Positions 1-64,000 of a stretch of 64,000 bases of DNA are shown here, piece after piece (positions within the stretch are counted from its first letter, which is position 1; each line of letters starts with the position of its first letter). The notes below the pieces were generated by a model. The model made no database searches. It was given only the letters and a program-made list of their open reading frames with translations, and had not been told where the DNA came from. The stretch is taken from contig NZ_JAFFJX010000008.1 of NCBI RefSeq assembly GCF_016924755.1, positions 310,001 to 374,000 of the forward strand. The letters are read 5' to 3'. The position numbers were made by a program, and so were the translations under genes. Source of the stretch: Longitalea arenae (GTDB lineage Bacteria > Bacteroidota > Bacteroidia > Chitinophagales > Chitinophagaceae).

Positions 1-456
1 ATGCGTGGCCGAACTTTGCTGGTTCTCATCAAAAGCAAAATACTGGCTGTTCATTTTCAGCGAATCGGCGGCCAAGGCCATCTGCTTCAACTGGCTCTTG
101 TTGTAATCGATCGGACTTTCCACTTCATCGTTAAGGCTGCGGATCTTTGCTTTCAATGGTTGAATGCTTTTTTCGGCATCCAGTTTTGCTTTGGCGTAAT
201 CGGTCGCCGCCGCTTTGATCTGGTTACCCACCTCCTCGCTTTCTTTGATGAGATCGGCCGGATCAATTTGCATGTTGATCATTTCCTGTACGGTCATATC
301 GATACTTCGCTTCAGGGCAATGAAGGAATTGAGCGTGTCCTCAGCAGCGTCTACCGGCGCCTGCAGCGCACTGATAGCGACCAGGTTGTCTAGTTTGGCC
401 TGACTAACCACGTTGCCCAACACCAGGGATGGGTCGTAGGGAATGCTTGATGGCAT
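1..456 (-). CDS. Hypothetical protein, N-terminal part (runs off the window)
   Basis: The minus strand is open from an ATG at 456 to the window edge (152 codons, no stop). The protein starts MPSSIPYDPSLVLGNVV and is rich in Ala, Lys, Asp and Glu. It looks helical and probably coiled-coil (for example around KAKLDAEKSIQPLKAKIRSL). No signal peptide or membrane segment is visible in this part. I do not recognise the family. The plus-strand ORF over the same bases is a shadow: the minus-strand codon usage and composition are protein-like and the plus-strand translation is not. The gene is divergent from the operon that starts at 690. Confidence 0.7.
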   Translation of the reverse strand, partial: MPSSIPYDPSLVLGNVVSQAKLDNLVAISALQAPVDAAEDTLNSFIALKRSIDMTVQEMINMQIDPADLIKESEEVGNQIKAAATDYAKAKLDAEKSIQPLKAKIRSLNDEVESPIDYNKSQLKQMALAADSLKMNSQYFAFDENQQSSATH

Positions 457-486
457 ATGTGTTTTATTTAATTGGTTCACAGATCT

Positions 487-508
487 AAGCAGGGATTTAC
501 ACCTGCTT
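487..508. other. Short hairpin in the divergent intergenic region
   Basis: AAGCAGG (487-493) and CCTGCTT (502-508) form a 7-bp stem with an 8-nt loop, followed on the plus strand by a T run. It resembles a terminator, but it lies upstream of both divergent genes, so it could instead be a leader hairpin or an operator. Confidence 0.3.
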
Positions 509-583
509 TTTGTTTGTACTGAATGTTCAGCAAAGATGCTTTTGGCAGCAGGCGGAAATAAGCGCTGGAATACGTGATTTTAA

Positions 584-605
584 AAACAGGTATTTATACC
601 TGTTT
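584..605. promoter_or_regulatory. Perfect palindrome, candidate operator
   Basis: AAACAGGTAT, then TT, then ATACCTGTTT: a perfect 10+10 bp palindrome about 85 bp upstream of the four-gene operon starting at 690. A further half-site-like AGGTAT lies about 50 bp downstream. It could be the site of the operon's own NarL-type regulator or of another dimeric repressor; this is inferred from symmetry and position only. Confidence 0.45.
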
Positions 606-689
606 GCAGGCATTTAATGGGAGCGAATAGCTAAAAAGAGGTATATTTAAGATGTCAAAATCATTTTAAACCGTTAGACCTATATTACC

Positions 690-1067
690 ATGAGCGTAGA
701 AGCCTCCCTCCTGTCTGTGCCACTCGGCACGGCTATAACCTGGACAACCAACTGGCGCAATTCAGATCATTTCCTGACAGCAAACTCTTTTATTTTCAAG
801 GCGGAAGATTTCCGGAAAATACTACAAGAACCTTCGGTTGAGTATGTTCGTGTATACCTGGGCTTGAAAGTAGGCATTCAACATACACCCGGTCATGAGC
901 AGAATATTCTTGAAGAAAAACTGCTTTGCGTGGGGGCCGACCGCGATCAGAAAGATATCTTAAAAGCCGGCGACGCCAATATCGTCAGCGGCGTGTATGA
1001 TTTCTCACATCCCTGCCCGCCTTTATGCGAAGACGCAGAAAGTCCGCTCGCAGGCGGTGAACAATAG
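690..1067 (+). CDS. Hypothetical small cytoplasmic protein, first gene of a signalling operon
   Basis: 125 residues from an ATG at 690, with no signal peptide or membrane helix. Composition is normal and globular (starts MSVEASLLSVPLGTAITW). The C-terminus carries the short motif PCPPLCEDAESPL, which gives two close cysteines. I do not recognise the family. It ends 13 bp before the start chosen for the membrane protein at 1081 and lies in an apparent operon with a histidine kinase and a response regulator. It may therefore be part of the sensed function or its target; that is inference from context. Confidence 0.6.
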   Translation: MSVEASLLSVPLGTAITWTTNWRNSDHFLTANSFIFKAEDFRKILQEPSVEYVRVYLGLKVGIQHTPGHEQNILEEKLLCVGADRDQKDILKAGDANIVSGVYDFSHPCPPLCEDAESPLAGGEQ

Positions 1068-1080
1068 CCAACCCGTTTTT

Positions 1081-1728
1081 ATGGTAACTGTATTGCAGAA
1101 AATCCTGCTATTCTGTTCTGCATGGATAGTTATTGTTCCTGTACTCATTTGTATACTGTTTTACAGGAATTATAATGCCGGACTAAAAGTGCTGGGCATT
1201 CATGTATTTATTGCCTGTGCCGTAGAGTTATCCTCTTACCTCCTTATGAAGCTGGGACGCAACAACCTGCCCCTGCTTCACTTTTATACATTATCTGAAT
1301 TTGTGCTGTTGTATATCTACTACGATCTGTTCTTTCACAATACATTCCCCAAATGGTTGTTGCGGGGATTAGCAGGCTGTTTTGTGTTGTTTACTTTGAT
1401 CAATTCTATTTTTGTTCAAAGCATTTACACATTCAATAACTATGCAAGGGCCCTGGAGGCGCTATTGCTCATCATCCTGGCCCTGCTCTGCTTTTACAAG
1501 CTCTACCTGCCGGTACAAACTACCGGCGCCACTCATCATTCGGTAGTTTGGATCAACTCGGGCATCCTGCTCTACTTTTCAGGGGCGTTTACTTTATTCA
1601 TCTTAAGCAATTACATTCTACCGTTGGGCAAAACCTTGAACACCCGGATCTGGGCGGTGCATTCTTTTTTAAGCATACTGTTGTATGTATTTATTTCGAT
1701 CGGTTTATGGAGGGAACGAAAACCTTAG
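1081..1728 (+). CDS. Polytopic inner-membrane protein of unknown function
   Basis: 215 residues from ATG 1081. An in-frame ATG at 997 would overlap the previous gene by 71 bp and add a non-hydrophobic extension, so 1081 is preferred. About seven hydrophobic segments are seen, starting with ILLFCSAWIVIVPVLICILF and ending with FLSILLYVFISIGLW. No recognised catalytic motif. Its last 22 bp overlap the start of the histidine kinase gene, so the two are probably translationally coupled and the protein may be a membrane sensor or accessory subunit for that kinase (inference). Confidence 0.7.
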   Translation: MVTVLQKILLFCSAWIVIVPVLICILFYRNYNAGLKVLGIHVFIACAVELSSYLLMKLGRNNLPLLHFYTLSEFVLLYIYYDLFFHNTFPKWLLRGLAGCFVLFTLINSIFVQSIYTFNNYARALEALLLIILALLCFYKLYLPVQTTGATHHSVVWINSGILLYFSGAFTLFILSNYILPLGKTLNTRIWAVHSFLSILLYVFISIGLWRERKP

Positions 1729-2498
1729 ATATTTACCTGCTGCTTTTTTGTGGCACACTCATCTTCTTTATGCTGGCCGCTTCGGTGGTGGCATTCATTT
1801 ACCTGTACCGCAAACGGCTGCGGCAACAGCAGACAGCCATGCGCGACATGCACACGAAATTGAAACTCGACCTCCTGCAAAGTAATATGGAAGCATTGGA
1901 GACCGAACGCCAACGCTTTGCAGCCGACCTGCACGACGAGATCGGCGGCAAACTGGCTACCCTGCGCCTGACCCTCTCGCAATTGCAAAAACAGGGGAAC
2001 GATAACCCACAACTTGAACAACTCACCGCCCGCAGCAAAGAGATCATCGATGCCATGATCGGCACGGTTCGCCGGGTATCCCATAATTTAGTGCCACCCA
2101 GCCTGGAACTGTTCGGGCTTGCATCGGCCATTGAAGAACTAAGCAGCTGGATCAACAGTTCCTCAGCCATTACGGTAACTACCGATTACCGCTTGGAGCA
2201 GGTAATACTGGATCAGAAAAAACAACTTGCCCTCTACCGCATTATACAGGAATTGTTAAGCAATACTATCAGGCATGCACAGGCCAGTCATATTTACCTG
2301 GCCTTGCTGGCAGGCGGCCGGGACATACAACTGATATATAAAGACGGTGGCCGGGGCCTTAACCTGTCGCAAATGCACGGTTTTAAAGGCCTGGGTTTTA
2401 AGAATATTGAGAACCGGGTAAAACTGATCAGGGGAAAAGTAGATTATCGCAGCGAGGGAAAAGGGTTTGAATGTGTTATCAGTTTTTCTGTGAATTGA
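1707..2498 (+). CDS. Sensor histidine kinase, NarX/LiaS (HisKA_3) type
   Basis: 263 residues from ATG 1707. The open frame extends further upstream, but only inside the preceding gene. One N-terminal membrane helix (about residues 8-34) is followed by a coiled segment and a HisKA_3 dimerisation domain with the phosphoacceptor His76 in ADLHDEIGG. The HATPase domain has an N-box (ELLSNTIRHA) and glycine-rich motifs (KDGGRGL, KGLGFKNI). There is no periplasmic sensor domain, so sensing is probably done through the membrane helix or through the polytopic protein encoded just upstream. It would autophosphorylate and pass phosphate to the regulator encoded 18 bp downstream. Confidence 0.9.
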   Translation: MEGTKTLDIYLLLFCGTLIFFMLAASVVAFIYLYRKRLRQQQTAMRDMHTKLKLDLLQSNMEALETERQRFAADLHDEIGGKLATLRLTLSQLQKQGNDNPQLEQLTARSKEIIDAMIGTVRRVSHNLVPPSLELFGLASAIEELSSWINSSSAITVTTDYRLEQVILDQKKQLALYRIIQELLSNTIRHAQASHIYLALLAGGRDIQLIYKDGGRGLNLSQMHGFKGLGFKNIENRVKLIRGKVDYRSEGKGFECVISFSVN

Positions 2499-2516
2499 AC
2501 ATATAAAACATGATAT

Positions 2517-3170
2517 ATGATCTATCTTGCTATTGCAGATGATGAGCGGCTTTTCCGGCGGGGGTTGATAGAATTACTGGACGATGGGAACAGCATACGT
2601 TTTTGCCTGGAAGCCGGCAACGGCCTCGAGCTCCTGACGCAACTGGAACAGGCAGGCCGCTTACCGGATGTGCTGCTGTTGGATATCTCCATGCCGGTAA
2701 TGAATGGACTGCAAACCTTTGATATCATCCGGGAAAAATATCCGCAGATCAAGATCCTGGTCCTGTCGATTCACTACACGGATAGTTATATTATTACGCT
2801 GATTGAAAAGGGCGCCAATGGATATTTGTCTAAAAATACCGATCCCGACGAAGTGAGAAAGGCCATTATAACCGTTGCCAAAACCGGTTTCTATTTTAAT
2901 GATGATACGATCAGGGCCATGCATAAGAATATCGCCGGTAAACACCGCGGTATTATCATGGGCGACGAGATCACCGAGCGCGAAAAAGAGGTATTGGAAC
3001 TGATCTGCCATGAGCTCACCACGGGCGAAATAGCGGAACGCCTGTTCATCAGCAAACGCACCGCAGAGGGCCACCGCAACAGTTTATTATTGAAGACCGG
3101 CGCTAAAAACACCGCAGGTTTGGTCATTTATGCGATAAGGCACCAGGTGTATAGTGTAGAGAAGTTTTAA
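2517..3170 (+). CDS. NarL/LuxR-type response regulator
   Basis: 217 residues. The receiver domain has the acidic pair DD (8-9), phosphoacceptor Asp56 in LLLDISMP and Lys106 in YLSKN. A C-terminal LuxR-type helix-turn-helix (about 150-205) starts with ITEREKEVLELI and contains GEIAERLFISKRTAEGHRN. It is 18 bp behind the histidine kinase gene and is the natural partner for it. Targets are unknown; the palindrome at 584-605 upstream of the operon is a candidate for autoregulation. Confidence 0.93.
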   Translation: MIYLAIADDERLFRRGLIELLDDGNSIRFCLEAGNGLELLTQLEQAGRLPDVLLLDISMPVMNGLQTFDIIREKYPQIKILVLSIHYTDSYIITLIEKGANGYLSKNTDPDEVRKAIITVAKTGFYFNDDTIRAMHKNIAGKHRGIIMGDEITEREKEVLELICHELTTGEIAERLFISKRTAEGHRNSLLLKTGAKNTAGLVIYAIRHQVYSVEKF

Positions 3171-3196
3171 GTGGGTGACTATAGTTTTTTACCTGT

Positions 3197-3239
3197 AAAA
3201 AGTCCTGTCGGCTTATAAATTATTCATCATAGACAGGAC
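3197..3239 (-). terminator. Probable terminator of the gene at 3293-3685
   Basis: GTCCTGTC (3202-3209) and GACAGGAC (3232-3239) form an 8-bp stem with a 22-nt loop. Read on the minus strand the second arm is followed directly by TTTTT, which fits a Rho-independent terminator for the minus-strand gene ending at 3293. Confidence 0.5.
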
Positions 3240-3292
3240 CTTGATATGTTTATTTAATTAGCAGGTAACACTTACCAGCATTCTTAATCAAC

Positions 3293-3685
3293 TTATAATT
3301 TTACTTCTTTAAATTTTCTTGCGAGTTCATCTTCTAAAGCGTCGATACGGTCTTCAAAATTTTTTTCGAATTTATAATCTTTCGCAATTAAGTATTGTAC
3401 AAAGTCCGGGTCAATTTGCATGAATGGGAACATGTTCAGATAATAGGGAAAGTATGCCGGCCAAACCCAAACGCCATCTGTAAAATACGAATCCGGGGCA
3501 ATGGGTTGTTTGGTTTTGACATCCATAAAGTATCCCATCCAGCCTAACACCAGAACACCCTGATCTAAATACTGAAAAATTCTTTCGACATCATTTGTCA
3601 CAGGTGATCTGGAATTGAGTAAATCGTCAAGCGCAATACTTTCCTTCAAATTATTGTATTCCTTAATAAACCCTACTAGTTTCAT
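3293..3685 (-). CDS. Small hypothetical protein, putative orphan immunity protein of an Rhs remnant
   Basis: 130 residues starting MKLVGFIKEYNNLKES and ending in a charged helix (EDRIDALEDELARKFKEVKL). It is soluble, acidic and rich in aromatic residues (for example GVWVWPAYFPYYLNMFPFM). I do not recognise the family. The start lies 20 bp downstream of the stop of an Rhs/YD-repeat remnant on the same strand, which is where cognate immunity genes of Rhs polymorphic toxins sit. The AT-rich composition differs from the neighbours. The immunity role is inference from position and size only; it could equally be an unrelated small protein. Confidence 0.6.
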   Translation of the reverse strand: MKLVGFIKEYNNLKESIALDDLLNSRSPVTNDVERIFQYLDQGVLVLGWMGYFMDVKTKQPIAPDSYFTDGVWVWPAYFPYYLNMFPFMQIDPDFVQYLIAKDYKFEKNFEDRIDALEDELARKFKEVKL

Positions 3686-3705
3686 GTTATCTAAAAATTA
3701 TTGTA

Positions 3706-4003
3706 TTATGAAATGTCTCGAAAGCTCCGCCTGGCAATACCCTGACCGCCATAGTCGTACCAATCCAGTTCCCCATCATCGATCAATTCTTTATCATTAT
3801 ACAGGTATTTGTTATTATTATCGCCTTCCCCTGGATCAGCCAGCTTCCGGGTACTAAAGCCCGTAATTTTTAAACCATAAGCATAGTAATGATTTTCCTC
3901 AATGATGCGCCCCCGGTTGTGCGTTACTTTCCTGCGCTTTTATCGCAAATGACACACACATAACAATAGCCAATAATAGCAACGGTCTAGGTTGCAGGCT
4001 CAT
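3706..4003 (-). pseudogene. Rhs/YD-repeat protein remnant: signal peptide joined to C-terminal tip
   Basis: From ATG 4003 the minus strand encodes a signal-peptide-like start (MSLQPRPLLLLAIVMCVSFA, then IKAQ) that soon meets a stop. A second frame, open from about 3945 to the stop at 3706, encodes a typical Bacteroidota Rhs core end: HNRGRIIEENHYYAYGLK, then NNNKYLYNDKELIDDGELDW and YDYG. It then ends after only a short unrelated tail (RRSFRDIS). The middle of a protein normally over 1000 residues long is therefore missing, and the two ends lie in different frames. This is a gene killed by a large deletion plus frameshift. Confidence 0.75.
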
Positions 4004-4197
4004 TAATGGTAAGGTTTGCTACAAATTTTTAGGTAACATGATCAATAGCATTCGTTACGCACATTGATACATGTAATTGCTACTAAAGATAAGAACCGAA
4101 CATTAACGTAAAGTATAAACTAATAAACGTGAATATTGGCCAATAACCATGTCATTTTGAACGATATTCGTGCAAACAATCCAGCCAAACAGGCCGA

Positions 4198-4229
4198 TTG
4201 AGGCAGTTAATTCATTTTAATTACTTTTG
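4198..4229 (+). promoter_or_regulatory. Bacteroidota-type promoter for the ABC ATPase
   Basis: TTG at 4198-4200 and TACTTTTG at 4222-4229 (matches TAnnTTTG) with 21-nt spacing. This predicts a transcription start near 4236, about 60 nt upstream of the ATG at 4299. Confidence 0.5.
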
Positions 4230-4298
4230 CCCTACAACAAATGACAATTTTCCATAATTCATGCCCGGCGCCTGAATTTGGAAACAATACCAGGCAAC

Positions 4299-5267
4299 AT
4301 GGCATTACTAAAAGTCTCGGCGGTCAGTAAGGAAATCAACGGCAATCCCGTGCTGCACGAGATTTCGTTCAGCCAGCAGAAATTTCAAAAACTGGCGATC
4401 GTGGGCGAATCCGGCTCGGGAAAAAGTACCCTGCTCAAGATCATTGGCGGACTGGTACAACCTGATAGCGGTGATGTATTGTTTGAGAACAAACATGTAG
4501 AAGGACCGAATGAAAAACTGATCCCCGGCCATCCAAAAATGGCGTATCTGTCGCAGCATTTTGAATTGCGCAATAATTACCGGGTAGAAGAGATCCTTGA
4601 ATATGCCAATACCCTGCCCGAACAGGATGTGCAAAACCTCTACGAGATCTGCCATATCAGTCATCTGCTAAAGCGGAAGACCGACCAGGTCTCCGGCGGT
4701 GAAAAACAACGGATCGCCATGGCGCGCCTGCTCATCGGCGCTCCAAAATTATTTCTGCTGGATGAACCTTTTTCGAACCTCGATATTCTGCACCGCAACA
4801 CCCTGCGGGCAGTGATCAGGGCCATGGGTGAAAAACTGGGTATAACCTGTTTAATGGTCTCCCATGATCCGGCAGATGCCCTCAGCTGGGCCGATGAGAT
4901 CATTGTTATGAAAAACGGCCAGATCGTTCAACAGGATACACCGGAAACAATCTACCGGCAGCCGGTCAATGATTATGTAGCCGGCTTGTTTGGCAAGTTC
5001 AATGCATTTTCCAAAGCGGAAGCTGCTGCCTTTGGTGAAATACCGAATGAATATGGGAATGGCAGGAAATTATTCATCCGGCCGGAAGCTTTTACCCTGT
5101 CCGCTAAAAAAAGCAAAACGGCCATTGCCGGTAAAGTTACCGAGGTAACTTTCCTGGGCAGCGGTTATGAGATTGAAGTAGCGTTGCCGGAACGTATGGT
5201 TATAGTGCGAACTGTCGAAAATACAGTTACTGCAGGGGATTCTGTATATATAAGTTTTAAGAAGTAA
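4299..5267 (+). CDS. ABC transporter ATP-binding protein (PotA/CysA-like)
   Basis: 322 residues from ATG 4299; a TTG seven codons upstream is also in frame but less likely. Walker A is GESGSGKST (36-44), the signature is VSGGEKQRIAMARLL, Walker B is KLFLLDEPFSNLD and the H-loop is MVSHDP. A C-terminal beta-rich TOBE-like part (about 240-322) follows, as in spermidine, sulfate and iron importer ATPases. No permease or binding-protein gene lies next to it, so the substrate cannot be named from context. The next gene is a small AraC-type protein 43 bp downstream. Confidence 0.88.
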   Translation: MALLKVSAVSKEINGNPVLHEISFSQQKFQKLAIVGESGSGKSTLLKIIGGLVQPDSGDVLFENKHVEGPNEKLIPGHPKMAYLSQHFELRNNYRVEEILEYANTLPEQDVQNLYEICHISHLLKRKTDQVSGGEKQRIAMARLLIGAPKLFLLDEPFSNLDILHRNTLRAVIRAMGEKLGITCLMVSHDPADALSWADEIIVMKNGQIVQQDTPETIYRQPVNDYVAGLFGKFNAFSKAEAAAFGEIPNEYGNGRKLFIRPEAFTLSAKKSKTAIAGKVTEVTFLGSGYEIEVALPERMVIVRTVENTVTAGDSVYISFKK

Positions 5268-5310
5268 ATTTGCAGAAGCAACCAGGCATCGTTTTAAAAA
5301 ATTAACAACC

Positions 5311-5691
5311 ATGGGACCCACCACCAGCACCATAACATCGGCCCGCCAGCGGGAGATCGTAAACCTGTATGTTGCCGAGCTCGATAAACATATCGAGGAA
5401 CTAAGGGCCGGACAGGTAGAGATCATGCATGAGATCGCCGATTTTGCCAACATACTGCATATTCATCCCATCCATTTAAGCAATACGGTAAAGGAAGTGA
5501 CGGGCCGCTCGAGCTGCGACCTATTTGAAGAGCGCCTGGTTAAACTATCGAAAGAATTATTGGCTACTTCTCCCCTGTCTATTGCCGAGATAGCGCGGCA
5601 ACTTACCTATGATCCATCAAATTTTGTAAAATTCTTCAAACGCTTTACCGGTATGACGCCCAGAACTTACCGGGAAAGTATTAGTTCATAG
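5311..5691 (+). CDS. Small AraC-type helix-turn-helix protein
   Basis: 126 residues. The C-terminal two-thirds is an AraC DNA-binding domain: first helix-turn-helix near LHIHPIHLSNTVKEVTG, second near LSIAEIARQLTYDPSNFVKF, and the typical end FKRFTGMTPRTYRE. No ligand-binding N-domain is present, only about 35 residues of helix. It follows the ABC ATPase gene closely and is probably co-transcribed. The last codons and the stop (AGT TCA TAG) are already the first units of the heptamer array that follows. Confidence 0.88.
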   Translation: MGPTTSTITSARQREIVNLYVAELDKHIEELRAGQVEIMHEIADFANILHIHPIHLSNTVKEVTGRSSCDLFEERLVKLSKELLATSPLSIAEIARQLTYDPSNFVKFFKRFTGMTPRTYRESISS

Positions 5692-5800
5692 TTCAAAGTT
5701 CTAAGTTCACAGTTCTCAGTTCAAGGTTATAAGTTCATAGCTTAAAGTTCTGGATTCATAGTTCTAATTCCTAAGTTCATAGCTTAAAGTTGAGCTTGTT
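5684..5800. repeat. Degenerate heptamer array, GTTCATA/GTTCTAA family
   Basis: About sixteen degenerate 7-bp units (GTTCATA, GTTCAAA, GTTCTAA, GTTCACA, GTTCTCA and so on). The array begins inside the last two codons of the AraC-type gene and supplies its TAG stop. The same family recurs near 12240-12310, 15330-15380 and 53660-53700. Confidence 0.85.
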
Positions 5801-6196
5801 CCGGATGGTAAGTATTGCATTCAAGAACTGAAAAACTTATGAACTTACAAACTAAATAACTTGATGCTTTATGTGCCATTCTTCGCTTATGGCCTACTGT
5901 TGTATCTTGCCGGCTGCGTCTACGCATAACCTATCGCCCCTCTGCATTTCCTATAACCTATTTCTCTAAGATTCACTCTCTGCCTTAAAGAAGGCTGCAA
6001 TAAATGAATGAATGAAATTAAATATCCTGGTCCGCAGCGGTTCCTTCTGTTTCGAGGATGTTTTTTTATTGCTCATGCTTTCTTTGATTTGGCTGGTTCA
6101 TTTGACATTGAAGGTCATTCAAAACAAAGATGTGAAAATTAAGGGAAGAATTTCAAATTTTATCAACTTTTGCGTGAACGTATTAATAAGTATCAA
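5801..6196. other. Intergenic stretch without a supported gene
   Basis: A 64-codon plus-strand ORF (6012-6206) and a 47-codon minus-strand ORF (5784-5927) are the only open frames, and neither has convincing composition or context. No RNA gene was recognised. Confidence 0.5.
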
Positions 6197-6238
6197 AATT
6201 GGTTAATAAGCACCAGCTGTTGTCAATATTAACCAATT
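6197..6238. other. 12-bp inverted repeat in an AT-rich block
   Basis: AATTGGTTAATA (6197-6208) and TATTAACCAATT (6227-6238) are perfect inverted copies around an 18-nt loop. They lie at the start of an AT-rich block (to about 6470) crowded with TATCAA, TAACAA and TAGCAA motifs. This may be a hairpin, or operator/protein-binding sites upstream of the gene at 6569. Confidence 0.5.
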
Positions 6239-6396
6239 AATAGCAACCGTTATTGATTTTTATCAAGTATTATCAAATATTAGCAACATTCTTCGTTTTT
6301 TAACAACTTTAACCAATAGTTGACGAAAATGCTTTACAAATTACAAATTGTGGTTAAATGTAACAAGATTTGCTTCTTACTGACAAGTTCACTTGC

Positions 6397-6432
6397 TTTT
6401 TGTCAAATAATGTAATTATTGAATATTCTTTG
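6397..6432 (+). promoter_or_regulatory. Possible promoter for the gene at 6569
   Basis: TTTTTG (6397-6402) and TATTCTTTG (6424-6432) approximate the Bacteroidota -33 and -7 elements with 21-nt spacing, but the -7 has one base too many. Weak evidence. Confidence 0.3.
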
Positions 6433-6568
6433 AAATAATTTCTGAACAATTGCTTATTTTTAAGTACATACGCCCACCTAAATCCGGAATGCATCTTAAC
6501 CAGGTTTGGGGGCAGGCGTCTCCGGGGGATTCAATGCACAGTTATTATTATTTTTAAAAACTAACTGC

Positions 6569-7183
6569 ATGAAAAAAGAACTGGCATTGAATTTTCGCAA
6601 GTACAACGATTCGGAACTGGATGAAATAGCCATTTACATCTGCCGAAAGCTAACCAACAATGAAGATCATCCCGACATAGAACCGTTATTAGCTCCCGTA
6701 CGGATAACAGCAGAACAATTTCAACACGCCAGGCGCGATGCTTCTTTTGGCGATACTCAGAAGATCTTAATTAAAAACGATCTGAAAGAAAAACTCATTT
6801 CATTATTAAGGGAACTGGGCGAAATCATACAATTAAAATCTAAAGGCGATGAATGGCTTCTTATAAGAAGTGGATTTGAGATAGCGAAGCCGCCTAAAAA
6901 AACAGTATTGGAAAAACCCAGGGAATTTGAGGTGTTGCCGGGCAAAAACAATGGACAAATAATCTTACAGGCAAAAAGAGTAAAGGGAGCGAAAGCATAT
7001 CTGTATCAATATACTCCCGGGCCGTTGAGAGCGGACAACGCATGGGAAACGGTCAATAGTACTAAACGGAAAATTGTTATCTCTGACCTGCCCCTGGGCA
7101 TCAACTTCTTTTTCCGGATGGCAGCGGTTGGCTCGCGGAACCAGGTAGTGTATTCTGAAATACTGAGCCGGTATATTGCATAA
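6569..7183 (+). CDS. Hypothetical protein with a fibronectin-III-like C-terminal part
   Basis: 204 residues from ATG 6569; an upstream TTG at 6506 is in frame but adds an implausible extension. The N-terminal half is helical (MKKELALNFRKYNDSEL). The C-terminal 85 residues have the beta-strand spacing of a fibronectin type III domain, ending DLPLGINFFFRMAAVGSRNQ. There is no signal peptide. It is convergent with nuoN, whose stop lies 20 bp away. Function unknown; the fold suggestion is from pattern only. Confidence 0.7.
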   Translation: MKKELALNFRKYNDSELDEIAIYICRKLTNNEDHPDIEPLLAPVRITAEQFQHARRDASFGDTQKILIKNDLKEKLISLLRELGEIIQLKSKGDEWLLIRSGFEIAKPPKKTVLEKPREFEVLPGKNNGQIILQAKRVKGAKAYLYQYTPGPLRADNAWETVNSTKRKIVISDLPLGINFFFRMAAVGSRNQVVYSEILSRYIA

Positions 7184-7203
7184 TGAGTATCCCCTTCTCA
7201 ACC

Positions 7204-8640
7204 CTATCGTATCACCAAAAATTCCTGCACATTGTCTACGATAAAACCAGGGAAAATGCCGATCCAGGCCAGCAGGAACATCAACACCACCAGGGAGGCA
7301 TAAGTTGCTGCATAAAAGAAGGGATGCAGGCTTTTCTCCTTGACCGGTGATAATGGCGGCGCGGCAAACAGCGTGCTGATGATCCGCAGGTAATAATACA
7401 AACCAATAACGCTGCTGAGCACCAGTACAACTGCCAGCAACCACATATGCTGTTGCACCCCAACCGTGAGGATAAAGAATTTGGCCGGGAACCCTGCCGT
7501 CAGCGGAATGCCCGCCAACGATAAAAGCGCCACCGTAAATACCGCAGCCATTAATGGATTGCGCCAGAACAGTCCGCGATATCCGTTCAACTCATCGGCA
7601 TCTTTTCGCCGGGTCGATAACAAGGTAATGATACCGAAAGCCGACAATAACGTAATACTATATGCCAGCAGGTAAAATACCCCGGCGCCAACGCCGGCAT
7701 CGCCCGACAAAAACGCCACCAGCAAATAGCCAAAATGCGCAACGGATGAATAGGCCAGCAGCCGCTTGATGTTCTGCTGCATGAGGGCCAGCACATTGCC
7801 GGCGATCATACAGGCAATGGCAATCACCGTAAGAATGGAAATAGCCAAAGCATTCTCATGTAAATGGATAGCCTGGGCAAATCGCACAAAAACGGCAAAT
7901 ACGCCGATCTTCGAAACCGTTGCTATAAAAGCCGTTACCGGCGCCGGCGCGCCCTGGTATACATCGGCAGCCCATAAATGAAAAGGCACCAGGGCCAGCT
8001 TAAAGCCAATGGCCACTACGATTAATCCAATACCCATTAAGAACAATACAGAAGTTCCCTGCTTTGCAATGGCATTGCCAATGGCTGTAAATTCCATACT
8101 GCCCGTTTCCATATAGATCAATGCCATGCCGAACAACAGGAACGCCGATGTTAAAGCCGCCAGCACCAGGTATTTTACACCCGCTTCTATGGCGTTATTC
8201 CGGTTGCGTAAATAAGCGATCAGGGCATACAGGCTTACACTCAGTAATTCCAGCCCGATAAAGAAAGAAATAAAATGCCGGCTGATGGTGAGCACAGCCG
8301 CGCCCAGTGTGGCCAGGAAAAGCAGGATATAATATTCTTTGGGATTCTCTTCCCGCTCTTCAAAATAAATATAGGAAAGCAGTCCGACCACCAATACCGA
8401 AAAAATGATCAGTCCGGTAAACAAAGCGGCCAGGCCATCCACTACTAATAAGGGTGGTATTTCACGTGGCAGGGTATCCCGCACATACCACATGGCAAGC
8501 ACCACGCCGCACATCATGAAAAAACCGGTAACCTGTATGACGGTATGACTTAGTTTGAATGCAATGAGCAGGATCACCACAACAGCTGCAGTGGCCAGCA
8601 CCATGAAAGGGAGAAGAGCGAGTAATTGTAGATTGTCCAT
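7204..8640 (-). CDS. nuoN: NADH-quinone oxidoreductase subunit N
   Basis: 478 residues, about 14 membrane helices. It is one of the three antiporter-like proton-pumping subunits in the membrane arm of complex I. Family hallmarks are the helix-breaking segment around LAYSSVAHFGYLLVAF and the lysine-bearing helix near KLALVPFHLWAADVYQGAPAP. It is the last gene of the nuo operon and is 210 bp downstream of nuoM, separated by a repeat cluster. Confidence 0.96.
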   Translation of the reverse strand: MDNLQLLALLPFMVLATAAVVVILLIAFKLSHTVIQVTGFFMMCGVVLAMWYVRDTLPREIPPLLVVDGLAALFTGLIIFSVLVVGLLSYIYFEEREENPKEYYILLFLATLGAAVLTISRHFISFFIGLELLSVSLYALIAYLRNRNNAIEAGVKYLVLAALTSAFLLFGMALIYMETGSMEFTAIGNAIAKQGTSVLFLMGIGLIVVAIGFKLALVPFHLWAADVYQGAPAPVTAFIATVSKIGVFAVFVRFAQAIHLHENALAISILTVIAIACMIAGNVLALMQQNIKRLLAYSSVAHFGYLLVAFLSGDAGVGAGVFYLLAYSITLLSAFGIITLLSTRRKDADELNGYRGLFWRNPLMAAVFTVALLSLAGIPLTAGFPAKFFILTVGVQQHMWLLAVVLVLSSVIGLYYYLRIISTLFAAPPLSPVKEKSLHPFFYAATYASLVVLMFLLAWIGIFPGFIVDNVQEFLVIR

Positions 8641-8664
8641 TGTAAAAGAGTTACAGGTTACTAT

Positions 8665-8893
8665 TGCAAGTTACCGGGTACCAGTTACCGGTTACCACGC
8701 CCTGAGCGACAGCACACAGGTTCGGGTACCAGTTACCGGTTACCAGGCCCTGAGCGACAGCACACAGGTTCGGGTACCAGTTACCAGTTACCAGTTACCG
8801 GTTTCCAGGCCGCCCTGAGCGACAGCATGCCGCCAATGCTTAGCCTGCCTTTAATTGAAGCCCCCGGCTACGGGCAACTGGTAACTGGTAATT
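8665..8893. repeat. CCAGTTA heptamer arrays with ~60-bp duplication, invading the 3' end of nuoM
   Basis: The plus strand carries runs of CCAGTTA/CCGGTTA. A ~60-bp segment including CCCTGAGCGACAGCACACAG is duplicated, with a third partial copy. TACCAGTTACCAGTT (8775-8789) has a perfect inverted partner at 8876-8890, which lies inside the nuoM coding region. The two arms therefore flank the nuoM stop at 8851 and can pair in the nuo mRNA. Confidence 0.88.
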
Positions 8894-10350
8894 AAAGCGC
8901 CTTTAACCACATCAAATACAGGTTGAGGATAAAGCCCCAAAAATATAATAGCGGCTGTCAGGCATGCCATAATGATCCATTCCCGCACACTCAGGTCCCT
9001 GGGCTGTTCTGAAATCGGTTGCAACTGTCCCTGAAACACTTTCTGCATAATGCGCAACGAATACAGGGCCGACAATACCAGACCGGCACTGGCAATGATG
9101 GCCAAGACCGGACTTACGTCAAAAGCGCCCAGCAGGATGAGGAACTCCGCAATGAAATTGCCCAGGAAGGGCAGGCCAAGGGAAGCCATCACGAATACCA
9201 TTGCCAGCGCACCCATATGCGGCATGGCCGTCCATAAACCGCCCATGTGATTGATATCCCTGGTATGCAATCTTTCTTTCAACATGCCGGCCAGCACAAA
9301 CAAGGCGCCCGTGCTAACGCCATGGGTCAGTAATTGCATGACCACCCCTTGCAAAGCAATTTCGCGGAAAGCAAAAACGCCCAGCAACACGAAACCCATG
9401 TGGCTTACCGATGTATAGGCAATGAGCCGTTTGAGATCGGTTTGCGCAAAGGCCAGCAATGCGCCATACACAATACCTACCACACCCAATAACATGGCCC
9501 ACCACGCTATACTGGCCGAGGCTTCTGGAAAGAGGGGCAACACAAAGCGGATAATGCCATAAGCGCCTGTCTTCAATAACAGACCGGCCAGGATCAAACT
9601 GCCGGCCGTAGGTGCTTCGCTATGGGCATCGGGCAGCCAGTTATGCAGGGGCACCATGGGCAGTTTGATCACAAAAGCAATTAAAAAACCCAGCATGATC
9701 CAGCGGGCGGTGACATCATTGCTGAACGTTGTATTCAATAAAGCAAAATAATCGAATGTATACTGACCGCCGCTTTGCTGGCCATGGATAAAATACAGCG
9801 CCAGGATGGCGAGCAACATCAGCAGTCCGCCGGTTTGGGTAAAAATGAAAAACTTATACGCCGCATACCGGCGATTGAAATCGCCCCAGATGGCGATCAG
9901 GAAATACATGGGCACCAGCATCACTTCCCAGAAGAAATAAAAGAGAAAAAGATCCATGGCGACAAAAACGCCGGCAATGCCAGCCAGTGTCCATAAGAGA
10001 TTGAAGAAATAAAAGCCTGTCTTTTCACGGATCTCATTCCAGGAGCACAAGACCGATAAGGCGCCCAGCAAAAATGTAAGCAGGATCAAAATAAAACTGA
10101 GTCCGTCCATAGCCAGGTGAAAGCTGATGCCGAATGCAGGTATCCAGTTCACCTGGTAATCGATCAGCCAATTCTTACCCACTGCCGTAATACCCGGTGC
10201 GTGTTGTATATACCAGCCGACGGGCAACAGGAAAGCAATGATAACCGCTATCAAAGCGATCCACCGGCCCATTAAGGGATACCGTTGGGCCACCAGCCAG
10301 CAGCTTAGTCCGCCCACGAGTAAAACACCTATCATTAGTACCAGTATCAT
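8851..10350 (-). CDS. nuoM: NADH-quinone oxidoreductase subunit M
   Basis: 499 residues, about 14 membrane helices, antiporter-like proton-pumping subunit. Conserved pieces include FFFWEVMLVPMYFLI, the lysine helix at KLPMVPLHNWLPDAHSEAP and LKRLIAYTSVSHMGFVLLG. It overlaps nuoL by 4 bp (ATGA). The last residues (ITSYQLPVAGGFN) are encoded by copies of the CCAGTTA heptamer, so the C-terminus appears to have been rewritten by the repeat array that follows. Confidence 0.96.
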   Translation of the reverse strand: MILVLMIGVLLVGGLSCWLVAQRYPLMGRWIALIAVIIAFLLPVGWYIQHAPGITAVGKNWLIDYQVNWIPAFGISFHLAMDGLSFILILLTFLLGALSVLCSWNEIREKTGFYFFNLLWTLAGIAGVFVAMDLFLFYFFWEVMLVPMYFLIAIWGDFNRRYAAYKFFIFTQTGGLLMLLAILALYFIHGQQSGGQYTFDYFALLNTTFSNDVTARWIMLGFLIAFVIKLPMVPLHNWLPDAHSEAPTAGSLILAGLLLKTGAYGIIRFVLPLFPEASASIAWWAMLLGVVGIVYGALLAFAQTDLKRLIAYTSVSHMGFVLLGVFAFREIALQGVVMQLLTHGVSTGALFVLAGMLKERLHTRDINHMGGLWTAMPHMGALAMVFVMASLGLPFLGNFIAEFLILLGAFDVSPVLAIIASAGLVLSALYSLRIMQKVFQGQLQPISEQPRDLSVREWIIMACLTAAIIFLGLYPQPVFDVVKGALITSYQLPVAGGFN

Positions 10351-12230
10351 AACAAAAGTTGAAGCGTTATAATGAACAGGATGCCTGCGAGCACCCCTAC
10401 TATATACAATCGCAGGGAGCCATTCTGGGAAACAGAGAACCAGCCGTTCAGGCGCAGACTGGCCTGCGCAATGCCGTTATACATCCGGTCGATAACGTCG
10501 CTTTTATTTATCCGGGTCAGGAACAGGAATGGTTTTACAAAAATGAAATTATACAGCTGATCGAATTTCCATCCGCTGAAAAAGAATTCGCGGGTAGCAG
10601 CCAGCGGTGGCGATTGCTGCCAGCGCACCCCCGATTTACCGTAATACAGGGTAATACCCAGATACACACCGAGCAGGGTAACCACCGCTGCGATCGCCTG
10701 GAACAACCACTCAGGCGGCAGGTTTTCCTTCATAACTGTTCCCGGTAATACCTGTTGAACATGGTCTGAGAACAGCGAAAGGTGGATCATATTATGCGGC
10801 CATTCAATAAAGCCCGCTGTTATGGAGAAAAAGGCCAGGATGACCAGGGGAATGACCATGCCACGGTCAGGTTGCTGATGAACAGGTGTTTTCATATCGC
10901 CCCAAAAGACCACCAGCATTAAGCGGGTGCTGTACAATGCGGTAATGAATGCACCTACCAATGCCATGAACCATAAGAGGGCGCTTCCGCCGGCACTGCT
11001 CCAGCTATACCAAAGGATAGCATCCTTGCTGAAAAAGCCGGCGCTCACCAGGGGCAGGGCGCTCAATGCCGCCGCCCCGGCCAGGAACGTGATAAACACT
11101 TCAGGCATTCGCTTTCGCAGTCCGCCCATCATAAAGATATTATGCTCATGATGCAGGGCTTCAATTACAACCCCGGCAGCGAGGAACAAGAGCGCTTTGA
11201 AAAAAGCATGGGTGAAGAAATGGAAAACGGCTGCACTCCAGGCGCCTACGCCCAATGCAAGGAACATATAACCGATCTGGCTGATGGTGGAATAGGCCAG
11301 GATCCTTTTAATATCTGTTTGCGCCAGCGCACTGCAGCCTGCCACCAGCAGCGTAATGGCGCCGACAATAGCGACAATGGCCATGGTGACCGGCGACAAC
11401 TGGAACAGCCCATGCATGCGGGCAATCAGGTAGACACCGGCTGTTACCATGGTAGCAGCATGGATCAGCGCGCTTACCGGCGAAGGACCCGCCATGGCAT
11501 CGGGCAGCCAGGTTTGTAAAGGGATTTGGGCCGATTTACCCATACCGCCTACCAGTAATAATACGGTGATGAGCACGATGTTTGAACCACCGGTGGTAAA
11601 ATGCCGCGGCGCCTCCTGCAGAATGGCATTCATGTTGAGTGTACCGAGCTCTTTAAACAACAGGAACAAACCGATCAGTAAAGCCGTATCCCCAATGCGG
11701 GTAATAAGAAAGGCCTTATTGGCCGCGCGGCTATTGGAGGGCACTTCATACCAAAAGCCAATGAGCAGGTAACTACATAAACCAACGCCCTCCCAGCCCA
11801 GGTACATCAAGACCAGGTTATCGGCCATAACCAGTAACAACATGGAGCACACGAACAGGTTCATGGAAGCAAAAAAGCGCGCCATATCCCGGTCATGCCA
11901 CATAAAAAAAGCGGAATAGATATGAATGAGGGCCCCAACAAAAGTGATGATAAAGATGAACACGAGGGTAAGTGCGTCTACGCGCAGACTGATATCTACC
12001 GACAGGTTGCCCACCGTGAACCATGACCACAACAGTTGACTATAAGCGCCGCCAGGGGGCGTTGTTTGCAAAAATGCCAGTGCCACCGTAATAGTGATGA
12101 GCGCAGCGATACAAACTGTTCCGGCGCCCAGCCACGCGGTGACGGGTTTCGACAAGCGCCGGCCGAACAATGACAGGATCACAAAGCCAAATAATGGTAA
12201 AGCAGGGATGTATGGCAGTAAACTATTCAC
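10347..12230 (-). CDS. nuoL: NADH-quinone oxidoreductase subunit L
   Basis: 627 residues, the distal and largest antiporter-like subunit. Conserved segments are YLGWEGVGLCSYLLIGFW, KSAQIPLQTWLPDAMAGPSP and ILAYSTISQIGYMFLALG. The C-terminus ends in a final membrane helix after an amphipathic stretch, as expected for the lateral helix of NuoL. It is coupled to nuoM by a 4-bp overlap. Confidence 0.97.
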   Translation of the reverse strand: MNSLLPYIPALPLFGFVILSLFGRRLSKPVTAWLGAGTVCIAALITITVALAFLQTTPPGGAYSQLLWSWFTVGNLSVDISLRVDALTLVFIFIITFVGALIHIYSAFFMWHDRDMARFFASMNLFVCSMLLLVMADNLVLMYLGWEGVGLCSYLLIGFWYEVPSNSRAANKAFLITRIGDTALLIGLFLLFKELGTLNMNAILQEAPRHFTTGGSNIVLITVLLLVGGMGKSAQIPLQTWLPDAMAGPSPVSALIHAATMVTAGVYLIARMHGLFQLSPVTMAIVAIVGAITLLVAGCSALAQTDIKRILAYSTISQIGYMFLALGVGAWSAAVFHFFTHAFFKALLFLAAGVVIEALHHEHNIFMMGGLRKRMPEVFITFLAGAAALSALPLVSAGFFSKDAILWYSWSSAGGSALLWFMALVGAFITALYSTRLMLVVFWGDMKTPVHQQPDRGMVIPLVILAFFSITAGFIEWPHNMIHLSLFSDHVQQVLPGTVMKENLPPEWLFQAIAAVVTLLGVYLGITLYYGKSGVRWQQSPPLAATREFFFSGWKFDQLYNFIFVKPFLFLTRINKSDVIDRMYNGIAQASLRLNGWFSVSQNGSLRLYIVGVLAGILFIITLQLLL

Positions 12231-12231
12231 A

Positions 12232-12445
12232 GTTTTTGGTTTATTGTTTATAGTTCTCGGTTCACAGTTCTCAATTCTAAGTTCTCAGTCCACGGTTCTC
12301 AGTTCTCAGTTAAAAATTTACGCTTCATACTTTACACTTTACATACACTGATAGATTGTATTTCATTATCACATTATCACATTATCACATTATCAAATTA
12401 TCACATTAGCTAATTAGCACATCAGCAAATCAGCACATCAGCACA
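12232..12445. repeat. Heptamer (GTTCTCA) and octamer (CATTATCA/CATCAGCA) arrays between nuoK and nuoL
   Basis: 12240-12310 is a GTTCTCA/GTTCACA heptamer run. 12362-12448 is an octamer run that changes from CATTATCA to CATCAGCA. On the coding strand the first octamer, TGATGTGC, starts with the nuoK stop codon TGA. No gene is present. Confidence 0.88.
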
Positions 12446-12751
12446 TCAGTCTTTGAGTTCTTTCAAATCTTCCACATCCATGGTCTTATGCTGATGATAG
12501 ATCTGTAACACGAGCGCCAATCCGACCGAGACCTCGGCGGCGGCCATGGCCAGGATGAACAGGAACATCACCTGTCCATCAGGTTGCTGCCATTTGGACC
12601 CTGCCGCTACAAATGCCATTCCGGCCGCATTCAGCATGATCTCTACCGAGATGAGCATGAATACTACATTCTTGCGGGTGAGCACACCCACGAGCCCCAG
12701 GGCAAATAAGACCGTGGCTACCATTAATACCATATTGACGCTATCAGTCAT
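12446..12751 (-). CDS. nuoK: NADH-quinone oxidoreductase subunit K
   Basis: 101 residues, the normal family length, with three membrane helices and the conserved glutamate in FMLISVEIMLNAAG. ATG 12751 overlaps the nuoJ stop by 8 bp. A longer open frame upstream is only the antisense-free extension through nuoJ and is not used. Its TGA stop is the first triplet of the downstream octamer array. Confidence 0.95.
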   Translation of the reverse strand: MTDSVNMVLMVATVLFALGLVGVLTRKNVVFMLISVEIMLNAAGMAFVAAGSKWQQPDGQVMFLFILAMAAAEVSVGLALVLQIYHQHKTMDVEDLKELKD

Positions 12752-13337
12752 GTAATACGGTTTGTTCGTTTGGAATTGTTTCCTGCTGCAGGGCGGAAGC
12801 GCGCTCTTTCTCCGCATCGCCATTTTGCAGGAAGCGGTGTAAAGAAGGTTTTCTATGTTTGCCGATATGGGCAGCGCCCACAATGCCGGCCATCAACAGA
12901 AAACCGATCAGCTCAACAGCAATGATATATTCACCATATAATGAAAGCGCTACTTTGCGTGGATCTACCTGTGATACCTGCATTACCTGCTGATTGCCGC
13001 TAAAGAGCAGCAACAACATTTCTGCAAGTAAAACCAATACGAGCGCTGATGGCACTAACCATACCTTTGGTTTCAGCCATTCCTTTTCCTGCTGCGCAGT
13101 TTCGTTGCCCAGGTTCAGCATCATCACTACAAATATGAACAACACGATGATGGCCCCGGCATATACAATGATCTCAAGCGCTGCTACAAAAGGAGCACCC
13201 AGCGATAAAAAGATCATTCCTACCGACAGAAAAGACACGGCCAGGTAGAGCAGGGCATGTACGGGATGGTAGCGCGTGATCACCATGATGGTAGACAGCA
13301 CTGCTACTATTGATGATATGTAGAAGAGTGTTGACAA
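12744..13337 (-). CDS. nuoJ: NADH-quinone oxidoreductase subunit J
   Basis: 197 residues with five membrane helices. The conserved VYAGAIIVLFIFVVMMLNLG (helix 3, with the pi-bulge region) is present. The soluble C-terminal tail (about 165-197) is longer than in many homologues. It overlaps nuoK by 8 bp. Confidence 0.95.
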   Translation of the reverse strand: MSTLFYISSIVAVLSTIMVITRYHPVHALLYLAVSFLSVGMIFLSLGAPFVAALEIIVYAGAIIVLFIFVVMMLNLGNETAQQEKEWLKPKVWLVPSALVLVLLAEMLLLLFSGNQQVMQVSQVDPRKVALSLYGEYIIAVELIGFLLMAGIVGAAHIGKHRKPSLHRFLQNGDAEKERASALQQETIPNEQTVLHD

Positions 13338-13524
13338 GATGATAGGTTGACAGGTTAATATGTTTGTTTATTGGTTATTTGGTGTTAGCGGATCGGAACC
13401 AGGTGTTGCCGGGTGCCGGGTGCCGGTTGCAGGGAGCCGTGGAACTTGTACCCTGAATCCTGCAACAATATTCCATGAGCAAACAGACACGGAAGCATTT
13501 CTATTACCACATCATCCCTTTTAC
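13338..13524. other. nuoI-nuoJ gap with a short GGGTGCC-type repeat
   Basis: 187 bp without a gene. A small GC-rich heptamer-like run (GGGTGCC/CGGTTGC, about 13405-13432) is seen. nuoI and nuoJ are normally adjacent, so this gap is an insertion relative to the usual compact order. Confidence 0.5.
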
Positions 13525-14040
13525 TTACGGTAACAAACTATGCACATCCACCGGCTTTTCCTCATGCTCACCTTCGCCTTTTTTCTTTACGCCTGCTTCC
13601 AGGCCGGCCACCCGGTAGAAATTATAACCCGGATATTTTCCCTGGCTATCGATCAGCAGGTCTTCCTTCTCAAACACCAGGTTCTGCCGGTTATACTCAG
13701 CCATTTCAAAATCAGGGATCAGTTGTATGGCATAGGTCGGACAAGCCTCTTCACAATAGCCACAAAAAATACAGCGCGAGAAATTGATGCGGAAAAAATC
13801 AGGGTAGCGGCGGCCATTCTCATCTTCTGTCGCTTGCAGGGCGATGCAATCGACCGGACAAGCCACTGCACACAAATAGCATCCTACACAGCGTTCGCCG
13901 CCATCTGGATCTTTGGTCAATACAATGCGGCCGCGATAGCGTGGATGCAATTCCACTTTTTCTTCCGGATACTCGATGGTTGCTTTCTTCCTGAAAAGGT
14001 GAATAAACACCAACCACATGGTTCGAAGATGGCTGATCAT
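13525..14040 (-). CDS. nuoI: NADH-quinone oxidoreductase subunit I (ferredoxin-type)
   Basis: 171 residues. Two [4Fe-4S] motifs, C51-x2-C54-x2-C57-x3-C61 ([12 protein letters not shown]) and C90-x2-C93-x2-C96-x3-C100 ([12 protein letters not shown]), bind clusters N6a and N6b, which pass electrons to N2 in NuoB. The N-terminal amphipathic helix matches membrane docking. Confidence 0.96.
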
Positions 14041-14166
14041 AGCGTTTACTTTAATTTATGATATTGCTACACGATTGCTTTCAAATTTTCGTTTTTCATT
14101 GATGCGTGGCCTTCCCCACTCGCCTTACTTCCCCACTCGCCACTTACCACTCCGCACTCGCCTTTA
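14041..14166. repeat. CCCCACTCGCC-type short repeat
   Basis: Four degenerate copies of CCCCACTCGCC / CCACTTACC in 14110-14163, immediately downstream of the nuoH stop on the coding strand. This is another short-repeat family at a gene end. Confidence 0.55.
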
Positions 14167-15123
14167 TTATCCTCTTATCAACAAAGCAACAGCCCCCGTG
14201 ATCAGCAGGTTAGCCAGTACGATGGGCAGGATGATCTTCCAGCCATACCCGATCAACTGATCATAGCGCGGGCGCGGCAGGGAGGCGCGTAAAAGAATAA
14301 ATAAGCCAATAAAGAAAAACAACTTGATCACAAACCAGGCCAGTGGCGGCAGGAACGCCGGTCCCAGCCAGCCGCCAAAGAACAAGGTAACGATCATCGC
14401 AGAGATCAATGTAATGCCGAGGTACTCGCCGATAAAGAACATTCCGAATTTCATCCCCGAATACTCGGCATGATAACCGGCAATGAGCTCGCTTTCTGCT
14501 TCCGGAATATCAAATGGCAAACGATGTGTTTCGGCAATCCCCGCAATAAAAAAGATCACAAAGCCCACAGGCTGGGTTACTACAAACCATAAATTCTTTT
14601 GCGCAGCTACGATATCAGCCAGGTTAAAAGAGCCAGACAGCATTACCACGCCCATTAACGACAGCCCCATAAACACTTCATAAGCGATCATTTGGGAAGC
14701 GCCGCGTAAAGCGCCCAGCAAAGCATATTTATTATTGGAGGCCCAACCGCCTAACACAATACTATATACGCCGAACGATGACATGGCCAAAAAGAAAATG
14801 ATACCAATATTCAGGTCGGCGACCACGATGCCCGGCGCAAATGGAATTACTATAAAACTCAACAGCACGCTGCCCACCACGATAGCCGGCGCCAGAATAA
14901 ACACCCATTTATCGGCGAAAGGCGGAATCCAGTCTTCTTTGAAGAAGAGTTTCAACGTATCGGCCAGCACAATAAAAATTCCGAGCGGACCAGCACGGTT
15001 AGGTCCCAGCCGGTCCTGCCACAGCGCCAGCAAACGGCGTTCAACCCAGATCAATCCGGCCGCAATATTCAGCAGCACGAATAAAACGCCAATTACGATC
15101 AGTATGTGTTCTGTTGCACTCAT
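14167..15123 (-). CDS. nuoH: NADH-quinone oxidoreductase subunit H
   Basis: 318 residues, eight membrane helices. It forms part of the quinone-binding chamber. Family motifs are [42 protein letters not shown] and [13 protein letters not shown]. It is 249 bp downstream of nuoG; the gap is filled by repeats. Confidence 0.97.
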
Positions 15124-15170
15124 GAGTAAAAAGTGATCATGTAGTTTGTATTACTGTTCCAGGTTCCAGG

Positions 15171-15262
15171 TTACACGGATACCGGATACCGGTTACCAGT
15201 TACCAGTTACCAGTTACCGGTTACCAGTTACCAGTTACCAGTTACCAGTTACCGGTTACCCG
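15171..15262. repeat. CCAGTTA/CCGGTTA heptamer array
   Basis: About twelve heptamers (CCAGTTA, with CCGGTTA variants) between nuoG and nuoH, the same family as at 8665-8893, 18119-18205 and 33355-33405. A second array, GTTCACA-type, lies at 15330-15380 and includes the nuoG stop codon. Confidence 0.9.
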
Positions 15263-15372
15263 TTTCGCGGCAACCATTTGACGCTACGCTCACATCATTC
15301 TCAATCCTTAGCCGGTGAATAACATATAATTATGAAATATGAACTTTGAACTCTTAACTGTGAACTGTGAAC

Positions 15373-18081
15373 TTATAACTTAATACTAATTATCTGAACC
15401 CATGAATTCCAGGCCATCGCCGGTACCCCTGGCAATCCCGACGGCATCAGCACTACGCCTTTGGGAATGTTTGCATGTATGCGCACCGGTAATTCATAGA
15501 GCTGTTCAAATATTTTTACAGTGATCAATGATCCGTTTACCAAACTCATCTGGTCTGCATCCAATGCCGACATGGCTATATAGGCCGCAGGTGAGCGTTC
15601 GCTGATGCCTTTCGAGTACACGCTCAATTCTTCCGACCCAAAGATCTCGTATTGCGGCAGCAAGAGCCACTTGTCAGTTCGCACCACAAATGCTTCCGGT
15701 ATATCCTTAAAATAAACCGGTGTAGCATCCCGCTTATATTCAAACAGTAGTTTACCTGCATGTTCATTCTTCAATGAACCACCTGGCTCCTCCTGGTATT
15801 TGTTTACGGCCTGGATGGAATTCCATCCCGGTGACCAGAAAAAGGGGATCAGCGGCGATGGCGGCATCCCGGAATAACCTTCCATCGTAAATGTAAAAGG
15901 CGAGTCCCCATCCTGTTTGGGTTTGGGTTCGCTCACTGCCAGGTTCGCTAACATGGCCGTGCGGCCACTGTAACGATGCGGCTCCCGGGGTAATGCTTGT
16001 CCGTTCACCCGGAAGTCACGGCGGGGCGCGGCAGTAGAGATCCCTTTCAACTGGGGCAACAATTGTTCACCCATCATCAGCACTTCTTCGGGATGACAGG
16101 GTTTATCGATAGCTGCACCTGATTGTATCAACCGCATTTTCATCAGCCATTTCCAGCTTTCCTGCATGTTCTTATTGGCAGGCACAAATACCTGGTAGAA
16201 CCGTTGGGCGCGGCCTTCATAATTTACCAGGGTGCCATCCCCTTCAGCAAAACTGGCCGCTGGTATCAGTACATCGGCATGTTGGGTAGTAGCATTATTT
16301 AATGAATCGAGCACAATACAATGCTGGCAGTTGTTGAAGAATACGTCGGTAATCTGTGCAGGCATATTGCGGTACAGGTCGTTTTCCAGCACAATGGCAG
16401 CGACGTTTTTGGCGCGGCTGGCGCGCAGCACCGCATTTTCAAATCCCGAGGCCTGCATCATAGCCAGGCCCATGCTGTTGCATTCGGGCATTACATAGGC
16501 CAGGTGCACTTCAGTAGCTGTAGCTTTGCAGGCCGCTGCAATATCGAATGCCGCCCTGATCAGGGCTTCATTATACAAACCGGCGCCGCTGATGATTACG
16601 GGGCGTTTTGCTTTTTGCAGGGCGGCGGCAATGATGGCTGCCTGGGTGCTCATTTCATCATTCAGCTGTACCGCCGGCAAAACTGTATTCAATCGCTGGG
16701 CAATGGCAAAACCCAGGCGGGCCAGATCTTCGGGCGCTTTGTGAATTATGCTGCTGCTGATCTCATCGAGCGGCGAAGCGCCGATCGTACAATTGGCCAA
16801 AAACCCTTTCTCCTGCTGCACGATCTCTTTAACGGCCGCATCGTGCCATTCGGCTATTGCCCTGTTTTCAAGCGCATGCTGCGCTGCTGTTTTCATTACG
16901 CCCTGCCGAACGGCCAATGCCATCACCGGTGCTGTATTCCAGATATCTTCGCCCAGGATCACGATGGCGTCTGAGTGCTGGATATCCTGGAGGGAAGCCG
17001 CTTTTATGACACCCGATTGCATCACTTCCTCGATCCGCCTTTCCACAAAGACCTCGTTATCGCTTATGCCCTGGTAAAAATTCTCCCTGCCTACCAGCTG
17101 CATCAGCGCTATATTACTTTCCATAGAAGCCCGCGGAGAACCAATCCCAATGACAGTATGATTGGTCAATAAAGTACGCAGATGCTCAAGCAGGCTTGTT
17201 TCATCAACTGCTTCCACTGCCTGATTGCGGATAATCGGCTGGGTGATGCGATTTTCGCTATTCACAAACTCATAACCGAAGCGCCCGCGATCGCAAAGGA
17301 AATAACCATTCACCTGGCTGTTGTAACGATTGGTGATACAGCGCAATTGCCCATACCGTTCTCCAGCGATGGTATTACATCCCACAGCACAATGATGACA
17401 AACTGAAGGCGCTGTGGTAAGGTCCCATTTCCGGGTATAATGTTCGCGTAATGTTTTGTCGGTAAATACGCCGGTCGGACAAACCTCTACCAGGTTGCCG
17501 CTGAACGGACTTTCCAGCACGCCATCGCGTTCGCGCCCGAAGTAAACATGATTGTGTGCCGCAAATACGTTCAGGTCTTTACCACCGGCATACTCATGGT
17601 AATACCGCACACACCGGTAACACTGAATGCAGCGGTTCATTTCATGATGAATGAATGGCCCCAGGTATTGATTGGTATAGGTCCTCTTTTTAAAATGATA
17701 GCGCCGGTAATCATGCCCCGTCATCACCGTCATATCCTGCAGGTGGCAACTGCCGCCTTCATCACAGACCGGGCAATCATGCGGATGATTGGTCATCAGC
17801 CATTCTATTACCTGGCTGCGAAACGCTTTGGCCGTTTTATCATTCACCGATAAATGCAATCCATCCCTGATGCCCTCCATACAGCTCATCACCAGCCGGC
17901 CCTGGGTATCGTTTTCATCCCTGAACACCTTAACGGCACATTGGCGGCAGGCGCCTACACTACCCAATGCCGGATGCCAGCAGAAATAAGGCAGATCGAT
18001 GCCCACACCCAAACAGGCTTCCAGCAGGTTCTTCCCGGCTTTTACTTCGTATTGTTTGTTATCGATGAATATGGTTGACAT
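15373..18081 (-). CDS. nuoG: NADH-quinone oxidoreductase subunit G
   Basis: 902 residues, E. coli-like length. An N-terminal [2Fe-2S] ferredoxin domain (C in YFCWHPALGSVGACRQC) is followed by the HxxxC cluster (HPHDCPVCDEGGSC), a [4Fe-4S] pair (CIQCYRCVRYYHEYAGG) and an N7-like motif (CHHCAVGCN plus a distal Cys). The molybdopterin-like domain then runs to the end. The subunit carries electrons from NuoE/F to NuoI. Its stop (TAA) falls inside the first unit of a GTTCACA heptamer array. Confidence 0.97.
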   Translation of the reverse strand: MSTIFIDNKQYEVKAGKNLLEACLGVGIDLPYFCWHPALGSVGACRQCAVKVFRDENDTQGRLVMSCMEGIRDGLHLSVNDKTAKAFRSQVIEWLMTNHPHDCPVCDEGGSCHLQDMTVMTGHDYRRYHFKKRTYTNQYLGPFIHHEMNRCIQCYRCVRYYHEYAGGKDLNVFAAHNHVYFGRERDGVLESPFSGNLVEVCPTGVFTDKTLREHYTRKWDLTTAPSVCHHCAVGCNTIAGERYGQLRCITNRYNSQVNGYFLCDRGRFGYEFVNSENRITQPIIRNQAVEAVDETSLLEHLRTLLTNHTVIGIGSPRASMESNIALMQLVGRENFYQGISDNEVFVERRIEEVMQSGVIKAASLQDIQHSDAIVILGEDIWNTAPVMALAVRQGVMKTAAQHALENRAIAEWHDAAVKEIVQQEKGFLANCTIGASPLDEISSSIIHKAPEDLARLGFAIAQRLNTVLPAVQLNDEMSTQAAIIAAALQKAKRPVIISGAGLYNEALIRAAFDIAAACKATATEVHLAYVMPECNSMGLAMMQASGFENAVLRASRAKNVAAIVLENDLYRNMPAQITDVFFNNCQHCIVLDSLNNATTQHADVLIPAASFAEGDGTLVNYEGRAQRFYQVFVPANKNMQESWKWLMKMRLIQSGAAIDKPCHPEEVLMMGEQLLPQLKGISTAAPRRDFRVNGQALPREPHRYSGRTAMLANLAVSEPKPKQDGDSPFTFTMEGYSGMPPSPLIPFFWSPGWNSIQAVNKYQEEPGGSLKNEHAGKLLFEYKRDATPVYFKDIPEAFVVRTDKWLLLPQYEIFGSEELSVYSKGISERSPAAYIAMSALDADQMSLVNGSLITVKIFEQLYELPVRIHANIPKGVVLMPSGLPGVPAMAWNSWVQIISIKL

Positions 18082-18118
18082 GAAATAAACTTGATTGCTT
18101 CGTCAAATGATATATGCT

Positions 18119-18205
18119 GTTACCAGTTACCGGTTACCGGTTACCGGGTTCCATACAATAATGCCTTAGCGCTTTACCGGCGACTGGTGACCGGCAACCG
18201 GTAAC
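18119..18205. repeat. Inverted CCGGTTA heptamer arrays between nuoF and nuoG
   Basis: GTTACCGGTTACCGG (18133-18147) faces CCGGCAACCGGTAAC (18191-18205), a 15-bp stem with one mismatch and a 43-nt loop, just downstream of the nuoF stop. It should form a stable hairpin in the mRNA between two cotranscribed genes. Confidence 0.85.
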
Positions 18206-18240
18206 TTTATACCTATATCACGTTCACTTATAATTTGCAA

Positions 18241-19527
18241 CTAACCACCATTATGGTAAGGACACCGATGCATCGTCACATGCCGTTCAAAATCCTCTTT
18301 AAAATATTTGAGCGCACTTTGCAATGGCTCCATAGCGCCGGGCGCCAAAGCACAAAAGGTATTACCGGGGCCCAGCCATTGGGTATGCATTTGCAGCAGC
18401 TCCACATCTTCCATCGTCCCTGTTCCATGCTCGAGGCTCAACAACATTTTTTCTACCCAGGGCAGCCCTTCCCGGCAGGGCGTGCACCAGCCGCAACTTT
18501 CCTGGGCAAAGAAATGTTGCAGGTTATGTACAAAGCCGACCGGACAGGTTGCATCATCCATCACCACCATGGTGCCTGTTCCCAATCGGCTGCCGGCCGC
18601 CGCCACAGAAGCAAAGTCCATTTTCACATCCAGGTGTTCGATGGTCATAAAATCAGTAGAAGCGCCACCCGGCAAGAAACCTTTTAACTGGTAACCGTTC
18701 TTCATGCCACCGGCATGCTCTTCGATGAGCTCACGAACGGTTACGCCCATGGGCAGTTCCCAGCAACCGGGGTTATTTACTTTTCCGCTAACACCGTATA
18801 GTTTGGTGCCGCTATCGGCGCTGCCATTGCCCAGGCTTTTAAACCAGGCCGCCCCATTATTTACAATATGCGGCAGGTTACAAAGCGTTTCTACATTGTT
18901 CACGATGGTGGGTTTGCCATACAAACCACTTATTTGCGGAAATGGCGGTTTTGCCCTGGGCGTGGCGCGTTTTCCTTCAAGGGCGTTCAACAGTGCTGTT
19001 TCTTCTCCACACATGTAGCGGCCAACACCCGTGTGTAAATGCATTTCCAGGCTGAAGCCGCTGCCCAGAATATTTTTACCCAGCAAACCGGCAGCATATG
19101 CTTCGTGAATGCTTTTACGCAATAACTGCGCAGCTTTTTTATAAGCCCAGCGTAAAAAGATGTAGGAGATATCCGCCTGAATGGCATAGGCCGCCAGGAT
19201 CATGCCTTCGATCAACTGGTGTGGATTGCCTTCGAGCAATAAGCGATCTTTGAAAGTGCCTGGCTCCATTTCATCGGCATTGGCAACGAGATATTTTGGA
19301 TGCGGGGCATTCTCACCCATGGGCACAAAGCTCCATTTCATACCGGTATTGAAACCGGCGCCGCCGCGGCCTTTCAGTCCGCTCTCCTGCACCAGCCGCT
19401 GCACCTCTTCCGGCGACATGCTGCCCAGTGCTTTTCGCAGCGCGGAATAACCACCCGTCATCTCATATTCCCTGAGATCGAATGGCGGGCAGCCGGGATG
19501 AATATATTGTGTGAGCGGACGTTCCAT
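18241..19527 (-). CDS. nuoF: NADH-quinone oxidoreductase subunit F
   Basis: 428 residues. FMN and NADH binding is indicated by GLKGRGGAGFNTGMKWSF and the following acidic stretch (VANADEMEPGTFKDR). A C-terminal [4Fe-4S] N3 site is ESCGWCTPCREGLPW plus a distal Cys. This is the electron entry point of complex I and it shows that the complex here is NADH-dependent. nuoE ends 4 bp upstream. Confidence 0.97.
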   Translation of the reverse strand: MERPLTQYIHPGCPPFDLREYEMTGGYSALRKALGSMSPEEVQRLVQESGLKGRGGAGFNTGMKWSFVPMGENAPHPKYLVANADEMEPGTFKDRLLLEGNPHQLIEGMILAAYAIQADISYIFLRWAYKKAAQLLRKSIHEAYAAGLLGKNILGSGFSLEMHLHTGVGRYMCGEETALLNALEGKRATPRAKPPFPQISGLYGKPTIVNNVETLCNLPHIVNNGAAWFKSLGNGSADSGTKLYGVSGKVNNPGCWELPMGVTVRELIEEHAGGMKNGYQLKGFLPGGASTDFMTIEHLDVKMDFASVAAAGSRLGTGTMVVMDDATCPVGFVHNLQHFFAQESCGWCTPCREGLPWVEKMLLSLEHGTGTMEDVELLQMHTQWLGPGNTFCALAPGAMEPLQSALKYFKEDFERHVTMHRCPYHNGG

Positions 19528-19531
19528 GGTA

Positions 19532-20080
19532 TCAGGTATATTTTTGTAAAATGCGGTCGAGCATAGCTATTGTTACGTCTTTGTACAGATCATTATCGAT
19601 CATCAATGCCGGTGCATGGTCGCAACAACCGAGGCAGCAGTTCGGCAATAAAGTATAACATTGATCGCTGGTGGTTTCACCAAATTTAATGTGCAGCTTT
19701 TCCTGCAGGGCTTTGTAGATGTCGCCATACTTCATCACGTAACAGGAAATACTATCGCATACCAGGATCACATGGCGGCCGACCGGCTTGCGGAAAATGA
19801 GATTATAGAAAGTGGCCACACTGTCCACTTCAGCCGGGCTCATTTGCAGGTAAGCGGCAATGGCATTTACGCTCTCATCGCTGATCCAGCGGCGGTGATG
19901 CTGCACAATTTTCAATGCTTCAATAACGGCTGCGCTTTTATAGGGAACCAGGGCAATTTCGTGATCAATTGCCTGCCGTTCCAGATCGGTCAGGTACTGT
20001 TCTTCCTGCAAACCCGTGGTGTAATGGGCGGTGCTGCCGGAAGTAGCTACATTGTCTTTATTTATTTTTTGTGTTATCAT
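19532..20080 (-). CDS. nuoE: NADH-quinone oxidoreductase subunit E
   Basis: 182 residues. The thioredoxin-like [2Fe-2S] (N1a) ligands are C108 and C113 (CDSISC), and C149 and C153 (CLGCC). An N-terminal helical bundle precedes it. An in-frame upstream extension is absent, so ATG 20080 is used. Confidence 0.95.
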   Translation of the reverse strand: MITQKINKDNVATSGSTAHYTTGLQEEQYLTDLERQAIDHEIALVPYKSAAVIEALKIVQHHRRWISDESVNAIAAYLQMSPAEVDSVATFYNLIFRKPVGRHVILVCDSISCYVMKYGDIYKALQEKLHIKFGETTSDQCYTLLPNCCLGCCDHAPALMIDNDLYKDVTIAMLDRILQKYT

Positions 20081-20147
20081 TTATAATAGTTCAGGCTTTT
20101 TTCGTCAGTGGTCAATGGCGAATGGGACTGGGAATATGGCCGGGCTA

Positions 20148-21896
20148 TTAACGATCTATATCCGCCAGCACAAAGTCGATACTGCCCAGTATGCTTAACA
20201 GGTCACCCACCGTATATCCTTTACTGATAAAGGGCACCATTTGCATATGGGGGAATGACGGGGTGCGGATGCGAACACGATAGGCCGCGGTGCTGCCATC
20301 ACTGATACAGTAATAGCTGTTGGCGCCTTTGGTCGCTTCGATACAGCTCATGGCTTCCCCTGCCGGGATCACCGGTCCCCAGCTCACATTCAGAAAATGC
20401 GTGATCAGCGTTTCAATATCCTGCATGGTGAATTTCTTCAAAGGCGGTGTGGTCAAAGGATGGCTCGATTTATAATCTCCGGCCGGCATATTTTCGAGGC
20501 ACTGCTTAACGATGCGCAGGCTTTGCCGCATTTCTTCTACCCGTACCAGGGCGCGGTCGAAGCAATCGCCATTCCGGGCAGTCGGAATATCAAATTCGAA
20601 CCGTTCATAGCCACCGTATGGTTGCTTTTTACGCCAATCCCATTCCAGTCCGCAGGCTCTCAGGCCCGGACCGGTAACACCCCATTCGATCGCTTCTTCG
20701 AGGGTATAAATGCCAATGCCTTTGGTGCGGGCCTTGAACAAACTATTGCGGATGACCATGTTCTCATACTCTTTGATCTTGGGCGGAAAGTAGTCAACAA
20801 AATGCTGTACGAGCCGCTGCCAGCCATTGGGCAGGTCCTGCGCCACGCCACCGATGCGGAACCAGTTGGGATGCATGCGGCCGCCGCAAATGGCTTCCAC
20901 GATATCGAAGATCTTTTCGCGATCGGTGAACATGTAAAACACGGGTGACAATTGTCCGAGGTCCTGCGCAAAAGTGCCAAACCAAACGAGGTGACTCGCA
21001 ATGCGGAACAATTCGCAGAGCATTACGCGGATGACCAGGGCCCTGTCGGGCAATTCAATACCCGCCAGTTTTTCAACCGCCAGCAGGTAAGCGAGATTAT
21101 TCATAACGCCACCGAGGTAATCGACGCGGTCGGTATACGGGATGTAGGTATGCCAGCTTTGGCGCTCGGCCATTTTTTCGGCGCCGCGGTGGTGAAAGCC
21201 GATCTCCGGCACGGCGTCAACAATGTCTTCGCCATTCAACTGTAAAATGATGCGCAGTACACCATGGGTGCCGGGGTGTTGGGGCCCAATGTTCAGGAAC
21301 ATAAAATCGGCGTCATCTCCATGTTCCAGCAATCCCCAGTCTTCGGGTTTAAAGCGGAGTGCTTCCTGCTGGCGGTCCTGGTATTCATCTTCTAACTTAA
21401 AAGGGCCTAATTCGGTTGCCCTTGCCGGATGTTCCTTGCGCAAAGGATGTCCTTCCCAGGTAAGCGGCATCAGGATGCGGGTCAGGTGCGGGTGCCCCTC
21501 GAAGCGGATGCCGAACATATCGTACACCTCGCGTTCGTACCAGTTGGCATTTTTGAAAATGGAAGTAATGGAATTTATGGAAGGGTATTCACCCCGCAGG
21601 GCCACTTTGAGTTTAATGAAACAATTGCGATCAAAGGAGAATAAGACGTACACCACCGTAAAATCAGCCATCGGCAGGCCGTTGTACCGGTTCCTGTTCC
21701 TTTCGTCGATCCCGAACAGATCATACAGCATTTTGAATGGACGGGGCAGTTCTGTCTTCAGGAACTGAATGGCAGGTATAATCCGCTCCTTCGATACCCA
21801 CAGGGTGAGTATATCATCAACCGTTTGCTGCTGGTATAAAGCTTCCACGCCCAGCTGTTGCTGCAATCGTTGCAATATGGAATCGGCATCGTCCAT
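20148..21896 (-). CDS. nuoCD: NADH-quinone oxidoreductase fused subunits C and D
   Basis: 582 residues. NuoC occupies about 1-185 ([30 protein letters not shown]) and NuoD about 200-582 ([54 protein letters not shown]). Fusion of C and D is as in E. coli and many Bacteroidota. NuoD lines the quinone site with NuoB and NuoH. No array is seen at its stop, unlike most genes of this operon. Confidence 0.97.
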
Positions 21897-21902
21897 AAAT
21901 AC

Positions 21903-22090
21903 AGTTTCTGGTTTATTGTTTTTGGTTTATGGTTTATAGTTTTTTACAAACCACAAACAACAAACTCTTTAAAATTCCAGTTTCTGGTTTATTGTTTTTA
22001 GTTTATGTTTTCACATAGGTGGCCGTCCGACAAAAAGCGGCCAGCTGCACAGAAAGAACCATAAACAACAAACCACAAACAACAAACTCT
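21903..22090. repeat. GGTTTAT / AAACAAC direct and inverted repeats between nuoB and nuoCD
   Basis: A segment beginning CAGTTTCTGGTTTATTG occurs twice (near 21903 and 21977) and a segment ACAAACCACAAACAACAAAC also twice (near 21948 and 22068). The two kinds are roughly inverted with respect to each other. The second copy reaches the nuoB stop. Confidence 0.8.
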
Positions 22091-22729
22091 TTAAATTTCG
22101 TCCACTCCCTTAAAATTCACCCTGCTCATTCTCTCTTCCCGTTTCACTTCTTTCATAGCCGTCATCGTTGGTTTAATAATGCCCTGTTCACCGATGACCC
22201 AGCTTAAAGGCCTTTTCTCTTTTCCAACGGAATCGGCCAGCAATACCAGGCCCTGCATAAAGGCATCAGGCCGGGGCGGGCAACCGGGCACATATACATC
22301 AACGGGCAGGAATTTATCTACGCCCTGTACGACGCTGTATATATCGTACATACCACCGCTATTGGCACAACTGCCCATGGAGATCACCCAGCGGGGTTCC
22401 ATCATTTGTTCGTGTAAACGTTTAATGATGGGCACCATTTTAATGAATACGGTTCCGGCTATCACCATAACATCGGCTTCGCGGGGCGTACCGCGGATGA
22501 CTTCGGCGCCAAAGCGCGCCACATCATACTTGCTGGTGATACTGGTAGCCATTTCTACGAAGCAACAGCTTAAGCCAAAGTGGAAAGGCCACATAGAATT
22601 TTTCCGTCCCCAGGCCAGCAGGCTTTGCACGGAGGTGAGCATAATACTTTGCCGCACGGCCTCTTCCATACTGCCGTTCCCGGCATAGCTGCCGGTTGGA
22701 TTATTTGCTTTGCTTAACCACCACTTCAT
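22091..22729 (-). CDS. nuoB: NADH-quinone oxidoreductase subunit B
   Basis: 212 residues. The ligands of terminal cluster N2 are the adjacent C55-C56 (LSCCFVEM), C121 (GSCANSGG) and C150 (VPGCPPRP). The length is somewhat above the family core because of a charged C-terminal tail ([20 protein letters not shown]). nuoA lies 141 bp upstream. Confidence 0.96.
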
Positions 22730-22870
22730 AATTTACCATTTTCAGTTTGCAGTTGGCAGTTTCAGCGCCCGGCCAGGAAGGATGCTGCCACTCAGAATGC
22801 ACTTAACTTGTTACATGCTAATCATATCACATTCCTCTATTCACTTTATCAACTATATCGACTCATTTAC

Positions 22871-23293
22871 TTATGAACTCGTCAACTGCTTATATTTTTT
22901 CATGATTTTTTTAACATTTAGCCCGATATCCAGGGCGCCGATGCCCCACTCGTAAATCAATACCACTACCAGCTGGGCGATGAAGATGGCAACGCCGATG
23001 TAGCCCGGCCAGCCGAGTTCGTAAAAGCCCAATGCCCATAAGATGATGAACACGGCTTCCACATCGAAGATCACGAACAACATGGCAACGAGGTAAAACT
23101 GGGCAGAAAAGCGAAGTCGTGCAGAACCAGTTTGTTCTATACCTCCTTCGTATGGCTTATTGGTAGCACGGTCGTGGTGATGTTGACCTAACAGGTAAGA
23201 CAGTAACAGAATGGCAGCGAGCAGAAAGACCACCAATCCTGCGTACAATAGCATTGGCCATAATGGATTACTATGGATTTCATTTCCTGGCAT
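22871..23293 (-). CDS. nuoA: NADH-quinone oxidoreductase subunit A
   Basis: 140 residues from ATG 23293; an in-frame ATG at 23338 would add 15 residues with no support, so the start is uncertain. It has three membrane helices and the conserved loop NKPYEGGIEQTGSARLRFS, with the carboxylate-rich helix YLVAMLFVIFDVEAVFI. It is the first gene of the nuo operon. I see no strong consensus promoter upstream, only TACATTGTG near 23380. Confidence 0.94.
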   Translation of the reverse strand: MPGNEIHSNPLWPMLLYAGLVVFLLAAILLLSYLLGQHHHDRATNKPYEGGIEQTGSARLRFSAQFYLVAMLFVIFDVEAVFIILWALGFYELGWPGYIGVAIFIAQLVVVLIYEWGIGALDIGLNVKKIMKKYKQLTSS

Positions 23294-23405
23294 AACATAG
23301 TGCTGTCGTGAGGGGCATTCATGCAGCTGCATGAACATCCTTCAGATGATCAAATCGAAAGGCTGAGGCCAAACACCACAATGTAAGTACGATCAGGTTG
23401 GTTGC

Positions 23406-23837
23406 TTAACTGGTAATATAATGTTCGAGGTTCTGAATAATGAAATCCTTCTGATCGATGATGTATTTGACCAGGTCACCGATAGAAACGAGTCCAATTA
23501 ATTCATTGTCTTCCAGTACAGGCAAATGACGGATATGTTTATCAGTCATTAATTGCATGCAGTATTCGATCTTTGAATCAGGAGTAACAAACACCGGGCT
23601 TTCGGTCATGATGTCCCGTACCCTGGTCTCTTTTGAGGATCTTCCTTTTAATATTACTTTGCGGGCGTAGTCACGTTCTGTAAAAATGCCATCCAGTTTA
23701 CCATTTTCTTCCAGTACAACCAGTGAACCGAGATTTTTCGACTCTAAGGTTTCCAGCGCTTCGTACACGGAGCTCTCCGGATTAACCGTATATACTACGT
23801 GTCCTTTGATCTGCAGTATATCTTTTACCGTATCCAT
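23406..23837 (-). CDS. CBS-domain pair protein
   Basis: 143 residues containing two CBS motifs in tandem and nothing else (first around SVYEALETLESKNLGSLVV, second around KIEYCMQLMTDKHIRHLPVL). Such Bateman modules bind adenine nucleotides. As a stand-alone protein its partner is unknown. It is transcribed in the same direction as nuoA, 112 bp upstream of it, and might share transcription. The stop lies in ATT ACC AGT TAA, resembling a single CCAGTTA unit. Confidence 0.88.
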   Translation of the reverse strand: MDTVKDILQIKGHVVYTVNPESSVYEALETLESKNLGSLVVLEENGKLDGIFTERDYARKVILKGRSSKETRVRDIMTESPVFVTPDSKIEYCMQLMTDKHIRHLPVLEDNELIGLVSIGDLVKYIIDQKDFIIQNLEHYITS

Positions 23838-23930
23838 GGTAATTGTTTTAAGAGCTATTTATACTGTTAAGTTAAATTTTTTTTATTAAATAAAAAATTT
23901 ATCCGGGAAAATGCGGGTGGTCGATTGGGG

Positions 23931-24132
23931 CTGGTTCGCAGTTCGCAGTTGGCAGTTCGCAGTAGGCAGTTGGCAATCGGTTTCAGGGAACTTGCTTATG
24001 GTCAACGTTTATCTAAATCTTAGTACAGATACCATGGCCAGCTCTTTCATTATCACTCTATCGAATTACAGCTGCTTGTCAACGCCCGGGTTGGAATTAG
24101 CACATTAGTCAATTAGCACATTAGCAAATTAA
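23931..24132. repeat. CAGTTGG heptamer array and ATTAGCAC octamer array
   Basis: 23936-23978 is a GCAGTTC/GCAGTTGG run. 24098-24131 is an octamer run (ATTAGCAC, ATTAGTCA) that starts 2 bp after the stop of the minus-strand gene at 24135. On that strand the units carry TAA. Confidence 0.8.
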
Positions 24133-24134
24133 CC

Positions 24135-25469
24135 TCACTCCCTTTTCAAAAACCTTCGCACGGTATGCGCTTTGCCATTGCTGCCAATGAAGGCCAGAAA
24201 ATAAGTACCAGGCCGATAGTTTTGTAAACTGATCCGGATACGGCTAGCGCTTTCGCGTAATGACAATTTTTGCAGCAGCTGATCGGCACTGTTATACAAT
24301 TTTATTTCAGTCCAGTCGCCCCGGTTAAAAGCCACATCAATAAATTGAACAGCGGGATTAGGTCCTAAACGCAGGGAGATGTTTTGTATACTCACTTCGC
24401 GCACGCCCAGGATGCTGCGTTTACCATCCAGGTCGGTTTGACTTAACCGGTAAAAATTATTTCCCTGTTCCGGGCTATGATCTGTATAGGTATAATTTGT
24501 TGGACTGTTATGATCACTCTTGCCGGGCAGAGTGGCAATCACCGTATAATGAATGCCATCAGGGCTTCGTTCAATGGTAAAATGATCGTTATTGTCTTCC
24601 AGTAAAGTTTCCCAACGAAGCTGAACGGTTTCACCAGCCTGCAATTGTGCATCAAAATGCGACAAAGTAACCGGCAGTATGGTGAAGGTAGAAGGGAAAA
24701 CACCGCCGCTGGAAAGATTAAAAACTGTCGCATCACTACCCACCCAATTGGCAGGGTTCGACAGGGCTGTGAGCAATGTTGCTTTTGAACCCGTGGTAGT
24801 ACCTCCATAATACATATTATCGAAACCATAGTTGGGAGAGCCCAAAGTGCCGGTACCATCCGCAGTATTCAGCATATTCGAGGTTAAAGTGGCCGTAGTA
24901 CTGCTGTTCAAACCTGGCGGTAACCAGGAGAGATAATCGGCAATCGTACTTCCTGACGTCATCCAGCTGCCATCTGTCGGATAGGAACCGGATTGCCCGG
25001 TATTCATCGCATATATAAAGGTAGCACCGGCAGCAGTACCCAGCGTACCCTGGTATACAATGATCTGATCGCCGCCAGGGCTTAGATAAGCCGACGTACC
25101 GCCCACCTGTCCGCTCACATTGGCCGTTGATCCATTTATCATAGTATTTGTGGCATAAATAATAGTTCCCCGCAGAATCATTGAAGGAGTAGTCCATTGC
25201 ATGTGACCCTCATTGGCAGTTGCAACCCTGAAGGCACCGGTAGTGCCATCATACCCGGCATCGGTAAAATTGATCTTTGTGTTAGCCGCCAGATCTACCA
25301 TCGTCATGAATGCCCAACGTTGGTTGGGCCCTGTTTCATCTGCATTAAAACCCAGGACAACGATATCCCCGGCCGTTAATGTGGTGCCCTGGGCCAGCGT
25401 AGCATTATGGGATAATAAGAACAACCCCCATACGCCTACAATGTAAGCGAAGTGTAACTTTTTTATCAT
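24135..25469 (-). CDS. Secreted protein with T9SS C-terminal sorting domain
   Basis: 444 residues. N-terminal signal peptide (IVGVWGLFLLSHNATLAQ). An N-terminal beta-rich domain (about 25-260) includes AGDIVVLGFNADETGPNQRW. Then comes a linker domain near VTLSHFDAQLQAGETVQLRW that is common before type IX sorting signals. The C-terminal 75 residues (LGPNPAVQFIDVAF to the end, with PGTYFLAFI) form a type A sorting domain. The protein should be exported across the outer membrane by T9SS and probably attached to the surface. It is the third gene of an operon with a formyltransferase and a tail-collar protein (13 bp gap). Confidence 0.85.
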   Translation of the reverse strand: MIKKLHFAYIVGVWGLFLLSHNATLAQGTTLTAGDIVVLGFNADETGPNQRWAFMTMVDLAANTKINFTDAGYDGTTGAFRVATANEGHMQWTTPSMILRGTIIYATNTMINGSTANVSGQVGGTSAYLSPGGDQIIVYQGTLGTAAGATFIYAMNTGQSGSYPTDGSWMTSGSTIADYLSWLPPGLNSSTTATLTSNMLNTADGTGTLGSPNYGFDNMYYGGTTTGSKATLLTALSNPANWVGSDATVFNLSSGGVFPSTFTILPVTLSHFDAQLQAGETVQLRWETLLEDNNDHFTIERSPDGIHYTVIATLPGKSDHNSPTNYTYTDHSPEQGNNFYRLSQTDLDGKRSILGVREVSIQNISLRLGPNPAVQFIDVAFNRGDWTEIKLYNSADQLLQKLSLRESASRIRISLQNYRPGTYFLAFIGSNGKAHTVRRFLKRE

Positions 25470-25482
25470 AAAACGGGATGTT

Positions 25483-26448
25483 TTAGATATTACTAAATAG
25501 TTGGCCTTTTATAAAGCCATAATTCGCTGCAAAACGGCCAGGCATGAGAATGCCATTAACTATCAGGGTGTGAATGTTGATCGCTTCATTATTATTACAT
25601 GCGACCATTAGCGACGGGGAAGTATCGAGGATCGTCCCGGCAAGGTGAACGTCATTGCCGGATCTTCCATTAGCGATAGGATCGGGAACACGATGTGCAA
25701 TGGCTGGATGATCAACCGGCTCTGCGTCAGAGATCCGCACTTCAAAACCATTGTAAAAACTGATGGCGCCATTGTTCCAGGGATTGCAGGCTCTTACCAG
25801 GTTGCAGATCGCTGTTGCGCTCATGGTTGGCCAGCTAATGCAAACTTCCTGGATTTTTGGCCGTTTAAAATAGGCCGATCTTCGTTCATCCTGCTCCTTA
25901 ACAGGTATTGGCTGGGCCTGCTTTTTCAATTGAAGCAGGTGATTAACCCCTTCCACCAGATAATAACTCATCAGCTGATGCACATAGCCGTAACTGAAAA
26001 AAGCTTCGTTTGCATATTCTTTTGTCCATGCTATGGGGCCAGCATCGAGCCGCTCATTAATGCGATGGATGGTAATCGCCAGTGTCGGAGCGCTGTTTTT
26101 TAATTGCCAGAATACAGGGTTAGGTCCCCTGTACTCCGGCAAATGGCCAAAATGCACATTATAAATATGGGGCATGACTGTGGCTAACCGGTTTGTGCGG
26201 ATGATGCGGTCATAGCCAATAACAAATACAATGTCGGGTTCCTCTGCTGCTGCCCAATCGTATACAGACTGTCCGCTGCTTTTCTCGTGCATACAGGTAA
26301 TACCTGCTCCTGCACAAAAAGCAGCAACAGCGCCTTTATCATAAACCGCCGGTTCTGCAGAATAGACAATAAGATCTTCTCCTGCAGATCTCAGGTAGTT
26401 CAAAAGCGGCAAACAAAGTGTTGAGTTTGAAACAATGCCTGTTCTCAT
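25483..26448 (-). CDS. Methionyl-tRNA formyltransferase-like protein
   Basis: 321 residues with the full FMT layout. The N-terminal formyltransferase fold carries the catalytic Asn-x-His (IYNVHFGHLPEYRGPNP) and Asp (INERLDAGPIAW), followed by a C-terminal FMT-like domain (VRACNPWNNGAISFYNGFEV). Sequence outside the core is divergent. Its place between a phage-tail-collar gene (29 bp upstream) and a T9SS gene (13 bp downstream) argues against housekeeping fmt and suggests a formyl transfer to a sugar, amine or peptide. The substrate is unknown. Confidence 0.8.
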   Translation of the reverse strand: MRTGIVSNSTLCLPLLNYLRSAGEDLIVYSAEPAVYDKGAVAAFCAGAGITCMHEKSSGQSVYDWAAAEEPDIVFVIGYDRIIRTNRLATVMPHIYNVHFGHLPEYRGPNPVFWQLKNSAPTLAITIHRINERLDAGPIAWTKEYANEAFFSYGYVHQLMSYYLVEGVNHLLQLKKQAQPIPVKEQDERRSAYFKRPKIQEVCISWPTMSATAICNLVRACNPWNNGAISFYNGFEVRISDAEPVDHPAIAHRVPDPIANGRSGNDVHLAGTILDTSPSLMVACNNNEAINIHTLIVNGILMPGRFAANYGFIKGQLFSNI

Positions 26449-26477
26449 AAATTATTACAGGCCTAATCAGCAGTTCC

Positions 26478-27014
26478 TTAATTCCTTGAAGGGAAGATAC
26501 CTTGTGTGCAAATAATGTAATTCATACCGAGCGAAGGCTGAATGTTTACGTGTGGTTGGCTGCCACCGGTAATAGCTATGCTATTAGCAGCCAATGTACC
26601 GCCTGGCGCTCCATTATATGTATTTACAGGTATTTCGTCAGCGCCAAACTGCGCATTTGCATTGGCGAGAAAATTATTACTGGCAGTACCTGTATCTGCA
26701 GCTCCCGTGCTTACCTCAACAAGATGATTATGTGCAGGCATTTGTGTAACGGTCAGACTGACATTCTCTACACCTTCCACCTGCCCAAGATCCCAGGTAC
26801 TCAATCCTGGCCCAGCTCCGGTTCCAACTGGCACCCTACCACGAAGGTCCGGCAATCCAAATGTAGTTTGACCGTTACCACCATAAGTTGTTCCAAGAAT
26901 AGAGAATAACGCCGTGTTTTGTGCGATTGATAAAAGCTGGCCCTGGCAGAACGCCCAACCGCGGGGAGCAAAGTTACCGGCAAATAAAACGACTTGACCA
27001 ATATAACCCTCCAT
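26478..27014 (-). CDS. Phage-tail-collar-domain protein (microcystin-dependent protein family)
   Basis: 178 residues from ATG 27014; the open frame continues 23 codons upstream but that extension is non-homologous. Starts MEGYIGQVVLFAGNFAPRGW, then FCQGQLLSIAQNTALFSILG, GLPDLRGRVPVG and NHLVE, and ends with NIQPSLGMNYIICTQGIFPS. This is the tail-collar layout of the Mdp family, which in Bacteroidota is found in chromosomal clusters outside phages. No other tail genes are near. Role unknown; an adhesive trimer is a guess. Confidence 0.88.
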   Translation of the reverse strand: MEGYIGQVVLFAGNFAPRGWAFCQGQLLSIAQNTALFSILGTTYGGNGQTTFGLPDLRGRVPVGTGAGPGLSTWDLGQVEGVENVSLTVTQMPAHNHLVEVSTGAADTGTASNNFLANANAQFGADEIPVNTYNGAPGGTLAANSIAITGGSQPHVNIQPSLGMNYIICTQGIFPSRN

Positions 27015-27224
27015 GAGACGTAGTTTAATGGTGAAAAAATGGTTTTTTAAAATTAGGATAATTATATATTCGAAGTACATCAATAAAATTGATAATGATC
27101 ATGTTTTCACTTATGTGTTAGTGTTGTATTAATAGAAGAGCAGCGTGAATTGACATATATCAAAATTGTTTTTCTGCGATCAACTTTTGGCGCCAAAGCG
27201 TTTACCTTAGTACAAAATACCAAC

Positions 27225-27743
27225 ATGAAAAAATATTGCTCGCTCGCCATACTGGGCCTGCTGTTACTCGCTGCCTGCGAAAATGCTGCCACCGATAATA
27301 CGGGCAACACGGATAATACGGCTAACAATACCAGGAACGACTCCGCCGCCGCATTTGATCTATCAAAAGCCAGAGCAGCCATCGAAAATGATAATGCGAA
27401 ATTTATGGAAGAAGCACGAAGAGGCGACTCAAACGCCCTGGCGGCGCATTATGCATCTGATGGATGGTTGATGTTCAACAACGCTGAACCTTTTAAAGGG
27501 AAAGACATTGTTTCGGCCTGGGGTAGCGCCATCAGAATGGGCATGAAAGACCTGAAGATCACTACCCAGGATGTGGTGGGCAGTGCCGAAGTGCTGGCCG
27601 AAACCGGAACCTATGAAATGATCGGTGCTAACAATAAAACAATCGACAAAGGCAAATACGTAGTGGTATGGAAGCCCGAAAACGGCACCTGGAAGATCTA
27701 CCGCGATATCGGGAACAGCAGCATGCCCATGAAAAAGCCCTAA
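27225..27743 (+). CDS. NTF2-like (DUF4440/SnoaL-type) lipoprotein
   Basis: 172 residues from ATG 27225. Lipoprotein signal with lipobox LAAC (Cys18), then an Asn/Asp/Thr-rich linker. A domain of about 125 residues (ALAAHYASDGWLMFNNAEPF to KGKYVVVWKPENGTWKIYRD) has the cone-shaped NTF2 pattern. The role is unknown; members include enzymes and binding proteins. The in-frame sequence upstream of 27225 lacks a signal peptide and is not used. Confidence 0.82.
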   Translation: MKKYCSLAILGLLLLAACENAATDNTGNTDNTANNTRNDSAAAFDLSKARAAIENDNAKFMEEARRGDSNALAAHYASDGWLMFNNAEPFKGKDIVSAWGSAIRMGMKDLKITTQDVVGSAEVLAETGTYEMIGANNKTIDKGKYVVVWKPENGTWKIYRDIGNSSMPMKKP

Positions 27744-27827
27744 TTTATTTCTGCAAAATCGTTTTTTATCTGGCAAAAAACACATACTTTCAAAGTAAAT
27801 TAGAAGTAAACCCTTTCCTCCTACAGT

Positions 27828-28391
27828 ATGTTTGCCAGCGCTTCCTCACATAGCGGAAATGAATTGTGCCTCCAACGGGATGGCATGGCTGCATTTGAAC
27901 TTTTGTATAAAGAATACTGGTACCAATTATATTGTGTGGCTTTTAAATACACCGGTTCTGGCCCCGATGCCGAAGAACTGGTTCAAAACCTCTTTGAAAA
28001 AATATGGCGTAACCGCGCCACTTTACAGGTAAAGAACTGGGGCGCCTTTCTCACGGTATCGCTGAGAAATATGGTCATAGATTTTCACCGCCAGCAGGCG
28101 GTGAAAAATAAGTTCCTGGAAAATTATCAACCCGGTGCCGCCACAGCCAGTATGGCGGAGGAACTTGAACAGGAGCAACTCCTGGTACTGATCGAAAACC
28201 ACCTGCACGAACTGCCCGAGAAAACGCAAACCATTTTTAAACTGAGCCGCTATGAACATAAATCGGTAAAGGAAATTGCCGGTCATATGCAACTCACCGA
28301 AAAAGCCGTTGAATACCACATCACTAAATCACTCAAACTGCTTCGCCAGCATTTACGGAATTACCTGAACACTTACTTTACATTGTTGTAG
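27828..28391 (+). CDS. ECF RNA polymerase sigma factor (Bacteroidota SusC/D-linked family)
   Basis: 187 residues. Region 2 contains FELLYKEYWYQLYCVAFKYT, DAEELVQNLFEKIW and LRNMVIDF. Region 4 contains LHELPEKTQTIFKLSRYEHK and VKEIAGHMQLTEKAVEYHI. It is followed by a FecR-type anti-sigma gene, SusC and SusD. In this arrangement the sigma factor is released when the TonB-dependent receptor binds its ligand and then transcribes the locus. A repeat array starts directly after its stop. Confidence 0.93.
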   Translation: MFASASSHSGNELCLQRDGMAAFELLYKEYWYQLYCVAFKYTGSGPDAEELVQNLFEKIWRNRATLQVKNWGAFLTVSLRNMVIDFHRQQAVKNKFLENYQPGAATASMAEELEQEQLLVLIENHLHELPEKTQTIFKLSRYEHKSVKEIAGHMQLTEKAVEYHITKSLKLLRQHLRNYLNTYFTLL

Positions 28392-28525
28392 GTCACTGGC
28401 AGTTGGCAGGTAGCAGTTGGCAATTCACCATTGGCAATTCACCATTGACCATTCACCATTGACCATGCAGTGGGCAGTGGGCAGTTGGCAATTCACCATT
28501 GACCATTCACCATTCACCGCTCTCT
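28388..28525. repeat. GCAGTTG and ACCATTC/ACCATTG heptamer arrays
   Basis: About eighteen heptamers in alternating blocks: GGCAGTT/GCAGTTG, then TTCACCA/TTGACCA, repeated twice. It starts at the stop codon of the sigma factor gene (28391) and fills most of the gap to the anti-sigma gene. Confidence 0.88.
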
Positions 28526-28592
28526 TCAAAAAAATCTTTCACAATATTTTAGGGATCACCTTCAAAACTACGTCATATAATAAACACCGTTA

Positions 28593-29660
28593 TTGAGCCA
28601 GTCGAACTTTGATGACCTATTACAAAAATACCTTGCAGGCAAGTGCAGTTCAGCAGAAGAAAAGCTTGTACTGGAATGGTATGAAACCTTGATCCGGAAC
28701 AGCAACCTGCATCTATCAGAGGCCGACAGATCACTGATCGAAGCGCGGCTCTGGAACAAGATCCGCGCCAATGTGCAGGAGCAGCCGGCGCCGGTGAGCC
28801 GCCAACCAATCACCACGCGCATGTGGTATCGCATCGCCGCTGCAGCCGCCATCCTGCTCCTGATCGCTACAGCCATCCTGTTCTACCGGCAACAACCCGT
28901 TAAAAACCTTCCGCTGGCCCTGATCGCCCGGCAGGCGGGGTACGACAGCGCGCTCAATACAACCAGGCAGCAACGGCTGGTGCAACTGGCAGACAGTACC
29001 CTCATCACGCTGCAACCCGGCGCCATCGTGTATTTTCCAACGGTGTTTACGGGAACAACCCGCGAGATCTATTTGCAGGGCAGCGCTTTTTTCAATGTGC
29101 ACCATGATGAAAGGAAACATTTCAAGGTGCACCTGAACGATGCATTAACCACAGAAGTGCTGGGCACCAGCTTTCATATCACACAACATATTAGCGACCG
29201 GAAAATAGAAGTGGCAGTCGTTACAGGAAAAGTGATGGTGTATAAACAGCAGCCAAGTGAAAACCGAACCGGCCAGGACAGCAGTGCAGGTATAGTGCTC
29301 ACCCCAAACAAAAAACTAACTTTCAATGCTGTTTCCGATCAAATGATCACCGGTCTGGTTGCCGATCCCCAACCCCTGTCAAATAGAAAACCACAACCGG
29401 TTACCGGCAGCCAGCCAGTGAAAGAACCGTTTGTATTCGAAGAAACGCCTTTACAGCAGTTGGTAGAAACCCTGAGCGATGCATATGGCATTTTGATAAC
29501 CATAGAAAACGAATCTTTGGGCAGGCGTCATTTTACCGGAAACCTTTCATCGTATAGCCTCTTCACCCAGTTGGAATATATCTGTAGGTCAACACAAACC
29601 TACTACGAGATAAACGGCACACAAATAATTATAAAAGAAACCAGAGCAGGCGATCAATAG
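28593..29660 (+). CDS. FecR-family anti-sigma factor
   Basis: 355 residues. The start is TTG 28593; it is needed because the family-typical N-terminus (SNFDDLLQKYLAGKCSSAEE) lies before the first ATG. The N-terminal cytoplasmic part binds the sigma factor. One membrane helix (about 76-96, IAAAAAILLLIATAILFY) is followed by the periplasmic FecR domain (RLVQLADSTLITLQPGA, FNVHHDERKHFKVHLND, VLGTSFHI) and a C-terminal STN-like part. It should transmit the signal from the SusC-type receptor to the sigma factor upstream. Confidence 0.92.
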   Translation: MSQSNFDDLLQKYLAGKCSSAEEKLVLEWYETLIRNSNLHLSEADRSLIEARLWNKIRANVQEQPAPVSRQPITTRMWYRIAAAAAILLLIATAILFYRQQPVKNLPLALIARQAGYDSALNTTRQQRLVQLADSTLITLQPGAIVYFPTVFTGTTREIYLQGSAFFNVHHDERKHFKVHLNDALTTEVLGTSFHITQHISDRKIEVAVVTGKVMVYKQQPSENRTGQDSSAGIVLTPNKKLTFNAVSDQMITGLVADPQPLSNRKPQPVTGSQPVKEPFVFEETPLQQLVETLSDAYGILITIENESLGRRHFTGNLSSYSLFTQLEYICRSTQTYYEINGTQIIIKETRAGDQ

Positions 29661-29810
29661 CACCTGTTATTTCATCACTTAAAATCTGTTGAACCGAAAA
29701 CACCGGGCCACCCGTGGTATGTGTTGCGCTGCATAATGCGGACAGGCCCTCCTATTGTTATGTAAAACCAAAACTGCGAACCTATTTACTGATTGAAAAA
29801 AATCTTCACT

Positions 29811-32800
29811 ATGAGAAAAGAACGATTGCAATTCGGGATCGTTGCACGCCTCCTTTTGTGGCAACTGATCTTCATCATTACCTGCAGCAATACAGTACAG
29901 GCCCATGCACAAAATGTGCTCGACAAAAAGATCAACCTCAGCATAGAACAGGTTGAAGTAAAAAAAGTACTTAAAGAAATACAACGGCAAACGGGCGTAT
30001 CATTTATTTACAGCAGCGACATCATTAACCTGAACAAAAAAATTTCCTGCCGGCTGGTTAACAGGAAACTCGCTGAGCTTTTTACCAATGTACTCTCACC
30101 GGTAGGCATTCTGTTCAGCGTCATAGACGATAAACAGATCTTGCTTTACAACTCGCCGGCCAGTCCGAAAAAAACAGTTGAACAGGTCTTTTATCACGAA
30201 GCGCCCCCACCCATTACCGTGAGCGGACAGGTACTCAGCGACAAAGGCACGCCCTTGCCTGGCGTATCGGTGATGGTACGTGGCGCCTCTACCGGTACCA
30301 CAACCGACCCCGAAGGGCGGTTCTCTTTACAAGTTCCTTACGCGGAGGCCACCATCGTATTTTCCTTTATCGGCTTTCAGTCCCAAGAAATTGCCCTGCA
30401 GGGACGTACGACACTGGCCGTTTCCCTAAAAGAAGATGCCCAGAATTTAAAAGATGTAGTGATAGTAGGTTATGGTACACAAAAAAAGATGACGGTCACC
30501 GGTGCTGTAGCTGCCATCTCCTCCCGTGAACTGCAGCAAAGTCCAACCGCCAATTTAACCAATGCCCTGGCCGGCAGATTGCCCGGCCTGAACGTTAACC
30601 AGTTTGCCGGCGGCGAACCTGGGGTAGACATCAGCGACATCTATATCCGGGGTATCGGCACTTATGGCAATGCCCGGCCCATCGTAATTGTAGACGGTGT
30701 TGAGCGATCATTGAATTACCTGAGCGCCGACGAAATTGAAAGCTTCACGATCCTTAAAGACGCATCCGCTACGGCTGTATTTGGCGTACGCGGCGCAAAT
30801 GGCGTCATTGTCATTTCAACCAAAAGAGGAAAGGCCTCGGAAAAAGCATCCCTGAACTTTAAAGTATCCGACGGTATAAATACCCCGATCCATTTTCCTG
30901 AATACCTGGGCTCGGCCGATTACGCCATGCTCTATAATGAAGCCAAGATCAATGATAACCCCGGGGTTTCTCCGGGCAACCTGAACCTGTTCACAGAAGA
31001 ACAGATCGAAAATTACAGGAAGGCTAAAGGCGACAATTCCGATGGCCTGGGCTATAACATCGATTATTTCGACTATGCATTCAAACCCGGCTTTCAACAG
31101 GATTATAGCTTAACCATCCAGGGCGGAAGCAATAAAGCCCGGTATTTTATCATGGGTAATTATTTTCAACAGAACGGGAATTACCGGCAAACCATAAATG
31201 ACCCGTATAAGACCCAGGCCATTTTCAAGCGGTATAATTTCCGGTCGAATATCGACGTTGATATTACGCCCTCTTTATACGCCACCCTCATCCTCGGCGC
31301 CCGCTTAACCGACCGCAATGCACCAGGTACTACCGCTAACCGGGTCATTGAAATCGCCAATACCCAGCCTCCTCACTACCCCATCGTGCTGGAGAGCAAC
31401 AACCATCCTGCGAATGCAGCTTACAATGTGAATTTTCCCAATGGCATGTTGTTCGGCACCCAAACCTACCGGTTCAATATGCTGGGCGAATTGTCAAAAA
31501 CCGGTTACCTCAATCAACGCGTCAATTACCTTGATGGAACTTTTATTATGGGGTATAAACTGGACGCGCTCACCAAAGGATTGAAGTTCGAAGGCATGTT
31601 CTCTTATGACCGGCAGGGTGGCTACTGGGTAACACGCTCTGTACCCACCGAGTCGCAAGGCTACCGCGTATATCCCGGTTATGCAACTTTTTATCCAACA
31701 GATGGTGTAGATGTGTATATGAAAGGTGGTCATTATACCGGAGCATACAGCACCCCGCGCCGTTCCACTGATAATACTTTAGGCAATACCTATTCGCGCG
31801 ACGATGAAATTGGCCGAACCTATTACCAGCTTAAACTCGATTACCTGAGAACATTCGGCAAACACAATGTATCGGGATTGATCCTGGCGAACCGTTCGAT
31901 CAGAATAAAAAATAACGAAGTGCCTTTTTGTTACCAGGGAATTTCCGGCCGCCTCACCTATAATTACGACCAGCGTTATCTGCTCGAGTTCAATATGGGC
32001 TACAATGGTTCGGAAAACTTTGGCCCCGGCCGCCGCTATGGCAAATTTCCGGCAGGCTCTGTAGGCTGGGTAGTGAGCAATGAAAGTTTCATGCAGGCTA
32101 CGCAAAACTGGTTAGACCTCTTAAAGATAAGAGGTTCTGTCGGACTGGTAGGCAATGACCAGGCCGGGTCAAACCCCAGTGATAACCGCTTCGGTTACCT
32201 GCAGTTTTACAATAACTCCGGCGACTCCTATAATTTCGGCACGCAAAACAATAATAACCCCGGCGGTATTCGTCCGGGCCGCCTCGCGAACCCGATACTT
32301 ACCTGGGAAAAGGCCAGAAAGATCAACCTGGGTATCGACCTGGAATTTTTAAGCAGAAGACTTACCATTACGGTTGATCTGTTCCAGGAACACCGCTACG
32401 ATATCATAACCGATCTCAGCGGGGCCGATAAACAGGGATTTCCTTCCCTCGTAGGCACCAGCGCTCCGCTCCTGAACGTAGGCATTGTAGACAACAAGGG
32501 CATTGATTTTGAGATCAGCTGGAGCGACAAGATCGGCAGCCACTTCACGTATTCTATACGGCCAAACTTCTCCTTTGCCCGCAACAAGATCAAATACCAG
32601 CGCGAAGTGAATAGAGATTACTCCTGGCAATATCGTACAGGCCGGCCCGTTGGACAACCATTTGTTTACCTGTTCGATGGATTTATCAACAGCCAGAAAG
32701 AAGCCGATGACCTGAATCAAATGAATAATGGTACCGGCTTTCAAAAATGGGGTACAGTGTTACCGGGTGATGTAAAGTATGTTGATATTGATGGCGACGG

Positions 32801-33347
32801 TCAGATCACTGATCTCAATGACCGGGTAGCCAGAGGTTATCCGCGGGTACCTGAAATTCAGTTTGGGATTCCCATGAGCTTCCGCTTTAAGTCATTCGAT
32901 CTGAGCATCCTGTTCCAGGGCGCTACCCATACTTCACTGTTACTGGGCGGACCAGCCACCTATGATTTTCCGATTTACCAGAACGATGAAGTGGGCAAGG
33001 TAAAACCCATGCACCTGCAACGCTGGACGCCCGAAACCGCTGCAAGCGCCAAATACCCGGCCCTGCATTATGGCAAATACGACAACAACAAACAATACAA
33101 CAGCAGCCTGTTCCTGTACAATGCCCAATACCTGCGCTTAAAGAATTTTGAAGTAGGCTACTACCTGCCTACCCGGTGGATGAAGCGGGCAGGACTGCAA
33201 AGGACCCGGGTATACATTCAGGGCATGAACATGGTAACCTTCGACAACCTGAAAACAGTTGATGTTGACCCCGAAACCAACGATGCCAATGGCAACTGGT
33301 ACCCGATCATGAAAGTGGTGAATTTCGGGCTTGATATTACATTGTAA
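29811..33347 (+). CDS. SusC/RagA-type TonB-dependent outer-membrane receptor with STN domain
   Basis: 1178 residues from ATG 29811; a TTG six codons upstream is in frame. Order: signal peptide (LLLWQLIFIITCSNTVQAHA), STN signalling domain (about 40-115), carboxypeptidase-D-like domain (about 135-215, SGQVLSDKGTPLPGVSVMVR), plug with VVIVGYGTQKK and the SusC signature IVIVDGVERSLN / RGANGVIVISTKRG, then a 22-strand barrel. The STN domain fits signalling to the FecR/sigma pair encoded upstream. It imports an oligomer with the SusD lipoprotein encoded next; no glycosidase or protease gene nearby identifies the substrate. Confidence 0.95.
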   Translation: MRKERLQFGIVARLLLWQLIFIITCSNTVQAHAQNVLDKKINLSIEQVEVKKVLKEIQRQTGVSFIYSSDIINLNKKISCRLVNRKLAELFTNVLSPVGILFSVIDDKQILLYNSPASPKKTVEQVFYHEAPPPITVSGQVLSDKGTPLPGVSVMVRGASTGTTTDPEGRFSLQVPYAEATIVFSFIGFQSQEIALQGRTTLAVSLKEDAQNLKDVVIVGYGTQKKMTVTGAVAAISSRELQQSPTANLTNALAGRLPGLNVNQFAGGEPGVDISDIYIRGIGTYGNARPIVIVDGVERSLNYLSADEIESFTILKDASATAVFGVRGANGVIVISTKRGKASEKASLNFKVSDGINTPIHFPEYLGSADYAMLYNEAKINDNPGVSPGNLNLFTEEQIENYRKAKGDNSDGLGYNIDYFDYAFKPGFQQDYSLTIQGGSNKARYFIMGNYFQQNGNYRQTINDPYKTQAIFKRYNFRSNIDVDITPSLYATLILGARLTDRNAPGTTANRVIEIANTQPPHYPIVLESNNHPANAAYNVNFPNGMLFGTQTYRFNMLGELSKTGYLNQRVNYLDGTFIMGYKLDALTKGLKFEGMFSYDRQGGYWVTRSVPTESQGYRVYPGYATFYPTDGVDVYMKGGHYTGAYSTPRRSTDNTLGNTYSRDDEIGRTYYQLKLDYLRTFGKHNVSGLILANRSIRIKNNEVPFCYQGISGRLTYNYDQRYLLEFNMGYNGSENFGPGRRYGKFPAGSVGWVVSNESFMQATQNWLDLLKIRGSVGLVGNDQAGSNPSDNRFGYLQFYNNSGDSYNFGTQNNNNPGGIRPGRLANPILTWEKARKINLGIDLEFLSRRLTITVDLFQEHRYDIITDLSGADKQGFPSLVGTSAPLLNVGIVDNKGIDFEISWSDKIGSHFTYSIRPNFSFARNKIKYQREVNRDYSWQYRTGRPVGQPFVYLFDGFINSQKEADDLNQMNNGTGFQKWGTVLPGDVKYVDIDGDGQITDLNDRVARGYPRVPEIQFGIPMSFRFKSFDLSILFQGATHTSLLLGGPATYDFPIYQNDEVGKVKPMHLQRWTPETAASAKYPALHYGKYDNNKQYNSSLFLYNAQYLRLKNFEVGYYLPTRWMKRAGLQRTRVYIQGMNMVTFDNLKTVDVDPETNDANGNWYPIMKVVNFGLDITL

Positions 33348-33354
33348 AACAGTC

Positions 33355-33402
33355 ACCGGTTACCGGTCGCCGGTTACCGGTAACTGGCGACTGGTAACCG
33401 GT
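33355..33402 (+). repeat. Strong hairpin of CCGGTTA heptamers between susC- and susD-like genes
   Basis: ACCGGTTACC plus GGTCGCC (33355-33371) and GGCGACTGG plus TAACCGGT (33386-33402) form a 17-bp stem with one G-U pair and a 14-nt loop that is itself nearly palindromic. It begins 7 bp after the susC-like stop and 20 bp before the susD-like start, and belongs to the same heptamer family as the arrays in the nuo operon. Confidence 0.88.
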
Positions 33403-33421
33403 AACCAATAACTCATCTATT

Positions 33422-35299
33422 ATGAAAAAAGCAACTTTATTTATATATATCGTCCTTATAATTTCCATAGCTGCCTGCAAAAAAGACTTCCTCGATCGTA
33501 AACCCGACGACCAGATGACCGAACAGCAGGTATTTGCCGATTATGAAAAAGTGAACAAGCTGGTCACCGATCTCTACAGCGATCTTAAATCCCGTTCGCG
33601 TGGATTGGCCTTCCTGCAACATTTTTCACTCAGCGCCATCACCGATGAATGCCGGGGATCAACGGTTGAAAATGGCCAGTCACGTACCTATAATACGGGA
33701 GGCTGGAATCCCAGTGATCAACCAGGCAGCGGCTTTAAATGGGGCGACATTTACGCCACCCTTCGCATTGCGAATTTGATCCTCCACGGGGTGAGAGCTT
33801 ATGGTACGCCGGATAATCCACTCAACAAAGGCGACCTTGACATCCGGATGGGTGAATCGTATTTCATGCGGGCCTATTATCATTACCTGGCCGCCAGGTT
33901 GTATGGCGAAGTGCCCTATATCGATTACCTGATCGATCCCAATGGTGATCTGGCCATTAAGCAGGAACCCTTTCATACCGTCGTAGACAAGATCAGTAAA
34001 GATTGTGACTCGGCCATCGCCCTTTTGCCGGTAAGTCAAACGGATCCGCAATTTGCGCGGGTTGAAAAAGGAACAGCCCTGGCCTTACAGGCTATTGTTC
34101 GATGGATGGCCGCTACCCCACTCTATAACGGCGGTGTGCTGCCCAACGATAACCGCATCGGCAAAGCGAGCTACAGCGCCCGGGATAATAAACGCTGGGA
34201 AGCCGCCCGCGACGCCGCCAAAGCCGTACTGGACCTGAAAATGGAAAACGGCCAGCTCCGTTATGGTTTGTATACGAATTATGGACCGAATGATTTTGTT
34301 TCGGGCAGTAACAATAAAGTGTATTCGCGTTTGTACCAATTATTCTATGACTTCAATGCCTTCAGAACAGAAGGTATTTTTATGCTGATGAACGATAAAT
34401 GGGAAGCCTGGCAGGGCGACAATTATCCACCATCGGAAGGCGGCGGTTCCCGGCAACAGCCCGTGCAGGAACAGGTAGATGAGTATGAATATATTGCGCC
34501 CGATGGCTATGGTTACCCGGTGTACGATGCCCGGGCGGTGGCCGACGGTTACGACGACGCCAACCCTTACGAAGGCATTAAACGCGATCCGCGGCTGTAC
34601 CGCGACGTTATCTACAATGGCGCTATGTTCCGGAATTCTGTAAAGAATATGGCAACGGGCTCCGACCGCATTGGCGCTACCAATTCCACGACCACCGGTT
34701 ATTTTCTGCGCAAGTTTTACCGCGAAGATTACCGGCCTGGCAATGGCGTAGGCTTCCAGATCCATTATCCGCTGATAAGACTACCGGAGATCATGCTGAT
34801 CTATGCAGAAGCCCTGAATGAAACCGGCGGTTCACCAGATGAGATCATGACGATGCTGAATACGATACGGCAGCGGTCGTTTATGGCGCCGGTGCCACCG
34901 GCTGTAAAAGGTGATAAAGAAAAAACCAATGAATACATTCAACGGGAACGGCGGGTGGAATTCTTCTATGAGAACAAACGCTGGTTCACGGCCCGTTTAT
35001 ATTTAGAACCCAGCAGCGCGAGGGAATTGGCCAGGGAGCAGGCCTGGCAGGCCGCCGGTGGTGATAATGATACCCGCTCCCAGAAATTCTGGCCATATCC
35101 CAAATGCCAGCGCATGGTAAATGGGATGAAACCGGTTGAAGACCCAAATGGGAAAATAGTGATCGGTGGAAAAAAATACAGCATGCAGCGGTTTTATGTT
35201 TCCACCTGGGTGTTCGTAGCGCCTACGCATTATTTCTTCCCGATCATGCAGGATGAATTGATAAAAGATCCGGCCTTACAGCAGACACCCGGTTGGTAG
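33422..35299 (+). CDS. SusD/RagB-type outer-membrane lipoprotein
   Basis: 625 residues. Signal peptide with lipobox IAAC (Cys19) followed by KKDFLDRKPDD, the usual SusD start. TPR-like helices (GESYFMRAYYHYLAARLYGE) and the C-terminal SusD region (LPEIMLIYAEALNETGGSPD, IQRERRVEFFYENKRWFTAR, ending YFFPIMQDELIKDP) are present. It is the surface lid and ligand-binding partner of the SusC-type transporter encoded just upstream. Confidence 0.95.
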   Translation: MKKATLFIYIVLIISIAACKKDFLDRKPDDQMTEQQVFADYEKVNKLVTDLYSDLKSRSRGLAFLQHFSLSAITDECRGSTVENGQSRTYNTGGWNPSDQPGSGFKWGDIYATLRIANLILHGVRAYGTPDNPLNKGDLDIRMGESYFMRAYYHYLAARLYGEVPYIDYLIDPNGDLAIKQEPFHTVVDKISKDCDSAIALLPVSQTDPQFARVEKGTALALQAIVRWMAATPLYNGGVLPNDNRIGKASYSARDNKRWEAARDAAKAVLDLKMENGQLRYGLYTNYGPNDFVSGSNNKVYSRLYQLFYDFNAFRTEGIFMLMNDKWEAWQGDNYPPSEGGGSRQQPVQEQVDEYEYIAPDGYGYPVYDARAVADGYDDANPYEGIKRDPRLYRDVIYNGAMFRNSVKNMATGSDRIGATNSTTTGYFLRKFYREDYRPGNGVGFQIHYPLIRLPEIMLIYAEALNETGGSPDEIMTMLNTIRQRSFMAPVPPAVKGDKEKTNEYIQRERRVEFFYENKRWFTARLYLEPSSARELAREQAWQAAGGDNDTRSQKFWPYPKCQRMVNGMKPVEDPNGKIVIGGKKYSMQRFYVSTWVFVAPTHYFFPIMQDELIKDPALQQTPGW

Positions 35300-35312
35300 C
35301 GATGAAAGCGGT

Positions 35313-35465
35313 CAAATGAGTCACATAAGTCAAATGGGTCATATTAAGTCAAATGAGTCATATAAGTCACATAGATAAAATCAGTCAGACAGGTTAAAGC
35401 GATTGCACTACTTTTTGACTATTTTGACGCTTTGCCTCTTTTGACTCATTTGACTGCTTTGACTG
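35313..35465. repeat. GTCAAATGA-type arrays in inverted pair across the stop of the DUF1772 gene
   Basis: The plus strand carries AGTCAAATGAGTCA units in 35313-35385 and the inverse TGACTCATTTGACT in 35411-35465. The pair 35347-35360 / 35442-35455 is a perfect 14-bp inverted repeat. The second arm lies in the coding region of the minus-strand gene ending at 35394 and the first arm lies beyond its stop. Confidence 0.85.
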
Positions 35466-35951
35466 CCCAATAATACAAGCCATCAATACCAGTATCAAAG
35501 CGATGGCGTTGGCGATGGTGCGAATGCGGTGCAATTGATTCCAGGGCTTTTCAAACTGCGCCCGGTGCTCACTGATCCCTTCAGGAGAAGCCGCCTGAAT
35601 ATTGAACGCATCCAGCGCATTGTTCAGCGGAACATTGCCCATAATGGTAACCCCAAAAGTGCCGATCGCATACACGAGGGTGGCAGCAAGCAAGAAATAA
35701 AAACGCATCGAAGCGGGATGGCTGTACTGCAGCCAGGTGCTCACCGGCAATAATACCAGCGTGCCCATAAAGCTCATAAAGAATAAAGGATTCAGTATTT
35801 CGCGGTTGATCGACTGCATGGCAGCCAGGTAACCGGCATCGGGTAATTTGCCCAGTCCGGCGTTTACCGAACAGGAATAGGCGTAAAACAAACCAGCGAT
35901 CAGTGCGGTGGTAAAAGCGGTGACCAGAAGAGTGATGTTGGCGAAAGTCAT
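35394..35951 (-). CDS. DUF1772-type (anthrone oxygenase-like) membrane protein
   Basis: 185 residues, four membrane helices. Typical start ANITLLVTAFTTALIAGLFY followed by YSCSVNAGLGKLPDAGYLAA and MQSINREILNP. The GNVPLNNALDA motif is in the middle. The last 23 residues (SKQSNESKEAKRQNSQKVVQ and SL) are hydrophilic, low in complexity and encoded by the GTCAAA repeat, so the tail is repeat-derived. It is probably co-transcribed with the cytochrome gene upstream (16 bp gap). Confidence 0.82.
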   Translation of the reverse strand: MTFANITLLVTAFTTALIAGLFYAYSCSVNAGLGKLPDAGYLAAMQSINREILNPLFFMSFMGTLVLLPVSTWLQYSHPASMRFYFLLAATLVYAIGTFGVTIMGNVPLNNALDAFNIQAASPEGISEHRAQFEKPWNQLHRIRTIANAIALILVLMACIIGQSKQSNESKEAKRQNSQKVVQSL

Positions 35952-35967
35952 TGTATATGGTTTTATG

Positions 35968-36936
35968 TTATAGTTGTAAATATTGTTTGATCAGGGAAAG
36001 CCCTTCCGTATCAACCGTGGTGGTACCAGTTCGGGGCATAGTGCCTTTCTCCATCAGATGAATGATACGGTTCTGTTTGGCGGAGATGCGGGTGTTCTCA
36101 AAGGGAACTTCCCAACCAAAACGCACACCCGAGCGGGCACAGGAACCTTTATCGCTATGGCAATGCGCACAATTCACATCGAGGTATGCCCGCACTCTTT
36201 CGGGCAAAGAAGAGGCTGCATTTTTCCAGTCCGGCAGTTTGGAGAACCGGTCTGGGTTAACCGCATGTAAGACACCGGCTTCCTGAAGATACTGTAACTG
36301 GTTCATTGTTTTGTTATTCCGTACTACGTTCCGGTTAAGGTTCCTGATCTTCGGCCCCACCGGCATCAGCGAATTACCGCTATTATGGCAACTGGCGCAA
36401 TCCCTGGCAGCAGGAATATGATAAGCGATCGTTCTGGTATTTGCCTGCTCGTCGATCCAGGTAACGGACGTATTCGAACCGCCGGTTGCTAAAACAGCAT
36501 CCGTTTGTCCGGCGTTCCAAACATAGGTAGCTCCCAACCATTGGCCTTTGTTCTTTAGCAGCAGCCTGGTCTCGATCAGCCTTTTCCCTTTTGAAACATT
36601 TCTTTTATCGTTGAAATAATAGAAGGTCTTTACGAGCATAGTTCCGTCAGGGAATTCAGGCAGTCCATCCCCTGTTGCAGTAACCGTTTCGCCCACGGGC
36701 AGTTTGATGAGCCTTTGTTTTTCGGCAAAATCGGTGAACAGACCGGTAGCGAGTTCATACAATTGAAAACCATTGCCGGGAACAAGGGCTGCCGGATCAC
36801 CTGTGAAAATATGATAATCCGAAAGGCGGGGCAATAAGATGCCGCCATCGTTTGCAGCAGCGCGGGCACCAGGCAGGTATTTGGCTGCCAATGCTCCTGA
36901 AACCACCAGTATTGCCAGAGTTATGATCCGGTTCAT
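35968..36936 (-). CDS. Secreted diheme c-type cytochrome-like protein (TIGR03806/HNE_0200-like)
   Basis: 322 residues, signal peptide at the N-terminus. Two CxxCH haem-binding motifs, C180-ASC-H184 and C256-AHC-H260, with LMPVGPKIRNLNR between them. The N-terminal 170 residues (RLSDYHIFTGDPAALVPG, FPDGTMLVKTFYYFNDKR) match my memory of the HNE_0200 family of periplasmic proteins often found with copper or c-type oxidases. Redox partner unknown. Periplasmic, or exported and then anchored; no lipobox is visible. Confidence 0.8.
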   Translation of the reverse strand: MNRIITLAILVVSGALAAKYLPGARAAANDGGILLPRLSDYHIFTGDPAALVPGNGFQLYELATGLFTDFAEKQRLIKLPVGETVTATGDGLPEFPDGTMLVKTFYYFNDKRNVSKGKRLIETRLLLKNKGQWLGATYVWNAGQTDAVLATGGSNTSVTWIDEQANTRTIAYHIPAARDCASCHNSGNSLMPVGPKIRNLNRNVVRNNKTMNQLQYLQEAGVLHAVNPDRFSKLPDWKNAASSLPERVRAYLDVNCAHCHSDKGSCARSGVRFGWEVPFENTRISAKQNRIIHLMEKGTMPRTGTTTVDTEGLSLIKQYLQL

Positions 36937-37008
36937 ACAATTGTTTTATGAACCCAAAATTACCCGGGCGATGAAGAGAAAAATAGAACAAAAACGACAC
37001 GAAGCAAT

Positions 37009-37040
37009 GTGATAATTTGATAATGTGATAATGTGATAAT
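37009..37040. repeat. TGTGATAA octamer array
   Basis: Four units of TGTGATAA/TTTGATAA, the inverse orientation of the CATTATCA family at 12362 and 57568. It lies about 70 bp beyond the stop of the AraC-type gene at 37113. Confidence 0.75.
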
Positions 37041-37112
37041 GAAATGCCGGCAGCGGCAATGGCAGATGAAAATCTGCAAATAAGATGTACGAATCGGCAG
37101 CGTTTGGGAGCG

Positions 37113-37928
37113 TTATTTTATCACAGGAAAATTCTCGGCTATTTCACTCAGTTGTTTGCGGTAATCGAATGGAGAAACGCCGGTGAATTCTTTGAAGGAG
37201 CGAATGAAGTGCGATTGATCGGCATAGCCGTTCTCGTAAGCGATATCGGACAGTTTCTGATAATTATTTTTGCGAAGCTGGGTCAGCGCTTCCTGGAAGC
37301 GGCAGATGCGGGAGAACAGTTTGGCAGAAATGCCAATGGATTGTTTGAACCGGCGCTCAAGGGTGCGTTCAGAAAGCTGCAGTTGTTTTTGCAGCACAGC
37401 AAAGGAAACCTCGCCTTTTCCCTGGAGGATTTCAGTGAGGGCAAAGCCGGAGACCGTGTCGTGCCGCTCATGATTCCGTTCAGCGGCATTGAGTAAACTG
37501 GCTGCGATCAGGTTGATCTGTTCTTCAATAGAAGCGGCATACATGAGTTGCTCCTGCAGGTGCTTTTCTTTTTTATGTTGCACGAGTCCCAGGTCAACAC
37601 AGGAGCCGGTTAGCTCATGGGCATCGATGCCGAAAACCCGCTGCAGGGCATTCGGTTGTAAACAGATCCCTACGGTATGCAGCTTTCCATTCAAATACAT
37701 TTTGGTAGGCTGAACCGTTTGGCCATATACGAAAATACCGGGCAATTGCTTATTTTCTTCCAGGTAGAAACTTCCTTTATCAGGCTGTTGGAACATGATG
37801 CCGGGACAACCGTCAGCGAGTGGACTGAATGTGATGGTAGAAGCGGTAGTAGTATTACTTTCCAGTACCCAGAAGTACTTTACAAAAGGCCGAAGATTGT
37901 CGGGCGGTAAAATAATACGGTAGTCCAT
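37113..37928 (-). CDS. AraC-family transcriptional regulator
   Basis: 271 residues from ATG 37928. An N-terminal cupin-like sensor domain (about 1-150, starting MDYRIILPPDNLRPFVKYFW) is of a kind seen in many Bacteroidota AraC proteins. The C-terminal AraC domain has LQLSERTLERRFKQSIGISA and KLSDIAYENGYADQSHFI, ending GVSPFDYRKQLSE. It is divergent from the tRNA-Val gene. Target unknown. Confidence 0.9.
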   Translation of the reverse strand: MDYRIILPPDNLRPFVKYFWVLESNTTTASTITFSPLADGCPGIMFQQPDKGSFYLEENKQLPGIFVYGQTVQPTKMYLNGKLHTVGICLQPNALQRVFGIDAHELTGSCVDLGLVQHKKEKHLQEQLMYAASIEEQINLIAASLLNAAERNHERHDTVSGFALTEILQGKGEVSFAVLQKQLQLSERTLERRFKQSIGISAKLFSRICRFQEALTQLRKNNYQKLSDIAYENGYADQSHFIRSFKEFTGVSPFDYRKQLSEIAENFPVIK

Positions 37929-38041
37929 GTACAGGTAAGATTTAAAATGGCCCCTGTTCAGGGACTTATGCAATTTATTGATTTTCCGGGTGCCGGCTTG
38001 TTTAAAAAAGGGAAAAAATACTCATTATCAAGGCAAAAAAA

Positions 38042-38072
38042 TTTGGTGGAAATATAACAAGCCTTATCTTTG
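38042..38072 (+). promoter_or_regulatory. Bacteroidota consensus promoter of the tRNA-Val gene
   Basis: TTTG (38042-38045) and TATCTTTG (38065-38072, exact TAnnTTTG) with 19-nt spacing. It predicts a start near 38080 and a leader of about 60 nt before the tRNA at 38143. Confidence 0.75.
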
Positions 38073-38142
38073 CACTCCCAAAACGCAATAAGGGTAGCAA
38101 GAGAGAACCTAAAGAGTGTCAGGGAATTAGAAGATCTTACAA

Positions 38143-38217
38143 GGGAGTTTAGCTCAGCTGGTTTAGAGCATCTGCCTTACAAGCAGAGGGTCGGCGGTTC
38201 GATCCCGTCAACTCCCA
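38143..38217 (+). tRNA. tRNA-Val (anticodon TAC)
   Basis: 75 nt. The acceptor stem GGGAGTT pairs with AACTCCC, discriminator A, no encoded CCA. The D-arm is TAGCTCAGCTGGTTTAGAGC, the anticodon loop is CTTACAA (anticodon TAC) and the T-arm is GGCGGTTCGATCCCGTC. All four arms fold correctly. Confidence 0.97.
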
Positions 38218-38226
38218 CAGCACTGA

Positions 38227-38255
38227 AAGGTTCACAGCAATGTGAGCCTTTTTTT
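38227..38255 (+). terminator. Rho-independent terminator of tRNA-Val
   Basis: AAGGTTCACA, loop GCAA, TGTGAGCCTT, then a T run. The 10-bp stem has one G-U pair and begins 10 nt after the tRNA. Confidence 0.88.
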
Positions 38256-38339
38256 ATTGATAGATACACAATGCCAACCCAAAGGTAACTTTATCAGAAT
38301 GCCTTTTGTTTTAATCCATTTCAAATACCCTGAATTGTT

Positions 38340-38960
38340 ATGAAAACAATCGTACTTTTAATGGCCGCTGTTTTACTTTTCAGTTGCAAAAGCAATCCTG
38401 GCGCGGATAATAACAAAGCAGCTAAGAGCTCCCATAAAAATATTAGCGACCAGCCAGTAAATGAAGATTTTCGGGCCTTCATTGCCAAATTCAAAATCTT
38501 GCAACTTCCTTTAACCATTAAAACGCTTGAAATTAACGATTCTACCCTGCCAGGCCTTGAAGGTCATGACACCAATTATATAAGAAATGAATACCCCGGT
38601 ACCCGCCAGTGTGCATATGGCTTATTACCCGACACTACAAACAACTACAAAATAATATGGCTGTTGCCTGCAGAAATTTATGCGCCCATTTTAACTACGT
38701 TTTCAAAACAGGGACAAAAACTGAGCGAAGCTTCCCTGGGTGTAGGTGGATGCGGTTCGGACTGTTGTTTTGAATGTAATGAAACCATTATCATCAACAA
38801 AGATCTTTCTATATATTCAGCCGATTCTATTAAGAGTTGTGAATGCGACGACAATGGTCCCAAACCGGAGACCATGCGCAAATACGCAAGAGTGAAAACG
38901 ACAAAAATTGGTATTGACGGACATTTTACTTTTTCGGATATTGTAGAAAAAGACTACTAA
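38340..38960 (+). CDS. Hypothetical lipoprotein with a cysteine-rich segment
   Basis: 206 residues. Lipobox LLFSC (Cys16). The mature part has a cluster of cysteines (GGCGSDCCFECNETI and SCECDDNG) that could hold disulfides or metal. I do not recognise the family. The ATG follows an AT-rich leader. It is monocistronic as far as can be seen. Confidence 0.72.
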   Translation: MKTIVLLMAAVLLFSCKSNPGADNNKAAKSSHKNISDQPVNEDFRAFIAKFKILQLPLTIKTLEINDSTLPGLEGHDTNYIRNEYPGTRQCAYGLLPDTTNNYKIIWLLPAEIYAPILTTFSKQGQKLSEASLGVGGCGSDCCFECNETIIINKDLSIYSADSIKSCECDDNGPKPETMRKYARVKTTKIGIDGHFTFSDIVEKDY

Positions 38961-39224
38961 ACTCTTTATGCTCAACCAGGATCTTTGTAATCAGTTGCTA
39001 CTGACAGGACGAAATTGAGAAATTAAGAATGAATGCAAGAAAACGGTGATCGACAATAGAAAAAATCCCCCCTATTGCATCCCTCATCAACACCCGGTGA
39101 TTTCGTGCCGGGAAAACAGTGAGCAGGCATTCACCTCACATTTTTAGCAATCAGCGGCTACCATAAATAAGAATGCAATGAACCATTCAACCCTTACAGG
39201 TGTTTCTATTACCTGTAGCTGACT
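38961..39224. other. Intergenic region with a hairpin
   Basis: No gene seen. CCCGG-N10-CCGGG near 39093-39113 can form a short stem, which may terminate the lipoprotein transcript, though no T run follows. Confidence 0.3.
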
Positions 39225-39680
39225 ATGTCTTACCAAATTGAAAAAACAGTAACCATCAACGCTCCGGCGGCCATCGTCTGGACAACCATCACCGAGCCGC
39301 AGCTGATGAAGTTATGGATGGGTGATGCATCCATGCAACTTGAAATTCAAACGAGCTGGGTGGTGAACAGTCCGGTCATTATTACCGGATTTCACCACCT
39401 GCATTTTGAAAACAAAGGGATGGTGCTGCAATTTGAACCGGGAAAACGGCTTCAGTATACGCATTTAAGCTCCCTGTCGCGGCTGCCTGATCAACCAGAG
39501 AATTATTCAATCCTTACCTTTGATCTCATCGCCGCCAACGATCTTACAACGCTAACACTTACCATCACTAATTTCCCAACGGAGACCATTTACCGGCACC
39601 TGGCTTTTTACTGGCAAACAACGATCGTGATGATAAAAAAGTTTATAGAAGAGAACCAGTCCCATATTCTGACCGAGTGA
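39225..39680 (+). CDS. SRPBCC/AHSA1-type (START-like) protein
   Basis: 151 residues with the AHSA1 pattern: IEKTVTINAPAAIVWTTITE at the start, GDASMQLEIQTSWVVNSPVI, FEPGKRLQYTH in the middle and a C-terminal amphipathic helix. These small alpha/beta proteins bind hydrophobic ligands or partner proteins; specific role unknown. No operon partner is evident. Confidence 0.82.
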   Translation: MSYQIEKTVTINAPAAIVWTTITEPQLMKLWMGDASMQLEIQTSWVVNSPVIITGFHHLHFENKGMVLQFEPGKRLQYTHLSSLSRLPDQPENYSILTFDLIAANDLTTLTLTITNFPTETIYRHLAFYWQTTIVMIKKFIEENQSHILTE

Positions 39681-39879
39681 TCATCGCAGTTAGATAAACC
39701 AGCTGGAACTAAACCCAGCGCTCAGGTGCCGCAAGCAGGTAATGAAGGGCAAAAACTTCCGCTTTCGTAATAGAGCCGCAACAGTGTAGCCCCGTCCTTT
39801 TTCGTATTCGTCACAGTTAATTGTTCTGAATGAAGCGTTTATGTGAAAAACACCCTTTATTAAAAACCCATAAAAGGGC

Positions 39880-39910
39880 TTGCTAAGCGTAGGGTATTTT
39901 TATAAATTTG
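39880..39910 (+). promoter_or_regulatory. Bacteroidota promoter of clpS
   Basis: TTG (39880-39882) and TAAATTTG (39903-39910, exact TAnnTTTG) with 20-nt spacing. Transcription would start near 39917. The in-frame TTG at 39908 lies inside the -7 element, which rules it out as the clpS start and supports ATG 39932. Confidence 0.7.
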
Positions 39911-39931
39911 TACCGGAATAAACCATTATAT

Positions 39932-40228
39932 ATGGCTATCGACGCACCGGTTAAACCACATTACGAGGAGGATACAGATGTTCTTACCACATTGGATGAA
40001 CCATATAGTTTGATTGTATGGAATGATGAGGTAAATACATTTGAATGGGTGATAGAGACCCTGGTAGAAGTATGCGGCCATTCAGCAGAACAGGCCGAAC
40101 AATGCGCTTATATCATCCATTTCCAGGGTAAATATGCCGTAAAACAAGGCTCATACGACGAATTAAAACCACAATGCGATGCCATCACCGACCGCGGTAT
40201 TGGCGCTACCCTTGAAGTATTGACCTGA
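39932..40228 (+). CDS. clpS: ATP-dependent Clp protease adaptor ClpS
   Basis: 98 residues from ATG 39932. The ClpS core is YSLIVWNDEVNTFEWVIETL, with GHSAEQAEQCAYIIHFQGKY and the end RGIGATLEV. It recognises N-degrons (Leu, Phe, Tyr, Trp) and delivers them to ClpA/C-ClpP. The next gene, aat, makes such N-degrons, so the two form one pathway. Confidence 0.93.
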   Translation: MAIDAPVKPHYEEDTDVLTTLDEPYSLIVWNDEVNTFEWVIETLVEVCGHSAEQAEQCAYIIHFQGKYAVKQGSYDELKPQCDAITDRGIGATLEVLT

Positions 40229-40358
40229 GCCCGCTCATCGTACTCATCAACTTTCGCCTGCCGCCGGCCCTTCCCTATCCTAATGGATTATGGGGCGCTG
40301 ATCTACATCTTACATTCTTCTTTTTGTCTATATTTACGGCAACCAACCATAGTCCGGC

Positions 40359-41012
40359 ATGCCTTTATTTGCGTTGAATAAAGAAATAATATTTCCACCC
40401 GTTCACCTGGCTGAACCGGATGGATTATTAGCTGTTGGCGGAGACCTTTCTACCGAACGTTTATTAGTGGCTTATCGCCAGGGCATTTTTCCATGGTATG
40501 AAGGACAGCATATTTTATGGTGGTGCCCGAACCCCCGGTTCGTCTTAACCCCTGCTACGTTGAAGGTAAGTAAGAGCATGAAACAGTTGTTCAAAAAAGA
40601 AGCATTTACCTTCACGATCAACAAAGCATTTGCAGAGGTGATCAATAACTGCAAGAATATAAACCGGCCCGGACAAAGCGGCACCTGGATCACCAATTCC
40701 ATGAAGGATGCTTATACCCGTCTGCACCGCCAGGGCTTTGCGCACAGCGCAGAAGTATGGTTGAATGATGAACTGGTTGGAGGCTTATATGGAATAAGAT
40801 TGGGCAAAGTGTTTTTTGGCGAAAGCATGTTCAGCAAAGTAAGCAATGCCAGTAAATATGCTTTTATCAGCTATATTCATCAACTGCAGGAAGAAGGTGT
40901 GCAGTTGATCGACTGCCAGGTATATACCGAACACCTCGAAAGCCTGGGCGCACACATGATCCCGCGCGATGAATTCATTCATTTATTAAAGATCTACATC
41001 CCCGAAAAATAA
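40359..41012 (+). CDS. aat: Leucyl/phenylalanyl-tRNA--protein transferase
   Basis: 217 residues, normal length. Motifs are FPPVHLAEPDGLLAVGGDLS, YRQGIFPWYEGQHILWWCPN, GTWITNSMKDAYTRLHRQGF and GVQLIDCQVYTEHLESLGAH. It transfers Leu or Phe from tRNA to N-terminal Lys or Arg of proteins, making ClpS substrates. The gene is 130 bp downstream of clpS. Confidence 0.96.
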   Translation: MPLFALNKEIIFPPVHLAEPDGLLAVGGDLSTERLLVAYRQGIFPWYEGQHILWWCPNPRFVLTPATLKVSKSMKQLFKKEAFTFTINKAFAEVINNCKNINRPGQSGTWITNSMKDAYTRLHRQGFAHSAEVWLNDELVGGLYGIRLGKVFFGESMFSKVSNASKYAFISYIHQLQEEGVQLIDCQVYTEHLESLGAHMIPRDEFIHLLKIYIPEK

Positions 41013-41044
41013 AAAAGGAGCCCTTTGAATAAGCGCTCCTTTTT
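41012..41044. terminator. Bidirectional terminator between aat and the lipoprotein gene
   Basis: AAAAAGGAGC and GCTCCTTTTT form a 10-bp stem with a 13-nt loop. A and T runs on both sides let it stop transcription from both convergent genes. Confidence 0.88.
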
Positions 41045-41066
41045 AGTTAACGTATCAACTGGTTAA

Positions 41067-41555
41067 CTACTTACTATAGGTGGCTACCGAATAATGTTTC
41101 AGGGTAGTTACTTTCAGTTGATCATTCTTCACATACACTTTCTTGTACTCCCTGAATTGATCATGGTTATCCATAAAACCCACGACACATGAATATTTAT
41201 CTTCGCCTTTTTGAATAACAGGTTTTGGCGCTATGCCCATATCAGGCAGCTTCAACGTATCATCCCCTTCCAGTTCTTCGTACTTTACTTTCATGATGTA
41301 CTGAAAGGTCTTAGGCGTTTCATACAGTTTTACCGAAAAATACCAATCGTTCAGCGGATTTTCCGTTTTTTCCTTGTGCTCCGCCACCGGCTCGGGATTC
41401 ACCGTGTTGCGGTAAAGCGGTACTTTTTCCGCAGGTGGCGCTTTAATAGGCGCAGCGGCTTTTGCATCTTCCGCCTTGGGTACTGCTTCTTTGGGTGTTG
41501 TCTCATGACACCCGGCTGCAAGCAAACAGCATAATAACAGGTTGCGTCTTTTCAT
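41067..41555 (-). CDS. Hypothetical lipoprotein
   Basis: 162 residues. Lipobox LAAGC (Cys16), then an Ala/Pro/Lys/Glu-rich linker (about 20-60) and a globular beta-rich domain (NDWYFSVKLYETPKTFQYIM, KYSCVVGFMDNHDQFREYKK). Family not recognised. It is convergent with aat and shares the terminator at 41012-41044. Confidence 0.7.
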   Translation of the reverse strand: MKRRNLLLCCLLAAGCHETTPKEAVPKAEDAKAAAPIKAPPAEKVPLYRNTVNPEPVAEHKEKTENPLNDWYFSVKLYETPKTFQYIMKVKYEELEGDDTLKLPDMGIAPKPVIQKGEDKYSCVVGFMDNHDQFREYKKVYVKNDQLKVTTLKHYSVATYSK

Positions 41556-41680
41556 AGTGTGGGTTATTTAAACAAAATTTAAGAAAAACAACAAATAGAA
41601 AGCGATGTCGCACAAGCTTTCACAAGTTTAATACCAAATCCGCATACTTACTGATCAGCGGCAATATATGTGGGGGATTT

Positions 41681-43048
41681 TTAAAAACTCACTTTCTTAT
41701 TAGGATATCTTTCAACATATTGGTATACCAAACCCCTGATATAATCATTTTCAGGGTAAGGCGTGAGGTAATTTTTCAATTCTTCGCGGCTGGTAATACC
41801 AACGCCGGCAGGTATATAGCCCATGCCATAAAATTTGCCTTTTTCCATCAAAATGCAACTTTGCTCATCGCGCGCATGCCCCGCATCTACTACCGCAAAA
41901 GTGGGCAGCCATTCTTCCAGCCATTGCAGGGCCTGCTGCACACGCTCGTTATATACATCTACTGTTTCTTTATGCTCACAGGCGCCTAAACAGGCAACTT
42001 CGCCGGTTCCCGTACAGGGGCCTTGTGCTGTTTGCATAAAACATAATTTCGGACATAAATTAAACCGCTGGATCAACTGGTTCATCAGGCGGTGTCCTTC
42101 CAGCAGCAAATTGAAGGTATACAGGGGCTGCAGGTGTTTTTTCTTTTTATCGATGGCCAGGCGCAGGTAGCCGCTGTTATCCTGGAACATATATAACCCG
42201 TATGAATGGGTGAACCTTTTCTGGCTGCTGTTGAATTCCGGCCACAGTCTTTTTATCTCCACGCTTTCCAGGATAAAAGCCATCAGCTCGGTGCTGCATG
42301 ACTGGTAGGTTATACGGTGTATGTTCCGTAAAAAATCCTGTCGTTGCTTTCCTGCGCCGTTATGCGTAAAGTGACTGCTCACGCGGTACTTAAGGTTCTT
42401 GGCCTTGCCCACATAGATCACCTTTCCGGTTTGATTATGGAAATAATAAACACCCGGTGTATAGGGCAGTTGATCAACCTGGTCTTTCGGCAAATTGGGT
42501 GGCAGTGACTGCTCTTTAGCGCCGCGTTTTATGAACTGCTGTATGTGTGGCTCAGCGTTATTCAACAGCAAATGCTCCAGCAACCGTACGGTAGCATCAG
42601 TATCGCCACCGGCCCGGTGCCGGTTATAAATATTGATCCCGAAATGACGGCAAAGATTTCCCAGGCTGTAAGAAGGCAAACCCGGGAACACCTTTTTCGC
42701 CAGGCGAACGGTACACAGCTTATTGCACACAAGATCATAACCTGCCGCGTCGAAATGATGTTTTAAAAAAGAATAGTCGAAGTTTACATTATGGGCTACA
42801 AAGATCTTTCCCTGCAAGAGCTCATATAATTTCGGCGCCAGTTCTTCAAAAGTAGGTGCACCGGCTACCATGTCGTTCGAAATACCGGTTAACACCTGGA
42901 TATAATAGGGAATGTTTCGAACCGGCCTTACCAGGCTTTCGAAACGGCTTATAACAGATTGTCCATCATGCAACACAATAGCAATCTCCGTTATATCGTT
43001 ATTGGCAGCGTACCCGCCGGTAGTTTCTATATCAACGATAGCGTACAT
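41681..43048 (-). CDS. Exonuclease (DnaQ-like) / GIY-YIG nuclease fusion
   Basis: 455 residues. The DEDDh exonuclease domain (1-165) has D6 and E8 (VDIETTG), D91 (HNVNFDYSF), H144 and D149 (HRAGGDTDAT). The GIY-YIG domain (about 195-275) has GVYYF, YVGKAKNLKYR and a later Glu. The C-terminal third resembles the UvrC/Cho region with cysteines (LCFMQTAQGPCTGTGEVACL). This exonuclease-UvrC-N-type fusion is common in Bacteroidota and is thought to act in DNA repair; the exact substrate is not known. Confidence 0.9.
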   Translation of the reverse strand: MYAIVDIETTGGYAANNDITEIAIVLHDGQSVISRFESLVRPVRNIPYYIQVLTGISNDMVAGAPTFEELAPKLYELLQGKIFVAHNVNFDYSFLKHHFDAAGYDLVCNKLCTVRLAKKVFPGLPSYSLGNLCRHFGINIYNRHRAGGDTDATVRLLEHLLLNNAEPHIQQFIKRGAKEQSLPPNLPKDQVDQLPYTPGVYYFHNQTGKVIYVGKAKNLKYRVSSHFTHNGAGKQRQDFLRNIHRITYQSCSTELMAFILESVEIKRLWPEFNSSQKRFTHSYGLYMFQDNSGYLRLAIDKKKKHLQPLYTFNLLLEGHRLMNQLIQRFNLCPKLCFMQTAQGPCTGTGEVACLGACEHKETVDVYNERVQQALQWLEEWLPTFAVVDAGHARDEQSCILMEKGKFYGMGYIPAGVGITSREELKNYLTPYPENDYIRGLVYQYVERYPNKKVSF

Positions 43049-43074
43049 AGATCGATCGTAAAGTTACAAAGAAC

Positions 43075-43240
43075 GACCGGAAGCCAGAAGTCCAAAGCCG
43101 GAAGCCGGACACGAGACATTCAAAGCCCGACGCCGGAACTAAGAATCTGGAAACCGGCGTCATAACTGAGCCGCCAGGGTCCGGAGACCGGACCCGCAGC
43201 CGGAGACCGAAAGTCAGCAATTAGATGCGGAGATCCAGAA
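43075..43240. repeat. Degenerate CCGGAAG heptamer-like array
   Basis: Many imperfect copies of CCGGAAG, CCGGAGA and CCGGAAC. Much more decayed than the other arrays. It lies upstream of the minus-strand exonuclease gene rather than at a 3' end. Confidence 0.55.
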
Positions 43241-43406
43241 GCATATAAATGCCTAAGAATCTTAATTTATTCGAAGGTCAGTTCAGATGGCGCATTTCGG
43301 ACCTCAGATTTCAGCTTTTTGACCTCGGGTCTCAGACTTCATTTAATCCTACCCCATGCGACTTTAATCCGTCCCGCATTGTTAAACCTCAAAAAATCCG
43401 TTGTCC

Positions 43407-43517
43407 ATGCAAAAATTCAACATGCAGGGAACCGGAGAAAAGAGGACTATTGTAGCAGTGGTCGTAGTATTCTTCACTGCACTGGTTCTGTTTTCTTACT
43501 GGTTTACCCAGGGTTAA
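43407..43517 (+). CDS. Very small single-helix membrane protein
   Basis: 36 residues. Short polar N-terminus (MQKFNMQGTGEKRT), one hydrophobic helix (IVAVVVVFFTALVLFSYW) and a tiny tail (FTQG). Codon use and helix length look real. A second ORF of the same layout lies 450 bp downstream (43969). Function unknown; it could be a small regulatory membrane protein or a toxin of a type I system. No recognised promoter upstream. Confidence 0.45.
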   Translation: MQKFNMQGTGEKRTIVAVVVVFFTALVLFSYWFTQG

Positions 43518-43968
43518 TGGCTTTGCCGTCATTTAAAGTTTAAAAACGTATAAGTATGGAGCGCGAAGCGATAACCGTCACAAACTGCTTTTGTGCTTCA
43601 TACTTTTTCCAGCACCGCGTAGCTTTACCCGCCATTTCAGGCTTACTGCAGGGTCCCTGGCCTAGGCCTCCCTGTTAATTTTTTAAAGTGTTGAGCAGTA
43701 AATAGTAGTCCTCACTTAATTTTGATCAATAAGTTGCCTGGTGCAGACATTTTGCTTTTTTTAAATAGGTAACATTTGCAGTTGTAATAACTGTGTATTA
43801 TTTTTGTCCTGGCTTTCATTCTAACTGCCTGGATTTACTCTAACCGACGTTTATATCCTTCCTGAACTACCAAGGCTTTAGTTTTAATACCCTATACTTC
43901 GTAAGCCTGTGAAGACCGATTGCATGATCGTACTACGGATTTAATCACAATTAAAAAAAACGTAGCGT
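43518..43968. other. Gene-free leader between the two small ORFs
   Basis: No open frame of convincing quality. It holds the candidate promoter at 43775-43806 and a 5' leader of about 155 nt before the small ORF at 43969, which would be unusually long for so short a gene. Confidence 0.45.
43775..43806 (+). promoter_or_regulatory. Bacteroidota promoter upstream of the small membrane protein gene
   Basis: TTTG (43775-43778) and TATTTTTG (43799-43806, exact TAnnTTTG) with 20-nt spacing. Predicted start near 43813. This supports transcription of the 38-codon ORF at 43969. Confidence 0.6.
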
Positions 43969-44085
43969 ATGAAAAAGTCAACGCACAATCACTTCCATCT
44001 CGGCGAAAACGGTAAGGTAGCATTAATGGCAATTGGTTTTTTAAGCTTCATTATGTTGCTGTCGTACCTGTATTGGTATGCATAG
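43969..44085 (+). CDS. Very small single-helix membrane protein
   Basis: 38 residues. Polar, His-rich N-terminus (MKKSTHNHFHLGENG), then one helix (KVALMAIGFLSFIMLLSYLY) and the tail WYA. It has a good promoter upstream and a terminator-like structure downstream, so the gene is probably real. Its layout and the SY[WL] motif at the helix end resemble the ORF at 43407. Confidence 0.55.
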   Translation: MKKSTHNHFHLGENGKVALMAIGFLSFIMLLSYLYWYA

Positions 44086-44120
44086 TCATTTAGCTTAGCA
44101 CAACCTTACTGAAACACAAA

Positions 44121-44197
44121 AAGCTTCCGGTATCTTGATAATGATATTGGATAGGAAATCATTTTGTAAGCATTCCGGGAAGCGGGGTGCTTTTTTT
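44121..44197 (+). terminator. Terminator-like structure after the small membrane protein gene
   Basis: GCTTCC (44123-44128) can pair with GGAAGC (44178-44183). A local stem AAGCA / TGCTT (44168-44172 / 44088 bases on at 44188-44192) leads into a run of seven T (44191-44197). Confidence 0.55.
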
Positions 44198-44271
44198 ATG
44201 CCCCACCCCTATCCCCTGTCTGGCGGACTTAAACGACGACCCAAACGCATTTCTCTGGCCGGTTAGCTATA

Positions 44272-44560
44272 AGCTGCCCCTGCAACCAGCAACCTGAAAC
44301 GTGAAACATGTAACCTGCAACACCAGCAACACCTGCAACCTGCAACCTGCAACCTGCAACCTGTAACCTGCAACCTACAACACCTGCAACCTGTAACCTG
44401 CAACCTGTAACCTGAAACCTGCAACCAGCAACACCTGAAACCCGCAACCTGAAACCTGTAACCTGTAACCTGCAACCTGAAACCTGAAACCTGCAACACC
44501 TGAAACCTGTAACCTGAAACCTGCAACACCTGCAACACCTGCAAGCCCGTCACTCATAAA
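44272..44560. repeat. Long CCTGCAA/CCTGTAA/CCTGAAA heptamer array
   Basis: About forty heptamers of the form CCTGNAA, with occasional decamers CCTGCAACAC. It lies between the small membrane protein and valS. On the minus strand it is open in several frames and gives repetitive ORFs with no protein character. Confidence 0.92.
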
Positions 44561-44646
44561 CTTTTGCAGCCTGCCCCCTTACCACCCCTTCAGGGGTCGG
44601 GGGGATTTATTACCTTTGCCCTCCCTTAAAAGGACACTACATACTT

Positions 44647-47313
44647 ATGGAACTAAGCAAGAACTATCAGCCCGAAGCGGTGGAGGACAAATGGAGTAAG
44701 CACTGGAAATCAAAGAGATATTTCAATAGCACCCCCGATGATCGCAAACCGTTCACCGTGGTGATACCCCCGCCCAACGTCACCGGGGTATTGCATATGG
44801 GTCACACCCTCAACGAAACGGTGCAGGATATTCTGGTGCGTAAAGCCCGCATGAGCGGCTTCAACGCCTGCTGGGTGCCCGGCAGCGACCATGCCTCTAT
44901 TGCTACCGAGAGCAAGGTGGTTCAAATGCTTGAAAAAGAAAAAGGCATTAAAAAGAGCGAACTCACCCGCGAGCAGTTCCTGAAACATGCTTTTGAGTGG
45001 AAAGAAAAATACGGCGGCATCATTTACCACCAGATCGAAAAACTCGGCTGCAGTGTTGACTGGGACCGCGTTTCCTTTACCATGGATCACGACTATTACA
45101 AAGCCGTTATCCGGGTTTTTGTTGACCTCTATAATAAAAAAATGATCTATCGCGGCGCCCGCATGATCAATTGGGATCCCGCCGCCAAAACCGCCCTCAG
45201 CGATGAGGAAGTGGAGTACAAAGAAGTACAGGGGAAATTGTATTATGTAACTTACCAGATTGCTGACGAAAATGGCACCCCTTTAGGGGCCGGGGGTATT
45301 ACCATCGCTACCCAACGCCCTGAAACCATCATGGGCGATACCGGCGTGTGCGTGAACCCCAATGACGAGCGTTTTGCCCACCTGAAAGGCAAAAAGGTGA
45401 TCGTACCGCTGGTAAACCGGGCCGTACCGGTAATTTTTGACGAATACGTTGACCCCGCATTTGGTACCGGGGCCCTGAAAGTGACCCCGGCCCATGATAT
45501 CAATGACTATAACCTGGGTTTAAAACATAATCTCCCGGTAATTGACACCCTCAACGAAGACGGCACCCTTAACGAAGCCGCCCAGGTTTGCGTGGGCATG
45601 GATCGCTTCGAAGCCCGTAAAAAAGTAGTGGAAATGCTGCAGGAGCAGGGGCTGCTGGTAAAAGAAGAAGAATACACCACCCGCCTCGGCTACTCGCAAC
45701 GCAGTCTGGCCGTTGTGGAACCCCGGATTTCAACCCAGTGGTTTGTCACCATGCGCTCCCTGGCCGACAAAGCCCTGGCAGCTGTAGCCAGCGGCGAAGT
45801 AAGGATCCACCCGGGTGATAAATTCATGGCTACCTACCGCTACTGGCTCGAAAATGTGAAGGACTGGTGTATCAGCCGGCAATTATGGTGGGGGCAGCGC
45901 ATTCCCGCCTGGTACGACGACAATGGCAATTGTTATGTAGCCGAAACCGAAGAAGAAGCGGTAAGGCTTTGGGCAGAAAATATTCAACCCGGCGCTACCG
46001 GCTCAACAACGCATTCACCGTATACCAATCACCCGCTCCGCCAGGACGATGACGTACTCGACACCTGGTTCTCGAGCTGGTTATGGCCCATTGAAGTATT
46101 TAAAGGCATTACCTATCCCGGTAATCCCGATATTAATTACTATTACCCTACTTCGGTGCTGGTAACCGGACAGGACATCATATTCTTCTGGGTAGCGCGG
46201 ATGATCATGGCCGGCATCGAATACATGGACGTAAAACCCTTCAGCGACGTATACTTTACCGGTATGGTGCGCGATAAACAAGGCCGGAAAATGAGTAAAC
46301 AGCTCGGCAACTCGCCCGACCTGTTGATGCTTATCGATAAATATGGCGCCGATGCCGTTCGTTTTGGCATCATGATCTCCTCTCCTGCCGGCAACGACCT
46401 GCTCTTCGACGAAACCTCGCCGGAACAGGGCAGCAAATTCAACAACAAGATGTGGAATGCCCTGAAGCTGGTGAAGATGTTTGAAGCAAAGGTTGGCGCT
46501 ACAGCCAACGCATCCACGCCTTTTGCCGTTACCTGGTTCGAGCACAAACTGCAGGCGGCCAAAGCAGAAATGGAACAGCATTATAAGGATTTCAAGTTGA
46601 GCGAAGGCCTGAAGACCCTGTATTCGCTCATTTGGGACGATTTCTGCAGTTATTACCTGGAATGGGTAAAACCGCCTATGGACCAGCCCATGGACAAAGC
46701 GGTATACGATAAAACCGTTTATTTCTTCTCAGAACTCTTGCATCTGCTGCATCCCTATATGCCCTTCGTTACAGAAGAAATATATCATTTGCTGGCGCCC
46801 CGGGCACAGGACCTGTGTGTGAAACAATTCACGGCGCCGCAACCATTCGATGCCATTGTATTGCGGGAAGGCCAATTGCTGATAGATGTGATCACCGGCC
46901 TTCGTGATGTGCGGGCAAAACAGCAGATAAAGCCCAAAGAGCCTATTAAACTGTATATCCAGGGCGAGAATACCGAGCTGTTCAAAGCCATTGAAGCTGT
47001 GCTGAAGAAACAGGTAAATATTGAAGAATTGACATTTGTTACGGAGCCTGTACCACAAACCATTACAGCGGTGATCGGCAAGGATAAGTTCTATATTGAA
47101 ACTGAACGTTCTGTAGATACCGGCGCTCAAAAAGAAGAGTTGTTAAAAGAGTTGGACCGCCTGAAAAAGTTCCTCGAATCAGTTAATAAAAAGTTAAGCA
47201 ATGAGCGGTTCATACAATCTGCAAGGCCGGATGTCGTTCAATTAGAGCAAAAGAAAAAACTGGATGCCGAAGAAAAGATTAAGGTCCTTGAAAGTAGCCT
47301 TCAAAACCTCTAA
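44647..47313 (+). CDS. valS: Valine--tRNA ligase
   Basis: 888 residues, normal length. The HIGH-type motif is in PPPNVTGVLHMGHTLNETV, class I editing domain motifs include GDTGVCVNPNDERF, and the KMSKS motif is GRKMSKQLGNSPD. The C-terminal tRNA-binding coiled coil (about 815-888) is present. A TACCTTTG -7-like box lies at 44611-44618 with no clear -33 partner. The last 50 bp overlap the start of the PAP2 gene. Confidence 0.97.
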   Translation: MELSKNYQPEAVEDKWSKHWKSKRYFNSTPDDRKPFTVVIPPPNVTGVLHMGHTLNETVQDILVRKARMSGFNACWVPGSDHASIATESKVVQMLEKEKGIKKSELTREQFLKHAFEWKEKYGGIIYHQIEKLGCSVDWDRVSFTMDHDYYKAVIRVFVDLYNKKMIYRGARMINWDPAAKTALSDEEVEYKEVQGKLYYVTYQIADENGTPLGAGGITIATQRPETIMGDTGVCVNPNDERFAHLKGKKVIVPLVNRAVPVIFDEYVDPAFGTGALKVTPAHDINDYNLGLKHNLPVIDTLNEDGTLNEAAQVCVGMDRFEARKKVVEMLQEQGLLVKEEEYTTRLGYSQRSLAVVEPRISTQWFVTMRSLADKALAAVASGEVRIHPGDKFMATYRYWLENVKDWCISRQLWWGQRIPAWYDDNGNCYVAETEEEAVRLWAENIQPGATGSTTHSPYTNHPLRQDDDVLDTWFSSWLWPIEVFKGITYPGNPDINYYYPTSVLVTGQDIIFFWVARMIMAGIEYMDVKPFSDVYFTGMVRDKQGRKMSKQLGNSPDLLMLIDKYGADAVRFGIMISSPAGNDLLFDETSPEQGSKFNNKMWNALKLVKMFEAKVGATANASTPFAVTWFEHKLQAAKAEMEQHYKDFKLSEGLKTLYSLIWDDFCSYYLEWVKPPMDQPMDKAVYDKTVYFFSELLHLLHPYMPFVTEEIYHLLAPRAQDLCVKQFTAPQPFDAIVLREGQLLIDVITGLRDVRAKQQIKPKEPIKLYIQGENTELFKAIEAVLKKQVNIEELTFVTEPVPQTITAVIGKDKFYIETERSVDTGAQKEELLKELDRLKKFLESVNKKLSNERFIQSARPDVVQLEQKKKLDAEEKIKVLESSLQNL

Positions 47314-47944
47314 AAAAACAAAGACGGTCTCATATATCTTCAAAAGCATACTGTTCACTGCAGTATGCTTTTGTTATTTGCAGCCGCCGGCCATTGCGCA
47401 AAAACTGAACTTCGATCAGCGCATGTTGATCAATATGATGGAGAACAGAACGCCCGGCACTACCCGCTTGATGCAGGGCATATCGGATAATACGCAACTG
47501 GTGTCGGTGCTTATTCCGGCGACCGTAGTGGCAGCCGGTTTGATCGATAACAATAAAACGACGCTTAAAAAAGGATTATACCTGGCTGAATCCGCCGCAG
47601 CAGCCACCTTCATCTCTTATGGAATGAAATATTCCTTTAAACGGTCGAGGCCATTTATGGTTACACCCGGTTTAACAGCGGCCGGATCTGGCAGCAGTCC
47701 CTCCTTCCCTTCCGGTCATACTTCTGTAGCTTTCGCATCGGCTACTTCGCTCACCCTCGCATATCCAAAATGGTATGTAGCTGTACCTGCTTATACCTGG
47801 GCAGCTTCGGTAGGTTATTCGCGCATGTACCTAGGCGTACATTATCCCAGCGATGTACTGGCAGGTGCCGTCATTGGCGCCGGCAGCGCCTGGCTCATGT
47901 ACAAAGCCAATAAATGGTTGTTTAAGAAGAAACCGAATCACTAA
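47264..47944 (+). CDS. PAP2-superfamily phosphatase
   Basis: 226 residues from ATG 47264, 50 bp inside valS in another frame; no later ATG retains the signal peptide. Signal peptide or anchor (SILFTAVCFCYLQPPAIAQ). All three acid phosphatase motifs are present: K122-x6-R129-P130, P149-SGH152 and S186-R187-x5-H193-x3-D197. It is a likely membrane-associated lipid phosphatase (undecaprenyl-PP or phosphatidate type), with the active site on the periplasmic side. The stop lies in an octamer array (CTAATTAG...). Confidence 0.9.
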   Translation: MPKKRLRSLKVAFKTSKKTKTVSYIFKSILFTAVCFCYLQPPAIAQKLNFDQRMLINMMENRTPGTTRLMQGISDNTQLVSVLIPATVVAAGLIDNNKTTLKKGLYLAESAAAATFISYGMKYSFKRSRPFMVTPGLTAAGSGSSPSFPSGHTSVAFASATSLTLAYPKWYVAVPAYTWAASVGYSRMYLGVHYPSDVLAGAVIGAGSAWLMYKANKWLFKKKPNH

Positions 47945-48078
47945 TTAGCTAATTTGCTGATGTGCTAATGTATCCCGCTACTCTTAAAGCGCATGCTGCA
48001 ACATACGGGAATACACTTATATGCAATGTTTCAAAAAAACCGGCAAGTTGCAGGTTTTTGCAATGATCTTTCGTCAAC
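47938..48078. repeat. Inverse octamer array at the PAP2 stop and gap
   Basis: 47941-47970 reads as octamers TAATTTGC, TGATGTGC, TAATG, the inverse of the CATCAGCA family. ATTTGCTGATGTGCT has a perfect inverted partner in the array at 48079. The remaining ~100 bp hold no gene. Confidence 0.7.
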
Positions 48079-48545
48079 CAGCACATCAGCACATCAGCAA
48101 ATCAGCACATTGAACATTGCCTCCGCGTAAAAGTGTATCTCCATCAGCACATCAGCAAATGAGCACATTGAGTCTTGCCTCCGCGCAGAAGTGTATTTCC
48201 ATCAGCACATCAGCACATCAGCAAATCAGCACATCGAACATTGCCTCTCCGCGCAAAAGTGTATTTCCATCAGCACATCAGCAAATCAGCAAATCAGCAC
48301 ATCGAACATTGCCTCTCCGCGCAAAAGTGTATTTCCATCAGCACATCAGCACATCAGCAAATCAGCACATCGAACATTGCCTCTCCGCGCAAAAGTGTAT
48401 TTCCATCAGCACATCAGCACATCAGCACATCGAACATTGCCTCCGCGGAGAAGTGTATTTCCATCAGCACATCAGCACATCAGCAAATCAGCACATAGAA
48501 CATTGCCTCTCCGCGCAAAAGTGTATTTCCATTATCTCATTATCA
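48079..48545. repeat. Seven-copy composite minisatellite (octamer block plus 34-bp spacer)
   Basis: Each unit is 3-4 copies of octamer CATCAGCA (or AATCAGCA) followed by a ~34-bp spacer containing GAACATTGCCTCTCCGCGC and AAAAGTGTATTTC. Units begin at about 48079, 48142, 48200, 48268, 48336, 48404 and 48462, and are 58 or 68 bp long. The difference is one octamer plus a CT in the spacer. The array ends in CATTATCT/CATTATCA octamers. All three plus-strand frames are open across it, but no frame looks like protein. Confidence 0.93.
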
Positions 48546-48681
48546 CATCATCACATTAGCCTGGCCCGATTTTTTCTATACCTTCACAGCACGCGATAAG
48601 ACCACCGATTTAATTACCTATGATATCCTTTTAAAAAGAAAGGAACCAATTAACACTCTTTAATTGTTTTTTAATGATTGA

Positions 48682-48709
48682 GCGAATACTATAATATTAT
48701 GGTATTCGC
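48682..48709. promoter_or_regulatory. 28-bp near-perfect palindrome upstream of the rsb-like operon
   Basis: GCGAATAC, then T ATAATATTAT G, then GTATTCGC: 26 of 28 positions symmetrical. It lies 139 bp before the first gene. Candidate operator, or a cruciform/hairpin. Confidence 0.5.
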
Positions 48710-48778
48710 ATAACTATTTTTATACCTGTCAACCGAACAGATATAAACGATATCAGTAATACCGAACGATTGCCAGCC

Positions 48779-48807
48779 AATGATCAACCTTGGTTTGGCT
48801 GATCATT
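48779..48807. promoter_or_regulatory. Second inverted repeat in the rsb leader
   Basis: AATGATCA (48779-48786) and TGATCATT (48800-48807) flank a 13-nt centre containing ACC and GGC that can extend the stem. It ends 40 bp before the start codon at 48848, so it may be a leader hairpin. Confidence 0.45.
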
Positions 48808-48847
48808 GTATAAAGCATACTTATAAAACTTCAACTTTTTTAAACTA

Positions 48848-49711
48848 ATGAAACAAGACATTTCGAAGCTACTACAGAAGAAGAAAAAGAGTATTCTGGA
48901 AGACTGGATGCATTTGCAGCTTGCAGATGCCGGACTGAGAGAGGACCTGATGAGTAACGATGAATTGCGTGAGCAAAGTGCGGAGCTGCTGGATTCCCTG
49001 TTAAAAGGTATCAACGACAAAACGATAAACGATTTTAATTCCGATGAATTTGCCCCCGTATACGAAATATTGTCAGGCATTTCTATTTCGCGGGCCCGCC
49101 AGGGATTTTCACCGCGTGAAACAGGCATCTTCGTTTTCAGCCTTAAAGATGCCCTGTTAAAAACCATCGTTACAGAATTATCCAACGACCAGGGAGCCTT
49201 ACTGGAAACCATCGTGAGCGTAAACAAATTACTCGACAACCTCGGTATCGTTACGTTTGAGACCTTTATTAAAGGCCGTGAAGAAGTGATCCTTCGCCAA
49301 ACCGACGAAATCGCCGAAATATCAACCCCGGTTATCCAGGTATGGGATGGCATCCTGGCATTGCCCATCATTGGAACGCTCGACAGCGCCCGTACCCAGG
49401 TGGTAATGGAAAATCTCTTACAGCATATTGTTGAAACAGGAAGCACTATCGCCATCTTGGATATCTCAGGTGTACCCGCCGTTGACTCCCTGGTGGCACA
49501 GCATATTATAAAAACGGTAGCCGCTACCCGGCTCATGGGGGCTGAATGCATCATCAGCGGCATCAGACCCGAAATTGCGCAAACGGTTGTTCATCTGGGT
49601 ATCGACCTTTCAAACATTGTCACCAAAGCGTCTCTCGCAAGTGCCCTGAAACATGCATTTGCTATGCTGAGGCTCGACGTTAAACGAATTCAAAAAGAAA
49701 AAGAAAAATAA
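48848..49711 (+). CDS. RsbR-type stressosome protein (RsbRD N-domain plus STAS)
   Basis: 287 residues. The N-terminal helical sensor domain (about 10-150) resembles the RsbRD N-terminal domain. The C-terminal STAS domain (about 160-280) has DISGVPAVDSLVAQHIIKT and GIRPEIAQTVVHLGIDLSNI. Ser214 and Thr246 occupy the places of the two residues phosphorylated by RsbT in Bacillus RsbR. With RsbS it would form the stressosome core. First gene of a tight six-gene operon. Confidence 0.9.
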   Translation: MKQDISKLLQKKKKSILEDWMHLQLADAGLREDLMSNDELREQSAELLDSLLKGINDKTINDFNSDEFAPVYEILSGISISRARQGFSPRETGIFVFSLKDALLKTIVTELSNDQGALLETIVSVNKLLDNLGIVTFETFIKGREEVILRQTDEIAEISTPVIQVWDGILALPIIGTLDSARTQVVMENLLQHIVETGSTIAILDISGVPAVDSLVAQHIIKTVAATRLMGAECIISGIRPEIAQTVVHLGIDLSNIVTKASLASALKHAFAMLRLDVKRIQKEKEK

Positions 49712-49723
49712 GAAGATCACACT

Positions 49724-50131
49724 ATGGACAGGATACCTATTCTCAGAATGGGGAAATTTTTACTCGTTACCATTCAAATAGATCTGTATGACCGGCTGGC
49801 TACCAACCTGGAGACCGACCTGGTATATATGGTTAATAAAACCGGAGCGAGGGGTGTTTTGATTGACATTTCTGCGTTAAGCATTGTAGACTCTTTCATG
49901 GGACGCATCCTCGGTAATATTGGAAGTATGGCCCGCATCATGGATGCCGAAACCGTAGTGGTGGGCATGCAGCCGGCGGTGGCTATTACCCTCGTTGAGC
50001 TGGGGTTGGAACTGAAAGGGGTTCATACCGCATTAAATGTTGAAAAAGGCATGGAATTACTACAGAAAAAAATTAATGGCCTCGATGACGAAGAAGATGA
50101 AATAGCAGCCAATGAGGATAGTACTGACTAA
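49724..50131 (+). CDS. RsbS-type STAS protein
   Basis: 135 residues, STAS domain (1-115) followed by an acidic tail. RIPILRMGKFLLVTIQIDLY at the start and IDISALSIVDSFMGRILGNI with phospho-site Ser57 match RsbS (Ser59 in Bacillus). It is the scaffold that holds RsbT until phosphorylated. 12 bp after rsbR. Confidence 0.9.
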   Translation: MDRIPILRMGKFLLVTIQIDLYDRLATNLETDLVYMVNKTGARGVLIDISALSIVDSFMGRILGNIGSMARIMDAETVVVGMQPAVAITLVELGLELKGVHTALNVEKGMELLQKKINGLDDEEDEIAANEDSTD

Positions 50132-50138
50132 GGATACT

Positions 50139-50525
50139 ATGAAAATAGAAAAGGAGCAGGATGTTGTTCCTTTCCGGAATCGCGTAAAGGAGTACGCGGT
50201 AAGGATCGGGATGAGTGTTGTCAATCAAACCAAATTAATTACCGCAGCCAGCGAACTCGTTCGAAATATGCTGAAATATGCCAATGGCGGCAATACGATC
50301 ATTGAAGTGATCAGCGAGGGCAGGAACAGCGGCATTCGCCTGATCTTCCAGGATAAAGGTCCGGGAATAAAAGACATTGACCTCGCAATGAAAGACGGGT
50401 TTTCAACCGGGAAAAGCCTGGGTCTTGGATTGCCTGGCGCGAAAAGGTTGGTAAATGAATTTGAGATCAAGAGTAGCGTAGGCGAAGGAACAACCGTTTC
50501 AATAATCAAGTGGAAGAATGGCTAA
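50139..50525 (+). CDS. RsbT-type serine/threonine kinase (switch kinase)
   Basis: 128 residues from ATG 50139, which has AAGGA in front; ATG 50112 is an alternative that overlaps rsbS by 20 bp. HATPase_c fold of the GHKL type with ELVRNMLKYA (N-box), DKGPGI (72-77) and GLGLPG (95-100). It should phosphorylate RsbR and RsbS, be released from the stressosome and then act on a partner. The usual partner RsbU is not found here; the next proteins are the candidates. Confidence 0.9.
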   Translation: MKIEKEQDVVPFRNRVKEYAVRIGMSVVNQTKLITAASELVRNMLKYANGGNTIIEVISEGRNSGIRLIFQDKGPGIKDIDLAMKDGFSTGKSLGLGLPGAKRLVNEFEIKSSVGEGTTVSIIKWKNG

Positions 50526-51531
50526 CGCACATGTTGTATTCAAAGCAAATGACCGAAGCTATTTCGCGATCCTGAAAAAAGAGATCCGCGCCATGGCCCT
50601 TACCCTTGAATTCAGCGAACGCCGGATTAGTGAAATTGATATCATAGTCGCTGAAATGGCCACCAACCTGGTGAAGCATGCCGGTGGTGGACAAATACTC
50701 GCAAAACTGATTCGGGAGAATGAACTGGATGGCATCGAGATCATCAGTATGGATAACGGTCCAGGCATCAACGACATTAACAAAATGGTGCGGGATGGTG
50801 AAACTACCAAAAACAGCCTGGGACTGGGGCTGGGCGCCATGCAACGATTGTCGGATACTTTCCAGGTCTATTCGCAAAAAAATTGGGGGACTATCATTTT
50901 ATGCCGTAAATACCTGAAAGAACCACCCCGTCATGGTAAACCACCGCTGGCTGAAATAAGATCGGTTGTAATACCGAAGCCGGGGGAAATCAAATGCGGC
51001 GATAGTTTCTTTCACATTGCAAACAAAAATCATATCAAATTATTCCTGGCCGATGGCCTTGGACATGGTGCAGAAGCAGCCCGCGCCGTACAGGAAGCAG
51101 GCATAGCTTTTGCAATTTGCCAGGAGCTTCATCCGCCTGATATATTGCGCTTTATAAATTCAGCGGTGAGAAAAACAAGGGGGTTGGTTGGTATGGTTGC
51201 AGTATATGATATAGCAAAGAAAACCTGGGAAATATGCGGCGTGGGTAACATTACCACCAAGATCAACGGACCGGCCACCAACAAGAATTATATGTCGTAC
51301 AACGGCATTATCGGATTGAATGTACCTCGTTCATTACATACCCAAACATTTATGCATGAAAAAGGCCAGTATATTATCATGAGCAGCGATGGCCTCCGAA
51401 GCCGGTGGGACCCGCTGAAATATCCGGGCATCCTGCGCTATGATCTTTCGATGCTGGCATTATCCCTGCTGAAAGACTTTTCACGCAATACCGACGATGC
51501 ATCTGTAGCTATTTGTAAAATTAATAACTGA
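50518..51531 (+). CDS. RsbT-like ATPase fused to SpoIIE/RsbX-type PP2C phosphatase
   Basis: 337 residues. Residues 1-135 form a second GHKL ATPase domain (EMATNLVKHAGGG, DNGPGINDI, LGLGLGAMQRL). Residues 145-337 form a small PP2C domain like RsbX (FLADGLGHGAEAARAVQEAG, MVAVYDIAKKTWEICGVGN, MSSDGLRSRWD, DDASVAICK). It would reset phosphorylated RsbR/RsbS and may itself be a kinase. It overlaps rsbT by 8 bp. Confidence 0.88.
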   Translation: MANAHVVFKANDRSYFAILKKEIRAMALTLEFSERRISEIDIIVAEMATNLVKHAGGGQILAKLIRENELDGIEIISMDNGPGINDINKMVRDGETTKNSLGLGLGAMQRLSDTFQVYSQKNWGTIILCRKYLKEPPRHGKPPLAEIRSVVIPKPGEIKCGDSFFHIANKNHIKLFLADGLGHGAEAARAVQEAGIAFAICQELHPPDILRFINSAVRKTRGLVGMVAVYDIAKKTWEICGVGNITTKINGPATNKNYMSYNGIIGLNVPRSLHTQTFMHEKGQYIIMSSDGLRSRWDPLKYPGILRYDLSMLALSLLKDFSRNTDDASVAICKINN

Positions 51532-51533
51532 CT

Positions 51534-53174
51534 ATGGAAGATATTGCTAAGGTTGGGTTGGATAACGAAATGGACCTCATCATCGCGCATAAACGCTCGA
51601 TGAAACTGGCCGAGCTACTGGGTTTGTCTCTTTCAGCCCAAACCTCATTTGCGACAGCAGTATCAGAAGTAGCCAGAAATACCATCGAGAATGGCAAAAG
51701 CGGCTCGCTTGTGCTGGGTGTGGATGGGCAAAAGCAAAGCAAACAAATACAGTTCATTGTTGCAGCCATTAAGAACGATAAGAATGCCGGCAATAACATG
51801 AACGGATTGGAATATGCCAAAAAGCTGGTGAACAAATATTCCGTTCTCACCACCGACTCCGAAACCTTCATTGAGTTGTTCTTTGCCGTTCCCCATGTGG
51901 TTAAAATGGATGCGGCACGCCGCGATGAATGGCGAACCTTCTTTCGCAACGAACCTTCCTTCTCCCCATATGAGGAAATAAAAAAACAGAACGAACGGCT
52001 GCAGGAATTATCGGTGCGGTTACAGAAAAGCGAAGCGCAATACAAAACGCTCACGAATTCGCTGCCGCTGATGATCTTTTCCCTGCAGCCCGATGGCCAG
52101 CTGATCTATGCCAATGACTGGCTGCTCCGCTATACAGGAGAAAGCATTGAAAAGTTGAATGCGACCCGATGGAAGCAGGTCGTGCACAAAGATGACTACG
52201 ATGCATTCATCCTGTTCTTCAATAATAAGATCGCCCAGGATGCCGCCAACATAAAAACGCAGGCCCGCATAAAACACCACATCAGTGGCGAATACCTTTG
52301 GCACCAGATATCCGTTTCACCATTTTTAAACGAACGCGGCGAATTGCAGTACTGGATAGGTTACCTGGTAGATATACACACACAAAAAGTATTTGAAGAG
52401 ACCCTGAAAGATAATTTTGAATTAAAACAGGTACGTGATGAACTGAAAGAAAACCAGAGTAAACTGGAAAAATATATTGGCGAACTCAACCAGAGCAATT
52501 TCGAATTACAGCAATTTGCTTTCGTTGCATCCCATGACCTGCAGGAACCCGTAAGAAAACTGATGCTGTACAGCGATTATATGCTGAACCGCTATACGGA
52601 ACACATGGACCCCAAGGGAATTGAATATCTAAAGATCATTCATTCCGTATCGGGCCGTATGCGTACACTTATCCAGGACCTGCTCGCCTTTTCACAGATC
52701 AATAAATCCCAGATCCACTTTAGCCAGGTAAACCTGAATAAAGTAGCCGGTTATGCGCTGCAGGATCTGCAGTTGGCGATAGAAGAAAAAAAGGCCGTCA
52801 TACATATCGATCCTTTGCCAACGGTGGAAGGAGATGAAAGTTTATTGCGGCAGCTGTTCGAGAACCTTATCACCAACTCACTGAAATATTGCAGCTGTGA
52901 TGTGCCTCCCGAAATAAACATCAGTTACCGGCAGGTGGGCGATAACCACGAGATCACTTTTAAAGACAACGGCATAGGTTTCGATGAAAAATATGCCCCC
53001 CAGATCTTCAAGCTGTTCCAACGTTTGCATGCCCGTGATCAATATGAAGGAACCGGTTTGGGACTGGCCATTTGTTTAAAGATCGTTGAAATTCACCGGG
53101 GCGTCATCTATGCCACCTCCAGTGAAGGCCAGGGCGCCAGCTTTTTTATTACACTACCAATCAGAACATCATAA
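51534..53174 (+). CDS. Sensor histidine kinase with N-terminal RsbT-like domain and PAS domain
   Basis: 546 residues. Residues 10-120 resemble the RsbT fold (FATAVSEVARNTIENGKSG) but the DxGPG nucleotide loop is missing. A PAS domain spans about 165-285, then a coiled coil, HisKA with His334 (FVASHDLQEPVRKL) and HATPase with LFENLITNSLKY, DNGIGF (478-483) and GTGLGLA (506-512). There are no membrane segments, so it is cytosolic. It is 2 bp after the phosphatase gene and 1 bp before a response regulator gene. The degenerate N-domain is the likely docking point for the stressosome. Confidence 0.9.
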   Translation: MEDIAKVGLDNEMDLIIAHKRSMKLAELLGLSLSAQTSFATAVSEVARNTIENGKSGSLVLGVDGQKQSKQIQFIVAAIKNDKNAGNNMNGLEYAKKLVNKYSVLTTDSETFIELFFAVPHVVKMDAARRDEWRTFFRNEPSFSPYEEIKKQNERLQELSVRLQKSEAQYKTLTNSLPLMIFSLQPDGQLIYANDWLLRYTGESIEKLNATRWKQVVHKDDYDAFILFFNNKIAQDAANIKTQARIKHHISGEYLWHQISVSPFLNERGELQYWIGYLVDIHTQKVFEETLKDNFELKQVRDELKENQSKLEKYIGELNQSNFELQQFAFVASHDLQEPVRKLMLYSDYMLNRYTEHMDPKGIEYLKIIHSVSGRMRTLIQDLLAFSQINKSQIHFSQVNLNKVAGYALQDLQLAIEEKKAVIHIDPLPTVEGDESLLRQLFENLITNSLKYCSCDVPPEINISYRQVGDNHEITFKDNGIGFDEKYAPQIFKLFQRLHARDQYEGTGLGLAICLKIVEIHRGVIYATSSEGQGASFFITLPIRTS

Positions 53175-53175
53175 T

Positions 53176-53580
53176 ATGGCAAACAACCAAGCTAAAATAT
53201 TACTGGCCGACGATGATGCAGATGACCGCGCTATTCTGCAGGACGCTATGATGGAGCTGAAAGCGGATCAAAAGCTTTGTTTTGCGCACAATGGTGAAGA
53301 AGCCCTGCGCATCCTTGGCAGCGATTTCAACGCCGAATACCGGCCTGCATTGATCATCCTCGACCTTAACATGCCTAAATTGAATGGCACCGAAACCCTG
53401 CGGCGCATTAAAAGCGACGAGCGTTTCAACAATATTCCCGTCATCATTTACAGCACCTCGTTAAATCCGCTGGAAAAAGAAAAATGCATGCTGCTCGGCG
53501 CACACTCATATATCACCAAACCAGTAACTTTTAAAGAAAGTATGGACACGGCGAAGGCGTTCCTTGAGTTTTGTGAGTGA
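53176..53580 (+). CDS. Single-domain response regulator (CheY-like)
   Basis: 134 residues from ATG 53176. Acidic triad DDD (12-14), phosphoacceptor Asp63 (ILDLNMP), Lys115 (YITKPV). No output domain, so it acts by protein-protein contact or as a phosphorelay step. It ends the rsb-type operon and is the likely acceptor of the kinase encoded 1 bp upstream. Confidence 0.92.
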   Translation: MANNQAKILLADDDADDRAILQDAMMELKADQKLCFAHNGEEALRILGSDFNAEYRPALIILDLNMPKLNGTETLRRIKSDERFNNIPVIIYSTSLNPLEKEKCMLLGAHSYITKPVTFKESMDTAKAFLEFCE

Positions 53581-53589
53581 TCGATATAG

Positions 53590-53699
53590 GTTTTACGTTT
53601 GTCGTTTGTAGTTTGTCGTTTGTGGTTTGTCGTTTGTGGTTTGTCGATCAATAGCTAACTAACTGAACAACTTTGAACTTTGAACGGTGAACTTTGAAC
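53590..53699. repeat. GTTTGTC/GTTTGTG and GAACTTT heptamer arrays
   Basis: 53597-53650 is a run of GTTTGTC, GTTTGTA and GTTTGTG. 53668-53700 is AACTTTG/AACGGTG, whose inverse GTTCAAA directly follows the stop of the minus-strand gene at 53700. The arrays face two convergent genes. Confidence 0.88.
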
Positions 53700-56519
53700 T
53701 TATCTCCCCAACAAATTGATCGGCAAAATAAACTCCCACTGGTTCGGCCCAAGCCCTTCCACTTCCCCATCGAACAGGCGGCTGTAACGAAAACCGAAAC
53801 TCACCGGGTATTCATTCCACCATTTGGTATCGAAGAACAATTCTCCACCGGCAGACCGTAGCTGCCAGGTCGTATTCCCCCTGAAATATTGCAGTTCGGT
53901 ATAATCATAAAAGGCATTGGCGCGCACCCGCAGGAAATACACAATATTCCCAACCCCCAGATCAGGATATACCAGGGGAAAATGATAATTAAAGCCCACT
54001 TTGTACATATCGGGTAAAGTACGGGCATTCACCGCCAGGTAACCGCGCGAAAAAGGAAAGCTGTTTGAAAAGCTGTAATCGCCTACGGTGTCCCGTTTCT
54101 GATAAGCGCCTGTGATCACCAGGTTATGGGTAGGCGCCACGCCGGGCAGGTATAAGGCGCCGCTCGTTAACCATTGAAACCCGCTATAGGTATTAATGAT
54201 CGTTCTGTAACGGCTGAGCAAACTGAGCCCGTACCGCGGATAAATATGTTGCCGCGCCACCTGCGACTGCATGGTGAACTGAACCGACCCATCGGCAAAC
54301 TCGAACTGCTTGTCCGGATAACGGCCCTTGGCAAAATTCGTATAATTCACCTGGTGATGGTTTATGCCCCCCGAAACAACCAGGCGGCGATTGAAGCGGC
54401 CGCCATTGAAAGTAAAGGGGAACTGTAGCCCCAGCCGGCCATTGACCTCATTCCAGGTCTTTGTGGCCGGACTGTCATTCTCCTTGCGGTCGAAAGTGCC
54501 GGCAACGCCCAGCGTAAGGTAAGGCCACCAGCCGCCATAAATGGCCGTAGCACCCACCTCCTTGAACTTCTCATCGGTATTGTAGTTAAAATAGATCTCC
54601 GTTTGCAAGGTATTCAGCACATTCTGCCCGATGAGCGAGAACGTATAATCCGGTTCGGCAATATAGGGCCGCCAGCTGTGAAAATTGACCAGGTTAAAAG
54701 ACTTGCGGTAACGGCTGATGGGATAACTCCGCGCGGTATCAATCGGCAAAGGCTGATCCTCCTGTAAGGGATCCAGCTCATAGGCAAACAAAGGAGCAGT
54801 GAATGCTTCAGCGCTCACTGGCTGCCAGTTCTCAGGCTTTAGTTCTTCCTGCACCATATGATAACCGGCAGCCGTAAAAGCGGTATAAATGGCTTTATTG
54901 CCACTTGTGCTCCACTGGTAATTGCCGGTGCCCCTGTTGGCAGGCGTATGTAATTGGTAGATCTTCCCGTTCACCCAGGCATAAAGCTCGTCTCTCAACC
55001 TGCCCGCAGCCGTAAAGGTAATGGTATCGCCCTGTACAGCCGGAAAACCAACTACCCGCGTGGTGCGGGGAAACAGTTCTTTCAGGGAACCGTCATGAAT
55101 ATTCACCAGCGCCAGCGTGTTTACACCAGCCGCTGTACGAATGCCCGATATCACCGTTTGCTGATCAAAAAATTTAGGCTGGCTATAGAACAAGCCGGCT
55201 GGATTGGGTACTTTTTTGAGAATAGCGCCCGACGCCGCATCCAGCAAATGCAATGTGGCGGCACCACCCGGCTGTACGTCAACAGCCACGATCTGTTTCC
55301 CATCCGTTGAAATATCGGGGGCAAAATAATTTGAGCGGTGGGTAAGTGTCTGTTGCCAACCGGTTTTTAGATCCAGCACTTTCAACACACTATAATTTTT
55401 CCAGGCCCATTGTACATCGGCTTCATAGGCAGCATATACGATCTTACCATTGCGGTATGAAAAGTAATTGTCAAGCGAAATGTCTTTTGTTCTCAACCGG
55501 CTATCTGTCTTGCTGCTGAGGTCGCGGATATAAAACGCCGGTATTTTTTTATAGCTGCTTTTAACCAGCACCACGGTGTTATCGTTTATCCATTGCGGAA
55601 ACTCTTCATCGCCGGCAAAATGCCGTTGCTGCTGCGCCCAGCTGCTGACGGCGTCCCCTTCTGAAGAATCTGCATAATTTTGAAAATAGGTAATTGCATC
55701 CTGCCGGAAGCTATGATAGCCAGCCCCGCTGTATTTTTTAATCGCCCGTTGGAAAGGGTACAGCACACCGTTAAAACGGGCCGCATCGCCGGTCACCTTC
55801 TTCCAGAATTCAGGGCCGTACTTTTCACGGCCATAAGCCACCTGCATATAGCCAAGCCGGTAATGGTCGGGCACGAGATCACGCAGTGAACCATTGCGCA
55901 GTTTCATCCAGGAATAATTCTTATTGGCCAGCCATAACGACCGGTAATCGTTAAAAAAGAAAGGCAGCCGTCCCCTGCCCTGCCTGCTTTTCAATGTTTC
56001 CTGGTACACGGCATCACCTTCCCAGAACCAGTTGGGAATGGCCGCACTATTGGCCATGGCCAATCCTTCCTGGCCAAACAAATAATAAGCAACTCTTGAT
56101 AGTCCTTTCCTGAAATTATTATACTGCTGCACATGCCGGTATTCATGCAATGCCAATGTATGGTACCAGGGTAAGGTGCCCAGTTCAAATGGATTCTGCG
56201 GCGGCATCAGGTAAAACTCGCTGCGCCAGGGGCCCAATCCCACATAAGCATTGGAGATAGTGGTGCGCGGTTGCAGCACGATACTCACCTTGCGCAGCCG
56301 GCTGCCGATGGTAGGCGCTGTCTGAACCGCAAGCCTTTCCGAAGTGGCAGCAATATCAGCAGCCTGTTTTTCCAGGCCCAAACCCGAAGGGAAAATAACC
56401 CGCACGGTATCGGTATTGATCTGGTTCCATTTGGTGGAGGGGGGATGGCCACCAAACTGCTGCGCCTGCAATAAATTATATACGGATAAACAACAGATGA
56501 AAACAAAAAGCTTTTTCAT
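53700..56519 (-). CDS. Secreted gluzincin-like metalloprotease with propeller and outer-membrane beta-barrel domains
   Basis: 939 residues. Signal peptide (LFVFICCLSVYNLLQAQ). A peptidase_MA-like domain has zinc motif H125-E-Y-R-H129 and downstream Glu167 (NWFWEGDAVYQE). A WD/TolB-like propeller region (about 290-590) has repeated strands such as PAISTDGKQIVAVD-like pieces (DISTDGKQIVAVDVQPGG). The C-terminal ~320 residues alternate aromatic strands and end in an aromatic strand plus LLGR, as in a beta-barrel. Probably anchored in the outer membrane with the protease outside or in the periplasm. Family function not known to me. Confidence 0.78.
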   Translation of the reverse strand: MKKLFVFICCLSVYNLLQAQQFGGHPPSTKWNQINTDTVRVIFPSGLGLEKQAADIAATSERLAVQTAPTIGSRLRKVSIVLQPRTTISNAYVGLGPWRSEFYLMPPQNPFELGTLPWYHTLALHEYRHVQQYNNFRKGLSRVAYYLFGQEGLAMANSAAIPNWFWEGDAVYQETLKSRQGRGRLPFFFNDYRSLWLANKNYSWMKLRNGSLRDLVPDHYRLGYMQVAYGREKYGPEFWKKVTGDAARFNGVLYPFQRAIKKYSGAGYHSFRQDAITYFQNYADSSEGDAVSSWAQQQRHFAGDEEFPQWINDNTVVLVKSSYKKIPAFYIRDLSSKTDSRLRTKDISLDNYFSYRNGKIVYAAYEADVQWAWKNYSVLKVLDLKTGWQQTLTHRSNYFAPDISTDGKQIVAVDVQPGGAATLHLLDAASGAILKKVPNPAGLFYSQPKFFDQQTVISGIRTAAGVNTLALVNIHDGSLKELFPRTTRVVGFPAVQGDTITFTAAGRLRDELYAWVNGKIYQLHTPANRGTGNYQWSTSGNKAIYTAFTAAGYHMVQEELKPENWQPVSAEAFTAPLFAYELDPLQEDQPLPIDTARSYPISRYRKSFNLVNFHSWRPYIAEPDYTFSLIGQNVLNTLQTEIYFNYNTDEKFKEVGATAIYGGWWPYLTLGVAGTFDRKENDSPATKTWNEVNGRLGLQFPFTFNGGRFNRRLVVSGGINHHQVNYTNFAKGRYPDKQFEFADGSVQFTMQSQVARQHIYPRYGLSLLSRYRTIINTYSGFQWLTSGALYLPGVAPTHNLVITGAYQKRDTVGDYSFSNSFPFSRGYLAVNARTLPDMYKVGFNYHFPLVYPDLGVGNIVYFLRVRANAFYDYTELQYFRGNTTWQLRSAGGELFFDTKWWNEYPVSFGFRYSRLFDGEVEGLGPNQWEFILPINLLGR

Positions 56520-56818
56520 TACTTGCTTTTAAAGGACTATATAACCCTGAAAATAGTTCCTTTTTTCAAAATACAGCTAACAAATTCGGCAGTCGTTATT
56601 CATGGATCGGCAAGTATTAAACGAGGGTCGGCAGTTGCGAAAGGTAGCTGGCGATTCGCCAGGGTTCGGAAATGACTACTGAAAATTGCAAACTGAAAAC
56701 TGGTATTTTCGATTGTAAACTGAATTTTGGGATTTCTGTTTTGGAACTTGTATCTTGGGCCCGATTGCCTGCTGTACCACGTTCTGTTCTACCTGGGGTT
56801 TAAAACATTTTTGTAAAC
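56520..56818. other. Gene-free region upstream of PrsW
   Basis: 299 bp, no gene. Short AAACTGA repeats (about 56685-56720) and a TATCTTGG box (56751-56758) that resembles a -7 element with one mismatch are the only features seen. Confidence 0.4.
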
Positions 56819-57547
56819 ATGCTTTCGTTACTGGCTTTGGCTATTGCACCCGGTGCGGCTATTACATTATACATTTATTCAAGGGACAAATATGACCGGG
56901 AACCGTTGAAGCCCCTGCTGATCTCTTTTTTACTGGGTATGGTGGCCACTGCGCCGGCCATTTACATCCAGGTCTTACTGAAACCTTTACTGTATCTCCA
57001 GTTTCCCGGTTTTACCATTTGGTATTACTTTTTACTGTCATTTATTGTGGTGGCTGCCAGTGAAGAGGGCAGCAAGTACCTCATGCTGCGCTGTTATGCC
57101 TATCGCAACAAAGCATTTAATGAACCCTTCGATGGCATTATTTATTCGGTGATGATCAGCATGGGATTTGCCACGCTCGAGAACATCGATTATGTATTGA
57201 ATTATGGTTTCAGGACCGGCCTCATCCGTTTATTCATCTCGGTACCCTCACATGGCGCTTTTGCCGTATTGGCCGGTTACCATGTAGGCCTGGCCAAATT
57301 CGATCAACCCCATGCTATAAAACATATTGTAAAAGGTCTGTTGCTCGCCATTTTCTTCCATGGCGCATTTGATTTCTTTTTGTTATTGCAGAACAGTTCG
57401 CAGGTAAAACAATATGTATCGAATGGATTACTGATCACCGGTGCGCTGGTAGCCTGGTCTATTGCCATTCGTATGGCGGTAAGATCTATCCGGTTACATG
57501 AAGAGCTCTCCCGCAAACATAATCAATGTGATAATTCGATAATTTAA
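56819..57547 (+). CDS. PrsW-family intramembrane metalloprotease
   Basis: 242 residues, about seven membrane helices. PrsW motifs are all present: EEGSKYLML (EExxK), GFATLENIDYVLNYG (xEN), VPSHGAFAVLAGYHVG (H) and FFHGAFDFFLL (HxxxD). Such proteases cleave membrane substrates such as anti-sigma factors; the target here is unknown. The last residues (NQCDNSII) are encoded by TGTGATAAT octamer units, so the tail is repeat-derived. Confidence 0.9.
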   Translation: MLSLLALAIAPGAAITLYIYSRDKYDREPLKPLLISFLLGMVATAPAIYIQVLLKPLLYLQFPGFTIWYYFLLSFIVVAASEEGSKYLMLRCYAYRNKAFNEPFDGIIYSVMISMGFATLENIDYVLNYGFRTGLIRLFISVPSHGAFAVLAGYHVGLAKFDQPHAIKHIVKGLLLAIFFHGAFDFFLLLQNSSQVKQYVSNGLLITGALVAWSIAIRMAVRSIRLHEELSRKHNQCDNSII

Positions 57548-57614
57548 TAGAAAAACGTTTTGCCTTGTTTTACATTATCACATCATCACATTATCACATC
57601 ATCACATCATCACA
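57526..57614. repeat. Octamer arrays flanking the stops of PrsW and the acetyltransferase
   Basis: ATGTGATAAT (57526-57535, inside the PrsW gene) pairs perfectly with ATTATCACAT (57574-57583). The run CATCATCA/CATTATCA continues to 57614. On the minus strand its first unit TAATGTGA contains the TAA stop of the acetyltransferase gene at 57615. Confidence 0.88.
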
Positions 57615-58112
57615 TTAGCCGTTCAGTTTCTTTTCCATAATATAGTCTATCATAAAATACCCATTCCCAATATCAATGTCTTCTTCCTTAACAACAGTAA
57701 AGCCCAGTTTTTCATAAAAAAAGCGCGCCTTGTTAGAGCGGTTTACGTTGAGGCGTAAGGTGTGGATGCCCCCGGTTTGCAGTTGTTCAATAACGTGATC
57801 GATGAGTTTCTTCCCAATGCCCAGGCCCTGGGTGTGGGGATGCACATAGATCTTATGCAATTTGCTTATGCCTGGTTCTATGGTAGAATAAGACGCGAAG
57901 GCGACCGGCTTGCCGCCCGATTCAACGATCAGAAAGATGTGTTGCTGATCCAATAGCTGCTTACGCAAAGAAGAATTGCTGTAGATCAGTTCGAGCATAT
58001 AGGCCAGTTGGTCGGGCGACAGGATCTCTCCATAGGTTACAGGCCATATCTCCCGTGCCAGCCGTTCAATAGTTATAAGGTCTTCAACAGTTGCATAACG
58101 GATATTAATCAT
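57615..58112 (-). CDS. GNAT-family N-acetyltransferase
   Basis: 165 residues. Acetyl-CoA motif A is LHKIYVHPHTQGLGIGKKLI with the Q/RxxGxG/A loop, followed by LNVNRSNKARFFYEKLGFTV. N-terminal YATVEDLITIERLAREIW is typical of small-molecule GNATs. Substrate unknown. Its stop codon is the first triplet of an octamer array. Confidence 0.88.
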   Translation of the reverse strand: MINIRYATVEDLITIERLAREIWPVTYGEILSPDQLAYMLELIYSNSSLRKQLLDQQHIFLIVESGGKPVAFASYSTIEPGISKLHKIYVHPHTQGLGIGKKLIDHVIEQLQTGGIHTLRLNVNRSNKARFFYEKLGFTVVKEEDIDIGNGYFMIDYIMEKKLNG

Positions 58113-58132
58113 GCTGCAAATCTACACATTTG

Positions 58133-58215
58133 CACAGCACATCAGCACATCAGCACATCAGCACATTAGCACATCAGCAAATCAGCAAATCAGCACATTA
58201 GCACATCAGCAAATC
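58133..58215. repeat. CATCAGCA octamer array
   Basis: About ten CATCAGCA/AATCAGCA/CATTAGCA octamers, the same family as at 12400 and 48079, between the acetyltransferase start and the transporter stop. On the coding strand of the transporter each unit contains TGA or TAA. Confidence 0.9.
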
Positions 58216-58220
58216 TCACA

Positions 58221-58994
58221 TCATACTTCCTTTCCCATCGCAGCCAGTTTCATCTGCCTGGCGGTTTCAGGCCCGAGGTACTGCTCTATCCGCCTTTCCG
58301 CCACATAAATAACGGGTGTTAAGATCAGCGCCATGAGAAATTTATACGTATAGTTCATTACGCCAATGGCCAATATTTGCTGCCAGGTGAAAATGCCGCT
58401 GAAAGCAATGAACAATACAATATAGCTATCTACCAGCTGAGATACCACGGTTGAACCGGTTGCCCGCAGCCACACATGTTTTTCACCAGTGCGCTTTTTT
58501 ATTTTATGAAAAACGGTCACATCTACGATCTGGCTCACCAGGAAGGCTACCAGGCTGCCAATAATGATGCGCATGCCCTGTCCGAACACACTGTCAAAAG
58601 CAAGTTGCATATCTGGAACGCCCTCTTTTGTCCGGCTGCTGACCCAGAAATCGGCAGCAGGCACATGAATGGCCAGGTAAAACATCAGGAAGGCATAGGA
58701 GATCAACCCAACGGCAATATAACTGATGCGGCGCACGGCTTTAGGTCCATAAAATTCATTGATTATATCGGTCATTACAAACTCCAGCGGCCATAACAAA
58801 ACCCCGCAGGTAAGCGTAAAGGCCAGTCCGCTTTGACCGAACAGGGTGATATTGGCAGGCTGGGTATTCAGCAGCTTTTCCAGGGAGAAGAGTTTGGTCC
58901 CGATGCATTCCGCGATCAGGGCATTGGCAACAAAAAATGCAGTGAAAAATACGAACAGCCGGGTAGGTTTATCCTTAATTATAGATTGGATCAT
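58221..58994 (-). CDS. Queuosine precursor transporter (YhhQ/VUT family)
   Basis: 257 residues, about six membrane helices. Family features are FVANALIAECIGTKLFSL, LLWPLEFVMTDIINEFYGPK and GSTVVSQLVDSYIVLFIAFS. Homologues import 7-cyano- or 7-aminomethyl-7-deazaguanine for tRNA queuosine synthesis. The start overlaps the stop of the small membrane protein gene by 4 bp. An array begins within a few bases of its stop. Confidence 0.9.
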   Translation of the reverse strand: MIQSIIKDKPTRLFVFFTAFFVANALIAECIGTKLFSLEKLLNTQPANITLFGQSGLAFTLTCGVLLWPLEFVMTDIINEFYGPKAVRRISYIAVGLISYAFLMFYLAIHVPAADFWVSSRTKEGVPDMQLAFDSVFGQGMRIIIGSLVAFLVSQIVDVTVFHKIKKRTGEKHVWLRATGSTVVSQLVDSYIVLFIAFSGIFTWQQILAIGVMNYTYKFLMALILTPVIYVAERRIEQYLGPETARQMKLAAMGKEV

Positions 58995-59281
58995 CTTATA
59001 AAAAGTATTATCTGGGGCAATAAAAAGAGAAAATTAGTAATTATAAGCCATCTCGGGAAATGTTTCCACGCGGTCTTGCGTTTGAGGATAAAAATGAGCA
59101 TGAACAGGTTTACCGTCAGGTTCAACAGAAAAGCGATCAAAATGCCTAAAATAAGCACCAGGGATACAAGTTCACCAGGCTGGCCTTCTTTAAGCACCGG
59201 ATAAAGCCGCATACCCCACACTAACACAAAGCAAACATTACAAATAAAAGCTACCCGACTGAAAAATATTAAACTTTGCAT
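58991..59281 (-). CDS. Small membrane protein coupled to the queuosine precursor transporter
   Basis: 96 residues with three hydrophobic segments (FFSRVAFICNVCFVLVWGM, LVSLVLILGILIAFLLNLTV, WLIITNFLFLLPQIILFI). Family not recognised. It overlaps the transporter gene by 4 bp, so the two are translationally coupled and probably work together. Confidence 0.75.
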   Translation of the reverse strand: MQSLIFFSRVAFICNVCFVLVWGMRLYPVLKEGQPGELVSLVLILGILIAFLLNLTVNLFMLIFILKRKTAWKHFPRWLIITNFLFLLPQIILFIR

Positions 59282-59338
59282 ATAGTCAACTTCCTGTAAA
59301 ATTGCATTATTTTGCCCAACTATTAATTATTTGCAATA

Positions 59339-61978
59339 ATGAAGAAAATAAGCTGGCAACAGGTAATGCCACATCTGGTATCCATTGCTATTTTTTTGAT
59401 AGTAGCCATATTCTTTGCGAAACCTGCCCTGGAAAGCGACACCGTGATGAAGCAGAGCGATATTACGCACTGGGAAGGTATGGCGCACCAGTCATTCCAG
59501 TATAAAGAGAAACATGGCCGGTTCCCGTTGTGGGCAACCAATATGTATGCGGGTATGCCAGCTTATCAGATCGCTATGGATGGTCCCTGGACCCCTGTTC
59601 ATCTGGTCGATAAAATAATGCAACTGGGATTGCCCAAGCCCATCAATATGTTCTTCCTGGCCTGCGTTTGCTTTTACATCCTGTGCATGTGCCTGCGTAT
59701 TCGGCCCTGGGTGGCTGTTATTGGCGGATTGGCGTTTGCCTATAGTACCACTTTCCCCATATTCATAGCAGCCGGTCACGATACCCAAATGCTGGCCCTC
59801 GCTTATGCACCTGCTGTATTAGGGGGTGTTATCTTACTCTTCGATGGAAAATACATCGCCGGCTTTGTGTTAACTACGCTGTTCTGCGGTTTGCAGATCG
59901 CGCAGGGGCATCAGCAGGTAAGCTATTATATGTTCCTCGTGATCGGTATTATGGTCCTCTTCTTCCTGATCCAAAGCTTCCGTTCGGGTATATTGGCCCG
60001 GCAACTGAAAGCGACCGGACTCACGGCCCTGGCTACCGTCATCGGTGTTGCCATCAGCGCCGTAACCCTCCTGACCGTCTACGATTATTCCAAGGAATCA
60101 AAACGGGGCGGCCAGCTGGTAATGCCCAATAGAAAGAATACCCAGGATGTAGTTCAAAACGATAAAACAAAAGGCCTGAGTAAGGCATATGCGTTTGACT
60201 GGAGTTATGGCTGGAGCGAATCCCTCTCCCTGATGTTCCCGGGCGTTAAAGGTTATGGTCAAACCTATGGTGAACGCGATGGCGACCAGTTCATATTTCC
60301 TAAACTCGATGAAAAATCGAATTACGCCGAATATCTGACAGAGAAAATGGGCTATCCTGAGGAGCAGGCTGCCCAGGAAGCCATGCAGGCAAGCGGTGGC
60401 TTGTATTGGGGCGATCAGCCATTCACTTCGGGTCCCATTTACCTGGGCGCCATCATCTGTATGCTGTTCATATTTTCCCTGGTTTACCTGGATGGCACCC
60501 ATAAATGGTGGATACTCACAGCCGCCATCCTCGGTGTTTTGCTGGCGCTGGGAAAACATTTCCCTTCCTTCAATTATTTCCTGTTCGATTACCTGCCTTT
60601 TTATAATAAATTCCGGGTGCCTACCATGGCATTGGAAATCACGGGGATGGTAGTACCGGTTGGTGCGGTGCTGGGCCTCGAGAAACTGGTTGCTGCTACT
60701 ACTATCGACCTAAAGAAAATTCAGCTGGCCGCTATCATAACCGGCGCTGTATTCCTGGTAGCCATCGGGCTCTATTTCACTTCCGATTACAGCAATGAAA
60801 ACAAAAAGCGTACAACCGCCATCGTTTCATTGTTGCAGTCCCCCAATACCAATAATACCAATTTCAGGTCTATCCTCGATTCCATCAACAAAAATTATCC
60901 GGCCCAAATAGATAATAAATTCTTTGAGCGCTTCCTCTACCAGGCGAAGAATGACCCTGCTGTAGCACGCGGCCTGCTGACCGCATTGCGCGAAGACCGT
61001 CAGGCGGCTTATGGCGCCACCCTGGTACGTTCACTGATCTATGCGCTGCTGGCCATGGGTATCCTGTTCGTTTTCATTCACAAAAAGATCAACGCCCTTA
61101 TGATGCTGGCCGGTATGGGTCTGCTGGTGACCATCGATCTCGTGAGCATGGCCAGCAATTACCTGAACAGCTACAGTTTCGGCAGCAAGGAAAATTATGA
61201 GGCGGCTGAGTTTCCCTTAACCGCCGCCGACCAGGCCATTCTCAAAGACCCGGACCCCAATTTCCGGGTATTGAATACCACCGCAGGTGATCCTTTTGCC
61301 GGTGATTCGCGAACTTCTTACTACCATAAATCTATTGGCGGTTATCACCCCGCACGTCTGGGTATTTACGATGATCTCATGGAATACCAGTTGTCGGGCT
61401 CGCCGAATTTCGCGGTCCTCAACATGCTCAATACAAAATATTTCATCCAACAGGTCGATCAAAATAATGTGGCCGCTGTTCCCAATCCCAATGCATTAGG
61501 CAATGCGTGGTTTGTGAAAAGCGTACAATATGTAGCTGGTCCGGTGAAGGAAATGGAAGCCCTGAACAATCTCAATCCGGCGGAAGTAGCGATCGTTGAC
61601 AACGCCTTCAAATCGCAATTGAGCGGAGCCGTGCCTGCCGATAGCAGCGCCACTATCCGGCAAACTGCTTTCGATAATGAGGCCATCAGCTATGAGAGCA
61701 ATAGCAATGCACCCCATGTAGCGGTGTTCAGCGAGATCTTTTATAAAGACTGGCATGCCTATATCGATGGCAAAGAAGTACCGGTAGCCAAAGCCAATTA
61801 TATATTGCGCGCGCTGCTGATACCAGCCGGCAAACATAAGATCGACTTTAAGTATGAACCGAAAGTGTATCGTATGGGCAGTACCATCACAACCATCTCC
61901 GCCTGGATCCTGGGTCTGTTGATCCTGGCTTATCTCGGCTGGTTGTTAAGGCCCATGATCGCAAACAATAAAAAATAA
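59339..61978 (+). CDS. YfhO-type large membrane protein
   Basis: 879 residues. Twelve or more membrane helices in the first two-thirds (ISWQQVMPHLVSIAIFLIV onward, with LLDG-type loops), then a soluble C-terminal region (about 590-835, FRVLNTTAGDPFAGDSRTSY, LNMLNTKYFIQQVD) and a final helix (TTISAWILGLLILAYLGW). YfhO proteins are related to GT-C lipid-linked glycosyltransferases and act in cell-envelope or teichoic-acid glycosylation in Firmicutes. Substrate here unknown. A strong terminator follows. Confidence 0.85.
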   Translation: MKKISWQQVMPHLVSIAIFLIVAIFFAKPALESDTVMKQSDITHWEGMAHQSFQYKEKHGRFPLWATNMYAGMPAYQIAMDGPWTPVHLVDKIMQLGLPKPINMFFLACVCFYILCMCLRIRPWVAVIGGLAFAYSTTFPIFIAAGHDTQMLALAYAPAVLGGVILLFDGKYIAGFVLTTLFCGLQIAQGHQQVSYYMFLVIGIMVLFFLIQSFRSGILARQLKATGLTALATVIGVAISAVTLLTVYDYSKESKRGGQLVMPNRKNTQDVVQNDKTKGLSKAYAFDWSYGWSESLSLMFPGVKGYGQTYGERDGDQFIFPKLDEKSNYAEYLTEKMGYPEEQAAQEAMQASGGLYWGDQPFTSGPIYLGAIICMLFIFSLVYLDGTHKWWILTAAILGVLLALGKHFPSFNYFLFDYLPFYNKFRVPTMALEITGMVVPVGAVLGLEKLVAATTIDLKKIQLAAIITGAVFLVAIGLYFTSDYSNENKKRTTAIVSLLQSPNTNNTNFRSILDSINKNYPAQIDNKFFERFLYQAKNDPAVARGLLTALREDRQAAYGATLVRSLIYALLAMGILFVFIHKKINALMMLAGMGLLVTIDLVSMASNYLNSYSFGSKENYEAAEFPLTAADQAILKDPDPNFRVLNTTAGDPFAGDSRTSYYHKSIGGYHPARLGIYDDLMEYQLSGSPNFAVLNMLNTKYFIQQVDQNNVAAVPNPNALGNAWFVKSVQYVAGPVKEMEALNNLNPAEVAIVDNAFKSQLSGAVPADSSATIRQTAFDNEAISYESNSNAPHVAVFSEIFYKDWHAYIDGKEVPVAKANYILRALLIPAGKHKIDFKYEPKVYRMGSTITTISAWILGLLILAYLGWLLRPMIANNKK

Positions 61979-61997
61979 TCCTGCATAATGCAGTAAT

Positions 61998-62037
61998 AAT
62001 GAATGTCGAAGTGAGGCCCACTTCGACATTCATTTTT
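61998..62037 (+). terminator. Rho-independent terminator of the YfhO-type gene
   Basis: A perfect 16-bp stem, AATGAATGTCGAAGTG (61998-62013) and CACTTCGACATTCATT (62019-62034), with a 5-nt loop and TTT after it. The ATG at 61999 lies inside the stem, so the following gene must start later. Confidence 0.92.
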
Positions 62038-62064
62038 CAACACGAGAAACTGGTTACCATTAAT

Positions 62065-63003
62065 ATGACCACTCCGACTACAAGTACAGGCATTGCTATT
62101 GTTATCATTACCTATAACCGGCCCGAAGATGCGCTTGAACTCGCGCAGAACATCAGCCGCTTACAGCAGGTAACAACGCTGTGCAGCGAGGTGATCATTG
62201 TTAACAACCAATCTACGGTGTCTTATGCAGCCCTGGAAGCCTTTATAGCGCAAAACCCGCATATCCCCTTCCGCTATTTTAAAACGAACGAGAACCTGGG
62301 CGTTAGCCGCGGCCGCAATTACGCCATTCAGCAAAGCACCGCTCCTTATCTCGTATTCCTTGATGACGACGCGCTGTTCAGGAACCTCGATGCGCTGCAG
62401 TATATTCCGCAGATCTTCAATGAGTCCCCGGCGGCTACCAACCAGCGCACCGGCATCATCTCGTTCAAAGTGTATTATCATTCCACCGGCGAATTACAGA
62501 AAACCGCTTTTGCCCATAAACAGTTTGACCGGCGTAAGGACTGGCATCATTTTCAAACCGCTTATTTTGTCGGCTGCGCACATGCCATTCACCGAGATGT
62601 TTTTGACAAAACAGGCTACTACCCCACTAACTTCTTTTATGGAATGGAAGAATACGATCTCAGCTACCGCGCCATTGATGCCGGTTTTGATATCGTCTAC
62701 GACGACCGCGTAGTTATTCTGCATAAAGAATCGCCATTGGGCCGCCTGCCCAATAAAGAAAAACTGCGCGGCATGTGGGTGAATAAAAGCAAGGTTGCCT
62801 GGAAGTTTTTGCCACTGATCTATTTCATAAGCACGGCATTGATGTGGAGTTTTGAATACCTGCGTAAGAGCGGGTATCATTGGCCGGGATGGCTGAAAGG
62901 CTGGCGGGAAATATTCCGCATTCCGGCCAGCGAAACAAGAAGGCCGGTAAATAAGAAAGGCCTTAGCTATCTGAGAAAAGTAGAAGCCAGGTTGTGGTAT
63001 TGA
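62065..63003 (+). CDS. Glycosyltransferase family 2 protein
   Basis: 312 residues from ATG 62065; the in-frame ATG at 61999 falls in the terminator stem. GT-A fold with IVIITYNRPEDALELAQNI, the nucleotide-sugar DXD motif as VFLDDDALF, NLGVSRGRNYAIQQ, and an acceptor-domain motif YGMEEYDLSYRAIDAG. A C-terminal hydrophobic stretch (LIYFISTALMWSFEYL) may attach it to the membrane. Sugar donor and acceptor unknown. Its TGA stop begins a TGGTGAA heptamer array. Confidence 0.9.
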   Translation: MTTPTTSTGIAIVIITYNRPEDALELAQNISRLQQVTTLCSEVIIVNNQSTVSYAALEAFIAQNPHIPFRYFKTNENLGVSRGRNYAIQQSTAPYLVFLDDDALFRNLDALQYIPQIFNESPAATNQRTGIISFKVYYHSTGELQKTAFAHKQFDRRKDWHHFQTAYFVGCAHAIHRDVFDKTGYYPTNFFYGMEEYDLSYRAIDAGFDIVYDDRVVILHKESPLGRLPNKEKLRGMWVNKSKVAWKFLPLIYFISTALMWSFEYLRKSGYHWPGWLKGWREIFRIPASETRRPVNKKGLSYLRKVEARLWY

Positions 63004-63050
63004 TGGTGAATGGTGAATGGCCAAAGGTGAATAGTCAATGGTCAATGGCT
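63002..63050. repeat. TGGTGAA/TGGTCAA heptamer array
   Basis: Six units (TGGTGAA, TGGTCAA and variants). The glycosyltransferase stop TGA is the first triplet of the array. Confidence 0.82.
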
Positions 63051-63119
63051 CGCGAGTTTTTAAGATAATAACCGATCTTGCGCCGCCAATCTGTTCCGGC
63101 TTTTCCTTTCCGTCTTCCG

Positions 63120-63869
63120 TTACTTATAACCAAACTTCCCTAAAAATTCTTCTTTCCGCCGGGTAGCCACTTCAATCAGCGCATTGTCGCTCATTTCAAT
63201 TAATCCGCCCCTGCCCTTGTGGTATTTCTTAACGAAGTTCAAATTAATGATATGTGAGTTATGTATCCGGAAGAAGATCTCGGCAGGTAATATCTCTTCA
63301 TATTCTTTAATGATCCTCGATGAAACGTATTTCTGGTTATCTGTGGTATGAACGTAGGTATAGCCTCCTTTGGCCTCAAAGCGAATGATCTCCGACAGCT
63401 GCACAAAAACCAATCCATCATTATTCGGCAGGGCGATCTTTTGCAGCGAGGAATTCGGCCTGTTGATATTGAACATCAGATTCTGCAGCTGCACATTGAT
63501 GTTCTTGAACCGGATGCGCTCCTTGGCTTTAAGCACGGCAGTCCTCAACTCGTCGATACTTACCGGTTTCAATAAATAATCCAGTGCACTGTATTTAAAC
63601 GCTTTTAAGGTATATGCATCAAAGGCGGTAATGAAAATGATCTCAAAATCTATGGGCATTATTTTATCGAGCAGGTCAAAGGCGTTCCCATGTGGCATTT
63701 CAATATCCAGGAATACCAGTTGGGGTTGTTGGGCAGCAATCAGCGGAATGGCCGTTTCAGCACTAACGGCTTCACCGATTATCCGTACATCGGGGCAGCT
63801 TTCGTTTAATAATCCTTGTAAAATTCTGATGTTCTTAGGCTCGTCGTCAACTATAATAGCGTTAATCAT
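63120..63869 (-). CDS. LytTR-type response regulator
   Basis: 249 residues. Receiver domain with DDE (8-10), phosphoacceptor Asp55 (VFLDIEMP) and Lys (LLKPVS). The C-terminal LytTR DNA-binding domain (about 145-245) has IRFEAKGGYTYVHTT, YEEILPAEIFFRIHNSHIIN and the end RRKEEFLGKFGY. The partner is normally a LytS-type histidine kinase, here probably encoded just beyond the right edge. Confidence 0.92.
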   Translation of the reverse strand: MINAIIVDDEPKNIRILQGLLNESCPDVRIIGEAVSAETAIPLIAAQQPQLVFLDIEMPHGNAFDLLDKIMPIDFEIIFITAFDAYTLKAFKYSALDYLLKPVSIDELRTAVLKAKERIRFKNINVQLQNLMFNINRPNSSLQKIALPNNDGLVFVQLSEIIRFEAKGGYTYVHTTDNQKYVSSRIIKEYEEILPAEIFFRIHNSHIINLNFVKKYHKGRGGLIEMSDNALIEVATRRKEEFLGKFGYK

Positions 63870-63943
63870 ACAACAAAGAAAATGAATATATCAAAAAACA
63901 CGGAAATTTATTGTCACGTCGTTGCTAATGCATTGTGAAATTT

Positions 63944-64000
63944 TCATAGCTCCATCTCCGTCACAGTATTTTTTCGGTCATTCCCTGTTTGAAACAGGCG
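63944..64000 (-). CDS. Possible 3' end of an upstream gene (edge)
   Basis: One minus-strand frame stays open from the window edge to a TGA at 63944-63946 (last residues TVTEMEL). It lies 75 bp upstream of the LytTR regulator, where its histidine kinase would be expected. 18 codons are too few to judge. Confidence 0.25.
   Translation of the reverse strand, partial: RLFQTGNDRKNTVTEMEL

What the first reader, a model, noticed from the sequence alone, without database searches (positions are those of the whole stretch)
5684..63050. Short tandem heptamer/octamer arrays of several families begin at gene stop codons
At least fourteen genes end in, or within a few bases of, a tandem array of 7- or 8-bp units, and the array often provides the stop codon. 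Cases seen: the AraC-type gene (stop 5691, TAG in GTTCATAG), nuoM (8851), nuoK (12446, TGA of TGATGTGC), nuoG (15373), nuoB (22091), the T9SS gene (24135), the sigma factor (28391), DUF1772 (35394), PAP2 (47944), the metalloprotease (53700, TAA then GTTCAAA), PrsW (57547), the acetyltransferase (57615, TAA of TAATGTGA), the transporter (58221) and the glycosyltransferase (63003). The families differ in sequence (GTTCATA, CCAGTTA, TGATGTGC, TGGTGAA, GCAGTTG and others) but share length and position. In several families the coding-strand unit contains a stop triplet, and a 7- or 8-bp period then puts stops in all three frames. This could be a translation or transcript-end safety element, an mRNA-stability element, or selfish slippage repeats tolerated only at gene ends. 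Short heptameric tandem repeats (STRR) are known in cyanobacteria; I know of no description for this clade.
Basis: partly seen in the sequence, partly recalled or inferred. Interest (0 to 1): 0.72.

Follow-up and report, generated by a model that had tools for sequence, protein, structure and literature searches.

The report
Repeat-array hairpins at gene ends
In this bacterium and its close relatives, many genes are followed, often right from the stop codon, by short stretches repeated every 7 or 8 letters that frequently come as mirrored pairs able to fold into a hairpin; similar repeats are known elsewhere, but here many unrelated versions share one layout and replace each other between species.

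Summary
The arrays are real and far beyond chance: in 864 kb of this genome noncoding tandem repeats have period 7 or 8 almost exclusively. Of the 14 genes cited, 11 end within about 5 bp of an array. Stop adjacency holds outside the window at about twofold. In the nuo operon of nine congeners the same junctions carry different families; several protein ends are unchanged, so the array supplies just the stop, but in three cases it encodes a new C-terminal tail. Canonical terminators are rarer where arrays sit in this genome (pooled p=0.0004), not in Niastella G005. No RNA-level pairing signal was found. Best reading: slippage and fold-back arrays, REP-like, tolerated behind stops and possibly standing in for 3'-end hairpins. 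Rehm 2015 described the same layout for one quadruplex-forming heptamer in Xanthomonas and Nostoc, so this is a new variant of a known kind.

The parts
5682..5791 (+). GTTCATA/AGTTCAC heptamer array overlapping the stop (TAG) of the AraC-type gene
8669..8891 (-). nuoM end: GTTACCA heptamers at 8866-8891 lie inside the gene and encode the tail TSYQLPVAG; further TAACTGG arrays inside a 48-bp repeat at 8669-8808, 42-47 bp after the stop
12252..12449 (-). nuoK to nuoL junction: TGATGTGC octamer array supplying the stop, then GAACTGA heptamer array of another family (no sequence partner found)
15155..15373 (-). nuoG to nuoH junction: GTTCACA array from the stop, then TAACTGG array
18119..18207 (-). 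nuoF to nuoG inverted pair GTTACCGG ... CCGGTAAC; 18110-18215 folds with z=-4.45
21904..22087 (-). nuoB to nuoCD: two GTTTGTG/CATAAAC-type pairs, first 3 bp after the stop; 21904-21970 folds with z=-4.67; 22000-22091 (which cuts off most of a right arm) z=-0.70
23934..24131 (-). TGCTAATG octamer array near the T9SS-gene stop, then TGCGAAC heptamer array before the next gene (two families)
28397..28518 (+). TGGCAGT and ATTCACC heptamer arrays after the sigma-factor gene
33352..33406 (+). compact inverted GTTACCG array pair with a 4-nt loop between two same-direction genes; 33345-33421 folds at -42 kcal/mol, z=-8.0
35311..35466 (.). 9-bp GTCAAATGA arrays after a gene and TTTGACTC arrays inside the end of the DUF1772 gene; the L. 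luteola orthologue of this convergent gap has no array and, by eye, a short hairpin
37006..37041 (+). GATAATGT octamer array between same-direction genes; the L. luteola gap has a shorter octamer run plus another array
44279..44527 (+). long CCTGAAA/CCTGCAA array between divergent genes, upstream of a large gene, far from any stop
47941..48110 (+). PAP2 gene end: octamer arm overlapping the stop, spacer, inverted octamer arm
48142..48558 (+). CATCAGCA octamer runs inside about six copies of a 68-bp repeat
53596..53701 (.). convergent pair: GTTTGTC array and AACTTTG array, two families; folds no better than shuffles (z=-0.5)
57572..57615 (-). TGATGTGA octamer array supplying the acetyltransferase stop; other end 24 bp from the PrsW stop
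58135..58223 (-). TGCTGATG octamer array 5 bp after the transporter stop, no inverted partner (z=-1.15)
63003..63048 (+). GGTGAAT heptamer array at the glycosyltransferase stop, followed at once by the spacer motif CTCGCGA

Best explanation
These are extragenic fold-back repeat arrays. Short 7- or 8-bp units grow by replication slippage; many sites acquire a second, inverted copy of the same unit, giving a hairpin-capable element of two roughly 30-bp arms and a spacer of about 40 bp. Several recurrent unit families coexist and displace each other. Selection places them: frameshifting periods keep them out of genes, promoters keep them out of divergent regions, a downstream start tolerates mainly A+C-rich arrays in front of it, and essential C-termini usually halt them at the stop codon, which the array then supplies; where the protein end is free, the array is translated into a short tail. 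Shown: period, placement, inverted pairing, polarity within the genus, family swaps, conserved C-termini in four nuo genes, array-encoded tails in two. Inferred: slippage plus fold-back copying as the origin. Also inferred, more weakly: at gene ends they replace the intrinsic terminator and may act as the transcript's 3'-end hairpin (for example after Rho-dependent termination).
For: Period spectrum. Inverted partner at score 12 or more for 49 of 145 arrays, against 3 and 2 with complement and reverse controls; 48 of 145 also have a direct partner. 5' arm G+T-rich 53 to 3 in own paired arrays (46 to 2 without the window), 37 to 9 in congeners; a pair can count twice. Aligned elements: 44 to 5 own, 40 to 13 congeners. 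Element begins within 10 bp of the stop in 46 of 76 same-direction cases versus 23.0 expected; 20 of 36 versus 12.6 for elements ending 60 bp or more before the start; 44 of 72 outside the window. Octamer arms covary within loci (rho 0.75, n=12, p=0.005). Nuo junctions: different families at the same site in nine congeners (one only partly held); never at the 2-11 bp E-F, J-K, L-M junctions; none in the Chitinophaga outgroup G015. Ends of nuoB, CD, I and K conserved while the stop codon varies with the array; tails encoded by arrays in nuoM of this genome and G001 and nuoA of G004. L. luteola: of 76 orthologous gaps, arrays in both 17, in one only 18, in neither 41; L025:489 grows from a few scattered units to about 20. 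Terminators, own genome pooled: convergent 5 of 28 with arrays versus 33 of 55 without (p=0.0004); same-direction gaps of 100 bp or more 5 of 76 versus 45 of 218 (p=0.004); first convergent sample without the window 2 of 15 versus 22 of 40 (p=0.006). Only 1 of 142 arrays could form a G-quadruplex.
Against: No excess of G-U over A-C mismatches in arms (110 versus 105), so no sign that the RNA hairpin itself is selected. 76 of 145 arrays have no partner scoring 9, and some window pairs join two families; the one folded, 53590-53702, is no better than shuffles. Terminator exclusion is not seen in Niastella G005 (convergent 3 of 7 versus 9 of 19; same-direction 100 bp or more 2 of 18 versus 13 of 57) and was only p=0.1 in my second own convergent sample alone. 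Polarity by position is not significant in relatives, and paired arrays of four loci of other genera lean the other way (9 to 16). Recurrent families and short shared spacer pieces (CTCGC[GT]A; AAATACA after octamer arms) fit dispersal of elements better than purely local slippage.
Confidence: 0.5

Rival explanations
1. Neutral slippage arrays with no role: they collect wherever nothing is disrupted, and the stop adjacency, polarity and terminator exclusion are by-products of constraint and insertion damage.
For: Rapid gain and loss, arrays translated into tails of nuoM and nuoA, no RNA pairing signal, absent from the outgroup, about half unpaired, no enrichment at stops between convergent genes.
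Against: Inverted pairing far above controls and missing terminators between convergent genes, where read-through should cost.
Confidence: 0.3
2. REP/MITE-like mobile hairpins, dispersed as whole elements by a trans-acting HUH (Y1) transposase.
For: Shared spacer motif CTCGC[GT]A right after the G+T arm in several families (CTCGCTA 12 vs 0.7 expected, CTCGCGA 14 vs 1.6, in 305 array-bearing gaps); empty/filled sites such as L073:8784 (11 vs about 120 bp) and L026:9572; conserved Y1 gene with HUH and Tyr in the genus, with an inverted array pair just upstream in 7 of 9 genus genomes examined, a single array in one, none in one.
Against: Spacers otherwise mostly locus-specific in an all-against-all comparison of 237 regions; arrays are common at operon junctions of this genus anyway, so the Y1 flank is weak; none of the 21 Y1 loci with a recognisable reading frame outside the genus (23 examined) shows a flanking inverted pair, though four have some short array nearby; Y1 versus array presence over 38 named genomes only p=0.10; REP-transposase model 22 bits against a cut-off of 80.
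Confidence: 0.12
3. Translation or transcript-end safety element giving stops in all frames.
For: Many units contain stop triplets and several supply the stop.
Against: 9 of 21 arrays within 15 bp of a stop have no stop triplet in the unit; in nuoM and nuoA an array lengthens the protein instead.
Confidence: 0.03
4. [quoted passage not shown]
For: Polarity within the genus and recurring units.
Against: About ten dissimilar unit groups by eye in one genome and swaps at orthologous junctions.
Confidence: 0.05

Closest known systems
GGGNATC heptamer arrays of Xanthomonas and Nostoc (Rehm et al. 2015, PMC4692102; abstract, sections 10 and 13-16 read, other passages)
   Same: Heptamers; intergenic; under-represented between divergent genes; G-rich strand sense just after the stop, overlapping stops, antisense just before starts; 70 and 75 inverted pairs in two genomes; transcripts start or end more often at the quadruplex-capable ones.
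   Different: There a G-quadruplex-capable type, 83% shared between the two Xanthomonas; here many families, periods 7, 8 and some 9, almost none quadruplex-capable, and arrays in only one of two sister species at 18 of 35 array-bearing gaps.
TAACTGA heptamers of Beggiatoaceae, Cyanobacteria and five Bacteroidetes (MacGregor 2015, PMC4679880; abstract, sections 3 and 10 and passages read)
   Same: Heptamer arrays; 13 overlap a stop codon in Maribeggiatoa and forward repeats put stops in three frames.
   Different: Mostly just upstream of starts in Maribeggiatoa; one unit; one inverted case there.
REP elements and REPtrons (PMC3733652 and PMC8266576, passages; PMC6006769, abstract and passages)
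   Same: Extragenic palindromes, high copy number; a low-copy conserved Y1 protein exists here.
   Different: REPs are 20-40 bp conserved palindromes, not tandem arrays; no proven cognate transposase here.
BrickBuilt MITE with a 23-bp minisatellite, Porphyromonas gingivalis (PMC4596501; abstract read)
   Same: Bacteroidota, intergenic, tandem repeat inside an element with inverted ends.
   Different: 23-bp unit, one family, 19 copies, 49-591 bp from genes.
Tandem repeats of constant unit size but variable sequence in Bacillus (PMC8161180; abstract read)
   Same: Unit length held constant while sequence varies.
   Different: Units of 52 or 20-21 nt.
Foldback transposons (recalled, no call)
   Same: Inverted arms made of short tandem repeats.
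   Different: Eukaryotic; no transposition shown here.

Membership tests
Heptamer simple-sequence repeats of the Rehm 2015 kind | 7-bp tandem units, intergenic, depleted between divergent genes | tested here: met
   8-bp units are as common here
Heptamer simple-sequence repeats of the Rehm 2015 kind | one strand sense near stops, antisense near starts | tested here: met
   own genome, same-direction genes: of 21 arrays within 15 bp of a stop 17 G+T-rich, 3 A+C-rich, 1 even; 8 of 8 within 15 bp of a start A+C-rich; not significant by position in relatives
Heptamer simple-sequence repeats of the Rehm 2015 kind | G-quadruplex-forming unit | tested here: not met
   1 of 142 arrays with four G-tracts on a strand
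REP / REPtron | conserved 20-40 bp palindrome with GTAG or CGTC tag | tested here: not met
   arms are 7/8-bp tandem arrays of many families; few dispersed 13-mers outside array-like sequence; tags not searched for as such
REP / REPtron | flanks a cognate TnpA_REP gene | tested here: inconclusive
   Y1 gene preceded by an inverted pair in 7 of 9 genus genomes, but arrays are common at junctions; REP_Tyr_transpos model below cut-off
MITE | conserved termini and target-site duplication | tested here: inconclusive
   spacers mostly unrelated; nearest genome is 56% identical at four-fold sites, so duplications could not be scored
Intrinsic terminator | G+C hairpin followed by a T-tract | tested here: not met
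   own array-bearing gaps mostly lack the canonical form
Subclass 1.2 TnpA_Y1 (for the aro-operon gene only) | DH[IV]H and YIKNQKEHH-like motifs, low copy number | tested here: met
   DHMH and Y(L/I)EKQEEHH or near in the 7 genus proteins aligned (W is followed by E or D, not Q); one strong match per genus genome, further ones weak; class motifs from PMC6006769; its C-terminal domain not compared

The most novel reading that the evidence does not exclude
The orphan, domesticated HUH single-strand nuclease of subclass 1.2 (reported mainly from Cyanobacteria and Bacteroidetes, without a known cognate DNA element) acts on these inverted heptamer/octamer arrays, making a REPtron-like system whose repeats are tandem-array hairpins. 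Hints: the gene sits in the aro operon and is 87-94% identical across the genus with HUH and Tyr intact in the 7 proteins aligned, while four-fold sites of nuo genes are only 50-56% identical in the closest pairs; 9 of 11 Chitinophaga genomes searched have no Y1 gene and their nuo loci hold 0.4 arrays per 100 kb; a more distant relative, G011, has Phe at the Tyr position and 1 array in 120 kb, while Flavitalea keeps Tyr and has 7.5 per 100 kb, though none at its nuo locus. Association over 38 named genomes is only p=0.10.
Probability: 0.1. Interest if true: 0.85.

Novelty: new variant of a known kind. Interest (0 to 1): 0.5.

Why it matters
Rehm et al. looked at this layout for a quadruplex-forming heptamer. 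Here many families that cannot form quadruplexes show the same layout, so quadruplexes cannot be the general cause; the layout goes with the 7/8-bp period and the inverted pairing. The nuo operon of ten Longitalea/Niastella genomes is a natural experiment: same junctions, different repeat families, several protein ends unchanged and a few lengthened by translated repeats. If the terminator exclusion holds in RNA data, bacteria can swap one 3'-end hairpin for another of unrelated sequence within a genus.

Tried and rejected
G-quadruplex cause: rejected, 1 of 142 arrays capable. Known RNA family: Rfam at gathering threshold gave only a tRNA in the window. RNA-hairpin selection by G-U versus A-C mismatches: no signal, first 53 vs 44, then 110 vs 105. 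Background strand composition as the cause of polarity: rejected, G+T 0.46-0.52 outside arrays. Conserved mobile core by all-against-all spacer BLAST: mostly unrelated spacers; the short motif CTCGC[GT]A survives (4441 7-mers tested). Orthologous terminator/array swaps between the two Longitalea: too few to judge. My first wording that arrays never lengthen a protein was wrong: one search shows array-encoded tails.

Weak points: gene calls came from my own Markov caller, starts less certain than stops; family names are my grouping by eye. A combined-edge count for convergent genes (15 of 48) came from a true/false addition slip and is not used; the separate counts are 11 and 14 of 24. In one search the L216 reading frame was picked with a late start; its Phe was read. 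G004 and G009 Y1 proteins were not in the alignment, and G008 was not examined for Y1 flanks. That the aligned Tyr is the catalytic one is recalled; one search shows only that PDB 2xo6 has Phe where the other ISDra2 chains have Tyr.
Full report
WHAT WAS CHECKED. The window is contig 38, bases 310001-374000, of a 7.28-Mb genome in 40 contigs. I sampled 40 stretches of 20 kb at regular spacing plus the window (864 kb), called 637 genes with a self-trained Markov model, and later added 90 kb and 400 kb.

THE ARRAYS ARE REAL. At score threshold 14 the sample holds 43 noncoding arrays of period 7 and 39 of period 8, two at 9 and none at 4-6 or 10-13; shuffled noncoding DNA gives none at 7 or 8; coding DNA holds 0 and 1. 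Without the window the figures are 27 and 29 in 800 kb. One heptamer pattern alone occurs 657 times genome-wide against 19 for the reversed control, the octamer pattern 188 times against 0; overlapping matches within one array count separately. Density is 0.27 arrays per kb between divergent genes, 1.14 between same-direction genes and 0.97 between convergent genes.

THE STOP-CODON CLAIM. Eleven of the 14 cited genes fit (with for the sigma gene). In the sample 42 of 637 stops and 13 of 637 starts lie within 10 bp of an array; outside the window 31 and 11 of 584. A first permutation was modest (19 of 92 versus 10.7; the largest of 2000 shuffles reached 22). With period 9 and more sequence it is 24 of 115 versus 12.4 (p=0.001), without the window 17 of 88 versus 9.5 (p=0.01), and in congeners 32 of 103 versus 13.5 (none of 2000). 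Convergent regions show no such attraction, so part of the effect may be repulsion from starts.

THE MISSED ARCHITECTURE. Distances from the stop are two-peaked, near 0 and near 70-110 bp, and reading the regions shows inverted pairs. A reverse-complement partner scoring 12 or more lies in the flank of 49 of 145 arrays, against 3 and 2 for the complement and reverse controls; 76 of 145 have none scoring 9. Where whole elements can be aligned (76 between same-direction, 24 between convergent and 6 between divergent genes, own and congeners), the median arm is 31 bp and the median spacer 39.5 bp, and the first arm begins within 10 bp of the stop in 46 of 76 against 23.0 expected. The first arm is G+T-rich in 44 against 5 own elements and 40 against 13 in congeners; in four loci of other genera the paired arrays lean the other way, 9 to 16, so the polarity is a property of this genus. 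Three window elements fold far better than shuffles (z -8.0, -4.5, -4.7); a two-family pair and a single array do not (z -0.5, -1.15), nor does a stretch I cut short (z -0.7).

EVOLUTION. In the nuo operon of nine congeners (one only partly held) the same junctions carry different unit families (for example nuoF-nuoG: GTTACCG here, GTTACAG in L. luteola), while the short E-F, J-K and L-M junctions (2-11 bp) never carry one; the Chitinophaga outgroup G015 has junctions of 70 bp or less without arrays. The last residues are identical or nearly so in nuoCD (10 of 10 ADIDR), nuoI (9 of 9 HSLLP), nuoK and nuoB, while the stop codon is TAA, TAG or TGA according to what follows: there the array supplies the stop and nothing else. 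Elsewhere it goes further. NuoM of this genome and of G001 ends in a tail containing YQLPVAG read from GTTACCA/GTTGCC heptamers, and nuoA of G004 ends in SRQSAIGNRQ read from TCGGCAA heptamers; other congeners lack these tails. Against L. luteola, 76 orthologous gaps gave 17 with arrays in both, 18 in one, 41 in neither. Four-fold sites are only 56% identical between the two, so spacers need not align; that limits any argument from spacer differences. Nuo-centred loci hold 44 arrays per 100 kb in Longitalea (one locus), 33 in Niastella (7 loci), 26 in Pinibacter (2) and 0.4 in Chitinophaga (12).

FUNCTION. Between convergent genes of this genome a canonical terminator is found in 2 of 19 array gaps and 23 of 41 others (p=0.0008), without the window 2 of 15 and 22 of 40 (p=0.006); in a second sample 3 of 9 and 10 of 14 (p=0.1); in Niastella G005 3 of 7 and 9 of 19 (p=1). 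Pooled own counts are 5 of 28 versus 33 of 55 (p=0.0004) and, in same-direction gaps of 100 bp or more, 5 of 76 versus 45 of 218 (p=0.004). This fits substitution, but also damage by arrays landing on terminators. The arms show no G-U excess (110 versus 105).

ORIGIN. Growth in place is visible at L025:489 and L026:6017. Octamer arms covary within loci (12 loci). Yet families recur genome-wide, a short spacer motif CTCGC[GT]A follows the first arm in several families, and octamer arms are often followed by AAATACA (by eye), so some dispersal is likely. A conserved Y1 gene between a DAHP synthase-chorismate mutase gene and the DHQ synthase gene is a candidate agent. PDB 2xo6 carries Phe where the query's Tyr117 and the other ISDra2 chains carry Tyr; that this Tyr is the catalytic one is recalled. 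The link to arrays is unproven, and outside the genus none of the Y1 loci examined has a flanking inverted pair.

PRIOR WORK. Rehm et al. 2015 had already described this placement and the inverted pairs for one heptamer type; MacGregor 2015 heptamers in Bacteroidetes. I therefore rate this a new variant of a known kind.

Noticed in passing
window 8866-8891; L053 and L058 (nuoM of G001, nuoA of G004): Heptamer arrays translated into species-specific C-terminal tails of complex I subunits (YQLPVAG in nuoM of two species, SRQSAIGNRQ in nuoA of one).
   Followed up: partly
L050:1474-1902 (G000:C40:99292-99627): IS200-like HUH (Y1) gene lodged between the DAHP synthase-chorismate mutase gene and the DHQ synthase gene, 87-94% identical in congeners, same place in G011 and Flavitalea; G011 has Phe at the Tyr position.
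   Followed up: partly
window 48142-48550: About six copies of a 68-bp repeat containing octamer runs, so arrays can be carried into a larger tandem repeat.
   Followed up: no
window 8675-8794: 48-bp repeat (2.5 copies) holding TAACTGG runs after nuoM.
   Followed up: no
L073:7438-7576 and its L080 orthologue: Spacer of an octamer pair almost unchanged between two species whose four-fold sites are 56% identical, which suggests constraint on that spacer.
   Followed up: no
L046:5894, L046:10115, L047:3534: A short piece like GATCCCGCAGAGCGGGACAAGTTGTG repeated inside octamer regions, looking like a separate small dispersed hairpin.
   Followed up: no
L226-L233 (Flavitalea): The eight arrays printed there all belong to one AGCTTGCA-type family (12 counted), unlike the many families in the window genome.
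   Followed up: partly
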